Of a stretch of DNA of 64,000 nt, positions 1-64,000 are shown piece by piece. The stretch is taken from NCBI GenBank assembly GCA_963576565.1, contig OY755045.1:36104667-36168666 (forward strand), written 5' to 3'. A model generated the notes under the pieces. That model was not told the origin of the DNA and did no database searches. It saw only the letters and a program-made list of their open reading frames with translations. The first letter of the stretch is position 1, and every line of letters begins with the position of its first letter. Both the position numbers and the translations under genes were made by a program. The stretch is from Aspidapion aeneum. Taxonomy: Eukaryota; Arthropoda; Insecta; Coleoptera; Brentidae.

Positions 1-134
1 TTATAAAGAAAAATACAAATACTTACCTATGGAATGGCACTCCCTTAATTCTCCCGGATATTTCTCCACCAACCGCACATGTTTTACATGAATTTTTTCC
101 CATTTTTCACAGAATAAAAAACATAAATTTACAC
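1..134 (-). repeat. Older dispersed repeat, 5' piece split by the Penelope insertion
   Basis: About positions 30-134 match, in inverted orientation, the repeat at 3880-4160. Shared wording includes the block reading ATGGCACTCCCTTA in one copy and its complement near 4120-4135. The match resumes at 2012 after the Penelope-like insertion, so this was one continuous repeat before that insertion. The family is not recognised and no protein is encoded. Confidence 0.6.
123..134. repeat. Target-site duplication of the Penelope-like insertion, left copy
   Basis: The 12 bases ATAAATTTACAC at 123-134 recur exactly at 2012-2023, on the two sides of the Penelope-like sequence. The related uninterrupted repeat near 4030-4055 has a single similar stretch at this place, which supports a true target duplication. 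Confidence 0.75.
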
Positions 135-286
135 ACTTTGTTTGAAACTCGTAGACAATGATTGTGTAGAAATAAAATTTCGGACTTCCATTGTCTTTAT
201 TTATTTTAAAACACGACGTTTCGGTTAGTAAGTATCTCTAATAATTATCAAGTGTAAACTAAACAATCTAGTCTTTAGGCTACTAC

Positions 287-598
287 TTATACTACTTGGT
301 GTGCAGTCAGGTGTGACGGCCCGCCCCCTTTTTTAATCCTAAGACGCCTGTTTTCCTTAAGGAGTGGTTTCCATATGTTTGGTATGTCCGTGCTTGGTTG
401 ACTGAAAACTTCTTTATTCTGCATTATAAACGCAGCTTCAATAAACTTTCGTTTTCGCCAATGCGACTCCTTATGTAAAACTTTAGCTTCTGACCACTGA
501 ATCCTGTGATCATTTGACCATGCATGATCTGCTAAACTGGATTTTTCAATATCCCCTAATTGGGTACTTTTTAGATGTTCATTTACTCTAACCTGAAG
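287..598 (-). pseudogene. GIY-YIG domain C-terminal fragment of the inverted PLE copy
   Basis: On the minus strand this reads the last ~85 residues of the Penelope-like protein (QVRVNEHLK, then SQPSTDIPNIWKPLL). It differs from the plus-strand copy at 1590-1823 by a few substitutions (for example SSLADHA against SGLADHT). The catalytic GIY-YIG start is missing, because the copy begins just after it. Reading continues about 25 codons past the point where the plus copy has its stop, since the stop codon TAG became AAG-type sequence. It is a dead fragment. Confidence 0.75.
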
Positions 599-604
599 GT
601 ATCG

Positions 605-1193
605 AATTAGATCCCGGCGATAGATTTGTAAGTTTTGATGTAGAAAGTCTCTACACCAACGTGCCAATAAATGAGTCACTCAGTATCATGAAAAACAAAT
701 TACAAACTGATGATACACTTCACGAGAGAACAACGCTATCGGTGGAGGGGGTGATGGATCTTTTGGAGCTCTGTCTCCGTAACTCTTACTTTCAAGTGAA
801 AGATAAGTTTTACGCGCAAAATGATGGACTCTAAATGGGTTCATCTCTTTCGCCAGTGGTAGCAAACATCTACATAGAGTGGTTCGAGGACCATGCGATC
901 AACACAGCAAGAGTCAAATCAAAACTATGGCTACGATACATGGATGATACATTTATTATATGGTCGGAAAATGAAGATGAACTATAGAATTTTCTACACC
1001 ATTTATACGGTATTCGACCAACAATTAAGTGCACCATGGAAATTGAAAAAGATTCGGCCTTACCTTTTTCGGATGTTCTTGTCAAACGATCAGACAGAAA
1101 CATTCAAACCACTGTAAGAGGAAACCTACACACACGGGACAGTACCTAAATGTTAAGTCTAATCATTCTGTTGCTACAAAAGTTATAAGAAGT
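605..1193 (+). pseudogene. Penelope-like reverse transcriptase, broken
   Basis: From 619 the frame reads SFDVESLYTNVPINES, then MGSSLSPVVANIYIEWFE and LRYMDDTFIIW. The YMDD box holds the two catalytic aspartates of the palm, and the SFDVxSLYTNVP wording is characteristic of Penelope-type RTs rather than LINEs or LTR elements. In-frame stops at 832-834 (just before MGSSLSP) and 985-987, followed by frame changes up to the next open frame at 1194, show that it is inactive. The N-terminal part of the RT is absent, because the element is truncated at the junction with the inverted copy. Confidence 0.85.
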
Positions 1194-1823
1194 TTGTATT
1201 TAAGAGCCATAAATATTTGTGGTAATAATGAAGAATTAACCACAGAAATTAACAACATTAAAAAGGACTTACAACAGAATGGTTATTCCGAGAAATTAAT
1301 AAACTCAACGATATTTAAAATTAAAAACAAACTAAATGTACCAAATTCTCAAAATAATAATCCATTAGGTGTTATTAACATTCCATATGTTCAAGGGATT
1401 TCAGAAAACATAAGACGAATAGCTAAACACTATAATATAAAAACAGTATTTTCTTCGGGAAATACGATAAGAAGTTTTGTAACTAAAACAAAACCAGAAA
1501 ATCCCTCAAATAATAGGGAATGTATTTACCAAATACCGTGTGAGTGTGGTAAATCATATGTAGGTGAAACGAAACGCCCTCTTCAGGTTAGAGTAAATGA
1601 ACATCTAAAAAGTACCCAATTAGGGGATATTGAAAAATCCGGTTTAGCAGATCATACGTGGTCAAATGATCACAGGATTCAGTGGTCAGAAGCTAAAGTT
1701 TTACATAAGGAGTCGCATTGGCCAAAACGAAAGTTTCTTGAAGCTGCGTTTATAATGCAGAATAAAGAAGTTTTCAGTCAACCAAGCACGGACATACCAA
1801 ACATATGGAAACCACTCCTTTAG
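1194..1823 (+). pseudogene. Penelope-like RT thumb/linker and GIY-YIG endonuclease
   Basis: This open stretch of 209 codons continues the broken RT upstream. Residues ~1-100 are the lysine- and asparagine-rich linker. The GIY-YIG-type nuclease begins at about residue 104 with CIYQIPCECGKSYVGETKRP, where the CxC pair and Y-V-G-E-T-K-R match the Penelope version of the fold (YQIPC...YVGET). It continues through RVNEHLK, HRIQWSEAKVL and E-AAFI to the stop at 1821-1823. In the family this nuclease makes the nick that primes reverse transcription. The domain itself is open, but the element cannot be autonomous because the RT is interrupted. Confidence 0.85.
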
Positions 1824-2011
1824 GAGAACAGGCGTCTTAGGATTAAAAAAGGGGGCGGGCCGTCACACCTGACTGCACACCAAGTAGTATAAGTAGTAGC
1901 CTAAAGACTAGATTGTTTAGTTTACACTTGATAATGGTTAGAGGTACTTACTAACCGAAACGTCGTGTTTTAAAATAAATAAAGACAATGGAAGTCCGAA
2001 ATTTTATTTCT

Positions 2012-2023
2012 ATAAATTTACAC
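2012..2023. repeat. Target-site duplication of the Penelope-like insertion, right copy
   Basis: This is an exact copy of ATAAATTTACAC at 123-134. The older repeat resumes immediately after it. Confidence 0.75.
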
Positions 2024-2650
2024 GACAAACGCAACCGCAAAATGTAAATAAACAACAAATATGTCGTCAAACCACACATCAGATATGTGTCTACGTGACA
2101 AAAGATACGCATGCAAACTTGAAAATTCGCCTCTAGGTAAACCTTGCACCTATGCCTATAAGACATTTTGTGCCCACGCTAACTGCAAAAGTCTTAAGAG
2201 AGGGAATTGAAACACATACCTATCATCTTAGTTTGAAATACTCTGCAGATGGTTAGTTACGACCCCATGTTAAGTATCTCGCATGGTGTGTCATTTGTTA
2301 CCCAAGCAAGAGACATTTGAGGTTCCGTTAGGGGCTTATTAGTTTCTACTAAGTACTTTACGAAATGCCACCCCAAAACCCCAATGACTCTTGTGGGAAC
2401 GTCCTTTTATGATCTGGCAATGTCCAGGTGTACCGCGTGGAGGCAGATGCCACAATCGTTGTATCCCCATCTCCTTTGGGCCCATCAATCGGTCCTTTAA
2501 AACAAAAAATAATAAGGGCGAGGTTCAGCAATGTAATTATGTAATTAAAAGGGGTGGGGTTTTCAAAACGAAATAAATTATAAACAAAATTTTGCTTTTT
2601 GCATTGCTTTTATTTATTTTAAACCGAATTCAAGTATAAAATAAATAATA
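2024..2650. other. Remainder of the older repeat, then unassigned DNA
   Basis: Bases 2024-2160 continue the repeat interrupted by the Penelope-like element, in inverted orientation to 3880-4050. From 2160 to 2650 no protein, RNA or repeat family was recognised. A 61-codon open frame near 2391-2576 shows no family motif and was not called as a gene. Confidence 0.4.
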
Positions 2651-2654
2651 CCGC

Positions 2655-2850
2655 AATATTCCTATTATTTTATTGTATATGTCTAGGCTAGAAAATTTAC
2701 TGAGACTAACTTTATCTGTCTCCGTAGTGACGTCAAATCATGTCTGCACTTAGTGGGCGACTGTGACTAAAGCTTCAACTTGACATTTGGTCTTTTTTAG
2801 TAAATGTTCGTATTTCATGACTCTTTTTCAGATATCGGCATTCACTTCAT
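2655..2850 (+). repeat. ~195-bp direct repeat, copy 1
   Basis: Copy 1 of a pair with 2985-3180. Both contain TATCTGTCTCCGTAGTGACG, then CAAATCATGTCTGC, TTAGTGGGCGA and CTAAAGCTTCAACTTG in the same order and spacing. The copies start about 330 bases apart and differ at scattered positions, so the duplication is not recent. The family is unknown. Confidence 0.7.
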
Positions 2851-2984
2851 CTCCATTCCACTTGGTTACGCTCCAACTGATGAATACCAATAAGGACGGA
2901 ACACCGGTGTCTAAGAGCTACCCTGTCCCCCTTTTGAGGAACTGCCCGCAAACCTGTTTTTGTTAAGTCTTTTGTCAATTTCCT

Positions 2985-3180
2985 TGCAATATCCCTATTA
3001 TTTTAGTGTATATTTCTGGGCTAGGCTATTTACTGAGAATAATTATATCTGTCTCCGTAGTGACGCCAAATCATGTCTGCGCTTAGTGGGCGATTGTGAC
3101 TAAAGCTTCAACTTGGCATTTGATCTTTTTTAGTAAATGTTCGCATTCCATGACTCCTTTACAGATATCACCATTAATTT
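2985..3180 (+). repeat. ~195-bp direct repeat, copy 2
   Basis: Second copy of the 2655-2850 unit. The 135 bases between the two copies (2851-2984) were not assigned to any family. Confidence 0.7.
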
Positions 3181-3214
3181 CATGTCCCTATAATTTTGTA
3201 AACAAAATAGTTTG

Positions 3215-3300
3215 AGTTTGCAGGCTACTAGTTATACTACTTGATGTGCAGTTAAGTGTAAGAACTCGCCCTCTTGAACCCAAGATGCTGTGCGGTTTTT
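3215..3300 (-). mobile_element. 3' terminal scrap of a second Penelope-like copy
   Basis: The minus strand ends with residues HLTAHQVV and a CTACTxxTTATACTACTTG block, like the tail of the larger Penelope-like insertion (near 290-320 and 1860-1890). The copy is more diverged and only the tail is present. Confidence 0.55.
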
Positions 3301-3879
3301 TCTGGCCACCCGGTATTCTAAAGTTAAACGAGCAGTAATTTTATGCTGGGGCGATGAGTGCCCAACACAGACTTGAAGTCTGTGGTGCTCAATGTCTAAA
3401 AACATAAATATATGCAAAAAAGTTATAAAAATAAGATTTTTCAGTAAGGGTTGTAGATCGGTAAAATTACAAAAAGACTTTAACATTTATACAAAAATTA
3501 TTGCACAAGGCACATACCATCGGTAACAATTTTCATAAAAATTTTTGGTCCAAAAATAATCCAAAATATAAAAAAATATCGCCATGAAAACATGCTTTTC
3601 GCTCCAATACTGCGAACGAAGGTTTTCGTTAAAAAGAAGTGACAATTTTCGACAGCTCTTGCCACTCACTGAGTTCCTTTCCACTCATTAGGTTTTCGCT
3701 ACAAGACAGCATGTTTATCTACCAGTTGAACGTATCCACTCACAGCTTTGTTATTGTTCACAATTTTGCGTTTTTGGCCAGATTTTTAGCTAAAATACCA
3801 GTCTGTGGATTAAACAAAGCATAATCCGCTATAACCCAAATACGTTTGAGCATAAATAATATGTTCAAAAATCGACAAG
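3301..3879. other. Unassigned AT-rich DNA
   Basis: No gene, RNA or clear repeat family was recognised. Several open frames of 60-80 codons on both strands lack family motifs and overlap one another, as expected of chance frames. Confidence 0.4.
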
Positions 3880-4160
3880 TTAATCTTTCATGGCTGGCTT
3901 TGGAAGCAATGGCAAATTTAAATTCACGAACGCGAATATTCAAGTGCGCATGTGTGTGTCTTGTCATGTGGAGACAGAGCTGCTGTGTGGGTGGAAGCCA
4001 TCTTTGTTGCTTATTTACATTTTACATTGTTTTGCATTTGTCGTGAAAAATTATGTTTTTTTCAGTGAAAAATGGGAATTAATTCACGTAAAACGGTTTT
4101 TGGAAAAATCTCTGGGAGAAGTAAGGGAGTGCCATTTCATAGGAACTCCTTTTTTTAATT
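3880..4160 (+). repeat. Dispersed repeat, uninterrupted copy
   Basis: This matches, in inverted orientation, the two halves at 30-134 and 2012-2160. It shows the pre-insertion arrangement at the Penelope target. The family is not recognised. Confidence 0.6.
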
Positions 4161-4449
4161 TTTTATAATTTGTTAATAAAGTTAAGAGTGGTTTATAGAT
4201 GCCATTACACAATCTTCATGATATCCGCAATAAATTTGCACAATTAGTTTTAGAAAAACTACAATTTTAATCCACAATTTGATTAATTTTCACCCAATCA
4301 ACTAGTTTTTAGAAAAAAAAAGAGGTATATACGTAAACTTTTAACAATTTTCAAATAATATAGTGACGTATTGGAGTATGTTCTAAAACCATCAAAACTG
4401 ATGCGTGCGCAATAACCGAAATCCTGTCTACCCGAAAAAGGAACATTAT

Positions 4450-5030
4450 GAGTGCGTTCGAGTAGAAAACCCGTCGAGCGAGCGGGGCGTAGGGCCGTCA
4501 CGGACTGAACGCCCTGGTTTTCGCGGTTCGACTCGAACGGAAAAGGCATTCACCAGTTACAAACACAGATTAGGTTAGATAAAGTTAGTAGTGTTACAAA
4601 TTTATAACCCTAAATTTTGGGCAGAAAATTTTTGTTTCTTTTTGCAATTTAAAACTGTAAATAAAAAACCCTAGATTAAAATCGCCTCTAACTTTATACA
4701 TTTAGAGCACCCTGGTAGTCTTTCTTCTTCATCATCCTCAGAATCTTGGAAACATAATTCTACAGCAAACTGAACTGCGTCCATATATTTTATTTGACAA
4801 AAAAAACAGTAAGAAAACAGTCGTAAAAATGTAAATAAAAGTTTAAAAATATAAAAAGTAGGGTTATGTAATACGCCCGCTTTTCTCCATCCTCAAGCTT
4901 GGGTTATATCGAGCGCGCCCCGAGGGTTCGCGCGGTGGCATCTCGAACGCAAAAGGGCATGCTCCGAGCGTCAACTCGAACGGAAAAATGGACCTCGGGG
5001 CGCCCGGGTTGCCTACTCGAACGCACTCTA
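4450..5030. repeat. CpG-rich inverted-repeat (MITE or foldback) element
   Basis: GAGTGCGTTCGAGTAG near 4450-4466 is matched by CTACTCGAACGCACTC near 5012-5028, giving 16-bp inverted ends about 580 bases apart. Several further TCGAACG motifs on both strands lie near each end. The middle is AT-rich and noncoding. The element ends about 100 bases before cyclase exon 1. The CpG density contrasts sharply with the surrounding intron. No target duplication was identified. Confidence 0.5.
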
Positions 5031-5130
5031 AAAATTAAATGGGGGTCCTGGCTTCAAGTATCGCGTGTGAGGATGCCCTATATTTATGCTCTAACGTATT
5101 TGAATTTATCCAACGTTTTTTTTGTTTCAG

Positions 5131-5280
5131 AGCCAATTTGAATCTCTAGAGTTACACAACCTATTCAAGAGGTACACCGACAAGATAGCATTTGGATACT
5201 TCTCTCTATTTTTAATTTTGATATTTTTACTTTTTGGAGGCCATACTGGGGTGCTGATTTATGAAAATTATGATAGTCAG
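5131..5280 (+). CDS. Adenylate cyclase, exon 1 of those visible (TM1)
   Basis: Bounded by TTTCAG at 5130 and GTAAAC at 5281; 150 bp, phase 0 at both ends. It reads 50 residues, with a basic stretch (FKRYTDKIAFG) followed by a ~24-residue hydrophobic helix (FSLFLILIFLLFGGHTGVLIY). This matches the cytoplasmic lead-in and first transmembrane helix of class III membrane adenylate cyclases, which convert ATP to cAMP at the plasma membrane. It has no suitable initiator codon and a splice acceptor upstream, so at least one earlier exon must exist. None was recognised in 1-5130. Confidence 0.75.
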
Positions 5281-5353
5281 GTAAACATTCAAACAACGAT
5301 ATTAGATATATTTTAAGGTCTCTTAAATAAAAAGATATTTGGTGCTCTCCATA

Positions 5354-6130
5354 TACCGGGTGGGCCTGAAAAAATCAAACAAAATGTTTTTCATTATAAC
5401 ATTCGAACTATACCATTGATTTTTATTAAATATCTTTGCAAAATCAAACTAAAACCTTCAAAGAGGCCCGTTTACTCTTTTGTTCGAAAACTCTTTAGAA
5501 TGTTTATGGGTTCGTAAAGAAGCCCTATTTTTGTTACGTACAACAAGGTATGAAGCATTGAAATCGGTTTGATGGTTCTCGAAAAATAATTTTTTGTAAC
5601 AATTGTTTTACCAATTAAACGATTGTCTTCTTAAATTTATCTGTATTAATTTTCCCATAAATAAATTTTTACTAAACCGATTTTAACGAAAGCACTGCAG
5701 TAAGAAATAATTGCTCTTTAAATATATTTAGTAAAATTTGCAACAATCTCAAAGTTCAAGTTGGCTGATTTAATTAAGTTTGATCTTACACAAAGGATTG
5801 CTTTTTCTCGAGATATTAGTGTTTCCTTGACCGATTGTTATATTTTAGATGCTTGCATCTCTGTATTATTTTCTTTATAGAATCATTTTTACTGAACCGC
5901 TTTTAATGAATAATTTTAATGTTCTGTACAAAATGCTTTCGATTTTCTTAAAATGGGTACAATAATACTTAATTTATAAGGAAATTAATACTGAAAAATT
6001 GGCAAGGCAATCGTATAGTCTGTAATACAATGTTTGAAACAAAAATTATTATTTTGGGAACAACAAAACCGGTTTTTATAATTCATACCTTGTTGTAGGG
6101 TTAAAAGTTAAAAACTTTTTTGAAAAGTCA
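5354..6130 (+). mobile_element. Truncated copy of the CCGGGTGGGCC-ended Tc1/mariner-like element
   Basis: It begins TA-CCGGGTGGGCC and shares internal wording with the complete element at 44326-46566, including ACAATGxxTGAAACAAAAAT and CATACCTTGTTGT. The matching right inverted end is missing, so this is a partial copy. From 6130 to 6640 nothing was recognised apart from possible ends of other repeats near 6500. Confidence 0.55.
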
Positions 6131-6639
6131 AGTTTGATTCTACCTGTAAACTTGGAAAATTTTGATTGTGATCATTAAAGAATCATTGATCTTCATAAAT
6201 AAATATTTCTATTTATTTCTAAATGTTTTTGTATATGGAAGTACACCTTTAGAAATCGTTTTTTGATCGACCCGAAAATGGCTATAAAAGTTATTAACAT
6301 AATTCCGGGCGCATTATATCAACAAAAAAAAAGATCAACATAGATTTTTCGATAATTTGAATTAATCTTCCAATAATACACCAAATATTAACTTTGTTAT
6401 TGATATGGAAAGGTAAAATTAGGGTTATCAAATTATTGTCAAAAAAATTGAATTTATATTGGTATTCGTAAATAAGCTAAAGACAAGTTTACAATATACA
6501 GTATGTCCACGGATCACGATCTCAAGAAGAAAACTGGAATAAAAGTTTAATTTTTCAACAAAGTCTATTGCCATACCAACGACCGATGAATCTTATAATC
6601 ACTTATCTTATCACTTTTTAAAATATATATCGCAGTAGC

Positions 6640-7456
6640 TCTAAAAAATTGGAAACGTAAAGTACACGGCATGGGAATACAATTTAACGACCAATTTACC
6701 ATATAAACACTGCAGTTTGTTGACGACCAAGTAATTGTAGCTAATGATAAAGAAGACATGGAGTATATAATGAGAAAGTTAACGGAAGAATACCAAAAGT
6801 GGGGGTTAACAGTGAACGTGGACAAGACACAGTACTTATGTATTGGAAACGAATCAAGTGAGTTAGAACTAGACAATAGACAAACAATATCTCCATGCAA
6901 TGAGTATGTATACTTGACAGGAACAGACTGTAAGGAACTGGAAAAAAGAATAGTAAAAGCAAAAAGGTTATTGGTTGTCTTAACAGTATTTTATGAAGCA
7001 GAGAGATAAAAAAGAATGTAAAATTTTACATATATGAAACAATGGTGAAAAGCACGCTGTTGTATAGAATAGAGTGTCGCCTAAAAGAAAAATACAAAGC
7101 AAAAATGGAAAGTGTCGAAATGAATGAAATAATCAATGAGAATATCTAAAACAGATCATATAAGAAATGAGATCATAAAAGAAAGAATGGTAATCGAGGG
7201 AAGCATAACGGATGACATCACTAAAAGACAACTGATATGGTACGGCCATGGAAAGATTACCAAAGCAAATCCTAGAATGGCAACCAATAGGGCGCAGAAA
7301 AAGAAGGCGTCCTAAACTGGAATGGCAACAGTCAATCCAAAGATCAATGAGTCAAAAAAACCTGACGGAAGATGATTCTCAGGATCAAAGGAGGTGGAGA
7401 ATAGGCGTCGGACAACGTAGAAAAACGTTCTAAACCGACATAGTAGTAGTAGTATC
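6640..7456 (+). mobile_element. LINE (endonuclease/RT type) 3' fragment
   Basis: The fragment reads QFVDDQVVIANDKEDMEYI (the family's palm box, FADDQ, here FVDDQ), then LTEEYQKWGLTVNVDKTQYL, and after frame changes a C-terminal tail with GRRKRRRPKLEWQQSI and RRWRIGVGQRRKTF. This is the order seen at the end of common insect non-LTR elements of the RTE-like or endonuclease-RT kind. A TAGTAGTAG tail at 7440-7452 fits the microsatellite 3' ends of such elements. Frameshifts near 7010, 7080 and 7150 and loss of the 5' half make it dead. Confidence 0.75.
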
Positions 7457-8029
7457 TTATCACTTTCATCTGTGTTTGGCCATACTTGAACTTGAACTAA
7501 TTCTAAAATTTAAACTCTTAAACAGCATTTTTGTGTAATAAAAAAAACAGGTTAAAATTTGGCACTATAATATTAATATGTATATAGAGTTAGGAGAATA
7601 ACTGAAAATTAAAACAAAAATATCTGCTTATATTTTGCCGTAATTTAGTTGTGGAAACACACAATTTAAACTACTCTTTTTTTTAAGTGTTATATGTACA
7701 AATAATAGGTTTATCTAATATATTATCAGTGCACCATTAGCCGTTAATTATCCGTAAATTACTAGTGAAAAGAAAATATTTGCAGCGTTTTTTTAATAGT
7801 GTTTTTTTAACTTAAAATAAAATTAGCACAATACCTATGGAAATAATAGTTTTATATTATATCTAATATTTTTTCAGTGCACAATTTGCCTTTAATTATT
7901 TGTAAACTATTTGTGAAAACCAAAAATTTGCCATGCCAGTTTTTAATTTTTTGAACTTTTCTACTAACTTTATATAAATTTAGCAGAACACAATTTTTTT
8001 TAACTGTCATAGATACTTTTATATAAAAT
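7457..8029. other. AT-rich intronic DNA with an imperfect internal duplication
   Basis: The stretch from ~7710 (ATCTAATA, CAGTGCACCATTAGCC) is echoed from ~7860 (ATCTAATA, CAGTGCACAATTTGCC). These are two diverged copies of a ~140-bp unit. No gene was recognised. Confidence 0.4.
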
Positions 8030-9770
8030 TTAGCATAAAAAACATTCATTTTTATACAGCGAGGTCCACACAACCAGGAACATTTTATTGCCCAATTCCC
8101 ATTGGTTAATAAGATCAGTTTGGGTGAGACACTGTTCAGATCTTTTAAATAAATCTGAGGTAAACGCGCAGTAGCCCGGACATTCCCACAGTGCACGTCT
8201 AACTGTTTCGTCATCCTCCATACACACATTCGATTTTATCTGTTTGTCCCATTCTGTGCGTGGGTACTCTTAGTTGACAGTGAACCGTCAAATGTCCAGG
8301 CACTATACGGATCTCCTGTCTGGTAAGTCCAATGATTGTTCCTGGCTCCCTTTCTACAAGGTCGATTAATACACTCATTAGAGTGCGCCAGTTCTGGTAT
8401 ATTTACCCAGTATTGTTGGAAGCTGGTATTTAGCAGCATTGTATGATATGCCCAGAGCTGGTTCGGGGCCGAAAAATTCGGCGGGTGCCACTTCCCTCGC
8501 TGCTTGTTCTATGGCCTCATTTCCCTCATGCCCAGAATGCCCTGGTATCCATACTAATGACACATTGTTAGCGCTACCAAGCGCATCCTTGCAGCTCCTT
8601 ACGGTTCTCGATGAGACCGTATAAGGGATCAAGCACTCTTAAGGCTGCTTGACTGTCGGAGAAATTTTTATTGTCCTGTTGGTCCATTCGTGGTCACTAA
8701 TTCACTGGGCACACAGTTCAATGGCTACGAGGTCGGCCTGAAATATAGTGGCCAATTGGTCGACACTATGTTTAATTTCGGATACTCACAACTCCAGATC
8801 CAACGCCTGATGGCATTTTGAATCCGTCGATATACCAAAAGCTATCGTTATTTGAAAAATTGGTTCTGTTCTTTAACCAGTCGTCATGACGTCGAATATC
8901 ATTCCTAGAGTTGCGTCCAACTCCTGTTCCCTAATTAGGGCTGTTGCTATCAATTTGTTTGCCCTGCAATCCTGGTGGTTGACCCTTATTCTATATATTG
9001 CTCTTCGTGTCCCCGCCTCTAAGAAAATATGAAGCAGAGGTAAGTTTAGTAAGAATTCAAGCGCAGTCGAAGGGCCAGAACTCATTGCGCCACATATGGC
9101 AAGACTGGCCTGTCGTTGAAATCTGGTTAGTTTGGCCCTTGGCCTAGACTATTGCGCCGTATGTAATTATATTAGTGAATTATTGAAATAAAGCCAGGCT
9201 ATAATAGTGACACCTTCACTTTATAATATCAGCTGTGATCTTTCAACATTCGGCCTTTGTTTACTATATGAACCGGAATAAATAGTGCCTTCCTTTATTA
9301 GTTGAAAATAAACGTCGAATGTTTGAAATTCGACTTTGGTATGTCAATTTTAAAGGATTAACTGTCAGTTTTCAATGTGGAAGTGCCAAGATAGTGCCTG
9401 GCACTATTATAGCCTGGCTATATTTCAATAATTCTCTATTATATACAGCCAGTACATTTGTTTGGGGCTAGTGCTCTAGGTTTTTATGCAAATTCTTTTG
9501 CGCGTTCATAAAGACAGTGTGGCTGTGCGGATTATCGTTTCAAAATGGGCATTCCAGGTGAGAGTTTTATCTAGGGTGACTCCTAGGTATTTTCCCTCTG
9601 ACTTAAATGAAATTATTTCACAGTTAAGCTACGGAAGAGTCAGGAAGTCTAGCTTCCTTTTACGGCTGAATGGTATAATTACTGTTTTGCTGGTATTAAC
9701 AGACATCTGTTCCATGTCATACCAGTCTTTTACCGTGTTTACTACTTGTATGATATTTGATCACTGAACT
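8030..9770 (-). mobile_element. LINE relic: RT palm/thumb, RNase H and Cys-rich tail
   Basis: Read on the minus strand. From 9760 to 9440 it gives the RT palm end (KYLGVTLDKTLTWNAHFE) and WLY. After an interrupting MITE it continues ITYGAIV, LTRFQRQASLAICGAMSSGP and TALEFLLNLPLLHIFLEA. Next comes an RNase H domain with VSLVWIPGHSGHEGNEAIEQAA, and last a CRM-type cysteine stretch (CMEDDETVRRALWECPG). This order of RT, RNase H and C-terminal Cys motif fits Jockey/I/R1-group LINEs. Many stops and frameshifts are present, and the N-terminal half is missing. Confidence 0.8.
9177..9434. mobile_element. 258-bp MITE inserted in the LINE relic
   Basis: Its inverted ends read GAATTATTGAAATAAAGCC and GGCTATATTTCAATAATTC, followed inward by AGGCTATAATAGTG and its complement. 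It splits the LINE reading frame exactly between YWLYI and ITYGAIV. A second, diverged copy of the same family lies at 59248-59562. The target duplication is unclear (AT-rich flanks). It has no coding capacity. Confidence 0.75.
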
Positions 9771-9788
9771 TTGATTTTTATATTTTAG

Positions 9789-10019
9789 GAGAAACTTACA
9801 GCAATCGCCCCAGATCTGACTCTTTACCTTGTGATAATCACATACGCAGTGATCACATTTTGTATAATAGAAAAAGTCCACAACAGAAGCAAAAAATGGC
9901 GAATTTTTTGCTTTGTCGCATTTGTGCTTATATTTTTCAGCAATTTTTTCGTTCCGTTTTATCATGAATTTCACAATACGGATACCTATTCATATACACC
10001 GGGATATACAAAGCTATTG
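9789..10019 (+). CDS. Adenylate cyclase, exon 2 (TM2-TM3)
   Basis: Preceded by TATTTTAG and followed by GTAAGT; 231 bp, phase 0 at both ends, joining exon 1 in frame. It encodes 77 residues with two hydrophobic helices (LYLVIITYAVITFCII and IFCFVAFVLIFFSNFF) linked by the basic loop EKVHNRSKKW, then an extracellular-type loop with HEFHNTDTYSYTPG. This is the expected TM2-TM3 hairpin of the first six-helix cassette of a membrane adenylate cyclase. Confidence 0.8.
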
Positions 10020-10109
10020 GTAAGTATAACGTCTTAAGTAGGTCAATTAACAATTCCATACTAGGGAGAAAATGAAATTAAAGAAGGAAAAATAAACAAA
10101 AAAGTTTTT

Positions 10110-10260
10110 TTAATCTTTAGCCGGGATTCGAACATGGAACCTCTGGCTAAACTTATGCGCCAACGCACTAGTAGTTGCCTCCGTTCGATGTCGGCTTCGA
10201 CAAGTTATGACGCGCGACGTCTCAAAGCTATCGGCCGCTAACTTCTCTGTTTATTTTGCA
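10110..10260 (-). mobile_element. tRNA-like SINE relic
   Basis: On the minus strand the sequence reads GCGTTGGCGCATAAG, then a B-box-like GTTCGAATCC at ~10128-10137 in a context resembling the TPsiC arm of a tRNA. The same strand upstream could be A-box-like. A full cloverleaf is not convincing, so this looks like the pol III promoter head of a tRNA-derived SINE rather than a tRNA gene. Confidence 0.45.
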
Positions 10261-10269
10261 TTGAGTTAA

Positions 10270-10735
10270 ATGTAAAATCACTTAATTGGCTCGGCTCAGG
10301 TAAGACGCAAAAACAACACTTCCTGACAGAAAAGCGGTGCCACGACTGAACGACCTGAAAGGAATTGACTTATAAATATATGAAGAAGAAATAGAAATAA
10401 ATGAAGAAGGTTTATTACATGAGCGCACAAGTTTTATTATATTATTTTTTGTTGACCGACAAACATTTTTCTTATTATTTTTTTTATTTTTATGGTCCAA
10501 GCATTCTCAGCTATGCCAGGGATAGGTGACACAATGATCGCGAGGGGTTGCATAAGATCCGATTATCTGAGAGTGTCCATTACTCAACCGAGGGTAACTG
10601 AACTAATACGCTAAACACATTTATTAATTTTTCTTTTCATTTCGAAATTGCAATGCAAATTTTCGTTTATACCATCCTGTGATCACTGCTTGTTGTAAAG
10701 CTCAGGACTGTTACATCTCTAACAATGTTTTTCTC
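10270..10735. other. Unassigned intronic DNA
   Basis: No gene or repeat family was recognised here. A short (ATCT)n run begins at ~10738, at the edge of the next LINE. Confidence 0.35.
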
Positions 10736-13075
10736 GGTCTATCTATCTATCTAGCCTTCTTCGATCCATCTTTGAACATTAGGCCTCCCCCAATATTTTC
10801 CATTTTTCTCTGTCTGACGCCGTGTTCATCCATTTAGCTTCTGCATCTCTTCAAATCGCCTGCGCATCTCATTTGGGGGTCTTTCCCTACTTACTACTTT
10901 TATTATCCCAAGGTCTCCAGTTTACAATACAATAATTGTCCCATCGATCGTCTTTCTGTCTGATATTATGGCCGGCAAATTTTCATTTTAATTTTGCTGC
11001 TTCTTCTCTGACATCCCTTACTTTTGTTTCATATCCATTAATTCCTTTTTCTATCTGTTAGCTTTACATGTAACACTTGTCTTTCCGTTGACCTTTGGGC
11101 TTTTGTTACCTTATCCATGTTTGATTTTGTAAGTATCCAGGTCTGAGATCCATTTTTCTCAGTAGTCAGTACGTAATCAATTTCATTTTTGGGTACTGCA
11201 TTAGGGCTGAGCCATGTCCATTTTCATTGCGGATTTTTTCCATAGAACAAATTCTTGCATAAAGGTGTCTTACCTTTGAATACTTCAGTAAGGTTGTGCC
11301 TCTGTCATTGCTTTCACCACTAATTACCTAGTTTGTCATCAAAATCTCCCATTAGTAGTGAAATATGGGTTTTGTGTTTTTCCATAGCTTTTGGGATGTC
11401 TTCATAAAATGCTTCGATTTGCTCGTCATTCTAGGTAGAAGTGGGGACGTATACTTGAATAACTTTAAGTGATTTCTTTAATAGTATGGACGTGTTTACT
11501 TATGGCTTTATTTATTATAAATCCTACTCCAAAGTTAATTTTATCTTCGTTACCTTAATGGTATAGTAGATTGCCGGAGTTTAATTTTATGCGGTTTTCC
11601 GATTTTTGACGGGTTTCGGACAGACCTATAGGGTCCCATTTTATTTTTTTCAGCTCTTCCTCCAGTTCATTTACTTTCTTGTCCGTGTTCATAGACCTAA
11701 CACTACAGGGTGTTCGGCACATAAACCGTCAAAATTTTTGGGGATATTGTTGGGGTCATTTGCTACCTACCATAGATATGAATTTTTAATTTTTTTTTTC
11801 TCAAATTATCCAAAACCCACCTTTAAACTCTCGTAAGCTTTTTATTAATGTCTGTAAAAGCACCATTTTTTAAAAATAATTCTGTAATCCTATGCTTCTT
11901 CAACTAATTAATAGATTTGTTAAAAATTGATGTACGAAAGGGACATACGAGGCTTTTTATTGAAGAACATTAGTGATTTTGTGAAAGAAAATCAATTTCA
12001 AAATTAAAAATTAAAAAAAGGATCGACAATTGAGAACTTCATTTTTTTAAAAACACTTCTTTAGTTGATTACCTTTCTAACGGTATGCTACACATTGATA
12101 AAAAAAAACATTTCTGCTTTAAAATACGGATATTCCATCAGAAGGGCGAGACTCGTTCGGAATTGGTAAGAAAAACAATTTGATGTTTATGATTGTTTAC
12201 CTACTCCAACAAAACTTTTAACAATAATGTATTGTGTTCTTTATTTATAAATTTTGTTCGAAACGATCATAAACATCAAATTGTTTTTTAACTGGTACAT
12301 AAATTTTAACAAATCTATTAATTAGTTAAAGTAGCATAAGATTACAGAATTATAAAAAAAAATGGTACTACCAGACATTAATAAAAAGCTTACGAGGGTT
12401 TAAAGGTGGAATTTTGGGTAATTTGAGAAAAAAAATTAAAAAATTCATATCTCTTTATCCGTGACTCTAAGGACCCAAGTTGCAAGGTTGAAAAGGTAGC
12501 AAATGACGACAACAATATCCCAAAAAATTTTGACGATTCATGTGCCGAACACCCTGTATATGTTCCTATTGTTAGTTTAATAGTTTTTGAATGTTTGATG
12601 CTTTTTGTCATAAAAGCCTCCTTCAGATTCCGTTAGGCAGACCATAGAGGTGTGGGATTCGGAGTGTTTCCTTCCCACCTTCCTTTTGTTTTCAAATTCG
12701 CCATGAATTCTCTACTGAGGGCTAGTGGCATTAATACACCACGCTTGCCAGGGGTGTTGATGAGTTTCTATTCAGCCGCCCATATTGGGATAGACGCTAT
12801 TTGCAGCCGCCCAGTCTGAGTTAGACGCTGCTGTGGTTTTTCTTTTATATTTTCTCTAAAAGAAGGGTTGCCACCTACGCTATTTCCGCCGTACCGAGGT
12901 CCTTCCTCTCCGCCTTTCATACCGGTGTGGTCTTCTCCCGTATCCTTGGAAAAGGGACAGGTGCTTAATCTCCAGGTCAGAGAGTACCTAGAATCTACGG
13001 AAGAGATAGGTCGATTCACTTCCCCTAAGAATCTTATTCTTTTATCCTCGGCGTTAGTGTATGTGTCACGTTAAG
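10736..13075 (-). mobile_element. LINE relic: endonuclease domain and C-terminal tail, RT deleted
   Basis: Minus-strand reading from right to left: a 5' region (12560-13075), then the apurinic-type endonuclease start (KLTIGTYSVRSMNTDKKV, LEEELKKIKWDPIGLSETR), then QVYVP, KAMEKHKTHISLLMGDFDDKLG, and after an internal deletion of the RT a tail with ASDREKWKILGEAYVQRW. These motifs belong to insect endonuclease-RT LINEs. The element is interrupted by a TA-flanked MITE at 11706-12556 and carries many stops. The Polinton-like element begins directly beyond its 5' end. Confidence 0.75.
11706..12556. mobile_element. 851-bp MITE with TA target duplication, CAGGGTGTTCGGCAC ends
   Basis: The ends are CAGGGTGTTCGGCAC and GTGCCGAACACCCTG, with imperfect inverted similarity extending at least 200 bp inward (for example CAAAATTTTTGGGGATATTG against its complement). 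TA dinucleotides sit at 11704-11705 and 12557-12558. Removing the element and one TA restores the LINE endonuclease start across the junction (GTY-S-VRSMN), which proves the boundaries. A long internal hairpin lies at ~12160-12290. TA duplication and CAGGGTG ends fit a non-autonomous Tc1/mariner-superfamily element. Confidence 0.85.
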
Positions 13076-13081
13076 CGCATA
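13076..13081. repeat. 6-bp target-site duplication of the palindromic element, left
   Basis: CGCATA at 13076-13081 directly precedes the element terminus AGTAG. The same six bases follow the opposite terminus at 41228-41233. Six-base duplications are the hallmark of Polinton/Maverick integration. Confidence 0.85.
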
Positions 13082-16000
13082 AGTAGTTAATATATATAGG
13101 TTTTGGATCACGTTTTCCATGTAAATCCCCATAAGACGAAAAGGTGGTCATTTTTTGAATATGTCACAGAATATTCAGCTAGAGACAGTAATTTTTATAT
13201 GAGTTATCTTTTACTGTACAGTCTAACACTTTAAAGGTTTTTAAATTCTCAAGGAGCCCGTGAATTTTCACAATCTGTACAATAATTATTACGCTGCTCT
13301 GACATCTTATGCTTGTTACAGAAATGTATTTAACTGAAACAGTGGACTAGTTAAATCTGATCATAATACTTTGATGACTATGGTTTAGTCATGCAATTTT
13401 AACACCCAATAAATAGTTTTGTTTTTCAGAAAATATTTTATTACTCTTTATGCGTTTTATATTATTTCTGTTTTTCAATTTTAGGCACTACTAAATCAAG
13501 GTAAATAATAATAGCACAAGATTACTTATCATTTATTTATTGTAAAAAGTATGCAATATCACTACAGTAAATCATTATTACTAATTTTAGTTGCTGTAGC
13601 TATACCTACACGCATGATCGAATAATTATATTTTAGCAGTTATATTATAATAATTATAATACCATTATGGATAATATGACTATTACTATGGAAGTGTATA
13701 TATTAATGTTTACATTAAAATACTACGCATATGATATCACTACATATTTTATATAATAATATATAAATATCATTTTTATTCTTAGACAAAACAAAGATTA
13801 CATTCAGGTTTAGAACTAAGATAAGATACATAAACAAACACTATGTAAGCAAACAACACATTACTAAGCTTAAATTAAAACTATATTTTCACTTAATACT
13901 ATAGTGCCCCCACGGCAACGTTTCATAAGACTCTTTTGAAATAGACCGTTTGTTATCCAGGGGACTCAGTCCGATTTTCGTCTGTTTTACAGAGTATAGG
14001 CGGTGCTTTTCGGATCTTATAAGATTTTGCGTAACTATTTTTTCTTGAAATGTATTTAGGCAGTCAACATAGTCCTCAAATGATAATTTTGTTTTAACAA
14101 CATTTTGCTTTACACCCTTGGCTTTCTTAGTCACTCTTGCAGCTTTACTTTTAGTATCCGCTACTTTTGTAGCATACATTTTAGCTCTAAGGCCAATAAA
14201 ATGCGTCATTATTTCCCCATTGTTTTCATCTTTCATCATTCCTAGAACCTTTTTATTTGCCCTCGGAATGTTATGTATGTTGTCTTCAGCATAATCCGAG
14301 GTGTCAAAATACTTGTGGCAGTCCCGCCGTATTGAAGCATAAATGTCATGATTTTGGATGTTATAAACTAGACTGTCAGTATCTGTATATGCAACAGTAC
14401 AATCCTTACCAAAAGCGGGTACCATGTAGTTATAGTGAAAATCATATATAGTTGTTTTGGCAATGTCCAAAATACACATTCCCACATATATTGGTTTATT
14501 GAAATATATTTCTGTTTTTTCAAGTTCAACAGCAACCAAATTTTCATTAAATATGGTTATACTTTTAAACTCTGGTCGAGAAATCAGAGCTTCAGCTCCA
14601 AATCGTCCGTCCCATTTCTTGATTAATTTGACAACACTGTGATTTCTAATATTTTCCATGGTTTTTCCAAACACGGCGTTGTTCATTAATTTGAAAAGGT
14701 TTTTTTCAAATTCATTTTTAGCATTCTGTCTTAATCGAGTATTTAAGTCAATATATGGTTTCAGCCATGCGGATTGCTCAAAACATAAAATTCTATGAAT
14801 TGTTTTAAGTTTTATACCAAGTCTCAAAGCTTGTTTTAAATTTGTATAGTGAATTACATAATCCTTTTTATTATGCAGTGTAGCCATAAGTTTTTTATTT
14901 TTTGGGTTCTTGTCTCCACCAGGCGGACACTGATGTTCAGGGCATAAAGGTAAGTCTGAGAAATAGTCGTGTAATTCAACCGGAATGAACAAGTCGACTT
15001 CTAGAATGTATCCCTCACTTGAGTCATCCTCAATTTTGGAAACATCAAAATAAGTAATTTTGTCACTTTCTAACCAACTAAATTTACCATAAGGCAATAA
15101 CTGACTCATACTAAATCCATACTGATTATTAATGTCAAAATACATCAAAAAAGATGTTTCTTTGTATGAGTCATAGTTAGCCATGTATTTGTTGTTGGCC
15201 TCGACGTATCTTTTTGAACATTGGCTCAACCCTCCTCTAATACCGCGCTCTATAAAAGTGACCATATTATAGTCCGTCAAAAGCTCTAATTTTTGTTGCG
15301 TATGGTATAGCATACAATCCCATGTGTAACCAGGAAGGGTAAAATAGTTCGCAGGGTCCAAACCATACGTTTTATGACAACTTTCCCTAAATTGCTGAAA
15401 TACCTGCATTAAGAGGACTATGTCAATTTGCATATAAAATTCCATATAATCTTGTAGGGTTTCACAACCAAAACTTTCCCATACATCCAGTGCATGCTCA
15501 TAATCAATTGATGAAATTTCTTTATTTTCCAGGATGTTAAAGAAATTACGTTTTTCAGGCAAAGACGTCTCTTTTAATTTTTTCCAACTATCCATGTAGT
15601 CATAACAAAAAATTCCTTTTTTGAAAATAAGTTTATATTGTTCGGCAGACAAGTGAGGAAATTCATTTTTGATCAGCGGATACTCCTCAAGATATGAAGC
15701 AAGCTTATCCAAGCTGCTGGCGATAAAGCGAAAAGAATCGATAAATCTAAATTCAATTAAATTTCCGTTAATTTTTTTGGTAAATGCTATATATTTTTCT
15801 TTGTTAACTGGCAGCAAATTTATTGAGCCATCCAAATTGGCGATGTTTTCAATTATCAAATGTCCATCATAAGAGCTAAGGTTGTGAAATACTACAGGGA
15901 CAGTATGACTATCCTGAAAATTTAGATTACAACTTTCATGCGCAGGGCCACGGTACTCTGAAGTAAGGTGACAGTGGTCGCGTATTTTCTTGTCACCAAC

Positions 16001-17259
16001 TGAAAAATTCTGTTCACAAATATGACATTTTTTAGCATTATTAAAGTTAAGTTTTTGTTTCTTACTTAATAGTTCCATGGGCAAGTCACAGAGAAATACA
16101 GTTTCTAAGTTTTCAGCGAACTCCAGTAATTGTTTACTAAACCATTCCATACAGTCAGGCCCCGTGTACGACCGATAAAATGAAAGGGAATCATCATAAG
16201 CACATTTTACGTAGTACCCCACTGAACAAGGCACATGCTGCTGATATTTTTGAGTTCTTTTACTACTATTTTTTACCATAGGCATCAGTAAGCATTCGAT
16301 GTCGCAATAAATAATGAAGGATGCAAATTGTTTATTTTTAAAGTTTTTAAATTCTACAATGTTGTTCTCTTTATTTGGTAATTTCGGAACAACGATACTG
16401 CCAATAATTTGGCAGTCTTTTATATGTTGGTCGAGTCCATCCTTCGAATAAAAATAATGCAGGCATCTGTCGCAAATGTATTTAACTTTTGAGAATTTGC
16501 TAAGTTGTCTACTCACGAGCCTTGAAAGATTTTTTATCCATACAAAGTGGTAAGTTGGTGCAGAAAGATCTTTTATCTCTTCATTCTCTAAATAATAGTT
16601 ATTTTGTACTAATAACAAATTAACATGTTTTTCGTACTTTTCCCCGGTAATATAAGCAGGCAGTACTTTAAAACTGTTTTCATTATGTTTTTGCAGGCGA
16701 TATATATTTACAGATATATTATTTTGCTTTTCAAAGCGAGCAACTTGGTTTAAAGTCATTGGAAACTTTATTCCTTTTAAATTTAAAACTTCTTGAGGAT
16801 GCGGATAGGATGAGACTCTATTTGAGTTGTTTTCAACAGGAAACATTGCTGACATAATCGCCCAGCCAAAGCACAAATCATCAGTATTTTGTACAGTAAC
16901 ACATGCTTTTTTATTTAAAATAAATTTAGGCATTTTTAAATGATAACCTGCGCGAAGCGGGTAATATCTGTTCATAGCGATAATAAGATTGTTTATTTTT
17001 ATAAGGGACCATCCAGATTGATTTTGCTGAAATTCTTCCAAATTTGTTAAAAGCAGATCCTTAACATTCTTATCAAACCAGTTTTTCAAATTGGTATTAT
17101 TGTCAATTACAGCATTGGCAGTACTAAAATGCTTAGTTTCCGTAAGTAATTCCTTTTGCGTTGTAATTTGAAAATCTCCACTTAAGACAGTGTTTACCTT
17201 AATCATGTTCTCTTTCTTTAAAACATTTTTAATTCTACGTTTAAATAAACTGAAGCTAT
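13082..17259. repeat. Left arm of the palindrome, outer part
   Basis: This is an inverted copy of 37050-41227 with no indel (the coordinate sum is constant at 54309, checked at the termini, at the polB stop codons 13889/40420 and near 17259/37050). Bases 13082-13888 are noncoding and AT-rich, mirroring 40421-41227. They contain the likely polyadenylation signal AATAAA for the leftward gene at 13775-13780 (minus strand). Confidence 0.85.
13889..17206 (-). pseudogene. Protein-primed DNA polymerase B, left copy (C-terminal 1105 codons intact)
   Basis: This minus-strand frame is identical in the parts compared to residues 156-1260 of the intact right-arm copy. It includes the zinc-finger-like CDRC...H...C segment, exonuclease motifs (CDIEC, HNLSSYDGH, YMQIDIVLL), the endonuclease-VII-like Cys/His segment, and polymerase motifs A (FDINNQYG), B (KLMNNAVFGKTMEN) and C (YTDTDSL). 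The natural start is lost: upstream at 17260 lies the 8.3-kb insertion that separates the first ~135 codons (25567-25967). The Met at 17206 is internal to the full protein. A shortened polymerase from this Met is possible but unproven. Confidence 0.8.
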
Positions 17260-17759
17260 GGGGTCAATTCTTTACATTTCAAAAAATCTGGCGAAATTTG
17301 ACAAAATGTGACATAATCTGGCGCTTAAGATTTCTCGTTTAAAAGGCAATTTTTAAACTTAAAAACTTACCTAAAAGGCCATTTCCCACTTTTTGATAGA
17401 TGTAGCGTCACGATATAATATTTGTTTTTAATTAAAAACCCGTAATTTGTTGAAAATTTTTAATTTAAAAATTGTAAATAAATTCACTATTAACCACACA
17501 AACTGAAATGTCAAATTTCGTCACATTTCTTTCAAATTTATGAGTCCTATTCGTTTTCTTTATGAGGTCAGCTAAGTTTACTTTCTTTCTTTGTTTTTCA
17601 CGGTAAAATTAACAAAGAGGGACTAACTGCATGTCGTGGAAGGGTCGCTACAAAATTAGCTCTACGCTGTTGCCACCGTTATATTTGAACGGAATTTTAA
17701 GGGAATGTCAAATTATTTCTTTAAAATCTGCCAGAAAAATCTGACTAAGTGAAGATCCT

Positions 17760-18060
17760 GTCAAATTATTGAAGTGGTGATTATTTTTTTACTTTTTAAA
17801 AAAGCTAGGCACGTATATAGTTTTTTATTCTGGGGGGTCCTCCCATATAGAAACTGCTGTTCTTCAGTGACGGCCCATGCGGCTGAGTCCTTCGTAAACC
17901 AGAGAGAAAATAATAAATTGTCTCTGTCGTAAACGAACACGAAAGCTGCGCCCATAAGGTTTTGGATAGTGTAATTAAAAATACTAGGGTCACTGCATCC
18001 TGGAAGTCTAGCGTCTCCCAGGGGTAGCGACACGAGTGTCAAAACCGTACTCAAAATTCC
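17760..18060. repeat. Dispersed repeat piece inside the 8.3-kb insertion
   Basis: It carries AGGGTCACTGCATCCTGGAAG and CCCAGGGGTAGCGACAC near 17985-18035. The first block recurs inverted near 21535-21555, and the second recurs inverted near 20930-20948. These are pieces of one repeat family separated by later insertions. No open frame here has a recognisable domain. Confidence 0.5.
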
Positions 18061-18589
18061 ATAGACATTCGTGAAAAATACTCATTTTTATACAGTCTGA
18101 GAAAAGACAAATGTTTTAATAGAACTTAAAAAGAACTCGTTTTTATACAGCTTAAGAAATAAAAAATATGTTCCTTGAGTTTTTGGGTTATGAATATTTA
18201 TTGTAGGTATTATTGTTAAAAATTATTTTCTTTTAAATATTATTTCTGTTTTTGTATAAAAATAATACGTAATAAATAAACAAACAGGACAGAAATACAT
18301 TTCTATGTTAAAAGTTTATTAATAGTATATAATATATCAAGGGATAAAATGAAAATTTTATCACGATGTTTATACGCTATTTTTCGCACTGTTTAATTTA
18401 TTTTCCAAGGTTTTTTCCCATTTTTTTTGGGTGTTTTTGGTATTGTGGTTTTTTTTAGTATCTTTTTATTCCGAATTTTACATTTTATCAAAAGACAAAA
18501 AATGCCCAAATACAGTTCGAGTTTTCGTAAGGTTCGGCTTAATTATTTATATTTTTATAGTACATTTCATATAAATATCTTAATATTAT

Positions 18590-19760
18590 TGTTCGAAAGC
18601 ATAAACTTCGAAAATCATTTTCTTTAAACCAAAAATTGTTCTAAAACATATTCTTCGAACAAAAGATTGTTCGAAAACGTTTTCTTCAAACAGAAATTTT
18701 TCGAAATCATTTTCTTCGAACAGAAATGTGTTCGAAAACATTTTCTTTGAACGGAAATTTGTTCGAAAATATTTTTTTAAAATTAAAATTTGTTCAAAAA
18801 CATTTTTTCGAAAACAAATTTTTCGAAAAAAAAATTTGACCTGGCTTGCCAAACTTAACACAACTCATATAGTTCGACTAATGGGGTTTTTTTCTAACAA
18901 TTTTTGGAAATAAAAACTTCCCTGACTTCTTTCCCGGGATCCTAGAGGGTGTGAAACCAAACCGAACCAACCGAGACCTATTGTCGAAAAATGATTTCCC
19001 TAAATTAGCTTTCCGGTCCTCATTTTGGAAGGTTGAAATCGGTGTTACTCTAACCTTTCTTAATTGAGCATATCAGGAGGTATCTGGACCGGTTCGGATA
19101 CGTTTGCGATCAATTGACAAAGTTTAGGAAAATACCGATTTCGACCTTCCAAAAGGAGGAAAGTAGACAAATTTTCAGAATGTTTACGATCCCGGGAAAG
19201 AAGTCAGGGTTTTTTTGAAAAAATATGTTAAAAAGACCTTGCCGTAGTCAAACTATATGAATTGTGTTAGGTTTGGAAATCCAGGTCTAGAGCGTCTTTT
19301 ATCGAAAAACTTGCTTTCGAAGAAAATGATTTCTATTCGAAGAAAATGTTTTTGAACAACTATTACTTACGAACAAATTTCCGTTCAAAGAAATGGTGTT
19401 CGAATAAATTTCCGTTTAAAAAAAATGTTTTCAAACAAATTTTCATTAGAAGAAATGGTTTTCATAAAAATTTCCGTTCGAAGAAAATGTTTTCGAACAA
19501 AGTTCTGCGACCCGTCGTGTTGCTACCTTGAGTTTTTATTGGATGTTGATTTTTTAAAAACTTTTCTATGAGTGTGTGTGTGTGTGTACCTGTGTGTCTC
19601 TTAATTCTACTTTGTTTTGCAATCATTACAGTGTAGCTACTTTCGATCTTTGTTTGAACCTTTTGTTTTTCAATCTTTTGTATTTTCGACCTTTTGTACT
19701 TTCGAACTTTTGTATTTTCGACTTTTTGTATTTTCGACCTTTTCTTCGCCGCCCGCTTTT
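18590..19760. repeat. Foldback element with TTCGAA-rich arms and CCCGGGATCC motif
   Basis: The left arm (18590-18840) is built of ~36-bp units of the GTTCGAAAACATTTTCTTCG type, and the right arm (19310-19505) of inverted units. Between them, GCCAAACTTAACACAACTCATA near 18848 mirrors the complement near 19245-19275, and CCCGGGATCCTAGAGGGTGT lies at ~18932. The right side ends with a TTTTGTATTTTCGACC tandem run (19640-19750). The same modules recur at 55020-55450 and 60000-60620. It is noncoding. The 18861-20000 frames are low-complexity. Confidence 0.65.
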
Positions 19761-20070
19761 TTTTGAACAATAATAAAAATAATAGTAGGTATATTATAAA
19801 CCTGGAGCGTGCAGTGTTTACTTTTAATACCACGGCGGGAATTTTCATGCTCGACCGGAAGAAGGGAATTTGCTAAGTGACTAAAAGGGACTTTAATGCC
19901 AAGGTTTATTTTTATATACTAAAAATAATAATAATCATAAACTAAATAAATAGGTATTAAACCACTTACCGTACTGTAGTTTTAGCATGTCAAGTATATA
20001 AAAAAACAGTGGGTAGTGATAGTTGTCATGGCATTACATTAAACAAAAGTCAGTCAGATGCTAACAAACA

Positions 20071-20122
20071 AAGGTCACTCATCGTCAAGCAAGGTAAAGC
20101 TTGCTTGACGATGAGTGACCTT
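20071..20122. repeat. Perfect 23-bp-stem hairpin
   Basis: AAGGTCACTCATCGTCAAGC at the left (20071-20090, stem to 20093) is exactly complementary to 20100-20122, with a 6-base loop GTAAAG. It lies inside the 8.3-kb insertion. No flanking gene uses it. It may be a transposon terminus or a young inverted duplication. Confidence 0.85.
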
Positions 20123-20929
20123 ATAACAAACAATGTGGAAAAATATTATTTATTTCATAACAAACTAATTAAGTTTACTCGAGAAAAAGTTCGAATTACA
20201 TTTCTCGAAGATGGAAAATAAAGCATATTCTTACTTTGAGATGGGCATGGAAATGATGCAATAAACAGAATTTCGAAAATTTCACAGTTTCCTGGTTTAC
20301 AGCCTGGAGAAGTCTAGAAAGTTAAATGCTTCGTTTATATGGAAGCAATATTCTATGCCTAAGGACACAATAACGATCAAAACGAACCAAGCCATCGGCA
20401 AAGTAAAGTAAGCTTACGGCAAGCTGGAACAAAATAATCGGTATCGTGTATATATTCCTTTTTGTTTTTTGTATTATGATAAAATAAAATAATCCAAAAA
20501 CCTATATTTTGCCTTTATGGTTTTAAAGAAATTACTTTCAATCACTGGAGACAAGAAATACTACCTTAGCCCATGAAAAAAGGGATTAAACGTACACCTT
20601 TATTCCGTAGAGAGCATAAAACATTTATTAAATAATACAAAACCCAACATAATAGTTTTCTATATTTTAGAATATATATAAAACATGCAAACTATATTTT
20701 TGGTTTCCTTCGCTGTGTGGACTGCTGGACACAGGGTCCTAATAAATTTGAAATCATAAAAAACTTAGTTTTTTTAGGTTTGTTTATTTGGACAGTAAAA
20801 TTTATATACCGGATGTGACGGACAGTTCTTTACGTAACATTTGTAAACCATTTAATTTTTTTAAACATAAAAAAAGCTATGCTCCTGACAGTGTCAGATT
20901 TGAGTTTTTCGTAAATGAGGTTATGTTTG

Positions 20930-21540
20930 GTGTCGCTACCCCTGGGAGAGCGGCTAGTTCACAACTTGCATTCCGTTTGCTATTGGTCGAAATAGTCAGC
21001 TGACTTTTTAATGTTGAACGTTGCCGTTTATGATTATTATTATATTATATTAAGAGATGGTGCCACCAGTCAAGCATTTAACAAACTTTATGTTTACAGC
21101 TTTCGGCGTAAAATACGAATATATACTAGTTGTAAGTGACTAAAAAGAGTAGTGGTTTGTGCAGTACATACCTATTGAATTTAACTAAATCTATGCATAT
21201 GCCGATGAGTTTTTTTTTATTGTTTTTTAAAAACATATTATATTTTTTTTTAATTAGCTTCCTTATCCTGTTTTCCTGTCGAAATCGGTGTTAACCTAAC
21301 CCTGATAAATTATTCGACAACGTATCCTAACCTGTCCAGATACGCCCCGGTCAGGATACGTTTCCCATCAATTGACCACGGTTAGGTTTTGTTTCAGTTT
21401 GGTTTAACACCGATTTCAACCTCCCAAAACGAGGACAGGAGAGTTTTAATTTTAAAAATCCCGCCTGACTATGTCAACCAATAGCAAATGGAATGCAAGT
21501 TGTGAACTATCCGCTCGTTGGAAGATGCCAGGCTTTCAGG
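20930..21540. repeat. Inverted-repeat (MITE-like) element inside the insertion
   Basis: The block TAGTTCACAACTTGCATTCC at ~20957 is mirrored at ~21490-21510, each followed by the TTTGCTATTGGT wording and its complement (the two sides total ~60 bp). Between them lie AT-rich DNA and a segment (21260-21440) related to 18990-19165 (GAAATCGGTGTTA, GATACG, ATCAATTGAC). It is noncoding. Confidence 0.6.
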
Positions 21541-21959
21541 ATGCAGTGACCCTAAGAATAGTCGCCACAGTCTCCATCTGACGAAAATAAGTCGAAGGCG
21601 GAATTTTTCAGGGGTGCCACGACCACGTGGTCACTTTGTGCAAGGAAAACTTAAGTTTGCGACACGCTCCCTAGAGGGAGCCACACATATAGGCAGGGAA
21701 CTGCGTACAGCCGACCTGAAAATAGGTTCATAATATGAATAAAATGAACGGGACCCAAGAAACAAACCTTTAAAACATAAATTTCAAACTTTCTATAAAT
21801 TCGTATAATTAAAAATAATGTTTGTGTAATTATGTAAAATTTCTTGTGTGCCTAATATTATAGATTTGTTAAAAAATTCTAATTTTCTACTTAGCAATAA
21901 AAAGTTGAAAATAGCCCTAAAAAACTACTATTTACGGATTAGATCAAATTTTGGTCCAG

Positions 21960-22640
21960 GAGGTGAGTTACAGGGTGATATCGAAAATAGTAGTAAATCT
22001 TAATTAAAATCACATTTTTAAAAAACAACTCTGTCAGGAGTTTTAGTTAGCAAATAAGAGTAAGAAATACATTAAAATATGTATCATGAACTTATTGTAT
22101 TATTTTTAGATCCAGGACGTGAGAGACCTACAGGGTGATATCGAAATTAGAAGCGTAATTTTCTAAAAAACAAATTTTTAAAAAACAATGTTGTCAAGAG
22201 CTTTCGTTAGCAAAAAATTATTTGAAACACGTTACACAATCATACCATTATCAGATTTTATCACCTTCAGGTCCAGGAATTGAGCTACATGGTGATATAG
22301 AAATTATTAGTGTGTGTAAATTTTCTAAAAATCACATTTTTAAAAAGCAAGGTTGTCCGAAGCTTTTGTTAGCAAAGTATAGTTAGGAATACGTTAAACA
22401 ATCATACCATTAACTGACTGTATCACCGTTAGGTCCAGGAAATGAGGTACAGGGTGATATCGAAATTAGTAATAAAATTTCGTAAAAATCACGTTTTTAA
22501 AAATCAACGTTGTCAGGAGCGTTTGTTAGCAAAAAATAGTTAGGAACACGTTAAGCAATCATACCACTTACTAAATTTCATTTACTTCCAGTAGGTAAGC
22601 TGCAGGGTGATATCTAAATAGCAGTAAAGATTTTGAAAAA
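21960..22640 (+). repeat. 158-bp tandem repeat array, about five units
   Basis: The motif ACAGGGTGATATCGAAA, or a close variant, occurs at about 21971, 22130, 22289, 22451 and 22604, giving periods of 154-162. Each unit also carries ATCACATTTTTAAAAA and a TTGTCAGGAGC-like block. It has an inverted partner array at 24490-24965. Subterminal inverted tandem arrays of this kind are common in large non-autonomous DNA transposons. Confidence 0.8.
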
Positions 22641-24489
22641 TCACGTCAAAATCAAAATTTTTTTACAAATATTTTACATTTGTTTGATTTGTTAATTAAC
22701 AAATTTACAAGATATTTTAGAATCTTGGCCCTAAAATATATATTTAATGTAACAAAACGAAAGCCTTCACTAGGCTTGCCTAATGTAAACATTTACAAAC
22801 ATACACGATAAATATAAAAATCTGCACATTTATTTACAGGAAAAAACTATCTTCGTTGTTATTTCACAAATTTGCATGTTATTTAGGCAACAATTTAACA
22901 CCCAAGTTATCTATTTAACATAACCAAACCGAGCCAAATCAAATCCTTATAATTATTAAGCTTGCTCAATATAAAAATGTACAAATACACATAATAAATA
23001 TTACATTTATTTACATTGACAAACAACAACCTGCACACAAATATTTTTGTCCCGTATGTCGTTCTTAGTTTTATTTAATTACTTGTATATAGACTTCTTC
23101 CAAAGTGAAGCGACTCAATATTTTGCATTTCTTTCAAAAAATCTGTTAATACCTGTACCGCTACATAGTTATTTGGTTGTCTGATAAAGGGATATATTTC
23201 TTTACTTCTTTAGCTATTTTTACTGAAAACTCCAAATCAACAAAAGCAGTAGTTTCATCCCACTTAAGGTCTTTTATCTTTAAATTTTAAATATCTTTTA
23301 CATAAATATTTTTTTGTATCGCTTAGGCTTTTAATTGTTTGTACAATAGTTATTTACCTAACAAGTGCGGAAAGAGGTACTTTTCCGCACGCGACGGCAG
23401 TTGCACAATCGACGCGGAGCGGAGTTCGGGCAAGCCGTCAAGGATGGAAAAGATAGTTTCCGCAAGAATTAGGTACAATGTTTTTCCTACGAGTGTTTTT
23501 GTCCATCTTCTTTATCAAAAAACATGTTTTAATTCGCAAAGATTTTATAATAATGCTAGAAAATGATACGTAAGATAGAATAGTTACATAAATCATTTAA
23601 TGAGTCCTAAATATCTTCATTTTTAACAAAACAAAAATCGTGCGGAAAAGAAATTTTTCAGCACTAGTGCGGAAAAGTTACTTTTCCGTACGTTTTTTAA
23701 CTTTTATTTTTACTTGATTTTTTTATGCACGGAAAAATATTAAAACAGGATTTTTTTATTATGATATATTAAAAAGAAACTTTATGTAAAGAACATTTAA
23801 ATAACAATAACGAAAAAGTTAACGATGGTAGATATTGAAATTGAAAGTGCACTTTCTGTTTGTTGCATGCTTCAATATACATCAGATGCCGCAACATCTT
23901 GAATAACGTCGTTTCTTATTGGAATTTGATTGGTTGGTGTTTGGCCCACTACAGAAATGCCTTGATCAGTTTGCTGCTTAGAATTACTACTGTAGTGAAT
24001 GGAGAAAGGTATATTGGTCTGTACAGGCTGTAACACATTACATGATTCTTCATTCGGTGCTTCTGGTAGCATCGGTACAGCAGCACTTCTTGAAAATGAA
24101 ACTTGTGTGTAGGAGAACGGGTTTTCATTTGAAAACGATTGTGGACGGGAAGGTTCTTGCAATTTGGACGTGCGAAAAAAATCGTGAGGAAAGTAAAAAT
24201 GATGCGAAAAAGTAAAATTGTGCGGAAAAGTAATTAACGTAATATTCTTTTAATAGATCGCTCAAGAAACCCTAACTTATATGTTCTTGGTTTGTAAACA
24301 GTAAGGTGAGGCCAAAAGTTATTTTTAAAAATATGATTTATAAAAGAATTTACTACTAGTATCTTACCTACTGGACCTAAATGTAACGCAGTTAGTGAAT
24401 GGTGTGGTTTGTTTACATATTCCTAACTATTTTTTGCTCACCAAGACTCCTGATAAAGTTGATTTTTAAAATTGTGATTTTTACAAAAG
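22641..24489. other. Interior of the 8.3-kb insertion between the inverted arrays
   Basis: This is AT-rich DNA with repeated GTGCGGAAAAGT motifs (near 23365, 23645, 23675 and 24220) and a GC-richer patch at 23365-23450. A 96-codon minus-strand frame at 23872-24162 is rich in Ser, Pro, Asn and Gln, has no recognised domain, and could be part of a decayed exon. No transposase signature (DDE, YREK or helicase) was seen. Confidence 0.4.
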
Positions 24490-24965
24490 TGTTTTACTAA
24501 TTTTGATATCACCCTGTACCTTACTCCAAGGACCTAAAGGTAATACAGTCAGTTAATGTTATGATTTTTTAACGTGTTCCTAAGCATTTTTTGATAATGA
24601 AAGCTCTTGACAACATTGTTTTCTAAAAATGTGATTTTTAGAAAAATACACTAGTAATTTCGATATCACCCAGTAGCTCACTTGCTGGCTCTAAAGGTAA
24701 TACAATAAGTTAGTGATATGATTTTTTAAGGTATTTCTAACTCTTGTTTGCTAAGTAAAACCCCTGACAAAGTTGTTTTTAACAATGTAAATTGTACAAC
24801 TATTTTTGATATCACCCTGTAACTCACCCCCTGAACCTAAATTTGAAATAATCCGTTAATACATAGTTTAACTTTTTGGGCTATTTTCAACTTTTTATTG
24901 TTAAGTTGAGAACTAGAATTTCTAAACAAATCTATAATAGATTTTAAGGTCACCCTGTAGCAGAC
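24490..24965 (-). repeat. Inverted partner of the 158-bp array, about four units
   Basis: The complement motif GATATCACCCTGTA recurs at about 24503, 24662, 24810 and 24950. This orientation is opposite to the array at 21960-22640, so the two arrays flank the interior as inverted subterminal repeats. Bases 24966-25562 lead to the right end of the insertion with no gene recognised. Confidence 0.75.
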
Positions 24966-25566
24966 CTGAACCTAACCTTTATAACCTGGGTTTGGCAGAC
25001 TTTTTTTCTATCTCTTCTCATACCTGATCATAAGAAATATTAGACAAACATTATTTTTAATTATATGATAATAATAACAAGTTTGATATTTATATATTCA
25101 AAGGTTATTTTTTGGGCCACGGGTTGCAATAAATCCGAAAATTATTTTTTTTCATAAATTTATCAACTTATCGTTTTCTTTCCTAAAATTCATTTGATTT
25201 CGTTAAAATTAAATTACGTGGATTTTGTGGTCGGCTGTACTTTGCATGTCATGTTTGTGTTATTTGAATCCAACTTTAACGAAATAAGAAAAACGTCTCA
25301 TGGTTTTGTTATTGTTTTTTTTTCCGGAAAAATACAATTTTTTAAGAACCTGTGCATCATCAACAATCCCGGAAAAATATTGAACTATCAGCAATCGAGT
25401 TTAAAGGTAGGTTTTAGATTATATTTTTCCTCATTTTTCGGTTTTTGCCGCTGTACAAAAAACTGAAATTTACGATGTTGCCATGATTTAGGGCTTAAAT
25501 TTGAGGCGTCAAATTTTTTCAGATTGTTTCAAATTATTTCAAATTTTAAAGAATTGCCCCCTAGAA

Positions 25567-25967
25567 ATTGCTGCGCATCAGTGTGTTTTAAATTTGTAAT
25601 TACACCACTTCTTACCCTACTGTTAAAGGCTGACCTTACATCTTCCCATTGTACACGGTGTTTCGCAGTTTTCTTGGTGATGACATTACCACCTCCTTGC
25701 TTTATGTTTGACTTCAAGCGATGCTTAAAGCTTCACTTCTCCAAGACAGGTAGTTAGATGGGCTTTTTCATAAACCGTCCGGGACTTCTTTAGGGCAATG
25801 CTTATTCTTCGACTAGCGTTAGCACAGTCCTTCAAGATTTTTGATATTTTTGTAGCTTGATTAACACTTTCTAATTGGCATTTTATTTCATGGACTAATT
25901 TACTTGCAAAACTCATCTTCAGATCGATTTGATGTAATAACACTACAGAGACTTCGGATTTTTCCAA
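25567..25967 (-). pseudogene. DNA polymerase B, left copy, N-terminal part (frameshifted)
   Basis: The start at 25967 and the first ~79 codons match the intact right copy (MEKSEVSV, then HEIKCQLES and TCLGEVK). A 2-bp deletion near 25730 (GTGAAGCTTT here, GTGAAAGGCTTT in the right arm) shifts the frame. The next ~55 codons continue in another frame to AQQFL, where the 8.3-kb insertion begins. One substitution is visible (NLKHTD against NLKHID). This copy cannot make the full polymerase. Confidence 0.85.
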
Positions 25968-28900
25968 CTAGCAATTTAGTTAACAAATGCACGTTTTTAA
26001 ATGCTTATGGTAATTAACGATTAACAGATTTTTAATAAACACTACACTTTGTTTAAAATTCACTAAACGCAAACTAGCAGAGGAAGAATCGTTCTTTAAC
26101 TCGCACGTTTAGCTATAGACTGACAGAAAAACGACTTGCAGGAGCTATTGTAAATGGGATGCCCCTTTTTTAGGCACAGTGTTGCCAATGTTTTTACAGG
26201 GTTTATAAAAGCTATTTTGTTAGAACCCGGTCAAAGTATTTACAGGACATTTTAATAAATAATTAAATAATTTCCCGCTTTCAGTATTTTCAATACGGAT
26301 TATTAGAACCAGTGTCTATAGAAGTAAACTGAATTCTTTTAAAGAAATTGAAACTCTTCAGTCACCTTTTTTAATATAATATAAATGTTGAGCAGCTATT
26401 TATTACAACCTTAAATTTAATTACATTAATTTTATTAAAATTAAATTAAATATTCTTACAAATTAGTTTTTTTGTTTTGTAATGTTCTATTAATGCCAGC
26501 TGAAGAATTATTTTATAACTAGCTCTGTGGTGAAAAGAATCCTAAATAAGGAAGCATGGGGTAGCCAAAGAGGAAAGAAAGGGAAAAAAAGACGGGAAAG
26601 GCAGAAATATGCTTGATTTAATAAATTAACCAAATAGCTAACAGACAGAGAACTAGAAGTTAAACGAATTAAAAACTGAAATCAAAATGAGATAAGCATA
26701 CTATAAAAAGAAATGCTTTAAAGCGCTCTAGTTATAGATGTTTATTATCGTAAAACTAAGTATTCAAAATAAAATCAGACCTTATGCCTAGTTTGCCAAC
26801 CATGTTCTTCCTTAACCCGAATAGCGAACAGACACGTGAAGACAAGCAAGTTTACCCTTTTTTTTTTCAGGTTTTAACAAGTTAAGAAAGGCAGATGTTT
26901 TCCTTGGCGGCTTTACCTGCTTTATGTAATCTTTAACATAAAGTTTTTAGAGTTTTGATCACAAGTTATTATAAAAAGAATTACTAAGATTAAATATTAA
27001 ATATCTACGTATTACATTTTTATAGATTGCATGTACTTATATTTTTTATTTGTTGAGTTTTTGTACAGGTATAACAGAAAACTATCACAAAGCTTATTTA
27101 TTTAAATTATCTCATGTTATAACCCTTGCGGGTGTTTACAGCGCCCTGTAGGATTGTACATATTTTCTTCGAATCGCAGACTTCTAACTACTTATATTCT
27201 ATATTTTCTGGTTCTAATCACACAGAAAAATTTTATTCCTATGTGCTTGTGAGCTTTAAGAAATCAAGTTATGCGTACATTTTCTACTAGTATTTATCCC
27301 AAGTAGGCATCAGGTAAGTGCGCGACTAACGTAATGGGTCATTTTTATACCTAGGTTAACCCAATTCTTACAGGACAGACAGCATGTGCCGCCATTTCAC
27401 CTTTGTGTACACTCAAGTTCCCACTTTTCATTAAAACAACTACATTTAATTCACATTTTTATTTTCTTTAATATTACATATTATGTACTCGTTTTAGTCA
27501 AATTCAATATTTAATTTTAAAAACGTTTTACCATTGCTTCTTCTTATGTTTCTTTTTTAGCGATTACAAATAGTACTAATTGTTTATAGTATTGTAAGTT
27601 TTATATTAATCCATCCATACGTGCCCATGTCAAATTCAGATAAGCCGAATCTTGGGGAATCACCAGAAGCTAATATTAATATTTAGTATTAAGATTTCAA
27701 AAACAAAATACAAATTTGTATTTTGTTTTAGAGATTTAGTAATAAAAGCAAGTATTTCATAAATTAAATAGACTCAGAACCGGTCTCTATTTTTATCTCT
27801 GTTCATAATTTTTGCATGTAGTATCATTTTTCGAATATGCTCTGCAACGCTTCTTATACACACACTCTATTAAGTTGATTATTTAGATACCACCTGTGCG
27901 CGAATAGGCACAAAAAGACAGATATCTGACACCTTTTTATTACATCAGCTTAGTTCATTACCAGTTTAAAACTTATGATCTAAAAACGCCATTTATCACT
28001 TACTACTTGCCTTAGAAGCCGTAGGTGTTTCTCTTAAAACTAACCTGACCTTACAGGTCGTTTCGATCCAATTTTTTAACAATAAATATTTATATGTAGG
28101 TGTTTAGGTTTTTCTTAAACTAGGCGTCAGAATGCGTACGCACTTGGGCACTGCGTGAATAATGATCCACATTTGGATCCAAGACAATTTTTTACCTTGA
28201 CGCACAGCCTCCCCTAATTAAAAATAATTTAATGGGGTTGTACTCTATAAGCAATAACATTGATCATTTTTTATCAATATTTCAAGTTTTTAGCCTAGAA
28301 CACATATTTTTAAGCACTTAACGGAGTTTAAACCATAAACTAGTTTTGCTATTTAGTACACTTATAGAAGTTACGGTTTAAATATGTATTTTTTTAAAAG
28401 ACATTTTTCACAGAATAGATTAGCTGGGAGACGTTTAGAGCTAATCAAACGTTGTCAAGCCCTTTAGACAGGGTAATAAGCACACTCACCAAAGATATAG
28501 GTCATAGGTCGAAGGATATAGGACATTAAACAAATGCCAGTGGACATAAGCCAAATGCCAGTGGACATACGCCGAATGTCATAGGGCATAGTTCGAGTGT
28601 CATAGGCCATTTAAAACGCGTGCAATTCTCTGCACGGGGGGAGCCTTAGCTAGCCCAAATAATAGCTAATTGGTAACACGACATTGCTGATTTGACGCAT
28701 ATATTCGCTGATCGAAGGGGAGCTTTAGATAGCTAGCGAGAGAGGTATACGGAAGTAAAGGTATTTAAATCCAGAATTATTCGTTTTTTTATTTAAAGAG
28801 AAACAATTAAAAAATTTGTACATATCAAGTTTTTAACATTTAGAATATACGAGTAAATCATTTTTAATTTTCGACCATTTTAACTCGATCTTTTAGTTTT

Positions 28901-29852
28901 TAGTAAACATCTATATATTTTCTTCTTTTCCTTGCGTGCGTTAATAGGACGTGTATTAACGAATAAATTTAGCTTTTCAAGGGGATTAAGTATTACAGGT
29001 CAAAATTTCAGGTAATACACATTTTTATTTCACTTTATCTAAAAGTTTCTTAACATTTAGAATATACGTGTAAACCCTGTATAATTGTTCTAGGTATTAT
29101 ATTTTTTTCTTGCATTAATAGGATACCTATTAATGAATAAATTTAGATTTTCAAGGGGAAAAACACACACTTTTATTTTAATTCACTTAATCTAAAAGGC
29201 TTTATAAAGAAAATAATTTCAGAATGCTATAACACTAAATTCAAATTTTTATTAACTCCTTATTAAATTTTAGAGAAACCAGTTCTAGAGTAGTTGATCC
29301 TTACTATGTTAAGCTGTGTATTAAATGCAATTTGTAGGTCTATATGATACTTTAAAATCGTAATTCCGGATAGTTTATGTCCATACCTAACTATATTTAA
29401 TTTTCCACGGACAAATATGCATTGTGAACGTCTGTATGTACGTAATATTTTCTAGATAACAACACAAAGTATCAAACTTTGTGATTGCACCTTAAAAGTT
29501 ATCGGACTTCTAACGGTTTATAATTTCTTCTAACCGTTCATCCTTTTGTGTGAATGACAAACGCTGCAGTATGCTTGGGATCTGCCGGGGGCTGCTGTTT
29601 AGAACCGCTTAACAACTATAGAAATGTTTAATTATTTTAAAAATGTAATCTATTTTAAGGGATAACAAAGGAGATTAGTAGGGATAATTTACAGATTTGC
29701 TTAGATTCTAAACACTTTTAGACCAAAGTTTTCGCTTCATTCCGAGTCGATTTTGCAAAAACAATCTTTTAAGAAGCAGGATGGACTTTACAAAATTGCC
29801 TGTTTTAAAGCCAAACAAGACGGTCTCTAAACAAAAAAAAATGCAAAGGAAA

Positions 29853-30650
29853 GTACTTTTACAGGAGAGTACAAATGCATTGCCAGAGCAAGACAAAAAT
29901 CACCTAGACTGCGGGAGAGAAAAGACAAAAACGCAAGAAACTGTCTGTATTACTTTATTAAAAAGATAGGAAGGGCCACAGTATTAGCATAACAGAAATG
30001 GTCACAGAATGGCCAGACAGAAAGGGTTTACGAATGCCAGGCATTAATATAAAACCCTGTTTTACCAATATAAGCTTTTTTTGAATGTTTAAGGTTGAAA
30101 GTATTAAATTTTTAAAAATTGCAAAGTGAATACGCAGTACTTTTCCAGGAGAGTACCAACGCATTGCCAGAGCAAGACAAAAATCACCAAGACTGCGGGA
30201 GAGAAGAAGACAAGAACGCCAAAATCGTGTGTATTACTTTATTAAGAAGATAGGAAAGACCACAGTATTGGCATAACAGAAATGGTCACTGTATTGACCA
30301 GACAGAAAGGGTTCACGAATGCCAGGCATTAATATAAAACACTGTTTTATCATTATAAGCGTTTTCGATTATTTAAGGATGAAATTATTAAATAATTAAA
30401 AATTGCAAAGTGAATACGCAGTACTTTTCCAGGAGAGTACCAACGCATTGCCAGAGCAATGCAATAAATTCTAAAATCATCTAAACTGCGGGAGAGAAGA
30501 GACAACAACTCTAAAATTGTATGATTTAGTTCGTTAATTAGATAGGAAATGCCACAGAATTGACATAATAAAAATGGCCACAGTATTGGCCAGACAGGAA
30601 GGGCTTACGAATGCCCGGTATTAATTTAAAAAAGCCCGTTTTACCACTAC
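29853..30650. repeat. ~284-bp tandem repeat, three units (left arm)
   Basis: Units begin with GTACTTTTxCAGGAGAGTAC at 29853, 30137 and 30421. Each contains GCATTGCCAGAGCAA, CTGCGGGAGAGAA, AGATAGGAA, AGACAGRAAGGG and GAATGCCMGGYATTAAT in order. The same array appears mirrored at 31955-32752. Short open frames across it (62-68 codons) repeat with the unit and are not taken as genes. Confidence 0.85.
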
Positions 30651-31068
30651 CACTAAACAATGTTGGTACCTAGTATTTTACTATTACATGTTCAAAGTTC
30701 TTTTACCTCACTTTATCATCAAAAAAGTTTTAAACACAATATGAAGAATTTCCTAAATATTTAACTAATAAATTGAATTTAAATAACAAATTTTATTGGG
30801 ATTATATAATAAAGTTTCCAGTGACAGCTATTTTGAAATAAATTAACCTTAAAATTGGACTATCAATAAAAAAAAATTATTCATGTAGACACAAATATAT
30901 AGGTTTAGGTGCTAAATGGAATCAGCACGTTACATTAAAATATTTTATATACTTTAAGGCTACAAATATTAGGAGTACATTAATTTGGTAAAATTTAAAA
31001 TCTAATATTTTATGTCATTCCATCTTAAAGAAGCAGGACCTAAATTATTTTTAACACTACGAATTGTT

Positions 31069-31536
31069 GTTGTTTTAAAAGGTTTGTTAATATTTGAAAT
31101 GTAGCGTATTTTTCAGTAATACAAGTAAAAATAATCGTGCTAATCTCAACTTAAGCTCAATATTAAATATAAATGTCCTCATGTGTCTGCAGTATGTAAT
31201 TAAGTAAAAAGTTACAAGCACTTTAATATACACATGGTTTTAACCAGGCAATGGTTTTTTTTTAGAAATTTTTTTAATTAGTTGGTTTTTTGAACTATTA
31301 GGAAATAAATACTTAAACATGTATTAAAATAGCTGTTAGCTGCTTGGTTTTTAGTATATTCACAGCATTTATGGTGTGCTGACTTCAATTTTGTATGCAT
31401 TTTATACTGAAGGATTGCCTTAAGATTAAACAAGTAGGCCGCCTCATAGGCCTTTGTGTCAGGCCTCCGGCTTACCGCTTAATCTCTAATTTTCCTATTC
31501 CGTTTCTCTATGTGTTGGCAATGATATTTGAAACAA
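31069..31536. other. Unique 468-bp spacer at the centre of the palindrome
   Basis: The mirror symmetry stops at 31068 and 31537. The spacer is mostly AT-rich, with one GC-richer patch near 31436-31490 (GGCCGCCTCATAGGCC and AGGCCTCCGGC). It has no open frame of note. It would be the loop if the two arms paired. Confidence 0.75.
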
Positions 31537-34500
31537 AACAATTCGTAGTGTTAAAAATAATTTAGGTCCTGCTTCTTTAAGATGGAATGACATAAAATAT
31601 TAGATTTTAAATTTTACCAAATTAATGTACTCCTAATATTTGTAGCCTTAAAGTATATAAAATATTTTAATGTAACGTGCTGATTCCATTTAGCACCTAA
31701 ACCTATATATTTGTGTCTACATGAATAATTTTTTTTTATTGATAGTCCAATTTTAAGGTTAATTTATTTCAAAATAGCTGTCACTGGAAACTTTATTATA
31801 TAATCCCAATAAAATTTGTTATTTAAATTCAATTTATTAGTTAAATATTTAGGAAATTCTTCATATTGTGTTTAAAACTTTTTTGATGATAAAGTGAGGT
31901 AAAAGAACTTTGAACATGTAATAGTAAAATACTAGGTACCAACATTGTTTAGTGGTAGTGGTAAAACGGGCTTTTTTAAATTAATACCGGGCATTCGTAA
32001 GCCCTTCCTGTCTGGCCAATACTGTGGCCATTTTTATTATGTCAATTCTGTGGCATTTCCTATCTAATTAACGAACTAAATCATACAATTTTAGAGTTGT
32101 TGTCTCTTCTCTCCCGCAGTTTAGATGATTTTAGAATTTATTGCATTGCTCTGGCAATGCGTTGGTACTCTCCTGGAAAAGTACTGCGTATTCACTTTGC
32201 AATTTTTAATTATTTAATAATTTCATCCTTAAATAATCGAAAACGCTTATAATGATAAAACAGTGTTTTATATTAATGCCTGGCATTCGTGAACCCTTTC
32301 TGTCTGGTCAATACAGTGACCATTTCTGTTATGCCAATACTGTGGTCTTTCCTATCTTCTTAATAAAGTAATACACACGATTTTGGCGTTCTTGTCTTCT
32401 TCTCTCCCGCAGTCTTGGTGATTTTTGTCTTGCTCTGGCAATGCGTTGGTACTCTCCTGGAAAAGTACTGCGTATTCACTTTGCAATTTTTAAAAATTTA
32501 ATACTTTCAACCTTAAACATTCAAAAAAAGCTTATATTGGTAAAACAGGGTTTTATATTAATGCCTGGCATTCGTAAACCCTTTCTGTCTGGCCATTCTG
32601 TGACCATTTCTGTTATGCTAATACTGTGGCCCTTCCTATCTTTTTAATAAAGTAATACAGACAGTTTCTTGCGTTTTTGTCTTTTCTCTCCCACAGTCTA
32701 GGTGATTTTTGTCTTGCTCTGGCAATGCATTTGTACTCTCCTGTAAAAGTACTTTCCTTTGCATTTTTTTTTGTTTAGAGACCGTCTTGTTTGGCTTTAA
32801 AACAGGCAATTTTGTAAAGTCCATCCTGCTTCTTAAAAGATTGTTTTTGCAAAATCGACTCGGAATGAAGCGAAAACTTTGGTCTAAAAGTGTTTAGAAT
32901 CTAAGCAAATCTGTAAATTATCCCTACTAATCTCCTTTGTTATCCCTTAAAATAGATTACATTTTTAAAATAATTAAACATTTCTATAGTTGTTAAGCGG
33001 TTCTAAACAGCAGCCCCCGGCAGATCCCAAGCATACTGCAGCGTTTGTCATTCACACAAAAGGATGAACGGTTAGAAGAAATTATAAACCGTTAGAAGTC
33101 CGATAACTTTTAAGGTGCAATCACAAAGTTTGATACTTTGTGTTGTTATCTAGAAAATATTACGTACATACAGACGTTCACAATGCATATTTGTCCGTGG
33201 AAAATTAAATATAGTTAGGTATGGACATAAACTATCCGGAATTACGATTTTAAAGTATCATATAGACCTACAAATTGCATTTAATACACAGCTTAACATA
33301 GTAAGGATCAACTACTCTAGAACTGGTTTCTCTAAAATTTAATAAGGAGTTAATAAAAATTTGAATTTAGTGTTATAGCATTCTGAAATTATTTTCTTTA
33401 TAAAGCCTTTTAGATTAAGTGAATTAAAATAAAAGTGTGTGTTTTTCCCCTTGAAAATCTAAATTTATTCATTAATAGGTATCCTATTAATGCAAGAAAA
33501 AAATATAATACCTAGAACAATTATACAGGGTTTACACGTATATTCTAAATGTTAAGAAACTTTTAGATAAAGTGAAATAAAAATGTGTATTACCTGAAAT
33601 TTTGACCTGTAATACTTAATCCCCTTGAAAAGCTAAATTTATTCGTTAATACACGTCCTATTAACGCACGCAAGGAAAAGAAGAAAATATATAGATGTTT
33701 ACTAAAAACTAAAAGATCGAGTTAAAATGGTCGAAAATTAAAAATGATTTACTCGTATATTCTAAATGTTAAAAACTTGATATGTACAAATTTTTTAATT
33801 GTTTCTCTTTAAATAAAAAAACGAATAATTCTGGATTTAAATACCTTTACTTCCGTATACCTCTCTCGCTAGCTATCTAAAGCTCCCCTTCGATCAGCGA
33901 ATATATGCGTCAAATCAGCAATGTCGTGTTACCAATTAGCTATTATTTGGGCTAGCTAAGGCTCCCCCCGTGCAGAGAATTGCACGCGTTTTAAATGGCC
34001 TATGACACTCGAACTATGCCCTATGACATTCGGCGTATGTCCACTGGCATTTGGCTTATGTCCACTGGCATTTGTTTAATGTCCTATATCCTTCGACCTA
34101 TGACCTATATCTTTGGTGAGTGTGCTTATTACCCTGTCTAAAGGGCTTGACAACGTTTGATTAGCTCTAAACGTCTCCCAGCTAATCTATTCTGTGAAAA
34201 ATGTCTTTTAAAAAAATACATATTTAAACCGTAACTTCTATAAGTGTACTAAATAGCAAAACTAGTTTATGGTTTAAACTCCGTTAAGTGCTTAAAAATA
34301 TGTGTTCTAGGCTAAAAACTTGAAATATTGATAAAAAATGATCAATGTTATTGCTTATAGAGTACAACCCCATTAAATTATTTTTAATTAGGGGAGGCTG
34401 TGCGTCAAGGTAAAAAATTGTCTTGGATCCAAATGTGGATCATTATTCACGCAGTGCCCAAGTGCGTACGCATTCTGACGCCTAGTTTAAGAAAAACCTA

Positions 34501-36637
34501 AACACCTACATATAAATATTTATTGTTAAAAAATTGGATCGAAACGACCTGTAAGGTCAGGTTAGTTTTAAGAGAAACACCTACGGCTTCTAAGGCAAGT
34601 AGTAAGTGATAAATGGCGTTTTTAGATCATAAGTTTTAAACTGGTAATGAACTAAGCTGATGTAATAAAAAGGTGTCAGATATCTGTCTTTTTGTGCCTA
34701 TTCGCGCACAGGTGGTATCTAAATAATCAACTTAATAGAGTGTGTGTATAAGAAGCGTTGCAGAGCATATTCGAAAAATGATACTACATGCAAAAATTAT
34801 GAACAGAGATAAAAATAGAGACCGGTTCTGAGTCTATTTAATTTATGAAATACTTGCTTTTATTACTAAATCTCTAAAACAAAATACAAATTTGTATTTT
34901 GTTTTTGAAATCTTAATACTAAATATTAATATTAGCTTCTGGTGATTCCCCAAGATTCGGCTTATCTGAATTTGACATGGGCACGTATGGATGGATTAAT
35001 ATAAAACTTACAATACTATAAACAATTAGTACTATTTGTAATCGCTAAAAAAGAAACATAAGAAGAAGCAATGGTAAAACGTTTTTAAAATTAAATATTG
35101 AATTTGACTAAAACGAGTACATAATATGTAATATTAAAGAAAATAAAAATGTGAATTAAATGTAGTTGTTTTAATGAAAAGTGGGAACTTGAGTGTACAC
35201 AAAGGTGAAATGGCGGCACATGCTGTCTGTCCTGTAAGAATTGGGTTAACCTAGGTATAAAAATGACCCATTACGTTAGTCGCGCACTTACCTGATGCCT
35301 ACTTGGGATAAATACTAGTAGAAAATGTACGCATAACTTGATTTCTTAAAGCTCACAAGCACATAGGAATAAAATTTTTCTGTGTGATTAGAACCAGAAA
35401 ATATAGAATATAAGTAGTTAGAAGTCTGCGATTCGAAGAAAATATGTACAATCCTACAGGGCGCTGTAAACACCCGCAAGGGTTATAACATGAGATAATT
35501 TAAATAAATAAGCTTTGTGATAGTTTTCTGTTATACCTGTACAAAAACTCAACAAATAAAAAATATAAGTACATGCAATCTATAAAAATGTAATACGTAG
35601 ATATTTAATATTTAATCTTAGTAATTCTTTTTATAATAACTTGTGATCAAAACTCTAAAAACTTTATGTTAAAGATTACATAAAGCAGGTAAAGCCGCCA
35701 AGGAAAACATCTGCCTTTCTTAACTTGTTAAAACCTGAAAAAAAAAAGGGTAAACTTGCTTGTCTTCACGTGTCTGTTCGCTATTCGGGTTAAGGAAGAA
35801 CATGGTTGGCAAACTAGGCATAAGGTCTGATTTTATTTTGAATACTTAGTTTTACGATAATAAACATCTATAACTAGAGCGCTTTAAAGCATTTCTTTTT
35901 ATAGTATGCTTATCTCATTTTGATTTCAGTTTTTAATTCGTTTAACTTCTAGTTCTCTGTCTGTTAGCTATTTGGTTAATTTATTAAATCAAGCATATTT
36001 CTGCCTTTCCCGTCTTTTTTTCCCTTTCTTTCCTCTTTGGCTACCCCATGCTTCCTTATTTAGGATTCTTTTCACCACAGAGCTAGTTATAAAATAATTC
36101 TTCAGCTGGCATTAATAGAACATTACAAAACAAAAAAACTAATTTGTAAGAATATTTAATTTAATTTTAATAAAATTAATGTAATTAAATTTAAGGTTGT
36201 AATAAATAGCTGCTCAACATTTATATTATATTAAAAAAGGTGACTGAAGAGTTTCAATTTCTTTAAAAGAATTCAGTTTACTTCTATAGACACTGGTTCT
36301 AATAATCCGTATTGAAAATACTGAAAGCGGGAAATTATTTAATTATTTATTAAAATGTCCTGTAAATACTTTGACCGGGTTCTAACAAAATAGCTTTTAT
36401 AAACCCTGTAAAAACATTGGCAACACTGTGCCTAAAAAAGGGGCATCCCATTTACAATAGCTCCTGCAAGTCGTTTTTCTGTCAGTCTATAGCTAAACGT
36501 GCGAGTTAAAGAACGATTCTTCCTCTGCTAGTTTGCGTTTAGTGAATTTTAAACAAAGTGTAGTGTTTATTAAAAATCTGTTAATCGTTAATTACCATAA
36601 GCATTTAAAAACGTGCATTTGTTAACTAAATTGCTAG

Positions 36638-39600
36638 TTGGAAAAATCCGAAGTCTCTGTAGTGTTATTACATCAAATCGATCTGAAGATGAGTTTTGCA
36701 AGTAAATTAGTCCATGAAATAAAATGCCAATTAGAAAGTGTTAATCAAGCTACAAAAATATCAAAAATCTTGAAGGACTGTGCTAACGCTAGTCGAAGAA
36801 TAAGCATTGCCCTAAAGAAGTCCCGGACGGTTTATGAAAAAGCCCATCTAACTACCTGTCTTGGAGAAGTGAAAGGCTTTAAGCATCGCTTGAAGTCAAA
36901 CATAAAGCAAGGAGGTGGTAATGTCATCACCAAGAAAACTGCGAAACACCGTGTACAATGGGAAGATGTAAGGTCAGCCTTTAACAGTAGGGTAAGAAGT
37001 GGTGTAATTACAAATTTAAAACACATTGATGCGCAGCAATTTCTGACGGATAGCTTCAGTTTATTTAAACGTAGAATTAAAAATGTTTTAAAGAAAGAGA
37101 ACATGATTAAGGTAAACACTGTCTTAAGTGGAGATTTTCAAATTACAACGCAAAAGGAATTACTTACGGAAACTAAGCATTTTAGTACTGCCAATGCTGT
37201 AATTGACAATAATACCAATTTGAAAAACTGGTTTGATAAGAATGTTAAGGATCTGCTTTTAACAAATTTGGAAGAATTTCAGCAAAATCAATCTGGATGG
37301 TCCCTTATAAAAATAAACAATCTTATTATCGCTATGAACAGATATTACCCGCTTCGCGCAGGTTATCATTTAAAAATGCCTAAATTTATTTTAAATAAAA
37401 AAGCATGTGTTACTGTACAAAATACTGATGATTTGTGCTTTGGCTGGGCGATTATGTCAGCAATGTTTCCTGTTGAAAACAACTCAAATAGAGTCTCATC
37501 CTATCCGCATCCTCAAGAAGTTTTAAATTTAAAAGGAATAAAGTTTCCAATGACTTTAAACCAAGTTGCTCGCTTTGAAAAGCAAAATAATATATCTGTA
37601 AATATATATCGCCTGCAAAAACATAATGAAAACAGTTTTAAAGTACTGCCTGCTTATATTACCGGGGAAAAGTACGAAAAACATGTTAATTTGTTATTAG
37701 TACAAAATAACTATTATTTAGAGAATGAAGAGATAAAAGATCTTTCTGCACCAACTTACCACTTTGTATGGATAAAAAATCTTTCAAGGCTCGTGAGTAG
37801 ACAACTTAGCAAATTCTCAAAAGTTAAATACATTTGCGACAGATGCCTGCATTATTTTTATTCGAAGGATGGACTCGACCAACATATAAAAGACTGCCAA
37901 ATTATTGGCAGTATCGTTGTTCCGAAATTACCAAATAAAGAGAACAACATTGTAGAATTTAAAAACTTTAAAAATAAACAATTTGCATCCTTCATTATTT
38001 ATTGCGACATCGAATGCTTACTGATGCCTATGGTAAAAAATAGTAGTAAAAGAACTCAAAAATATCAGCAGCATGTGCCTTGTTCAGTGGGGTACTACGT
38101 AAAATGTGCTTATGATGATTCCCTTTCATTTTATCGGTCGTACACGGGGCCTGACTGTATGGAATGGTTTAGTAAACAATTACTGGAGTTCGCTGAAAAC
38201 TTAGAAACTGTATTTCTCTGTGACTTGCCCATGGAACTATTAAGTAAGAAACAAAAACTTAACTTTAATAATGCTAAAAAATGTCATATTTGTGAACAGA
38301 ATTTTTCAGTTGGTGACAAGAAAATACGCGACCACTGTCACCTTACTTCAGAGTACCGTGGCCCTGCGCATGAAAGTTGTAATCTAAATTTTCAGGATAG
38401 TCATACTGTCCCTGTAGTATTTCACAACCTTAGCTCTTATGATGGACATTTGATAATTGAAAACATCGCCAATTTGGATGGCTCAATAAATTTGCTGCCA
38501 GTTAACAAAGAAAAATATATAGCATTTACCAAAAAAATTAACGGAAATTTAATTGAATTTAGATTTATCGATTCTTTTCGCTTTATCGCCAGCAGCTTGG
38601 ATAAGCTTGCTTCATATCTTGAGGAGTATCCGCTGATCAAAAATGAATTTCCTCACTTGTCTGCCGAACAATATAAACTTATTTTCAAAAAAGGAATTTT
38701 TTGTTATGACTACATGGATAGTTGGAAAAAATTAAAAGAGACGTCTTTGCCTGAAAAACGTAATTTCTTTAACATCCTGGAAAATAAAGAAATTTCATCA
38801 ATTGATTATGAGCATGCACTGGATGTATGGGAAAGTTTTGGTTGTGAAACCCTACAAGATTATATGGAATTTTATATGCAAATTGACATAGTCCTCTTAA
38901 TGCAGGTATTTCAGCAATTTAGGGAAAGTTGTCATAAAACGTATGGTTTGGACCCTGCGAACTATTTTACCCTTCCTGGTTACACATGGGATTGTATGCT
39001 ATACCATACGCAACAAAAATTAGAGCTTTTGACGGACTATAATATGGTCACTTTTATAGAGCGCGGTATTAGAGGAGGGTTGAGCCAATGTTCAAAAAGA
39101 TACGTCGAGGCCAACAACAAATACATGGCTAACTATGACTCATACAAAGAAACATCTTTTTTGATGTATTTTGACATTAATAATCAGTATGGATTTAGTA
39201 TGAGTCAGTTATTGCCTTATGGTAAATTTAGTTGGTTAGAAAGTGACAAAATTACTTATTTTGATGTTTCCAAAATTGAGGATGACTCAAGTGAGGGATA
39301 CATTCTAGAAGTCGACTTGTTCATTCCGGTTGAATTACACGACTATTTCTCAGACTTACCTTTATGCCCTGAACATCAGTGTCCGCCTGGTGGAGACAAG
39401 AACCCAAAAAATAAAAAACTTATGGCTACACTGCATAATAAAAAGGATTATGTAATTCACTATACAAATTTAAAACAAGCTTTGAGACTTGGTATAAAAC
39501 TTAAAACAATTCATAGAATTTTATGTTTTGAGCAATCCGCATGGCTGAAACCATATATTGACTTAAATACTCGATTAAGACAGAATGCTAAAAATGAATT

Positions 39601-40420
39601 TGAAAAAAACCTTTTCAAATTAATGAACAACGCCGTGTTTGGAAAAACCATGGAAAATATTAGAAATCACAGTGTTGTCAAATTAATCAAGAAATGGGAC
39701 GGACGATTTGGAGCTGAAGCTCTGATTTCTCGACCAGAGTTTAAAAGTATAACCATATTTAATGAAAATTTGGTTGCTGTTGAACTTGAAAAAACAGAAA
39801 TATATTTCAATAAACCAATATATGTGGGAATGTGTATTTTGGACATTGCCAAAACAACTATATATGATTTTCACTATAACTACATGGTACCCGCTTTTGG
39901 TAAGGATTGTACTGTTGCATATACAGATACTGACAGTCTAGTTTATAACATCCAAAATCATGACATTTATGCTTCAATACGGCGGGACTGCCACAAGTAT
40001 TTTGACACCTCGGATTATGCTGAAGACAACATACATAACATTCCGAGGGCAAATAAAAAGGTTCTAGGAATGATGAAAGATGAAAACAATGGGGAAATAA
40101 TGACGCATTTTATTGGCCTTAGAGCTAAAATGTATGCTACAAAAGTAGCGGATACTAAAAGTAAAGCTGCAAGAGTGACTAAGAAAGCCAAGGGTGTAAA
40201 GCAAAATGTTGTTAAAACAAAATTATCATTTGAGGACTATGTTGACTGCCTAAATACATTTCAAGAAAAAATAGTTACGCAAAATCTTATAAGATCCGAA
40301 AAGCACCGCCTATACTCTGTAAAACAGACGAAAATCGGACTGAGTCCCCTGGATAACAAACGGTCTATTTCAAAAGAGTCTTATGAAACGTTGCCGTGGG
40401 GGCACTATAGTATTAAGTGA
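36638..40420 (+). CDS. Protein-primed type B DNA polymerase (pPolB), intact right copy
   Basis: A single 1260-codon frame. Family knowledge: pPolB copies linear DNA from a protein primer and has a proofreading exonuclease. Seen in order: a basic N-terminal region (~1-155, with HRVQWEDVRSAF); a C2H2-like finger (CDRC at ~400, H and C near 420); ExoI CDIEC (D ~457); a Cys/His segment like recombination endonuclease VII (CHIC, RDHCHL, YRGPAHESCN, ~549-585); ExoII HNLSSYDGH (~595); ExoIII YMQIDIVLL (D ~750); motif A FDINNQYG (D ~846); motif B KLMNNAVFGKTMEN (~994); motif C YTDTDSL (D ~1097/1099). All catalytic residues are present. The start is the first Met after upstream stops. No introns are present. 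AATAAA at 40529 is a likely polyA signal. It resembles polB proteins of insect and cnidarian Polinton-type elements. Confidence in the family is high; a role in replicating this element is inferred. Confidence 0.92.
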   Translation: MEKSEVSVVLLHQIDLKMSFASKLVHEIKCQLESVNQATKISKILKDCANASRRISIALKKSRTVYEKAHLTTCLGEVKGFKHRLKSNIKQGGGNVITKKTAKHRVQWEDVRSAFNSRVRSGVITNLKHIDAQQFLTDSFSLFKRRIKNVLKKENMIKVNTVLSGDFQITTQKELLTETKHFSTANAVIDNNTNLKNWFDKNVKDLLLTNLEEFQQNQSGWSLIKINNLIIAMNRYYPLRAGYHLKMPKFILNKKACVTVQNTDDLCFGWAIMSAMFPVENNSNRVSSYPHPQEVLNLKGIKFPMTLNQVARFEKQNNISVNIYRLQKHNENSFKVLPAYITGEKYEKHVNLLLVQNNYYLENEEIKDLSAPTYHFVWIKNLSRLVSRQLSKFSKVKYICDRCLHYFYSKDGLDQHIKDCQIIGSIVVPKLPNKENNIVEFKNFKNKQFASFIIYCDIECLLMPMVKNSSKRTQKYQQHVPCSVGYYVKCAYDDSLSFYRSYTGPDCMEWFSKQLLEFAENLETVFLCDLPMELLSKKQKLNFNNAKKCHICEQNFSVGDKKIRDHCHLTSEYRGPAHESCNLNFQDSHTVPVVFHNLSSYDGHLIIENIANLDGSINLLPVNKEKYIAFTKKINGNLIEFRFIDSFRFIASSLDKLASYLEEYPLIKNEFPHLSAEQYKLIFKKGIFCYDYMDSWKKLKETSLPEKRNFFNILENKEISSIDYEHALDVWESFGCETLQDYMEFYMQIDIVLLMQVFQQFRESCHKTYGLDPANYFTLPGYTWDCMLYHTQQKLELLTDYNMVTFIERGIRGGLSQCSKRYVEANNKYMANYDSYKETSFLMYFDINNQYGFSMSQLLPYGKFSWLESDKITYFDVSKIEDDSSEGYILEVDLFIPVELHDYFSDLPLCPEHQCPPGGDKNPKNKKLMATLHNKKDYVIHYTNLKQALRLGIKLKTIHRILCFEQSAWLKPYIDLNTRLRQNAKNEFEKNLFKLMNNAVFGKTMENIRNHSVVKLIKKWDGRFGAEALISRPEFKSITIFNENLVAVELEKTEIYFNKPIYVGMCILDIAKTTIYDFHYNYMVPAFGKDCTVAYTDTDSLVYNIQNHDIYASIRRDCHKYFDTSDYAEDNIHNIPRANKKVLGMMKDENNGEIMTHFIGLRAKMYATKVADTKSKAARVTKKAKGVKQNVVKTKLSFEDYVDCLNTFQEKIVTQNLIRSEKHRLYSVKQTKIGLSPLDNKRSISKESYETLPWGHYSIK

Positions 40421-41227
40421 AAATATAGTTTTAATTTAAGCTTAGTAATGTGTTGTTTGCTTACATAGTGTTTGTTTATGTATCTTATCTTAGTTCTAAA
40501 CCTGAATGTAATCTTTGTTTTGTCTAAGAATAAAAATGATATTTATATATTATTATATAAAATATGTAGTGATATCATATGCGTAGTATTTTAATGTAAA
40601 CATTAATATATACACTTCCATAGTAATAGTCATATTATCCATAATGGTATTATAATTATTATAATATAACTGCTAAAATATAATTATTCGATCATGCGTG
40701 TAGGTATAGCTACAGCAACTAAAATTAGTAATAATGATTTACTGTAGTGATATTGCATACTTTTTACAATAAATAAATGATAAGTAATCTTGTGCTATTA
40801 TTATTTACCTTGATTTAGTAGTGCCTAAAATTGAAAAACAGAAATAATATAAAACGCATAAAGAGTAATAAAATATTTTCTGAAAAACAAAACTATTTAT
40901 TGGGTGTTAAAATTGCATGACTAAACCATAGTCATCAAAGTATTATGATCAGATTTAACTAGTCCACTGTTTCAGTTAAATACATTTCTGTAACAAGCAT
41001 AAGATGTCAGAGCAGCGTAATAATTATTGTACAGATTGTGAAAATTCACGGGCTCCTTGAGAATTTAAAAACCTTTAAAGTGTTAGACTGTACAGTAAAA
41101 GATAACTCATATAAAAATTACTGTCTCTAGCTGAATATTCTGTGACATATTCAAAAAATGACCACCTTTTCGTCTTATGGGGATTTACATGGAAAACGTG
41201 ATCCAAAACCTATATATATTAACTACT
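40421..41227. other. Noncoding terminal segment of the right arm
   Basis: AT-rich, with AATAAA at 40529-40534 and again near 40770. No gene is present. The last ~30 bases (GATCCAAAACC, TATATATATTAACTACT) form the inverted terminus. It mirrors 13082-13888. Confidence 0.6.
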
Positions 41228-41233
41228 CGCATA
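41228..41233. repeat. 6-bp target-site duplication of the palindromic element, right
   Basis: CGCATA, identical to 13076-13081, follows the terminus CTACT. Beyond it (41234-41601) is intronic DNA with G- and C-homopolymer runs and a short CCTGCTAG/CTAGCAGG hairpin. Nothing else was recognised there. Confidence 0.85.
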
Positions 41234-41601
41234 TCTGGGCCAAAATCTAGTGGGGGGGTAATGATCAACGGAAACATTCAAATGTTTTTATTGCCACAAA
41301 AAAATATATAAATACATATGCTTCGTATATCTAAAACTAGGATATGTGACAACGGTCAGACTTCGCGCTGCCTGCTAGTTACCTAGCAGGAAACACGCTC
41401 TTCCACTCAGGCCTACATGTAATAGTTCTTTTTCTAGTGGGTTGTAATTATGAGGCGAGCCCAATATTTATTAACTCAAACTTCATATATTATTTTTTAG
41501 ATGGGGGGGGGGGTAATTACAACGTTACCCCCCTCAAATCCGGTTTATGTCATTTTCGATAAAAAGCGAGCATTTCATATTAATAATTGACGTTTTTGTA
41601 G

Positions 41602-41736
41602 GTACTTTCTTGCTACGTATTCTTTGGCATTAGAAGGAACTGGGTTGCCAGTGTTATGGGCCTTATTGTGAGCATAACACACGTGATAACCATTATTATA
41701 ATAACGTATGATGATCACGACATCGTAGTCAAACGG
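41602..41736 (+). CDS. Adenylate cyclase, exon 3 (TM4-TM5)
   Basis: Preceded by TTTTTGTAG and followed by GTAAGC; 135 bp, phase 0 at both ends. It reads 45 residues: VLSCYVFFGI, the basic turn RRNW, then the helix SVMGLIVSITHVITIIIITY and a tail DDHDIVVKR. Position and pattern fit TM4-TM5 of the first cassette (compare the YVFLP..KW..G...S wording in other cyclases). It joins exon 2 across the 31.6-kb intron, so the transposon-bearing intron must be spliced out to make the protein. Confidence 0.78.
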
Positions 41737-42063
41737 GTAAGCAATATTTTTATAGCGCGTTATAAGCAAGTCGGCGGTCACGTGATCTTGGGAGTCCCAG
41801 GATTCTTATTGTATTGCTTAATATATTATATGTTTTTACACAATTTAAATAAATTAACAAAAAATTTTTGTCCTTTTATAGGCAAAAATTGAAAAAAATA
41901 TTTTGCTGATATATGTGTTTGTTATGGATAAAAGAACTGAATCTATAAAATAAAAAATTATACAAAATTTGCACTCTAATATCTTCAGGTACATATATTA
42001 GGTACATAATATCGTTAGTAACTTCAAATCTATACAAGTCTTTCAAAATTGGACATATCAAAC
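41737..42063. other. Intron 3, first part
   Basis: AT-rich. No gene or repeat family was recognised. The transposase relic begins at about 42064. Confidence 0.35.
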
Positions 42064-42880
42064 CTAAGCTTTTAGTTTTTTAGTTTTTCTTTGAGTGTCA
42101 TCATCTTTGTCTGAGTTCTTATTCAAAGATTTATTAGCAGACACTAAATCATTGTGCTTTTTAATAAAATTATTTAAAAAAACTTTACATGCCCTTAAAC
42201 TAATTTTTTCAAGCTTTGACAATAGTTTTTCTCCACAAAAACACTCGCTAGAGTTATCTGAAAAAAATTTTTCAATATAAAACATTTCACAATAATTTAT
42301 TAAAAAGAAACAAGTGATTTTGTGAAGGTTTTCACATTCAATGAACTGAATGTAGTGGTCGTCAATAATTTTTTGAAAAATTACCCAGCACAAAGTTTAT
42401 ATATTTCATTAAAGTTTAAGTTAACTACCAACTCATGTTCTTTTAAATGCTGTATCTTACTTTTTAAATATTTCACACTACCAGAGAGATTTCTATCTGT
42501 TAACAAAATTTTACAAATCAGTTTTTTAATATTTCGAGGGTGCGGAAGACATATTACCTTAGAATTGTAAATTGACGTGTATGCACGGGATGACTGGATA
42601 AACAAAGATGAAGCCAACATTTAAGTGTATCCACCATATCTTCGATTCTCAGGTTACCTTTTTAAGAGACCTTTTGAGACAATTGTTCAATAAGAAATGA
42701 CAAGTAAACACATTTTTCACTCTCACTATCGAAAATGTCACTAAGAATGTCTATTACTTGATCAGTCTTATCCAAGATCTTATCTTTTACCACTTCTTTC
42801 CCGTTTGCAACATATTAGGTTTCAGTTTTATAGTTGGACCGACAAGGAACAACACTAATTACACGTTCGCGGCATTGGCA
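42064..42880 (-). pseudogene. P-element/THAP-like transposase relic
   Basis: Minus-strand frames give, after frameshifts, SSLFIQSSRAYTSIYNSKVICLPHPRNIKKL, then YLKSKIQHLKEHELVVNLNFNEIY, and a separate frame with FLINYCEMFYIEKFF and a lysine-rich end. The (A)Y..IYN...LPHPR.I..L order followed by ...HE..V.L.FDEI-like wording resembles the transposase core of P-like/THAP transposons, in which the second block carries a catalytic acidic residue. Several stops and missing parts make it dead. The assignment rests on remembered family wording, hence the moderate confidence. Confidence 0.45.
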
Positions 42881-42923
42881 TAGGTATTTTGTTTATAATT
42901 TACTCATTAGCCATTCATTATTT

Positions 42924-42962
42924 TAACGCAGCCCACTACAGTCTTTTTTGTGGGCTGCGTTA
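42924..42962. repeat. 13-bp-stem hairpin in intron 3
   Basis: TAACGCAGCCCAC (42924-42936) pairs exactly with GTGGGCTGCGTTA (42950-42962). CGTGGGCTGCGGG recurs at ~43140. This may be a transposon terminus. Bases 42963-43372 are otherwise unassigned. Confidence 0.6.
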
Positions 42963-43372
42963 TTTTAATAACTTTGATAAAATTCACATAAAATTCGTGC
43001 CCGAATTAAAAAAAAATCGACGTAAACAAACATACCAAAACTGAACATACACATGTTTTATAATGACAGCGGGCCGTGAGGCGTTTTTTTGTGGCACTCC
43101 TACGGTCACGTGATATTTCCGCGCCCAGGCCGGTCTTTCTCGTGGGCTGCGGGAACTTTTAAATAAAAGGCGTTTTTTTTTCAAAAGGTAAAAAAGTCCC
43201 TGATCATATTATCAAAACACCTTTTTTGCGAGCATTTTATGCCTAATCCTGGTTACTAGTCCTCTCTTTTTCGTAATACATTTGTATTAGTGAGAAACAG
43301 TATATCACACTCACGGTCTCTAGAATTAGATCGGTCTATGGATCTTATATATACATATATGTCGAATTTTTT

Positions 43373-43755
43373 ACGTCACTGGTGGTCCAGCTGATTTTTG
43401 TAAACAAAAGTTAGATATGATATGAACAACAATATTTTTTGAATTTCTTAAAAACTAAGGGAATTTTCCTACTGATTTTAGTACACCCTTATAAAATATA
43501 ATTTGTGACGTTAAAAATTAGACATATATATTATATTCGATATATAAGATCCAAAGACCGGTCTATTCTAGGTAGCATGTAAAGACCTTGCCATTTACTG
43601 CTGTACCCACACTGCAGTAGCTATCTTCTGAATATAGGGACAGCAGTATGGCAGAGCGGCACAGAGTAAAAAATTCCAAAAATATTAGTTGTTCATTAGA
43701 GAGATATCCTATCTAACTTTTATTTACAAAAATCAGCTGGACCGCCAGTGATGTG
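43373..43755. mobile_element. ~380-bp MITE with CGTCACTGG ends
   Basis: The ends are GTCACTGGTGGTCCAGCTG and the complement of CAGCTGGACCGCCAGTGATG, extending through TTTTTGTAAAxAAAAGTTAGATA for about 65 bp on each side. A second inverted pair (CGGTCTATGGATCTTATATA near 43330 and its mirror near 43545-43565) overlaps the left end, so two elements are probably nested. It has no coding capacity. Confidence 0.6.
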
Positions 43756-43957
43756 AAAAATGAGATAAAACGACACGGACAGGGGCTGGTCAGGGTTGCC
43801 ATTACCATAGAAAAAGAAGTAATTTTATTGGCCATTACTTATTACAGTTTAAAACCTTGTTCTGTTCTGTTCTCCTTAAAAATGATTCAAGCAATTGAAC
43901 ATTTTTGTTTCTCAACCTAACCTATATTTTCTAATACCGCTTTTACAAAGTTTTTAG

Positions 43958-44107
43958 GTTTTTTCAGACATTATCTTTCTGTGTTGCCTGAACGGGTTGG
44001 GACTTTTTTTTCGCTATATGAACGAGATAGTCCAACGAAGAAGTTTTCTAGACAGAAGGGACTGCATCGTGTCCACTTTTCAATTGAATCATGAAAAAGA
44101 ACAAGAA
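43958..44107 (+). CDS. Adenylate cyclase, exon 4 (TM6 and start of the helical linker)
   Basis: The acceptor AAGTTTTTAG at 43948-43957 was chosen over TTTTTTCAG at 43966 because only the former keeps phase 0 with exon 3. The donor is GTAGGT; 150 bp. It encodes a hydrophobic helix (SDIIFLCCLNGLGLFF) followed by RYMNEIVQRRSFLDRRDCI and FQLNHEKEQE. This is TM6 plus the conserved signalling helix (R(R)xFLxxR.C...L...N.KQE) that leads into C1 of membrane adenylate cyclases. The match to the family is strong. Confidence 0.85.
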
Positions 44108-44325
44108 GTAGGTGAAAAAAACATAAAAGAAGTAGGAAAGATGCTCTTGAGTTATTCTTTAAAACTAATACATTTGCGAGAAACACTCTTAAGTAAACCC
44201 GTATCGTATCGCAAAAAAGAATGAAATGTAAGGGGCTCTATAAAGAACATTTCTAGATTTTTGATTATTTTGTTTTTATCAAAAATCACAACAATAAGGA
44301 ACTTTTATAATATACAGTTAATATA

Positions 44326-46566
44326 CCGGGTGGGCCAAAAAAAACCGGACAATTTTATTTTCATTATAACTTTTGAACTATACAATCGATTTTAATGGAA
44401 CAAACTGCACTTGGCAGAGAATTAATCAGAGTTTTGACTGAATGTATTCTTTTGTCCACCATCTCAAAATCCAAGATGGTGGACGAAATTAAAATGTACA
44501 GGGTGGGGCATTTTCGTTGGTTTTATAGGGTACAGGCTAAACGGTAAGAGATACAAAAAAACTTTTTTAATTTTTCTGGTTACGCCACTGGATTCTATGT
44601 AGAAAATCATAAAACTTTTTTATTTGAAGTTTTTTTCTATCTCCATAAATAACCGAGTAATAAGAGATAATAAAAATCGCCAATTTTTGAGAATCACCCT
44701 ATATCTGCTAAACCAATATAGTGAGCGTAGATTTGATTGCGCCATTAAAAAAGACACTAACAAAGAGGACGGGACACGTATGTCAGTTTTTTTGTATATC
44801 TTACCGTTTAGCCTGTACCCTATATAACCAACGAAAATGCCCCACCCTGTACATGTCTTATTATTTTTTTTAAATTAGTAAAAAAGCTACATTGCTGCCA
44901 CGCACAACAAGGTGCGAATTAGTAAAATCGGATCAGGGGTTCTAAAAAAATATTTTTGTTTCAACCATTGTTTTGCATATTATACGACTCCCATGCGAAT
45001 CATGTCTGCATTTATTTCCTTATTAATTCATTACTACTAAACCGATTTTAATGAAATAAAAAACAGCCTGGTAAGAATTGATTGCTTTTTAAAGATCATG
45101 ATCAAAGTTTATCGTCATCTTAAAATTTAAGATGGCGGACAGAATCATACTTGATTCTTCAAAATGGCGTGTTTATTCTTAGTTTCCGCAAATGTTTTAG
45201 TTTTTTTCTAATTTATCGAATCGGTGTGGAGGTTCTTAACAAATCTGTTTTTGTTTCAGCCATTGCTTTACAGATTATACGATTGCATTGCCAATCCTGT
45301 CTGCATTTATTTCCTTATAAATTCGTTATTACTAAACCAATTTTAGTAAAATAAAAAAAAATCATGTTAAAAATTGATTGCTCTTTAAACATTATAGTCG
45401 AAAGTTGCCGCCATCTTAGAATTTAAGATGTCGGGTAGAATCATACTTGATTCTTTAAAATGGCCTGCTTATTCTTATTTTCCGAAAATGTTTTTTTGTA
45501 ATTTATAGAAAAACATTACTTTTCTCCAGCATAAAGAGAGAAAAATTAATTAAGTGCTTTTCTAAAAATTAAAAAAAAAACTAAAACATTTTTTGAAAAT
45601 GAGAATAAACGGGCCTCTTTAAAGGGTCATTTCCGACATCCTAACTTCTAAGATGGCGGCAAATTTCGATAATACACTTTAAAGAACAATCAATTTTTAA
45701 CATGATTTTTTTTATTTCACAAAAATTGGTTTAGTAATAACGAATTTATAAGGAAATGAATGCAGACAGGATTGGCAATGCAAGCGAATAATCTGTAAAA
45801 CAATGGCTGAAACAAAAATAGATTTTTTGAGAACCACCAGACCGATTTTACTAATTTGCACCTCGTTGTGTGGAGGGAAAAGTAGTGCTTTTCGATAAAT
45901 TATGTTACAGGATTGGTAATGCAACCGTATAATCTGCAAAACAATGGCTGAAACAAAAATAGATTTTTATAGAACCACCAAACCGATTTTACTGATTTAT
46001 ACCTTGTTGTACGGGGAAAACTGAAACATTTTCAGAAAATAAGACTAAAGACACCATTTTAAAGAATCAATTATGATTCTGCCATCTTAAATTTATCTTT
46101 AATAAATTTTGATCATGAGCAATCAATTCTTACCAGGATATTTTTTATTTCATCAAAGTCGGTTCGGTAAAGTAGTAATGAATTTATAAGGAAATAAATG
46201 CAGGCATGATTGGCAAGGCAATCATATAATATTTAAAACAATGGTTAAAACAAAAATAGTTTTTTTCGAACCACCAAACCGATTTTGCTGACTCATACCT
46301 TGTTGTGCGTGCTGCTTTTTCAGTGATTTAAAAAAAAATATTAAAACATGTTCGCAATACAAGAATGAACAAGCATCTTTGAAGGGTACAATTTTATTTC
46401 ATCCGCCATCTTGGATTTTGAAATAACGGATAAAAATTTTTATTTATTCCAAACTCTGATTCATTCTCTGCCAAGTGCAGTTTGTCAGTTTGTCCCATTA
46501 AAATCGATGATAGACTTCAAAAGTTATAATAAAAAAAAATTGACCATGTTTTTTTGGCCCACCCGG
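44326..46566. mobile_element. 2.24-kb TA-flanked element, CCGGGTGGGCC ends
   Basis: CCGGGTGGGCCAAAAAAA at the left and TTTTTTTGGCCCACCCGG at the right, each with an adjacent TA (44324-44325 and 46567-46568). The interior is itself largely inverted: repeated ACAATGGxTGAAACAAAAATA, CATACCTTGTTGT and AAGATGGCGG-type blocks occur on both strands. No transposase remains. A partial copy is at 5354-6130. Ends and TA duplication fit a non-autonomous Tc1/mariner-type element. Confidence 0.75.
44499..44849. mobile_element. 351-bp MITE nested in the 2.24-kb element
   Basis: The ends are CAGGGTGGGGCATTTTCGTT and its complement, near-perfect for about 60 bp (through GTACAGGCTAAACGGTAAGA). TA flanks both sides (44497-44498 and 44850-44851). 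It is younger than its host element, since its inverted arms are much less diverged. It is noncoding. Confidence 0.85.
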
Positions 46567-46630
46567 TAATATAATTAGGATAAGTTTATTTATTAATTTG
46601 TTATGAGACTTTTTAATGATTTTATTTTAG

Positions 46631-46749
46631 GAACAACTGATGTCAAGTATTATTCCACCACCACTAATAGAGCGTGTAAAACAAAATTATCAAAAAAATA
46701 AGGAGTACTTTTTACAACATAAGAAGATTAAGAATGTAAACCCTTTTGA
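46631..46749 (+). CDS. Adenylate cyclase, exon 5 (linker into C1)
   Basis: Preceded by TTATTTTAG, donor GTAAGT; 119 bp, entering in phase 0 and leaving two bases (GA) for the next exon. It reads EQLMSSIIPPPLIERVKQNY and HKKIKNVNPF. This corresponds to the E(R/K)LLLSVLP..(V)...M segment just upstream of the cyclase homology domain. It joins exon 4 as EKQE-EQLMSSIIP, the expected family junction. Confidence 0.82.
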
Positions 46750-46959
46750 GTAAGTAAGGGAATCAATACTTATCTAAAAACCAACTGTGTGGATCAATAG
46801 ATTCTTGTGGTATAGGTACAGTCAGTTATTTATAATAAAAACAAAATAACTTAAATAAAAAGCATGACAGTAGTTTTCGTAATAAATGTAAAAACTCCTC
46901 GTCAGAGCAAAATATTTGCATAGTCGAAAATGATTCCTTATTGAGCTAAACAATTTTAG

Positions 46960-47104
46960 GAATTCCTTATTAGATGAACATGAGAACGTCACTATTTTGT
47001 TTGCTGATATCGTTCACTATACCGAAATGACAACCAAACTAGACATTATTCAACTTTTGGAAACTTTAAATGAGCTGTTTGGTAGATTTGATGATGCCTC
47101 TGAG
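46960..47104 (+). CDS. Adenylate cyclase, exon 6 (C1, first metal aspartate)
   Basis: Follows CAATTTTAG, ends before GTAAGT; 145 bp, whose first base completes GAG with exon 5. It encodes NSLLDEHENVTILFADIVHY and TLNELFGRFDDASE. FADIV carries the first of the two metal-binding aspartates of class III cyclases, and LNELFGRFD is the standard following helix. Reading past the donor gives frame-open but non-homologous sequence, so the exon ends here. Confidence 0.93.
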
Positions 47105-48016
47105 GTAAGTCTGGATTCAGAAGAAAAGGGAAGTAACAATCAATTAACATATCGACTACTGACGTTACCAAATTTACCAAAATTTATGTGTTTGTCTGGC
47201 CAATTAATTATCGCTCAACTAGTGTACATTTTTTGCCATTTTTTTTTACTAAAGAGAAACAAACACCTTTCCAATTTCTATTCACCACTTATACACATCT
47301 ATACGAGAAAAGGGCCTCTAAATATGACTACAAAAGTGCTGGCCTGTTGTATTTCAAATGACCCTAACATGGTTTGGATAAATTAAGGCTACTAATAATG
47401 GGTGCGCTCTTAGCGGCATCTCTTTTTTAGGCTTAAAAACACCCATTATCAGTTACCTTAGGATAAATACTTTAGATTTGTATTAAAAAAGGTCAAATAA
47501 GTGGCGAAATCAACCCAAGATAACGGTTTTGTCTTCCAAAAGTCAAAAATCCAAAGAATTTCCTTAAACTTAAATCAAAAATAAAAATTAGCCGCAATTT
47601 TGAGAATTTCAAATCACCGCATTCATAAATTGTCAACGTCATTTAAAAGCAGTCCGTTTCAAATTGTAATAAAAGCCTCTACTTTTTTAATCCAAGTTGG
47701 GATACGTTGGAATTTATTTAAATTCAATATGCCCGAACGCTTGTATCAGTCAGTAAAGTTTAAGCCAAGTCATGCTTCCAACTCCAAAGCAACGACTGAA
47801 GCGTATACACCAAATTTGCGCCATCTTCTTCTTTACTAAAATTTACGATTAGTAAAAGATTTTATTTTACTATTTAGTTTGATATTTGGTTAACAGTGGA
47901 GGCCCAGCGATCCTTTAGCAAATGTTGGTGTAAAGAAACCCTTAACATGTAATGAGAGGGCCTCTAGTTCACAAGAGTCCTTTTAATTTTCACCTAATTA
48001 TTATTATTTCTTGTAG
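47105..48016. other. Intron 6
   Basis: A 912-bp intron. A small inverted pair (TAATGGGTG and CACCCATTA near 47395-47450) is the only structure noted. An 80-codon frame at 47600-47839 has no family features. Confidence 0.4.
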
Positions 48017-48156
48017 AAACTAGATGTAATTAGGATCAAGTTTTTGGGAGACTGTTACTATTGCGTATCAGGTTTGCCCCCAAAACCTCCTCCCAATCCA
48101 GCTGAAGCTTGTGTCGATTTGGGATTAAAAATGATTACAATCATCGAGGATGTCAG
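48017..48156 (+). CDS. Adenylate cyclase, exon 7 (C1, second metal aspartate)
   Basis: Follows TTCTTGTAG, donor GTAACT; 140 bp, entering in phase 0 and leaving AG. It reads [20 protein letters not shown] followed by [32 protein letters not shown] is the invariant cyclase block with the second metal aspartate. The proline-rich [11 protein letters not shown] replaces the more usual short acidic loop. The closing ...EDVR leads to the next exon. Confidence 0.93.
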
Positions 48157-48229
48157 GTAACTATGCCATAAAAAATTGTAAGGCTTATTAAAGGGTACTC
48201 TAACAGCACAAGTCCATTCTCTGAACCAG

Positions 48230-48510
48230 GCGCGGCTCGTGCCGCAGGCGAGGTGAGGCGGTACATTATAAACACCAGTATACAAGTTATTCTTTCCTAA
48301 AATTGGTTGCGTCAACGAACACCTAGAGCATGTTACACCATTTGAAAGAGATCAGCAAGATATTTGTAGGCAAAAAGTTTTATTTATAATGTCGTTTTTC
48401 TGTTTCAACATGCTCTAAAATTCCAGGACGCGACGAGTTTTAAAGGAGAATAACGTTTGTACTGGTTTTTATAATGTAGCGCTTCACCTCTCTTGTCGAC
48501 GTCCTGCTAT
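48230..48510. repeat. Imperfect inverted-repeat element in intron 7
   Basis: GGTACATTATAAACACCAGT, TTATTCTTTCCTAAAA and GCGTC in the left half are mirrored by GACGCG, AGGAGAATAA and ACTGGTTTTTATAATGTAGC in the right half, with AGAGCATGTT/AACATGCTCT near the centre. It is a diverged foldback of about 280 bp and is noncoding. Confidence 0.6.
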
Positions 48511-48821
48511 GATGTATGGTAGGACGTCGTTTGGTCGCAGTACGTTTCGGGAACTAGCAATGATACCAACAACAATGTTACGAAAAAAGTTTAGGGAACG
48601 TTCAAAGAACGGTTTTGACAATTTGACCTACGGGACCTAAGGGGGGCGTGTATGGGACGTGCCGATTGGAAACTTACTATTCTGGTCCGGGTTTGTTCTT
48701 AACCCACGTCATCGTTCCTTTAGAGGTACTTTGTATAATAGGTACTTAATTATTTGTATTCATTTGTGGTTCTTAAAAAAAGAGAAAACATTTATTACTG
48801 CATTACTATTGTATTTTTTAG

Positions 48822-48971
48822 GCATAAGAAAAATCTAAACATCAACATGCGAATAGGCATTCACACTGGAAAAATTATCAGTGGGATTATCGGGGCTGTC
48901 AAATATCAGTTTGACATTTGGTCCAAAGATGTGGACATAGCCAATAAGATGGAAAGTGAAGGTAAAGCTGG
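48822..48971 (+). CDS. Adenylate cyclase, exon 8 (C1 core)
   Basis: Follows TTTTTTAG, donor GTAAGT; 150 bp, first base completing AGG with exon 7, last two bases GG carried over. It reads MRIGIHTGKIISGIIG, KYQFDIWSKDVDIANKMES and GKAG. This matches the MR(V/I)G(I/V)H.G.(V)..G(V/I)(I/L)G...(W/Y)Q(F/Y)D(V/I)WS.DV..AN core. The wording SKDVDIAN rather than NDVTLAN resembles the insect ACX-type cyclases, which is an inference from memory. Confidence 0.93.
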
Positions 48972-49413
48972 GTAAGTAAAATTATTTTTTTATTTGAAAA
49001 AAATAGCAAATTTAAAATACTAAATTTCTAAATGTATTAAAAAATGAAAAGGTCAGTTATGTTTATAGAGGCCCTTAATAGCCCTCGATAAATGTTGTCA
49101 GTTGTTTTACACCAAGACATCATTCAAATGTATGCAGGGTCCCTATAGTTACCTATTAAAACACACAATTTTTGTCGTCTAGTTGACATGCATTTTGCTT
49201 TGGAAAAAAATTGTTTACAGTAATTTGACATACTTAACAAATAATTGACCCCCTTTGTTTATATTGTTATAACATCTAAAATTGCATGACCTATGTAAAG
49301 GATACCTGCAAAGTATCACATCTTTGTCAATTAGCCGCATCATACAATAGATAGGCCACCAGACACAGACAGAGATAATAAAAAACTTATTTAAACAATG
49401 TGCTTTCTTTTAG

Positions 49414-49522
49414 AAAAGTTCACATAACTAAACAAACAAAAGACTGTCTAGAAAAGCCTTACGATATAGAGGTGCACCCAGAGTTTAAATTGCAAGGAAC
49501 AAACACCTATCTAGTATCACCG
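49414..49522 (+). CDS. Adenylate cyclase, exon 9 (end of C1a)
   Basis: Follows TTCTTTTAG, donor GTAAGT; 109 bp, first base completing GGA. It reads KVHITKQTKDCLEKPYDIEV and FKLQGTNTYLVSP. The (R/K)VHI(T/S)..T...L...Y.(V/I)E pattern followed by a TYLV/I end is the C-terminal strand pair of the catalytic domain. Confidence 0.9.
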
Positions 49523-49820
49523 GTAAGTAATTTATCAAAGCAATAAATTAAAAATCACCAAAAAATTACTATCTATATGGGGAGTTCCGATTCTCCTATA
49601 AAAACTTTAAAAAGGACTAAATCCAAGTCCAAGTAAAATAATGTTAAGGGAATTTAGATAATAAATTAAAATAAAAACATTAAAAAGCAGTCGACAAAAC
49701 GATTCCTAAAAAAATCTGTTTAAAATAATGCTACATAATTATTCGGCGAATTAATAATTAATTCAATCAATAGATTTGGTCGAATCGATTGCGAAAAGAG
49801 TAACAAATTCCTTTGCTTAT

Positions 49821-50176
49821 AGGGGAGGCCATGAAATTTTTTGGAACTTATTGTCTTTGTCAGCAAACATTAATAGAATTGTTCAGTGAGCAGCCGTGCC
49901 TTCAGATTTCAATTTTTGATAATTTTGCCAGAGATATTTCCTGTATTTAGAGATTAGTCATACTATTTTTTATACTTATCTTAAGTGTAGCTTTCACTAA
50001 TAAACATATATGCATTACTAAGAAAAAAAGTTCCTTGAACTTATCGCTTGTTTTGCATTTTGCGCCTAAATCCATCGGAAACTCCCCCCCCCCCCCGTTC
50101 ATATAACCAATTTTGATTAGAATTGATCAAAGAACAGTATTATCGATGTTTGCTGACAAAATAAGTAAGTTCCCCA
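49821..50176. repeat. MITE-like inverted repeat in intron 9
   Basis: GGAACTTATTGTCTTTGTCA and GCAAACATTAATA at the left are mirrored by GATGTTTGCTGACAAAATAA and GTAAGTTCC at the right; a C-run lies at ~50083-50097. It is about 350 bp. A target duplication is not evident. Confidence 0.5.
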
Positions 50177-50369
50177 TTGTATTTTTAATTTTTTGTTGTA
50201 TGTTGTAAGCATTACTGCCAGATATTGCCTTCCTTTAGTCTTAGTCTCTCTTCGGATAAAAACTAAATTTTATAGATGCCTTAATGAGTGACTTTCTAAA
50301 ACGTAAGATATTTCTGACGACGCAGAAAAATGCAGGGCTGAAAGTGTTAAGAAGTTTTTATGCTTTTAG

Positions 50370-50499
50370 CCAAAAACTTTGAACAGAAGCATGTCATTTC
50401 CTCAAGATGATCTTCCAAGTCCTATTTCACTGGTCACGCCAGACACACCTTCAGAAGAAGAAAAACCAGCGCCTCGTCCTTCGCTTTTTAGGAAAAATG
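50370..50499 (+). CDS. Adenylate cyclase, exon 10 (C1b, phosphosite-like)
   Basis: Follows TGCTTTTAG, donor GTATGA; 130 bp, phase 0 entering, one base (G) carried over. It reads PKTLNRSMSFPQDDLPSPIS, TPDTPSEEEKPAPRPSLFRKN. The start completes the ...(V)SP/PK edge of C1a. The rest is a low-complexity Ser/Pro/Glu tail with RSMS, PSP and TPDTP sites that could be phosphorylated (inference). Such disordered C1b segments vary among isoforms. Confidence 0.8.
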
Positions 50500-50594
50500 G
50501 TATGAATTAACCCCACTTATTTAAAATTCATTACGTATAAAGGCAATACGATCGGCAATCCTTATTCACCTTATTTTTTATAGGTATACCTATA

Positions 50595-52227
50595 CAGGGT
50601 TTCTTAATTGCCATGGGTCACTATTACTATCTCGGTAACTATAAGAACTACAAGGTCGTTCAAATTCCATAAAATAAGCAGTTTTTGGGGGACATTAAAA
50701 ATCTGGTTTCACATTTAAAAAAAACTATTATATCCCGAGCTACAGGGGTTTTATTAAATATCTCAAAAAGTATAGTTTTTCTAAAAAAATCGTAAAGAAT
50801 TTTTTTTTGCATTTTTGACGTTTTTCAATTTGGTATTTTTAAAAAAAATTTACTATGACTAGTCGAGATATTACTATTAACTTACTTTTTTTATATACGG
50901 ACCTGTATTTTTTATTCTATTTTTTAAAAGAACTTTTTTTTATGATTTTAACGATGTATCACATGTCCTTATTTATTTGTATTCTAATGCTAAAAAAATG
51001 TTATTTAAGTTTTTTGGCACTTTTACGGTTTTATTATAGATGGCTTGGACAGCAAAGAAAACAATTGTTTATAAAAACATATGATGCGTAACACATCGGT
51101 TAAATTTAGTTTAAACCAATATGGAAGCGTATTTCAATAATGAAAAATTAGATTTAAGACCAACAAAATAATTGAATGTTTTATAAAGAAACAGACTGAT
51201 GCGTTTAATAAAAAAACTGTTTACTAACTTTTAAAACATTTAAACTTTTTCCTGATTAATTACACTAAACATTGAAAAATATTTATTTTTATTTTAACAT
51301 AAAACAGCTTACTTATCCAAATGTTGAAAATGTCCAACCATTCTGTTGCAAGCAGATCAACGACGACGACAATGACGATCTCTGTAGCCGGCTGCACCAT
51401 CGTGCTAGTAGTACTCAAAATTCGCTCGAACATCGAAAGGCAAATCATCCAGAAAATCTTGTAATGTATTTGTCAGAAAATTATAATAGGTTAATCCGGT
51501 GAGAGTTTCTTGGAAGAAAAAACATCTATCTTGAATCTTTCTGGAAATGCCGTTTCTCTTTGAAAATGCTCATTTTCTTTTGTCCACCGATAATGCAGGT
51601 TCCTGTTGTACCATTCATTATTGCAAAAACGGCTTTCATCGGACCATACATTTTTTTTGCAAACGAGGCGTGTATTGATACGCCTCCGGCGTCTTAGTAA
51701 CCAAACTAAATTTAGCAGATGTATTACGCATCATACGCATATATATACAACGGGAAATGTGCCACTATGATAAAACGGGAAATGTGCCAAAAAACTTAAA
51801 TGCCATTTTTTTGCATTAAAATACAAATAAATATGGAAATGTGATACACCGTTAAAATCATAAAAAAATGTTCTTTTAAAAAAAGGAATAAAAAATACAG
51901 GTCCGTATCTAAAAACAGTAACTTAATGACAATATCTCGAAAACTAGACGTGGTAAATTTTCTTAAAAAATACCATATTAAAGAGCGTCAAAAATTAAAA
52001 AAAAATTATTTTACGATTTTTTTGTAAAAAGTATACTTTTTAAGATATTTAATGAAATAGATTTGAGCAATTTTTCGAAAAACCCCCGTAGCTCGGGAAA
52101 CAATAGTTTTTTTTTAATGGGAAACCAGATTTTTAATGTCACCCAAAAACTGCTCATTTTATCTAATTTGAACAACCTTGTAGTTAACGAGATAGTAATA
52201 GTGACCCATGGCAATTAAGACACCCTA
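50595..52227. mobile_element. 1.63-kb TA-flanked Tc1/mariner-type element
   Basis: The left end CAGGGTTTCTTAATTGCCAT and right end ATGGCAATTAAGACACCCT(A) are inverted, with similarity continuing ~400 bp inward (ATGGGTCACTATTACTATCTCG, GAGCTACxGGGGTTTT). TA flanks both sides (50593-50594 and 52228-52229). The middle carries a minus-strand transposase relic, so this is a decayed, once-coding element. Confidence 0.8.
51290..51680 (-). pseudogene. Mariner/IS630-type DDE transposase relic
   Basis: Minus strand, 51660 down: VWSDESRFCNNEWYNRNLHY, RWTKENEHFQRE and RFKIDVF; then, after a frameshift and a stop, YYNFLTNTLQDFLDDLPFDV, RANFEYY, stop, HDGAAGY. WSDES and HDGAA hold the first two catalytic aspartates in the spacing and wording of insect IS630/Tc1/mariner transposases. 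At least one frameshift and two stops are present, and both the N-terminal DNA-binding part and the last catalytic residue are missing. Confidence 0.7.
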
Positions 52228-52355
52228 TATATTATAAATATACTCTAAAATTTAGACAACTATGAAATTAAAGAAATGTCAATTTGGTAACTAATGAAGT
52301 AAATAATCCAATAGTATTTAGCTCGCATACACCGTGTGAAGAATTGAAGTTAACT

Positions 52356-52736
52356 TCAATTATATATTGTGACGATTATCCCAAAAAGGTTTTTTTTTTG
52401 GTTGACGCAATTTAGTCTTAACAATTTCGCAAACATCGTAATGGGTTCGATGCCCTGGGTTCCTAGGCCAGAAACTAAGTTAACGCTGACCCTGTAGAAA
52501 TCGAAGTTATTTTGGGGTTTGCAATAATTGACCAATAGAACGGTTCCCTGCTGGACTTTCGCGATAATATCACGTACTGATTTTAGGAATAAATAACGGA
52601 ATTTGAATACCCTGATTAAATTAAATATTACTTTGCGGCCTTCAAAATTTACCCTGCATTGGTCACTAAAAATTGAATTTTGGTTTGCTATTAACTCTGG
52701 AGCGACAGATGTGTCCATATGGGCTTGAATAACCAT
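52356..52736 (-). other. Unrecognised 126-codon open frame in intron 10
   Basis: The minus-strand frame begins MVIQAHMDTSVAPELI and includes CRVNFEGRKVIFNLIRVF and VSVNLVSGLGTQGIEPI. It is long for chance in such AT-rich DNA and has balanced composition, but no family is recognised and no splice or promoter context supports a gene. It is most likely part of a decayed repeat. Confidence 0.3.
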
Positions 52737-53101
52737 AATACGTGAAAAATATAATTATTAAAGTTATGCAATTTGGTACACAGTCGCATCTCTTAAGGTT
52801 TGTGTTTAACCTTAGCGATATTAATATGTTTCACTCCAATAAAATTTGCCGCTTTGCTAATGCCGTAGGTGTTCAGGGTTGAAACATTGGATAATAGATT
52901 AAGTACAAATGACCCACAAAGGTCTGTACCGCATGAAATATTTTTCACTTACAAGGGGTTTTTAAAGTCTCTGTTTGTTCACATGTTTGAATATAATAAT
53001 ATATTATATCCAACTATAGGGGTCAGTAACTTAAAAGATCTAAATCTTTTCAATTTTAAATATTGTCGGTTGTTATTTATTATTATTTATTTTGTTATTA
53101 G

Positions 53102-53270
53102 GCGCTCCTCCGAACCTTAATCAACTAAAATGTCAAGTACCGCTGAAGGATGGACTGGAGTCAATCTCAGAAAGCAGTGAAAATGACACAACCACTCAAG
53201 GCGGCGAGGGAGATTCCGTGAGAGATTTAACTATTATTGAAAAGAGTAATAACGATCAAGATTTCAGAAG
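53102..53270 (+). CDS. Adenylate cyclase, exon 11 (C1b)
   Basis: Follows TTGTTATTAG, donor GTAAAT; 169 bp. The first two bases complete GGC with exon 10, and AG is carried over. It reads GAPPNLNQLKCQVPLKDGLE, SISESSENDTTTQGGEGDSV and DLTIIEKSNNDQDFR. This is an acidic, Ser/Thr-rich, probably disordered segment. Homology is weak here, as usual for C1b. The exon is supported mainly by phase continuity and splice sites on both sides. Confidence 0.7.
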
Positions 53271-53897
53271 GTAAATAAGTTTTTTACCTACGACTAACTA
53301 ATAATACTAGTTCAGCCAACGTCTACCACGACGTCGATTACCGATTTATGCTTCTAGGATAAAAATAAAGCTAGTTTGTAAAATTTTTATAGTATAACAA
53401 TTAAAATAATAAAAAGTTTTAAACAAAACTTAGTTAAACTTTATGATTAAAAATATTTAAAATTTTTAAATTTTTTTCAATTTATCAGTTTTTTCATATT
53501 TTTAAAAATCTAAAAGCGATTTAAAATTTAAAAATAAATCAATATTTTACGAAAAATAACGTTTTAAACAAAATTTATTTGAGTTTATGAAAATGTTCAA
53601 AATTCGTAATACTTTTCCCAAAGTCTTAAAATTTTGTCTAAACATTTTTAAAATTTTAAAGACTTTAAATTTCAAAATTTTGCGAAATTTTCAAAAATGT
53701 TTTTCTTAGAAAATGTTGAAATTTTAGTCTTGATACTTTTAGAAACATTATAGAAAAGCAATCTTTCCATCTAAAATGACTACAAGTGTCATTCCGTTTT
53801 TAAAATAATAATATGCGAAATGTTATGGATGAACCATTGCTTGAAATTTTTTATTTGCGATAATATCATATTATATTGTTATTAATGCTTTTTATAG

Positions 53898-54047
53898 ATC
53901 GCTTTCTACTCCATCAGACTTAGATCTTAGTAGAAGAATAACAATATACCAAAGAAGAATTAGTCAAAAATATAAACCGATAGATGACAGGCGGACTACC
54001 GCTGATATGAAACGAAGAACTGCTTTTATGAACAATAACATTAAAAG
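53898..54047 (+). CDS. Adenylate cyclase, exon 12 (C1b, basic)
   Basis: Follows TTTTATAG, donor GTATTC; 150 bp, first base completing AGA, AG carried over. It reads SLSTPSDLDLSRRITIYQRR and DDRRTTADMKRRTAFMNNNI. The basic ...RT(T)ADMK(R)RT.FM(N)NN.KR wording is typical of the C1b segment that precedes the second membrane block of insect cyclases (compare D.RT...M.....FM...K). The intron after it contains an LTR-like relic and a foldback element. Confidence 0.78.
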
Positions 54048-54074
54048 GTATTCAATAGCTTAACCCTTAATATT

Positions 54075-54540
54075 TTCACTGATTCACAATAACAAAGAAA
54101 ACTGTCAAATTTCAAAAACAATATGCCAATTTATTTCTACAACTTAATTTACAATACCGGCACTTAAACTCACTAATAACTCACTTCTCAAATCTGCTTA
54201 TTAACTTCGTGTTAATAACTCGAGATATCTACAACTCGTTATCTCTGACTGCATCATCCCGCGATGTCCGGCTTATATATGGATTTTAGCCTTTCGCGAA
54301 CTATCCATCCTTTTTCGGCGCTAGAACGTTCGCGTACAAGAATGAGCGTGTCATATATAACGCAACTAATAGACTAATAATACAACGATAAGAGAAACTA
54401 ACCTAAATAAACTCTAACCATAAAATTTAAACAACTAAAATAAAATATAAAATAAAATATCTATTTCTTTAAGCCATAATACTTTTCTTTATTGCCCCCT
54501 TTTTTACAAAGCTTTTCTTAAGTAAATTCTTCTAACACGA
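54075..54540 (-). mobile_element. Possible solo LTR relic
   Basis: On the minus strand the stretch begins TGTTAGAAGAATTTACTTAAG-like near 54540. It has a GC-rich part with CATATATAAGCC (TATA-like, ~54270-54285), then AATAAATT (~54130), as expected for U3-R-U5 order. Clear target duplications and internal retroelement genes were not found, so this is a tentative call. Confidence 0.3.
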
Positions 54541-54581
54541 CTATAGATCTTTTCTTCACCGCTCATAAAAAGACTATATGT

Positions 54582-54590
54582 CTCATTTTA
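54582..54590. repeat. 9-bp target-site duplication, left
   Basis: CTCATTTTA at 54582-54590 is repeated exactly at 55625-55633 on the other side of the GCGCG-repeat element. Confidence 0.8.
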
Positions 54591-55624
54591 GGCTCTGTAA
54601 CGAAATAGCGCGTATCAAAATAGCGCGTTTCAAAATAGCGCGCTCATTTGAGCGCGTGTTCAAAATAGCGCGTATCATAACGGCGCGTGTTCAAAATAGC
54701 GCGTATCATTATGTCGCGTGTTCAAAATAGCGCGTATCAAAATAGCGCGTATCAAAACAGCGTGTATCAAAATGGCGCGTGTTCAAAATAGCGCGTATCA
54801 TTATGGCGCGTGTTCAAAATAGCGCGTATCAAAATAGCGCGTATCAAAACAGCGTGTATCAAAATGGCGCGTGTTCAAAATAGCGCGTATTAAAGTAGCG
54901 CGTGTTCAAAATAGCTCGTATCCAAATGACGCGTGTTTAAAATAGCGTGTGTTCAAAATATCGCGTCTAATAATACCGAGTTTTGAAAGATCGCCATTAC
55001 AAACGTCGCTGTTAAAAATAGTCCGAGTAAGGGGTCTCTTTCTAACATATTTTTTCAACAAAAAAACTTTCTTAACTTTTTTCCCGGGATCCTAAAGGGT
55101 GTAACCAAACCAAACCGAACCGATCCAAACCGCACCGACCTAAAATGAACCGCACCAAACCGAAACATTTTTTCAAAAAATTATATCCTAAATTACCTTT
55201 CCGATCCTTATTTAGGTAGGTTTCTATTCTAATCTGTGATTTGGGGACATTTTTTTTGGTGGAAAAAGGTCAGGGACTTACTGAAAAAAATTTTTGGGTT
55301 CGGTTCGGTTCGGTTCAGTTCCGTCCGGTTCATTCGGTTTGGTTACACACCCTCTAGGATCCCGGAAAATAAGCCAGGGATGTTTTTTTTTTTTTAAATA
55401 TGTTAGAAAGAGACGCCTTAGTCGAACTATATGAGTTGTGTTAAATTTAGCAAGCTATCGGTTTATTTAACGGTTAAGTAAGTATAACTTATCTGACCTT
55501 GCTCAAACTGTTTAGGTGATTATACCTAAGCAAACCTGGGACGCGCTATTTTGTACACGCGCTATTTTAATACGCGCTATTTGATCACGCGCTATTTTGA
55601 TACGCGCTATTTCGTTACAGAGCC
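54591..55624. mobile_element. Foldback element with AAATAGCGCG tandem arms and 9-bp duplication
   Basis: The terminus is GGCTCTGTAACGAAATAGCG at the left and its complement at the right. The left arm (to ~54975) is ~20 copies of a 13-19-bp unit, CAAAATAGCGCGTAT or GTTC variants. The right arm (55540-55624) has five inverted units. Between them lies a second foldback (55020-55450) with CCCGGGATCCTAAAGGGTGT. No protein is encoded. A 9-bp duplication is usual for Mutator-like elements, which also include long-inverted-repeat non-autonomous forms, so that affiliation is inferred. Confidence 0.8.
55020..55450. repeat. CCCGGGATCC foldback, second locus
   Basis: CCCGGGATCCTAAAGGGTGT (~55082) and its mirror ACACCCTCTAGGATCCCGG (~55347-55365) flank CCGAACC/GGTTCGG pentamer runs. 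Outer parts (TCTTTCTAACATATTTTTTC and its complement) also mirror. The same modules occur at 18890-19260 and 60060-60420. Confidence 0.75.
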
Positions 55625-55633
55625 CTCATTTTA
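55625..55633. repeat. 9-bp target-site duplication, right
   Basis: This is an exact copy of CTCATTTTA at 54582-54590. Confidence 0.8.
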
Positions 55634-55728
55634 CTGACTTTGTCTTTGACCCTTCTTAATGGTTCCTCATTTGTGTTAAAGTACCCCAAAGTATTTTTTT
55701 TTACAAATATTTTTTTCTTATTTCGTAG

Positions 55729-55803
55729 ATATAATGAAAGAGCTGACAAAGTTAATGAGGAGATGGATAAAATTATAAATGAAACATCTTTTTCCAAAAG
55801 AGA
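55729..55803 (+). CDS. Adenylate cyclase, exon 13 (end of C1b)
   Basis: Follows TTATTTCGTAG, donor GTAAGT; 75 bp, first base completing AGA with exon 12, GA carried over. It reads YNERADKVNEEMDKIINETS and FSKRE. This short charged helix is the stretch before the second transmembrane set. The phases on both sides agree. Confidence 0.72.
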
Positions 55804-56005
55804 GTAAGTCGCTAATAAAAAATATAACACATATTGTAGGTACTACTACGTTACAGCAAAAAAGTCTGTTCGTACAAAAAATATATTTTTAAAATAATTT
55901 TTTACCGTTCCTTCCTTTAACCCTAATCTCGCATTTTTTTTAAGTTGTAAAAGCTGATGTACTTAAATCTTGTCTCCTTAAACTAAATTTATGTTCTATT
56001 TTCAG

Positions 56006-56170
56006 TCAATACACCAAAATAAAGGAGATAAGCAGTTTCCTTTTCTTTTTGGACAAGAAGACAGAACTAGAGTATGTCAAAATGAGGGATCCACTTTTTA
56101 AGTACTACATCTTGAGTCAAGTGGCGCTTATGTGTTGCGTGTATTTGATACAGAATTTGACATTGCCAAG
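56006..56170 (+). CDS. Adenylate cyclase, exon 14 (start of second membrane block)
   Basis: Follows TATTTTCAG, donor GTAAAA; 165 bp, first base completing GAT, AG carried over. It reads QYTKIKEISSFLFFLDKKTE, EYVKMRDPLFKYYILSQVAL and MCCVYLIQNLTLP. The (L)E..Y.K.RDPLFKYY....(F) pattern precedes TM7 in membrane adenylate cyclases, and ALMCCVYLIQNLTL is the start of that helix. Later exons (TM8-12 and C2) were not found up to 64000. Confidence 0.85.
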
Positions 56171-58348
56171 GTAAAAAATCAGTGTGTTTATATTTTTATT
56201 ATAGAGTGAACTATTTTTAATTTATTCACCTCTCTATATCTTCAATTAAGAATGTTTTATTTTAAGACTACCCATACGACTCAAGCCGCCGTTTTCTTGT
56301 AAGGGGTAGAGATATGTAAACGAGGTTTAAAGCCGAGGGTTTAACCACCTAAAAAAAATTTGTGACACCATTGTGAATTTTCTTTAATATTGTGGTAGCT
56401 AAAATAATGGTATTTGTTGGCCAGGTTGCAGATGAAAGGATTTAAAAAAATATCTTAGCAAAATCTTGATGATTAAAAAAGAAAATGTCTTCTCTGTTCA
56501 CGCTAATTAATTTTGGTTTTAACATTTTTGATTACGGGAGATTAGGTTGCGGTTACCCCCCTCATAAAAAAAAAATTAAAAAATCCCAAAAGTCAGTCTT
56601 TATTCAAAATGGTTTTCAATGCTTTATATCGTGCTTACCTATCTAATCATTTTGCAAATTGGATTTGCGAAATTGCAATTTGAATTTTCAAATATTTTAT
56701 AGTTTGCTTAAATTCAAAACTAGTACCGATATTTGGTAATACGACGAAGCAATAAGTTCGTAGCACGATCGTAGTGAGGAATACAATTTTTCAAGGGATG
56801 AAAAGACACTTTTATTAAGAAGTTTATACGCCACTTTTCGTACTTTTGATATTGAAATGTCTTTTTTTGATTTCTGTTTTGGACGTTTTTCTAAGTAAAA
56901 TTTTTTATTCCTGATTTTTTTTTATCCGTAATCTGTTACTTTAAATGTCTGGTTTTTACTGTTATACCTCATCCATTAAAATAGTGGATAAAAAGTTAAC
57001 TTTAAGTGCGAATGGTACATTATAAACCCAGGGACAAAAGTGATACGTTTAATCGCGAGGCGAAAAGTTTATAGTTTGACTGAAAGGAGAGTTACGATTT
57101 GCCGAGTAATTAAAAGGCACTTTAGTCATGTGGTTTATATACTATTTTATGCACTTTAGCATATAAAAATAAATTAAAGGAGGAATAATGGAACGGAATT
57201 TTAAAATACTCCATAGATGTAAAATATAAAATTACAGCCTAGCAAAATTGTTTTTAATCCTTTGGGAATAAAAGTAAGTTTTTAGTCCCTAGGAATTAAA
57301 AATTATTAAATTAGAAAATTAAAATGGGTTTTTGCTCCCTAGGGATTAAAAGTAAGTTTTACACCCTAGGGACTAAAGTGACCTTTTTAGTCTCTATACT
57401 GCATAAAATCTTTTACTTTTAAATTATTATTTAAATTAATATATAAATTCATTAATTATAAAAATAAAAAAAGATCGTGGGCAAATCGCAGTTCAACTTT
57501 GCGCACGCTAGTAGAAAGAAGTTATTTAGTTGAGAAAACCCTGTATAGTAGCGTATAGGTTAAACCACTTAAAAAAATCTGTGTGTTTTATTATCTTTTT
57601 TGCAGTAATCTCCATCACCAAAAAGATTATTTGAGTAGCTCTAAAATAAGAGAGCATAAATTTGTTTTAATTATAGAGTTAAAATCACGTAGATAAGTAA
57701 CGTATTTTTGTTAAAATGGGCGTACAGTGCTCCTGATAAGAATAACTATAAAAACCTGTGGTGTAGGCACATATTGTTTCTGTGGGTATTGGCGTACATA
57801 AGGGATGGGCTGGGACTCCCCCTAAGCTAAGATTTGTTTTAGATACTTTCCACATATTTCATAAATACTAACGTACAGTGGGTTTTTGAAAAGTTTAAAT
57901 TTAGGGAGGGAACTTATAAGTTTTTAATTTAATATGAAAATTTCATTTTAATGCAAATTGTCTTTTGAAATTTTATTTAAATGTATGTACTCGCCGTCCG
58001 AAAATTTAATTTTTTGGAAAGTGTTTACTCAGAAGGAAAGGCCCCCCTTCCTATGCAACTGCAGGGACAAACTTTGACGTGAAAACGACATAGTTTCAGT
58101 ATAATCCCAACAAAAGCATTAAGCCATCAGTATGGGTATTTTCCCTAGGAGTAGCTGTTTCTGTTCATTTCACCATTACATTTCTTATTATAACCACTAC
58201 GTGAGCAATTTCGTCCTTTGGCCTAGTAAAATTCACATCTGTTTTTACCTAAAAGTTGGTCGTTGAGATGGCTCGTAAACCATCACAAGTAGCTCGTGAC
58301 GAGTAAAAAGGGTGTGTGCAATTAAGATAAACAATTTTTTTTTGTATT
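56171..58348. other. Intronic or downstream DNA without recognised exon
   Basis: AT-rich. CCCTAGGGATTAAAAGTAAG-type repeats lie at 57250-57385, and a repeat-like block at 56990-57140 (AAAAGTGATAC, AGTAATTAAAAGGCACTTTA) resembles 62035-62290. No cyclase exon, RNA gene or large open frame was found. Confidence 0.4.
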
Positions 58349-58352
58349 TATC

Positions 58353-58994
58353 TGTTACCGGACAAACCGATTTTAGGATAAACTAGTTTTTCCTAGGCTA
58401 AATCAGTTTATCCGAAAATGAAAACTGGTTTTTCCTGAAATAAATTAATTATGATTAGGAAAAACTGATTTGTCCTTGTCTAAACTATTGCGGACCGATG
58501 ACAAAAGTAACGTTTTTACTACTAATTAAAGAAAATACTATTATTACAAACATGTTTACTAATTTTTATTATTTACTTGTTATTACATGTCAAACTATTA
58601 TGGCATTTTGAGTTGCAGAGAACGTTATTTTTCTTGCAAAGGCATCGGTTCGGTTCGGTTCGGTACGGTTTGGTTCGGTTCGGTTCGGTCCAGTTCGGTT
58701 CGGTTTTGTTCGGTTCGGTTCTTGCAAAGGCGGAAATTCTGCCCAACCATACGCCACGATTTTGCAATAAGACGAACGCTCCATACCAGTCAATGTACGC
58801 GTGCAAACTAAATCCTTGTGATCGGCGAGCCAAAGCCAAGCGGCTACCATCAGTTCAGACTAGTTTAGACTAGTTAAATCGTGGTCCGAAGTAGTTTAGA
58901 CTAGGATAAACTAGTTCATCCTATCGCTCTTCGGATATACTGGTTTGGCCTAGGAAAAACTAGTTTATCCTAAAATTGGGTTTGTCCGGTAACA
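58353..58994. mobile_element. 642-bp inverted-repeat element with TATC duplication
   Basis: The left end TGTTACCGGACAAACC and right end GGTTTGTCCGGTAACA (one or two differences) extend inward through TTTTAGGATAAACTAGTTTT for ~50 bp. TATC sits at 58349-58352 and 58995-58998. A CGGTT pentamer run lies at 58645-58722. The stacked open frames of 74-98 codons there are products of the pentamer repeat, not genes. Confidence 0.7.
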
Positions 58995-59247
58995 TATCAA
59001 TTCTAAAATATTTTTTCAGGTTTTAATTAACCTTCAATATTTTAACGCCATACAATGTCAAACATATATTATGTTTTGGTCAAACTCAAAGTGTAAATAA
59101 ATAATATTCTGCATTTTTTTTGCTATTATCAATTTTTTTTTATTCCTTTAAGAGAAAGAATAAATCGAATGTTCAAAGTATTAATCGACATTGATTAGGA
59201 TTAGGTATTTTTTGAGATATGACATTAAACCTCGTTTAGCCTTAATA

Positions 59248-59562
59248 GAGAATATTGGAATAAAGCCAGGCTATAATAGTACCAGGCAGTGTCTGACAGT
59301 TCTACATTAAAAACTGACAGTTGATCTTTGAAACTTGATATACCAAATTCGAATTTAAAACTATAAGTCATTTATTTTCCATTAATAAAGGAAGGCAGTA
59401 TTTATTCCAGTTCATATAGAAACCAAGGCCGTATATTAAAACATCATAGCTGATCTTAAAATGTGTGTCAAAATACTGCCTGGAAAGTGTCAAAATACTG
59501 CCTGGAAATTGTCAAAATACTGCCTGGCACCTTTATAGCCTCACTTTAGTTTAATAATTCTC
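59248..59562. mobile_element. Second copy of the AGGCTATAATAG MITE
   Basis: The left end AATAAAGCCAGGCTATAATAG matches the 9177-9434 MITE, and the right end has TATAGCCTCACTTTAG and AATAATTCTC. It contains a threefold repeat of GTCAAAATACTGCCTGGAAA near 59467-59530 that is absent from the first copy. Confidence 0.65.
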
Positions 59563-59643
59563 TTATAATACTTAAGATCTTTAATTTTTAGTGATTTTTA
59601 TAAATTAAAAACCAGTAATACAATAACTTGCACGTTTTAAAAC

Positions 59644-59871
59644 TGAGGGGCACAGAACCAGAACGACCTAAGGCACCAAATTATATATCTGAGAAAAATA
59701 TGTTTTAAGATCTTGAAATAAGTGTGATATATTATTGGTGAATAAAATTTCTTTTTGTTGCGTTTTTAAACCAGATTAGCTATCCAAAGAGATGATCTTA
59801 GCTATCTTATTCCGCCCTTACTCAAAATTTGACAGTTTGTTGCTTAGGCCGTTCTGGTTCTGTGCCCCTCA
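59644..59871. mobile_element. 228-bp MITE, TGAGGGGCACAGAACCAGAA ends
   Basis: TGAGGGGCACAGAACCAGAA at the left and its complement at the right are perfect over 22 bases, then CCTAAG/CTTAGG. The interior is AT-rich. No target duplication was identified with certainty. Confidence 0.75.
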
Positions 59872-59999
59872 ATTATGAAATGACAATTGTGTGTTTCCGA
59901 TATATAGAAAACGCCAATTCCAAAATATCAGTATAAAACAGCAAGGTATTAAATTTTCAAAATTGACTAATGTCTCATTTATTTATCAATTAAGCACAA

Positions 60000-60620
60000 A
60001 TTTAAAGACGTCTGATAAAAGGTCAAAAGTACAAAAGGTTGAAAGTACAGTACTAGAGGATGTGAATACGAACCGAACGGAACCAAACCGAAAAGGACTG
60101 AACTGAACCGAACCGAATTGAACTGAACCGAACCGAACTGAACTGAACCGAACCGAAGAAGCATATTTAAAAAAAAATCCTTGACATTTTTTCCGGGATC
60201 CTAGAGGGTCTCAATCAGAACTAAACCGACCAAAACCGAGTTCGGTTCGGATTCACACCCTCTAGGATCCCGGAAAAGAAGCCAGGGTACTTTTATGGCA
60301 AAAATATGTTAATTGGGTTCGGTTTGGTTCGATTCGGATTCATACCTTCCAGGATCTCGGGAAAGAAGTCCGGGAATTTTTTTTTTTAAATATATATTTT
60401 TGGCTCAGTTCGGTTCGGCTCGGTTTTTTTTTTCGCCCTTTTGTAATTTCGATCTTTTGTATTTTCGACCTATTGTACATTCCACCTTTTGTTTTTTGAC
60501 CTTTTGTAATTTCGACCTTTGTTCCTTCGACCTGTTGTACTTTCGACCTTATGTTTTCGATCTTTTGTACTTTTCACCTTTTGTACTTATGACCTTTTGT
60601 ACTTTCGACCTTTTATCCGC
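60000..60620. repeat. CCCGGGATCC foldback, third locus
   Basis: The outer left GATAAAAGGTCAAAAGTAC and outer right TTTTGTACTTTCGACCTTTT runs mirror each other. Inside are CCGAACTGAA pentamer runs, CCGGGATCCTAGAGGGT (~60189) and its mirror ACACCCTCTAGGATCCCGG (~60252). The right arm (60430-60612) is a TTTTGTAxTTTCGACC tandem array like 19640-19750. Open frames over it are low-complexity. Confidence 0.7.
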
Positions 60621-60692
60621 CGCACAGTGCAGACAAAAATAGGGTTTTTGGACAATAATCAATATCTTTGTTGTTTTTCAAAAAAGTTATTA

Positions 60693-61389
60693 GCTCACAC
60701 TACTACTATACTATAGTAGTGTGAGCCATGGTTATCCTAATTTTTTCGAGAAAAAAAAAGTTGCTCCGATTTCAAAAATTTTTATATATCTTTGCGTTTC
60801 AGATGATTTTAAAACTTTTTTGTTGCGCCGTCTGTCTGTCTGTCTGTCTGTATGTCTGTCTGTCTGCCTGTCTGTATGTCTGTCTGTAACGACCAACGCG
60901 CATAACTCAAAAACCGCCTGGCCGATGTCAATGAAATTTGGTACCTAGGCTGGGTCTTCTGTCGAGATGGTCCCATTTAAAAATGAACAAAATCCACCGA
61001 ACACAAACCAAATAAAAGGGTGGGGATAGATGTCAAAAATTAGAGTTTATGTGAAAATATGGCGTGTGTGATATCAAACGAAAGGTAATTGAGTCTGGAG
61101 TTAAACAAAATACATTTTAATTTATTTTAAAAAAAGGGTGGGGGTATATTTCAAAAATTATATTATATATCAAACGAAAGGTAATTAAGTCCGGAGTTCA
61201 ACAAAATACATTTTAGTTTTTGTTTTTTTAAGGGTGGGGGTGGATTTCAAAAATTTGAGTTTAAGTCAAAACATGGCTTGTGTGATATCAAACAAAGGGT
61301 AATTTAGTGTGGAGTTGAATAAAATATATTTCAGTTTGTAGTTATATTAGCTCACACGTACACTATAACTATAGTACATAGTGTGAGCT
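60693..61389. mobile_element. Element bounded by two GCTCACAC hairpins
   Basis: Hairpins lie at 60693-60726 (GCTCACACTACTA and exact complement) and 61349-61389 (AGCTCACAC and GTGTGAGCT). Between them are a (TGTC)n run (60829-60889), a conserved ATAACTCAAAAACCGCCTGG block seen in many arthropod repeats (recollection), and three ~115-bp tandem units with GGGTGGGGxTxxATxTCAAAAAT and ATCAAACGAAAGGTAATT (61015-61330). It is noncoding. Confidence 0.6.
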
Positions 61390-61682
61390 TAGGGGCCCAT
61401 ATATTGGCAGAGTATTTTTATAGGGTATGTGATAAAGTGTAGTCTAAAGGTTAAAATAAGTAAAACTTTTTCAAATATATATATGTCATTTTATTTAAAA
61501 TATTAAAAAAATAAATTAAAGTACATTCAGTTTAACCTACAGTTACGTTAAAAATAAAAATCAATTTACTTTTGTGTTAGAAATTAAACTAAAATTATTT
61601 TTTTTATTCGGATTCATGGGCGTAGTTAGGAAGGGGGGAAAAATTAAATTAGCAACCTCAAAATAATTATTTAAAGATGATT

Positions 61683-61976
61683 CTAAGAAAGCCGTTTTAG
61701 GCCGTCCACGACTCGGTCGGTTTTTGATTTTTCTGAATCCGTTTTATACCAAAATTTCTTAGATATAATATCTTTAATTAACCATTCGAAATAACGGTTT
61801 TGAAAATAAATTTTGTTTCGTCCCGATAGCTTCCATTTGAGACTCAGACTTTTGCAAAAATTTAATGATGCCTTATTTAGAATTTGGTTATTTTTGTCAG
61901 CACATTCTTCTAACCCCAACAAGGGTTGAATTTTTTTGAAAATATTTAACACCTTCATATTTTCGTGAGAGGCCAC
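61683..61976 (-). pseudogene. Possible transposon-derived protein fragment
   Basis: A minus-strand frame of 97 codons: NFCKSLSLKWKLSGRNKIYF, QNRYFEWL, then SEKSKTDRVVDGLKRLS. The K.W......F...N..WL then (S)E.SK..(R/K)..LR-like order recalls the N-terminal region of a common uncharacterised transposon-borne protein of insects and cnidarians. Only this part is present and the match is from memory. Confidence 0.3.
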
Positions 61977-63040
61977 TCATTTAACAAGTCTAAATGTTTT
62001 ATGCTTATGCGTTCTAAAAGTTAAAAAAAAGTGATAAAATAGTATATTATCTTCTTAGGGACCTAAGTGGCACTCTTATCCCGAGAAGAAAAAATTGTGT
62101 GTAGCTATAGTTCGCCGAGTGCTCAAAAGATACTTTAGTCATTTTTGGGCCCCGTTTTTATTAAAATTATTTTGCAAGAAAAACAGACTTCCCATTTTTA
62201 CGTTTTATCTTTGAACGTCACTTTTTATCCACGGGATAAAAAGTGATACTTTATCCCTAAAATTTGTGATAAAAAGCGTACTTTTGATCTCCAAAGTGCA
62301 AAAAAACTATTTTTTTTTTAAATATTGGCCCACACAAACACCAGAATAATTTTTGGCATATATATTTCAAGACTAATGCAGTATTTTTATAATTTTATTG
62401 ACTACCTCAAATTATTGTTTTTGTGCGTTCCCATTGACAAAAAACGGCCAATACGATATGCGATTCTAAAATATTTAATTTTCCATTTTGCTCACAGTAG
62501 TACAAGGTGACTTAGTACCACAAATATTTTGAAATTTTTTTAAAAATTTATTATCACCTATAACCACTCGCCATCACCGAATAATAAGCCTCATATCTTC
62601 TCCAGATTTAGTGCCATTTTTGTCACCTTGCTGCCGCCATTTTTGACGTTGATGAGAGCTGTCATAATTTTATATTTGTCCAAATGGCGGCAAGACTGGC
62701 TTTAAGGGTATACCTCAACAGGAGATGATGTGAGGCCTCTCAACCGGGGTGATAACCAATGTGTTATAAATTATTAGGATTGAAATATATTATTTAAAAA
62801 AATACAGCACCCCTAGTAGCAGCCAGTAGCAAAAAATATTTATGCTACCTTTTTGCTAATTCATTGGACTAATATTTAGGATATATGCCAGACCTTGCAA
62901 ATCTATGCAATTTTTTATAACCTTAATAAAATTTAAAAAATATTTTTTTTTGTAAGCATAACAGTTTTAATTAAATTATTTTAAAAGCGAGACGTCAATT
63001 TGACAAAATTTTATTTAAACAAATAGCGTAATAGTTATTT
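61977..63040. other. Unassigned AT-rich DNA
   Basis: Repeat-like wording at 62035-62290 (GGGATAAAAAGTGATACTTT) echoes 56990-57140. No gene or exon was recognised. Confidence 0.35.
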
Positions 63041-63044
63041 AAAC

Positions 63045-63490
63045 AACAAGGTTTGAAAACGACTCTTTGCACACGATCGAGACAGTTTGGTACAAGTCGA
63101 GGGAGTGTGCAAAGAGGTTTTCAAACGAGTTTTTTACAATATTTTTTATACGACTGCTAATAAAGAAAGAAAAATTTTAATTTAACTTGTTTTTATTTCC
63201 GACATTTTTGCAACAAAACTTTAAAAATTCAACAATTTTTTGACGTATCTAATCAACAAAACATACGAACAGGGACGGTTGCTACGGAACTAAGCCAACT
63301 TATATTGATGGGTGACAACAACAAAAATCACAATGACGGGAGACCCGTATGCAGAAATGACATAGGCGTGCGCAAAAATGACATAAGCGTGTGCAAAACG
63401 TTTTGCACACAGCGTGCGCAGAATGCCATTTTCAGATCGTGTTCTCCGTGCGCAAAACCCCATTTTACAAGACAGTCGTATAAAAATATA
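63045..63490. repeat. Hairpin and inverted-repeat element with TATACGACTG ends
   Basis: GTTTGAAAACGACTCTTTGC (~63051) pairs with GCAAAGAGGTTTTCAAAC (~63103-63120). TTTATACGACTG (~63147) is mirrored by CAGTCGTATAAA (~63472-63483). The interior has repeated GCGTGCGCAAAAATGACATA units. It is probably a small non-autonomous transposon. Bases 63491-64000 show nothing further. Confidence 0.5.
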
Positions 63491-64000
63491 TATCACTGTA
63501 ATACTTCAAGAAATTTTTTTTTATATTTAAATGCAGAACCAGTAAAATTAATTTTCTGATAGGTATTTTATACGATTTTTTTGTACCTGTTTTAAAATAA
63601 CGACTTTAACTATTTATTTTGTTCACTTTCGCAAGTGTGACTAAAAAATAGGTTATGATTACAGATAAACTGGACATTTATCTATACTTTTGCAATATTA
63701 AAACTTTTAAAATGTAACCTCAGTTTTTCGAATATTGCCCACAGAAGTCCGCACTGTGTCCTTTTCACTCCTTATGAAAATTAAAATATAGACATATAAA
63801 ATAAACAATAAACATATATTAAATTGATGGGTAAATGAGGCATAAGTGCTTTTTGACACTGGTGAGTTCAACCAGGGATCCATTTTTACTATAAAACCAA
63901 CCGCTTGGTAAATCTAAAATTATTTAGTTATGTAACCATAAATTTTTTAATACTTAACCGATTTTCATGAAATAAAATTTAATTTTGGTGTTATGTACAG

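Follow-up and report, generated by a model that had tools for sequence, protein, structure and literature searches.

A palindromic element with a Polinton-type DNA polymerase gene belongs to a multi-copy family in the genome of the beetle Aspidapion aeneum

How could a mobile element that is almost entirely an inverted repeat, and in which a DNA polymerase B (PolB) is the only recognisable gene, replicate and spread? The question is raised by a palindromic element at positions 13082-41227 of a 64,000-nt stretch of Aspidapion aeneum DNA (GCA_963576565.1, contig OY755045.1), hereafter the window.

Structure of the palindrome

The first-pass annotation described two arms of ~9.7 kb mirroring each other over the whole element, and proposed a dot-plot of the window against itself as a check. 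We ran this comparison as a self-BLAST, which bore out both the arms and the palindrome. Positions 13082-17259 are mirrored by 37050-41227 (4,178 bp, 100% identity) and positions 25563-31079 by 31527-37044 (5,519 columns, 99.89% identity). The arms are 9.7 kb long, and their perfect match reaches 31068/31537, leaving 468 bp between them. The right arm is contiguous (31537-41227, forward strand), and the left arm, on the reverse strand, consists of an outer part (13082-17259), identical to its counterpart, and an inner part (25563-31068), 99.9% identical to the right arm. A tandem repeat of 2.7 units of 284 bp lies in the inner arm (31974-32753) and is mirrored at 29852-30631.

Both ends of the element carry the sequence AGTAGTTAATATATATAGG, which starts with the trinucleotide repeat AGT-AGT (13082-13100 on the forward strand, 41209-41227 on the reverse strand). 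Allowing up to three mismatches, this 19-mer occurs at two places in the window, namely the two element ends; in the shuffle control, two matches were obtained in 1 of 100 shuffles. From the comparison of the flanks, the element is bordered by a 6-bp direct repeat, CGCATA, at 13076-13081 and 41228-41233, a target-site duplication beyond which the flanks show no mirroring. The palindrome is confirmed as real, with matching target duplications.

The left arm is divided by an insertion of 8,303 bp (17260-25562), which is absent from the first-pass annotation. It replaces 5 bp of right-arm sequence (5 bp of target lost), and no target duplication was seen around it. The sequence GGGGKCAATTCTTTA is common to its two ends in inverted orientation, and the insertion has short repeats in common with the right flank. 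Translated in six stop-masked frames, the insertion matched nothing in Pfam at E ≤ 1. The element minus this insertion measures 19.8 kb.

The 468-bp stretch (31069-31536, forward strand) had been taken as the centre of the palindrome. The perfect match does stop there, but the stretch is not a true centre: most of it is present in both arms of other copies, and comparison with another copy indicates that the left arm of the window ends ~460 bp earlier than the right one. On this comparison, the apparent centre belongs to the right arm, as its innermost stretch, and was left by an asymmetric central deletion. About 16 bp are shared at the joint (31068/31069), and we read this match as microhomology at the deletion. 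An imperfect match of 10 bp at this boundary, equalled in score by 1 of 1,427 random pairs, had first suggested snap-back priming at the window's own centre; this candidate fold-back priming site was dropped because the 468 bp are the inner end of one arm and the other is shorter.

The polymerase gene and searches for other genes

The PolB frame of the right arm (36689-40420, forward strand) is open over 1,243 codons and is predicted to encode terminal-protein, possible vOTU, exonuclease and polymerase domains. The left copy, on the reverse strand, is interrupted by the 8.3-kb insertion and also has a gap of 2 bp at ~25731. What is left is a C-terminal part (13889-17259) and an N-terminal remnant carrying the gap (25563-25916, its end placed by mirroring 36689). 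The polymerase, described as intact and as the only recognisable gene in both arms, is indeed found in both, but only the right copy is open.

The window PolB is 48% identical to the PolB named Megastigmus wasp adintovirus. Its homologs, its position in the tree and its phi29-like fold are of the Polinton/Maverick type, and on these sequence relationships the gene is a PolB of the Polinton/adintovirus kind. Coherently with the phi29 polymerase-like fold found by fold comparison, a strand-displacing activity is predicted. An N-terminal terminal-protein domain with the little-finger (LF/PAD) fold is also predicted; the fold match is moderate, with a best Foldseek E of 2.2e-3 and no match at E ≤ 0.001 for the N-terminal piece. 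All of 64 sequences share a Cys at 37436, and a His at 37682 is kept in the window as well as in the majority of rows of alignment A1; by position only, the two residues may belong to a possible vOTU domain, as in the PolBs of PMC11071308, which combine a terminal protein and a vOTU. No OTU protease is in the fold list for the N-terminal piece, a list that does not cover the vOTU part. The BFVD fold matches of the protein include densovirus and bidnavirus PolBs.

The integrase and the virion genes had been reported as absent, and our searches found none. In the window, no hit of a profile built from 120 integrase proteins was better than E 2-3, and 120 single integrases searched by tblastn stayed at E 0.013 or worse. 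The ATPase and protease genes of distant relatives gave no tblastn match in the window or in the fetched copies described below, and neither did the capsid queries, which were limited to two incomplete fragments of putative capsid genes from the relative L013. Pfam returned nothing at E ≤ 1 for the inner arm or the terminal 807 bp, each searched in six stop-masked frames. The silence of Pfam on capsid genes is weak evidence, because at E ≤ 0.1 Pfam also failed to name the polymerase domain. Five of the six frames of the inner arm, compared to PHROGs, returned a single weak match (E 0.29). The longest stop-to-stop frame of the window's inner arm has 91 codons, and a codon-usage scan, based on one crude score, showed no clear coding stretch there. 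A parvovirus-type capsid and helicase, as in Bidnaviridae, were likewise not found in the inner arm, which has no Pfam match and no frame above 91 codons. The capture of the inner arm from the host was considered and rejected, as the arm does not match the flanks.

Among the collections searched, no relative was confirmed in scans of viral_contigs, and none was found in the phage records, in Rfam or, by sequence, among solved structures. The scan of genome_contigs yielded 13 short contigs filed under prokaryote MAGs. The distant PolB relatives on contigs have one PolB each, adjoining an integrase (L004) or an ATPase and a protease (L006 and L013).

The family and the origin of its arms

The 19-bp terminus has 92 exact copies in the 1.29-Gb assembly, and the reversed control sequence has none. 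These termini form 30 convergent pairs less than 50 kb apart, with 32 of the 92 unpaired. We read the window and 10 of the 29 other pairs, fetching their ends as 20 pieces, so that the middle 0.1-2.3 kb of most copies lies outside the pieces. The search of the same genome proposed by the first-pass annotation gave a uniform picture: the 10 fetched pairs, all at different sites, are palindromes with PolB in both arms, and the 6-bp duplication is identical in nine of them and differs by one base in the other. In 11/11 copies read, PolB lies inside the inverted repeat, in two copies. The palindrome belongs to a family of mobile elements of roughly 20 kb that has multiple copies in this genome. 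Within this sample (10/29 pairs; 60/92 termini are paired), the result speaks against the occurrence elsewhere in the genome of single-arm relatives that have a complete set of genes. The proposal that the window shows a one-off, a head-to-head dimer caught by integration, is not supported.

One integrase query gave no match in the 20 pieces, which exclude the middles of most copies, and ATPase, protease and capsid queries gave none in the same pieces. Elsewhere in the genome there are 104 integrase matches; of the 101 that were mapped, none is inside a terminus pair. Four integrase loci of 3.85 kb each (L042-L045) had no PolB, ATPase or protease match. The proposed minimal replicon, if taken to be fully self-sufficient, is unsupported, as our searches of the element yielded no integrase. 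Of the three initial proposals, the evidence supports the non-autonomous satellite, which has its own polymerase and would borrow an integrase.

We consider it fairly probable that the family is a Polinton-derived palindromic satellite which replicates with its own PolB through hairpin copying and is integrated in trans, the last two steps being those we infer. Replication would likely start from protein-primed ends. Strand displacement from one end would free a strand self-complementary along its length, which would fold into a ~10-kb hairpin with a short loop; copying this hairpin would give a palindrome with both arms derived from one template. Both ends would then be the same terminus, so that an integrase encoded by other elements of the Polinton type could link them to target DNA at a 6-bp stagger. 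The whole family may descend from one founding palindrome, and asymmetric central deletions, as in the window, would arise later. A bolder version, which we hold only tentatively, is a "hairpin Polinton", in which the single 10-kb arm would be the hereditary unit, with arms and ends rebuilt from a single template at each cycle, in an element that would spread as a satellite of integrase-bearing Polintons of the same nucleus. The chromosomal 20-kb palindrome would be its unfolded form; the displaced strand would fold on itself, and the polymerase would start at a protein-primed end, traverse the arm, turn at the loop and return.

Like LTRs, the two arms of a copy are sisters in 10 of the 11 copies, the exception in this test being L028, even if by plain identity the own partner is the nearest arm for only 14 of the 22 arms. 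Post-integration gene conversion could also make the arms sisters. The alternative that survives best, even if we judge it unlikely, is replication as a plain linear duplex with two ends, the arms staying alike only through conversion after insertion, as in chromosomal palindromes. The arms of a copy adjoin in inverted orientation, and the contrast between identity within copies (98.0-100%) and between copies (96.3-99.8%, median 98.8) is modest and obtainable by conversion. Against it, changes in one arm have not been erased, such as the 8.3-kb insertion and the asymmetric centre of the window and the interruptions of the arm alignment in copies L024/25, L026/27, L028/29 and L036/37, but patchy conversion is compatible with all of these.

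The state of the PolB frames bears on a less probable alternative, a passive satellite replicated and integrated in trans by canonical Polintons, with its own PolB as decaying cargo. A full open frame in only 8 of the 22 arms and the plentiful integrase genes of the genome fit this reading, but full-length frames remain in 6 of the 11 copies, and pN/pS is 0.18-0.23 in comparisons with the most diverged open copy. The indication of purifying selection comes from this one lineage contrast, because the 10 other comparisons, with 2-13 synonymous changes each, range from 0.31 to 1.45.

If an ordinary inserted Polinton had its integrase half overwritten with its PolB half, through break-induced copying between its terminal repeats, the target duplication would be kept; the available text of PMC11202377 describes a piggyBac element in which single-copy material lengthens the terminal repeat on its inner side, and for which chromosomal inversions are the proposed explanation. 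Such a chromosomal event perhaps made the founder, but it is very improbable as the source of the family, since 11/11 copies, at different sites and with different duplications, are the same palindromic unit. Fold-back artefacts of reads or assembly, which do yield long perfect inverted repeats, are scarcely credible here, given the non-mirrored flanks with matching duplications, arms that differ by the 8.3-kb insertion and by small changes, and the agreement of all ten other loci.

If the satellite reading is true, a protein-primed virus-like element can drop its integrase and virion genes by becoming a palindrome made of its polymerase end, and can continue to spread in this form. This would be a concrete, testable route from a virus to a satellite or plasmid-like replicon. 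It would also be a naturally occurring counterpart of the palindromic genomes of defective viruses, and the likeness of the arms within a copy would be a built-in clock, like that of LTRs. A single genome with many copies whose arms are highly identical would allow direct tests, in an animal, of replication, of origin use and of the lending of an integrase.

Comparison with known systems

Polintons/Mavericks (polintoviruses) and adintoviruses share with this family the protein-primed PolB, the length of ~20 kb, the terminal inverted repeats and the 6-bp duplication. Between their terminal repeats each gene occurs once, whereas here nearly the whole length is inverted repeat, PolB occurs twice, and integrase, ATPase, protease and capsid genes were not found. 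Long inverted repeats also form most of foldback transposons, which are not known to carry a protein-primed polymerase, and symmetric genomes occur in adenoviruses. We found no report of a palindromic Polinton family in the literature searched, which mostly excluded subscription papers.

The retention of PolB after the loss of other genes has precedents. Nine Polintons without capsid, protease and ATPase have been described (PMC4028283), and for the Polinton-type polymerases of Entamoeba histolytica, integrase, protease and ATPase were not found and strand displacement was shown (PMC3511435); the available text of these two papers does not describe a palindromic structure. Cytoplasmic linear plasmids, which according to the available text of PMC11071308 derive from (proto)polintons by loss of virion genes, likewise keep the terminal-protein-PolB fusion. 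Unlike them, the element studied here, known from an assembly, is palindromic and chromosomally integrated with target duplications. Finally, the snapback genomes of adeno-associated virus, as presented in the available text of PMC8235507, are self-complementary units, either symmetric or with a loop, that derive from one viral end and replicate with help. Those are virion subgenomes of a parvovirus that uses hairpin priming, whereas the palindromes of A. aeneum are a chromosomal lineage with its own polymerase.

A palindromic family in the genome

The element (13082–41227) measures 28.1 kb in the window, or 19.8 kb without an insertion in its left arm. The terminus AGTAGTTAATATATATAGG is present at both ends in inverted orientation, and a direct six-base target repeat, CGCATA, flanks the whole. 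Comparing the window with itself, the outer arm was 100% identical between the halves over 4,178 bp, and the inner arm 99.89% identical across 5,519 columns. Five inner-arm differences are listed: three substitutions and two gaps, one of a single base and the other of two bases. Two of the five lie at most 11 columns from the inner boundary.

The left-arm insertion (17260–25562; 8,303 bp, replacing five bases) has a 15-base inverted motif common to its two ends and shares short repeats with the window's right flank. The 16-bp tandem unit TTTCGACCTTTTGTAC occurs both in the insertion (19658–19743) and in the right flank (60431–60614); thus, the insertion holds repeats also present in the flanking host DNA. 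It gave no Pfam match in six masked frames, and no match to 20 end pieces of other copies. Elsewhere in the window, a 432-bp inverted repeat (167–598 and 1581–2012; 97.7% identical, with about 1 kb between) is a separate small element, and a 209-codon frame with no Pfam match (1194–1823) extends into its right arm. The stretch 45219–45847, within the tandem-repeat region 44953–45494, matches its own reverse complement at 81.7% across 654 columns.

The window's own assembly (149 contigs totalling 1,286,157,303 bases; the window sits in contig C8) contains 92 copies of the 19-base terminus (40 forward, 52 reverse), and none of the reversed pattern used as a control. Pairing neighbouring, convergent termini less than 50 kb apart gave 30 pairs, including the window's own: 16 span 19.1–23.1 kb, one 15.5 kb, and thirteen are longer. 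The remaining 32 of the 92 termini are outside any pair, and their partners may be mutated or missing. PolB adjoins the terminus in seven of eight 3-kb terminal loci. Ten of the 29 other pairs were sampled by span (nine of 19.1–22.2 kb and the 15.5-kb one), each as two separate end pieces. In all ten, the left piece aligns with the reverse complement of the right across most of its length, the main segments of both match the window's arm at 94–99.7%, and both carry PolB. The target duplications are identical in nine copies, with a single-base difference in the tenth, and their sequence changes from locus to locus.

Arms, centre and polymerase

In a tree built from the outermost 4.2 kb of each of 22 arms (11 copies), a copy's two arms group as sisters in every copy but one (the exception involves end piece L028). 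Arm identity is 98.0–100% within copies and 96.3–99.8% between them (220 comparisons, with a median of 98.8). Judged by identity alone, 14 of the 22 arms are closest to their own partner. Sister arms resemble LTRs, which derive from a single template at every transposition, and we read them as pointing to a palindrome that is rebuilt from one of its arms each cycle. The main rival explanation of this likeness is gene conversion between the arms after insertion.

The 447-base core of the window aligns in full, at 98.4%, with each half of one copy (L038/L039), and it also matches the two halves of another (L026/L027) at 97.1 and 90.5%; at least part of it is present in 11 of 20 end pieces, several of which are cut by the piece end. 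Among three other fetched centres, the first combines inverted arms of 332 bp with a loop of about 519 bp; in the second, inverted arms of 157 bp within the fetched piece enclose a loop of about 659 bp. The third (L047, G000:C5:78803800-78806900, in the same assembly) is palindromic through its middle (1–1292 on itself, 98.5%); this copy has nearly no loop, yet was kept in the assembly. The window's left arm tracks a copy of 21,049 bp to about position 9409, and the right arm to about 9870. From these core and centre comparisons, at least one copy is therefore inferred, given its 21,049-bp span, to have arms about 10.3 kb long, and the window's left arm has lost its inner end.

The full PolB frame is open in eight of 22 arms, from six of the 11 copies. 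Taking one open frame per copy (15 pairwise comparisons), pN/pS was 0.18–0.23, with 26–29 synonymous changes, in the five comparisons with the most diverged copy, and 0.31–1.45, with 2–13 synonymous changes, in the other ten. By the former values, PolB was constrained at least along the deeper split. The PolB tree places P0019, whose annotation reads "DNA polymerase [Rickettsia endosymbiont of Ceutorhynchus assimilis]", within the beetle PolBs; it is probably host DNA within a symbiont assembly.

Genes not found and a possible integrase supply

An integrase profile search of the window found nothing. Frames from 13 contigs encoding distant PolB relatives, a set that includes genes for integrase, ATPase and protease, matched the window by tblastn within PolB, save two weak matches (E 0.005 in the insertion; E 0.008 on the opposite strand of PolB). 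These contigs (L001–L013) are filed under bacterial and archaeal MAGs and appear to be sequences of eukaryotic viruses or elements placed in prokaryotic bins; in L004, the integrase is fused to a phospholipase A2-like domain. On the inner arm, Pfam (six frames) and PHROGs (five of six frames) gave only one match, at E 0.29. Integrase, ATPase, protease and putative capsid queries found nothing at E ≤ 1e-3 in the 20 end pieces of ten copies, the queries being distant relatives and the pieces covering, in most copies, all but the middle part.

Searching the assembly with a Polinton-type integrase yielded 104 matches, many of them uninterrupted frames of 300–360 codons. None of the 101 mapped loci is inside a terminal pair, and one sits less than 25 kb from a terminus. 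In four integrase loci, each 3.85 kb long, there was no PolB, ATPase or protease match, and they are therefore at most candidates for complete Polintons. The frames fall into several near-uniform classes (about 322, 324, 338 and 360 codons), which suggests more than one active integrase-bearing family in this genome. In nut weevils, young Mavericks are abundant according to a preprint (PMC13419823).

Comparison with known systems

The best reading is that the element would be a palindromic, replication-competent Polinton derivative borrowing its integrase. It resembles Polintons in replication and target duplication but differs in the integrase and single-copy features, so it is not to be filed as a Polinton. 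The literature searched on Polinton/Maverick palindromes yielded no palindromic Polinton family. In one study, algal elements were filtered for terminal repeats between 100 bp and 8 kb long (PMC12220804), and such screens could miss a palindrome of this size. Parallels are offered by the snapback subgenomes of AAV (PMC8235507), by cytoplasmic linear plasmids, which lost the virion module (PMC11071308), and by Polintons without virion genes (PMC4028283).
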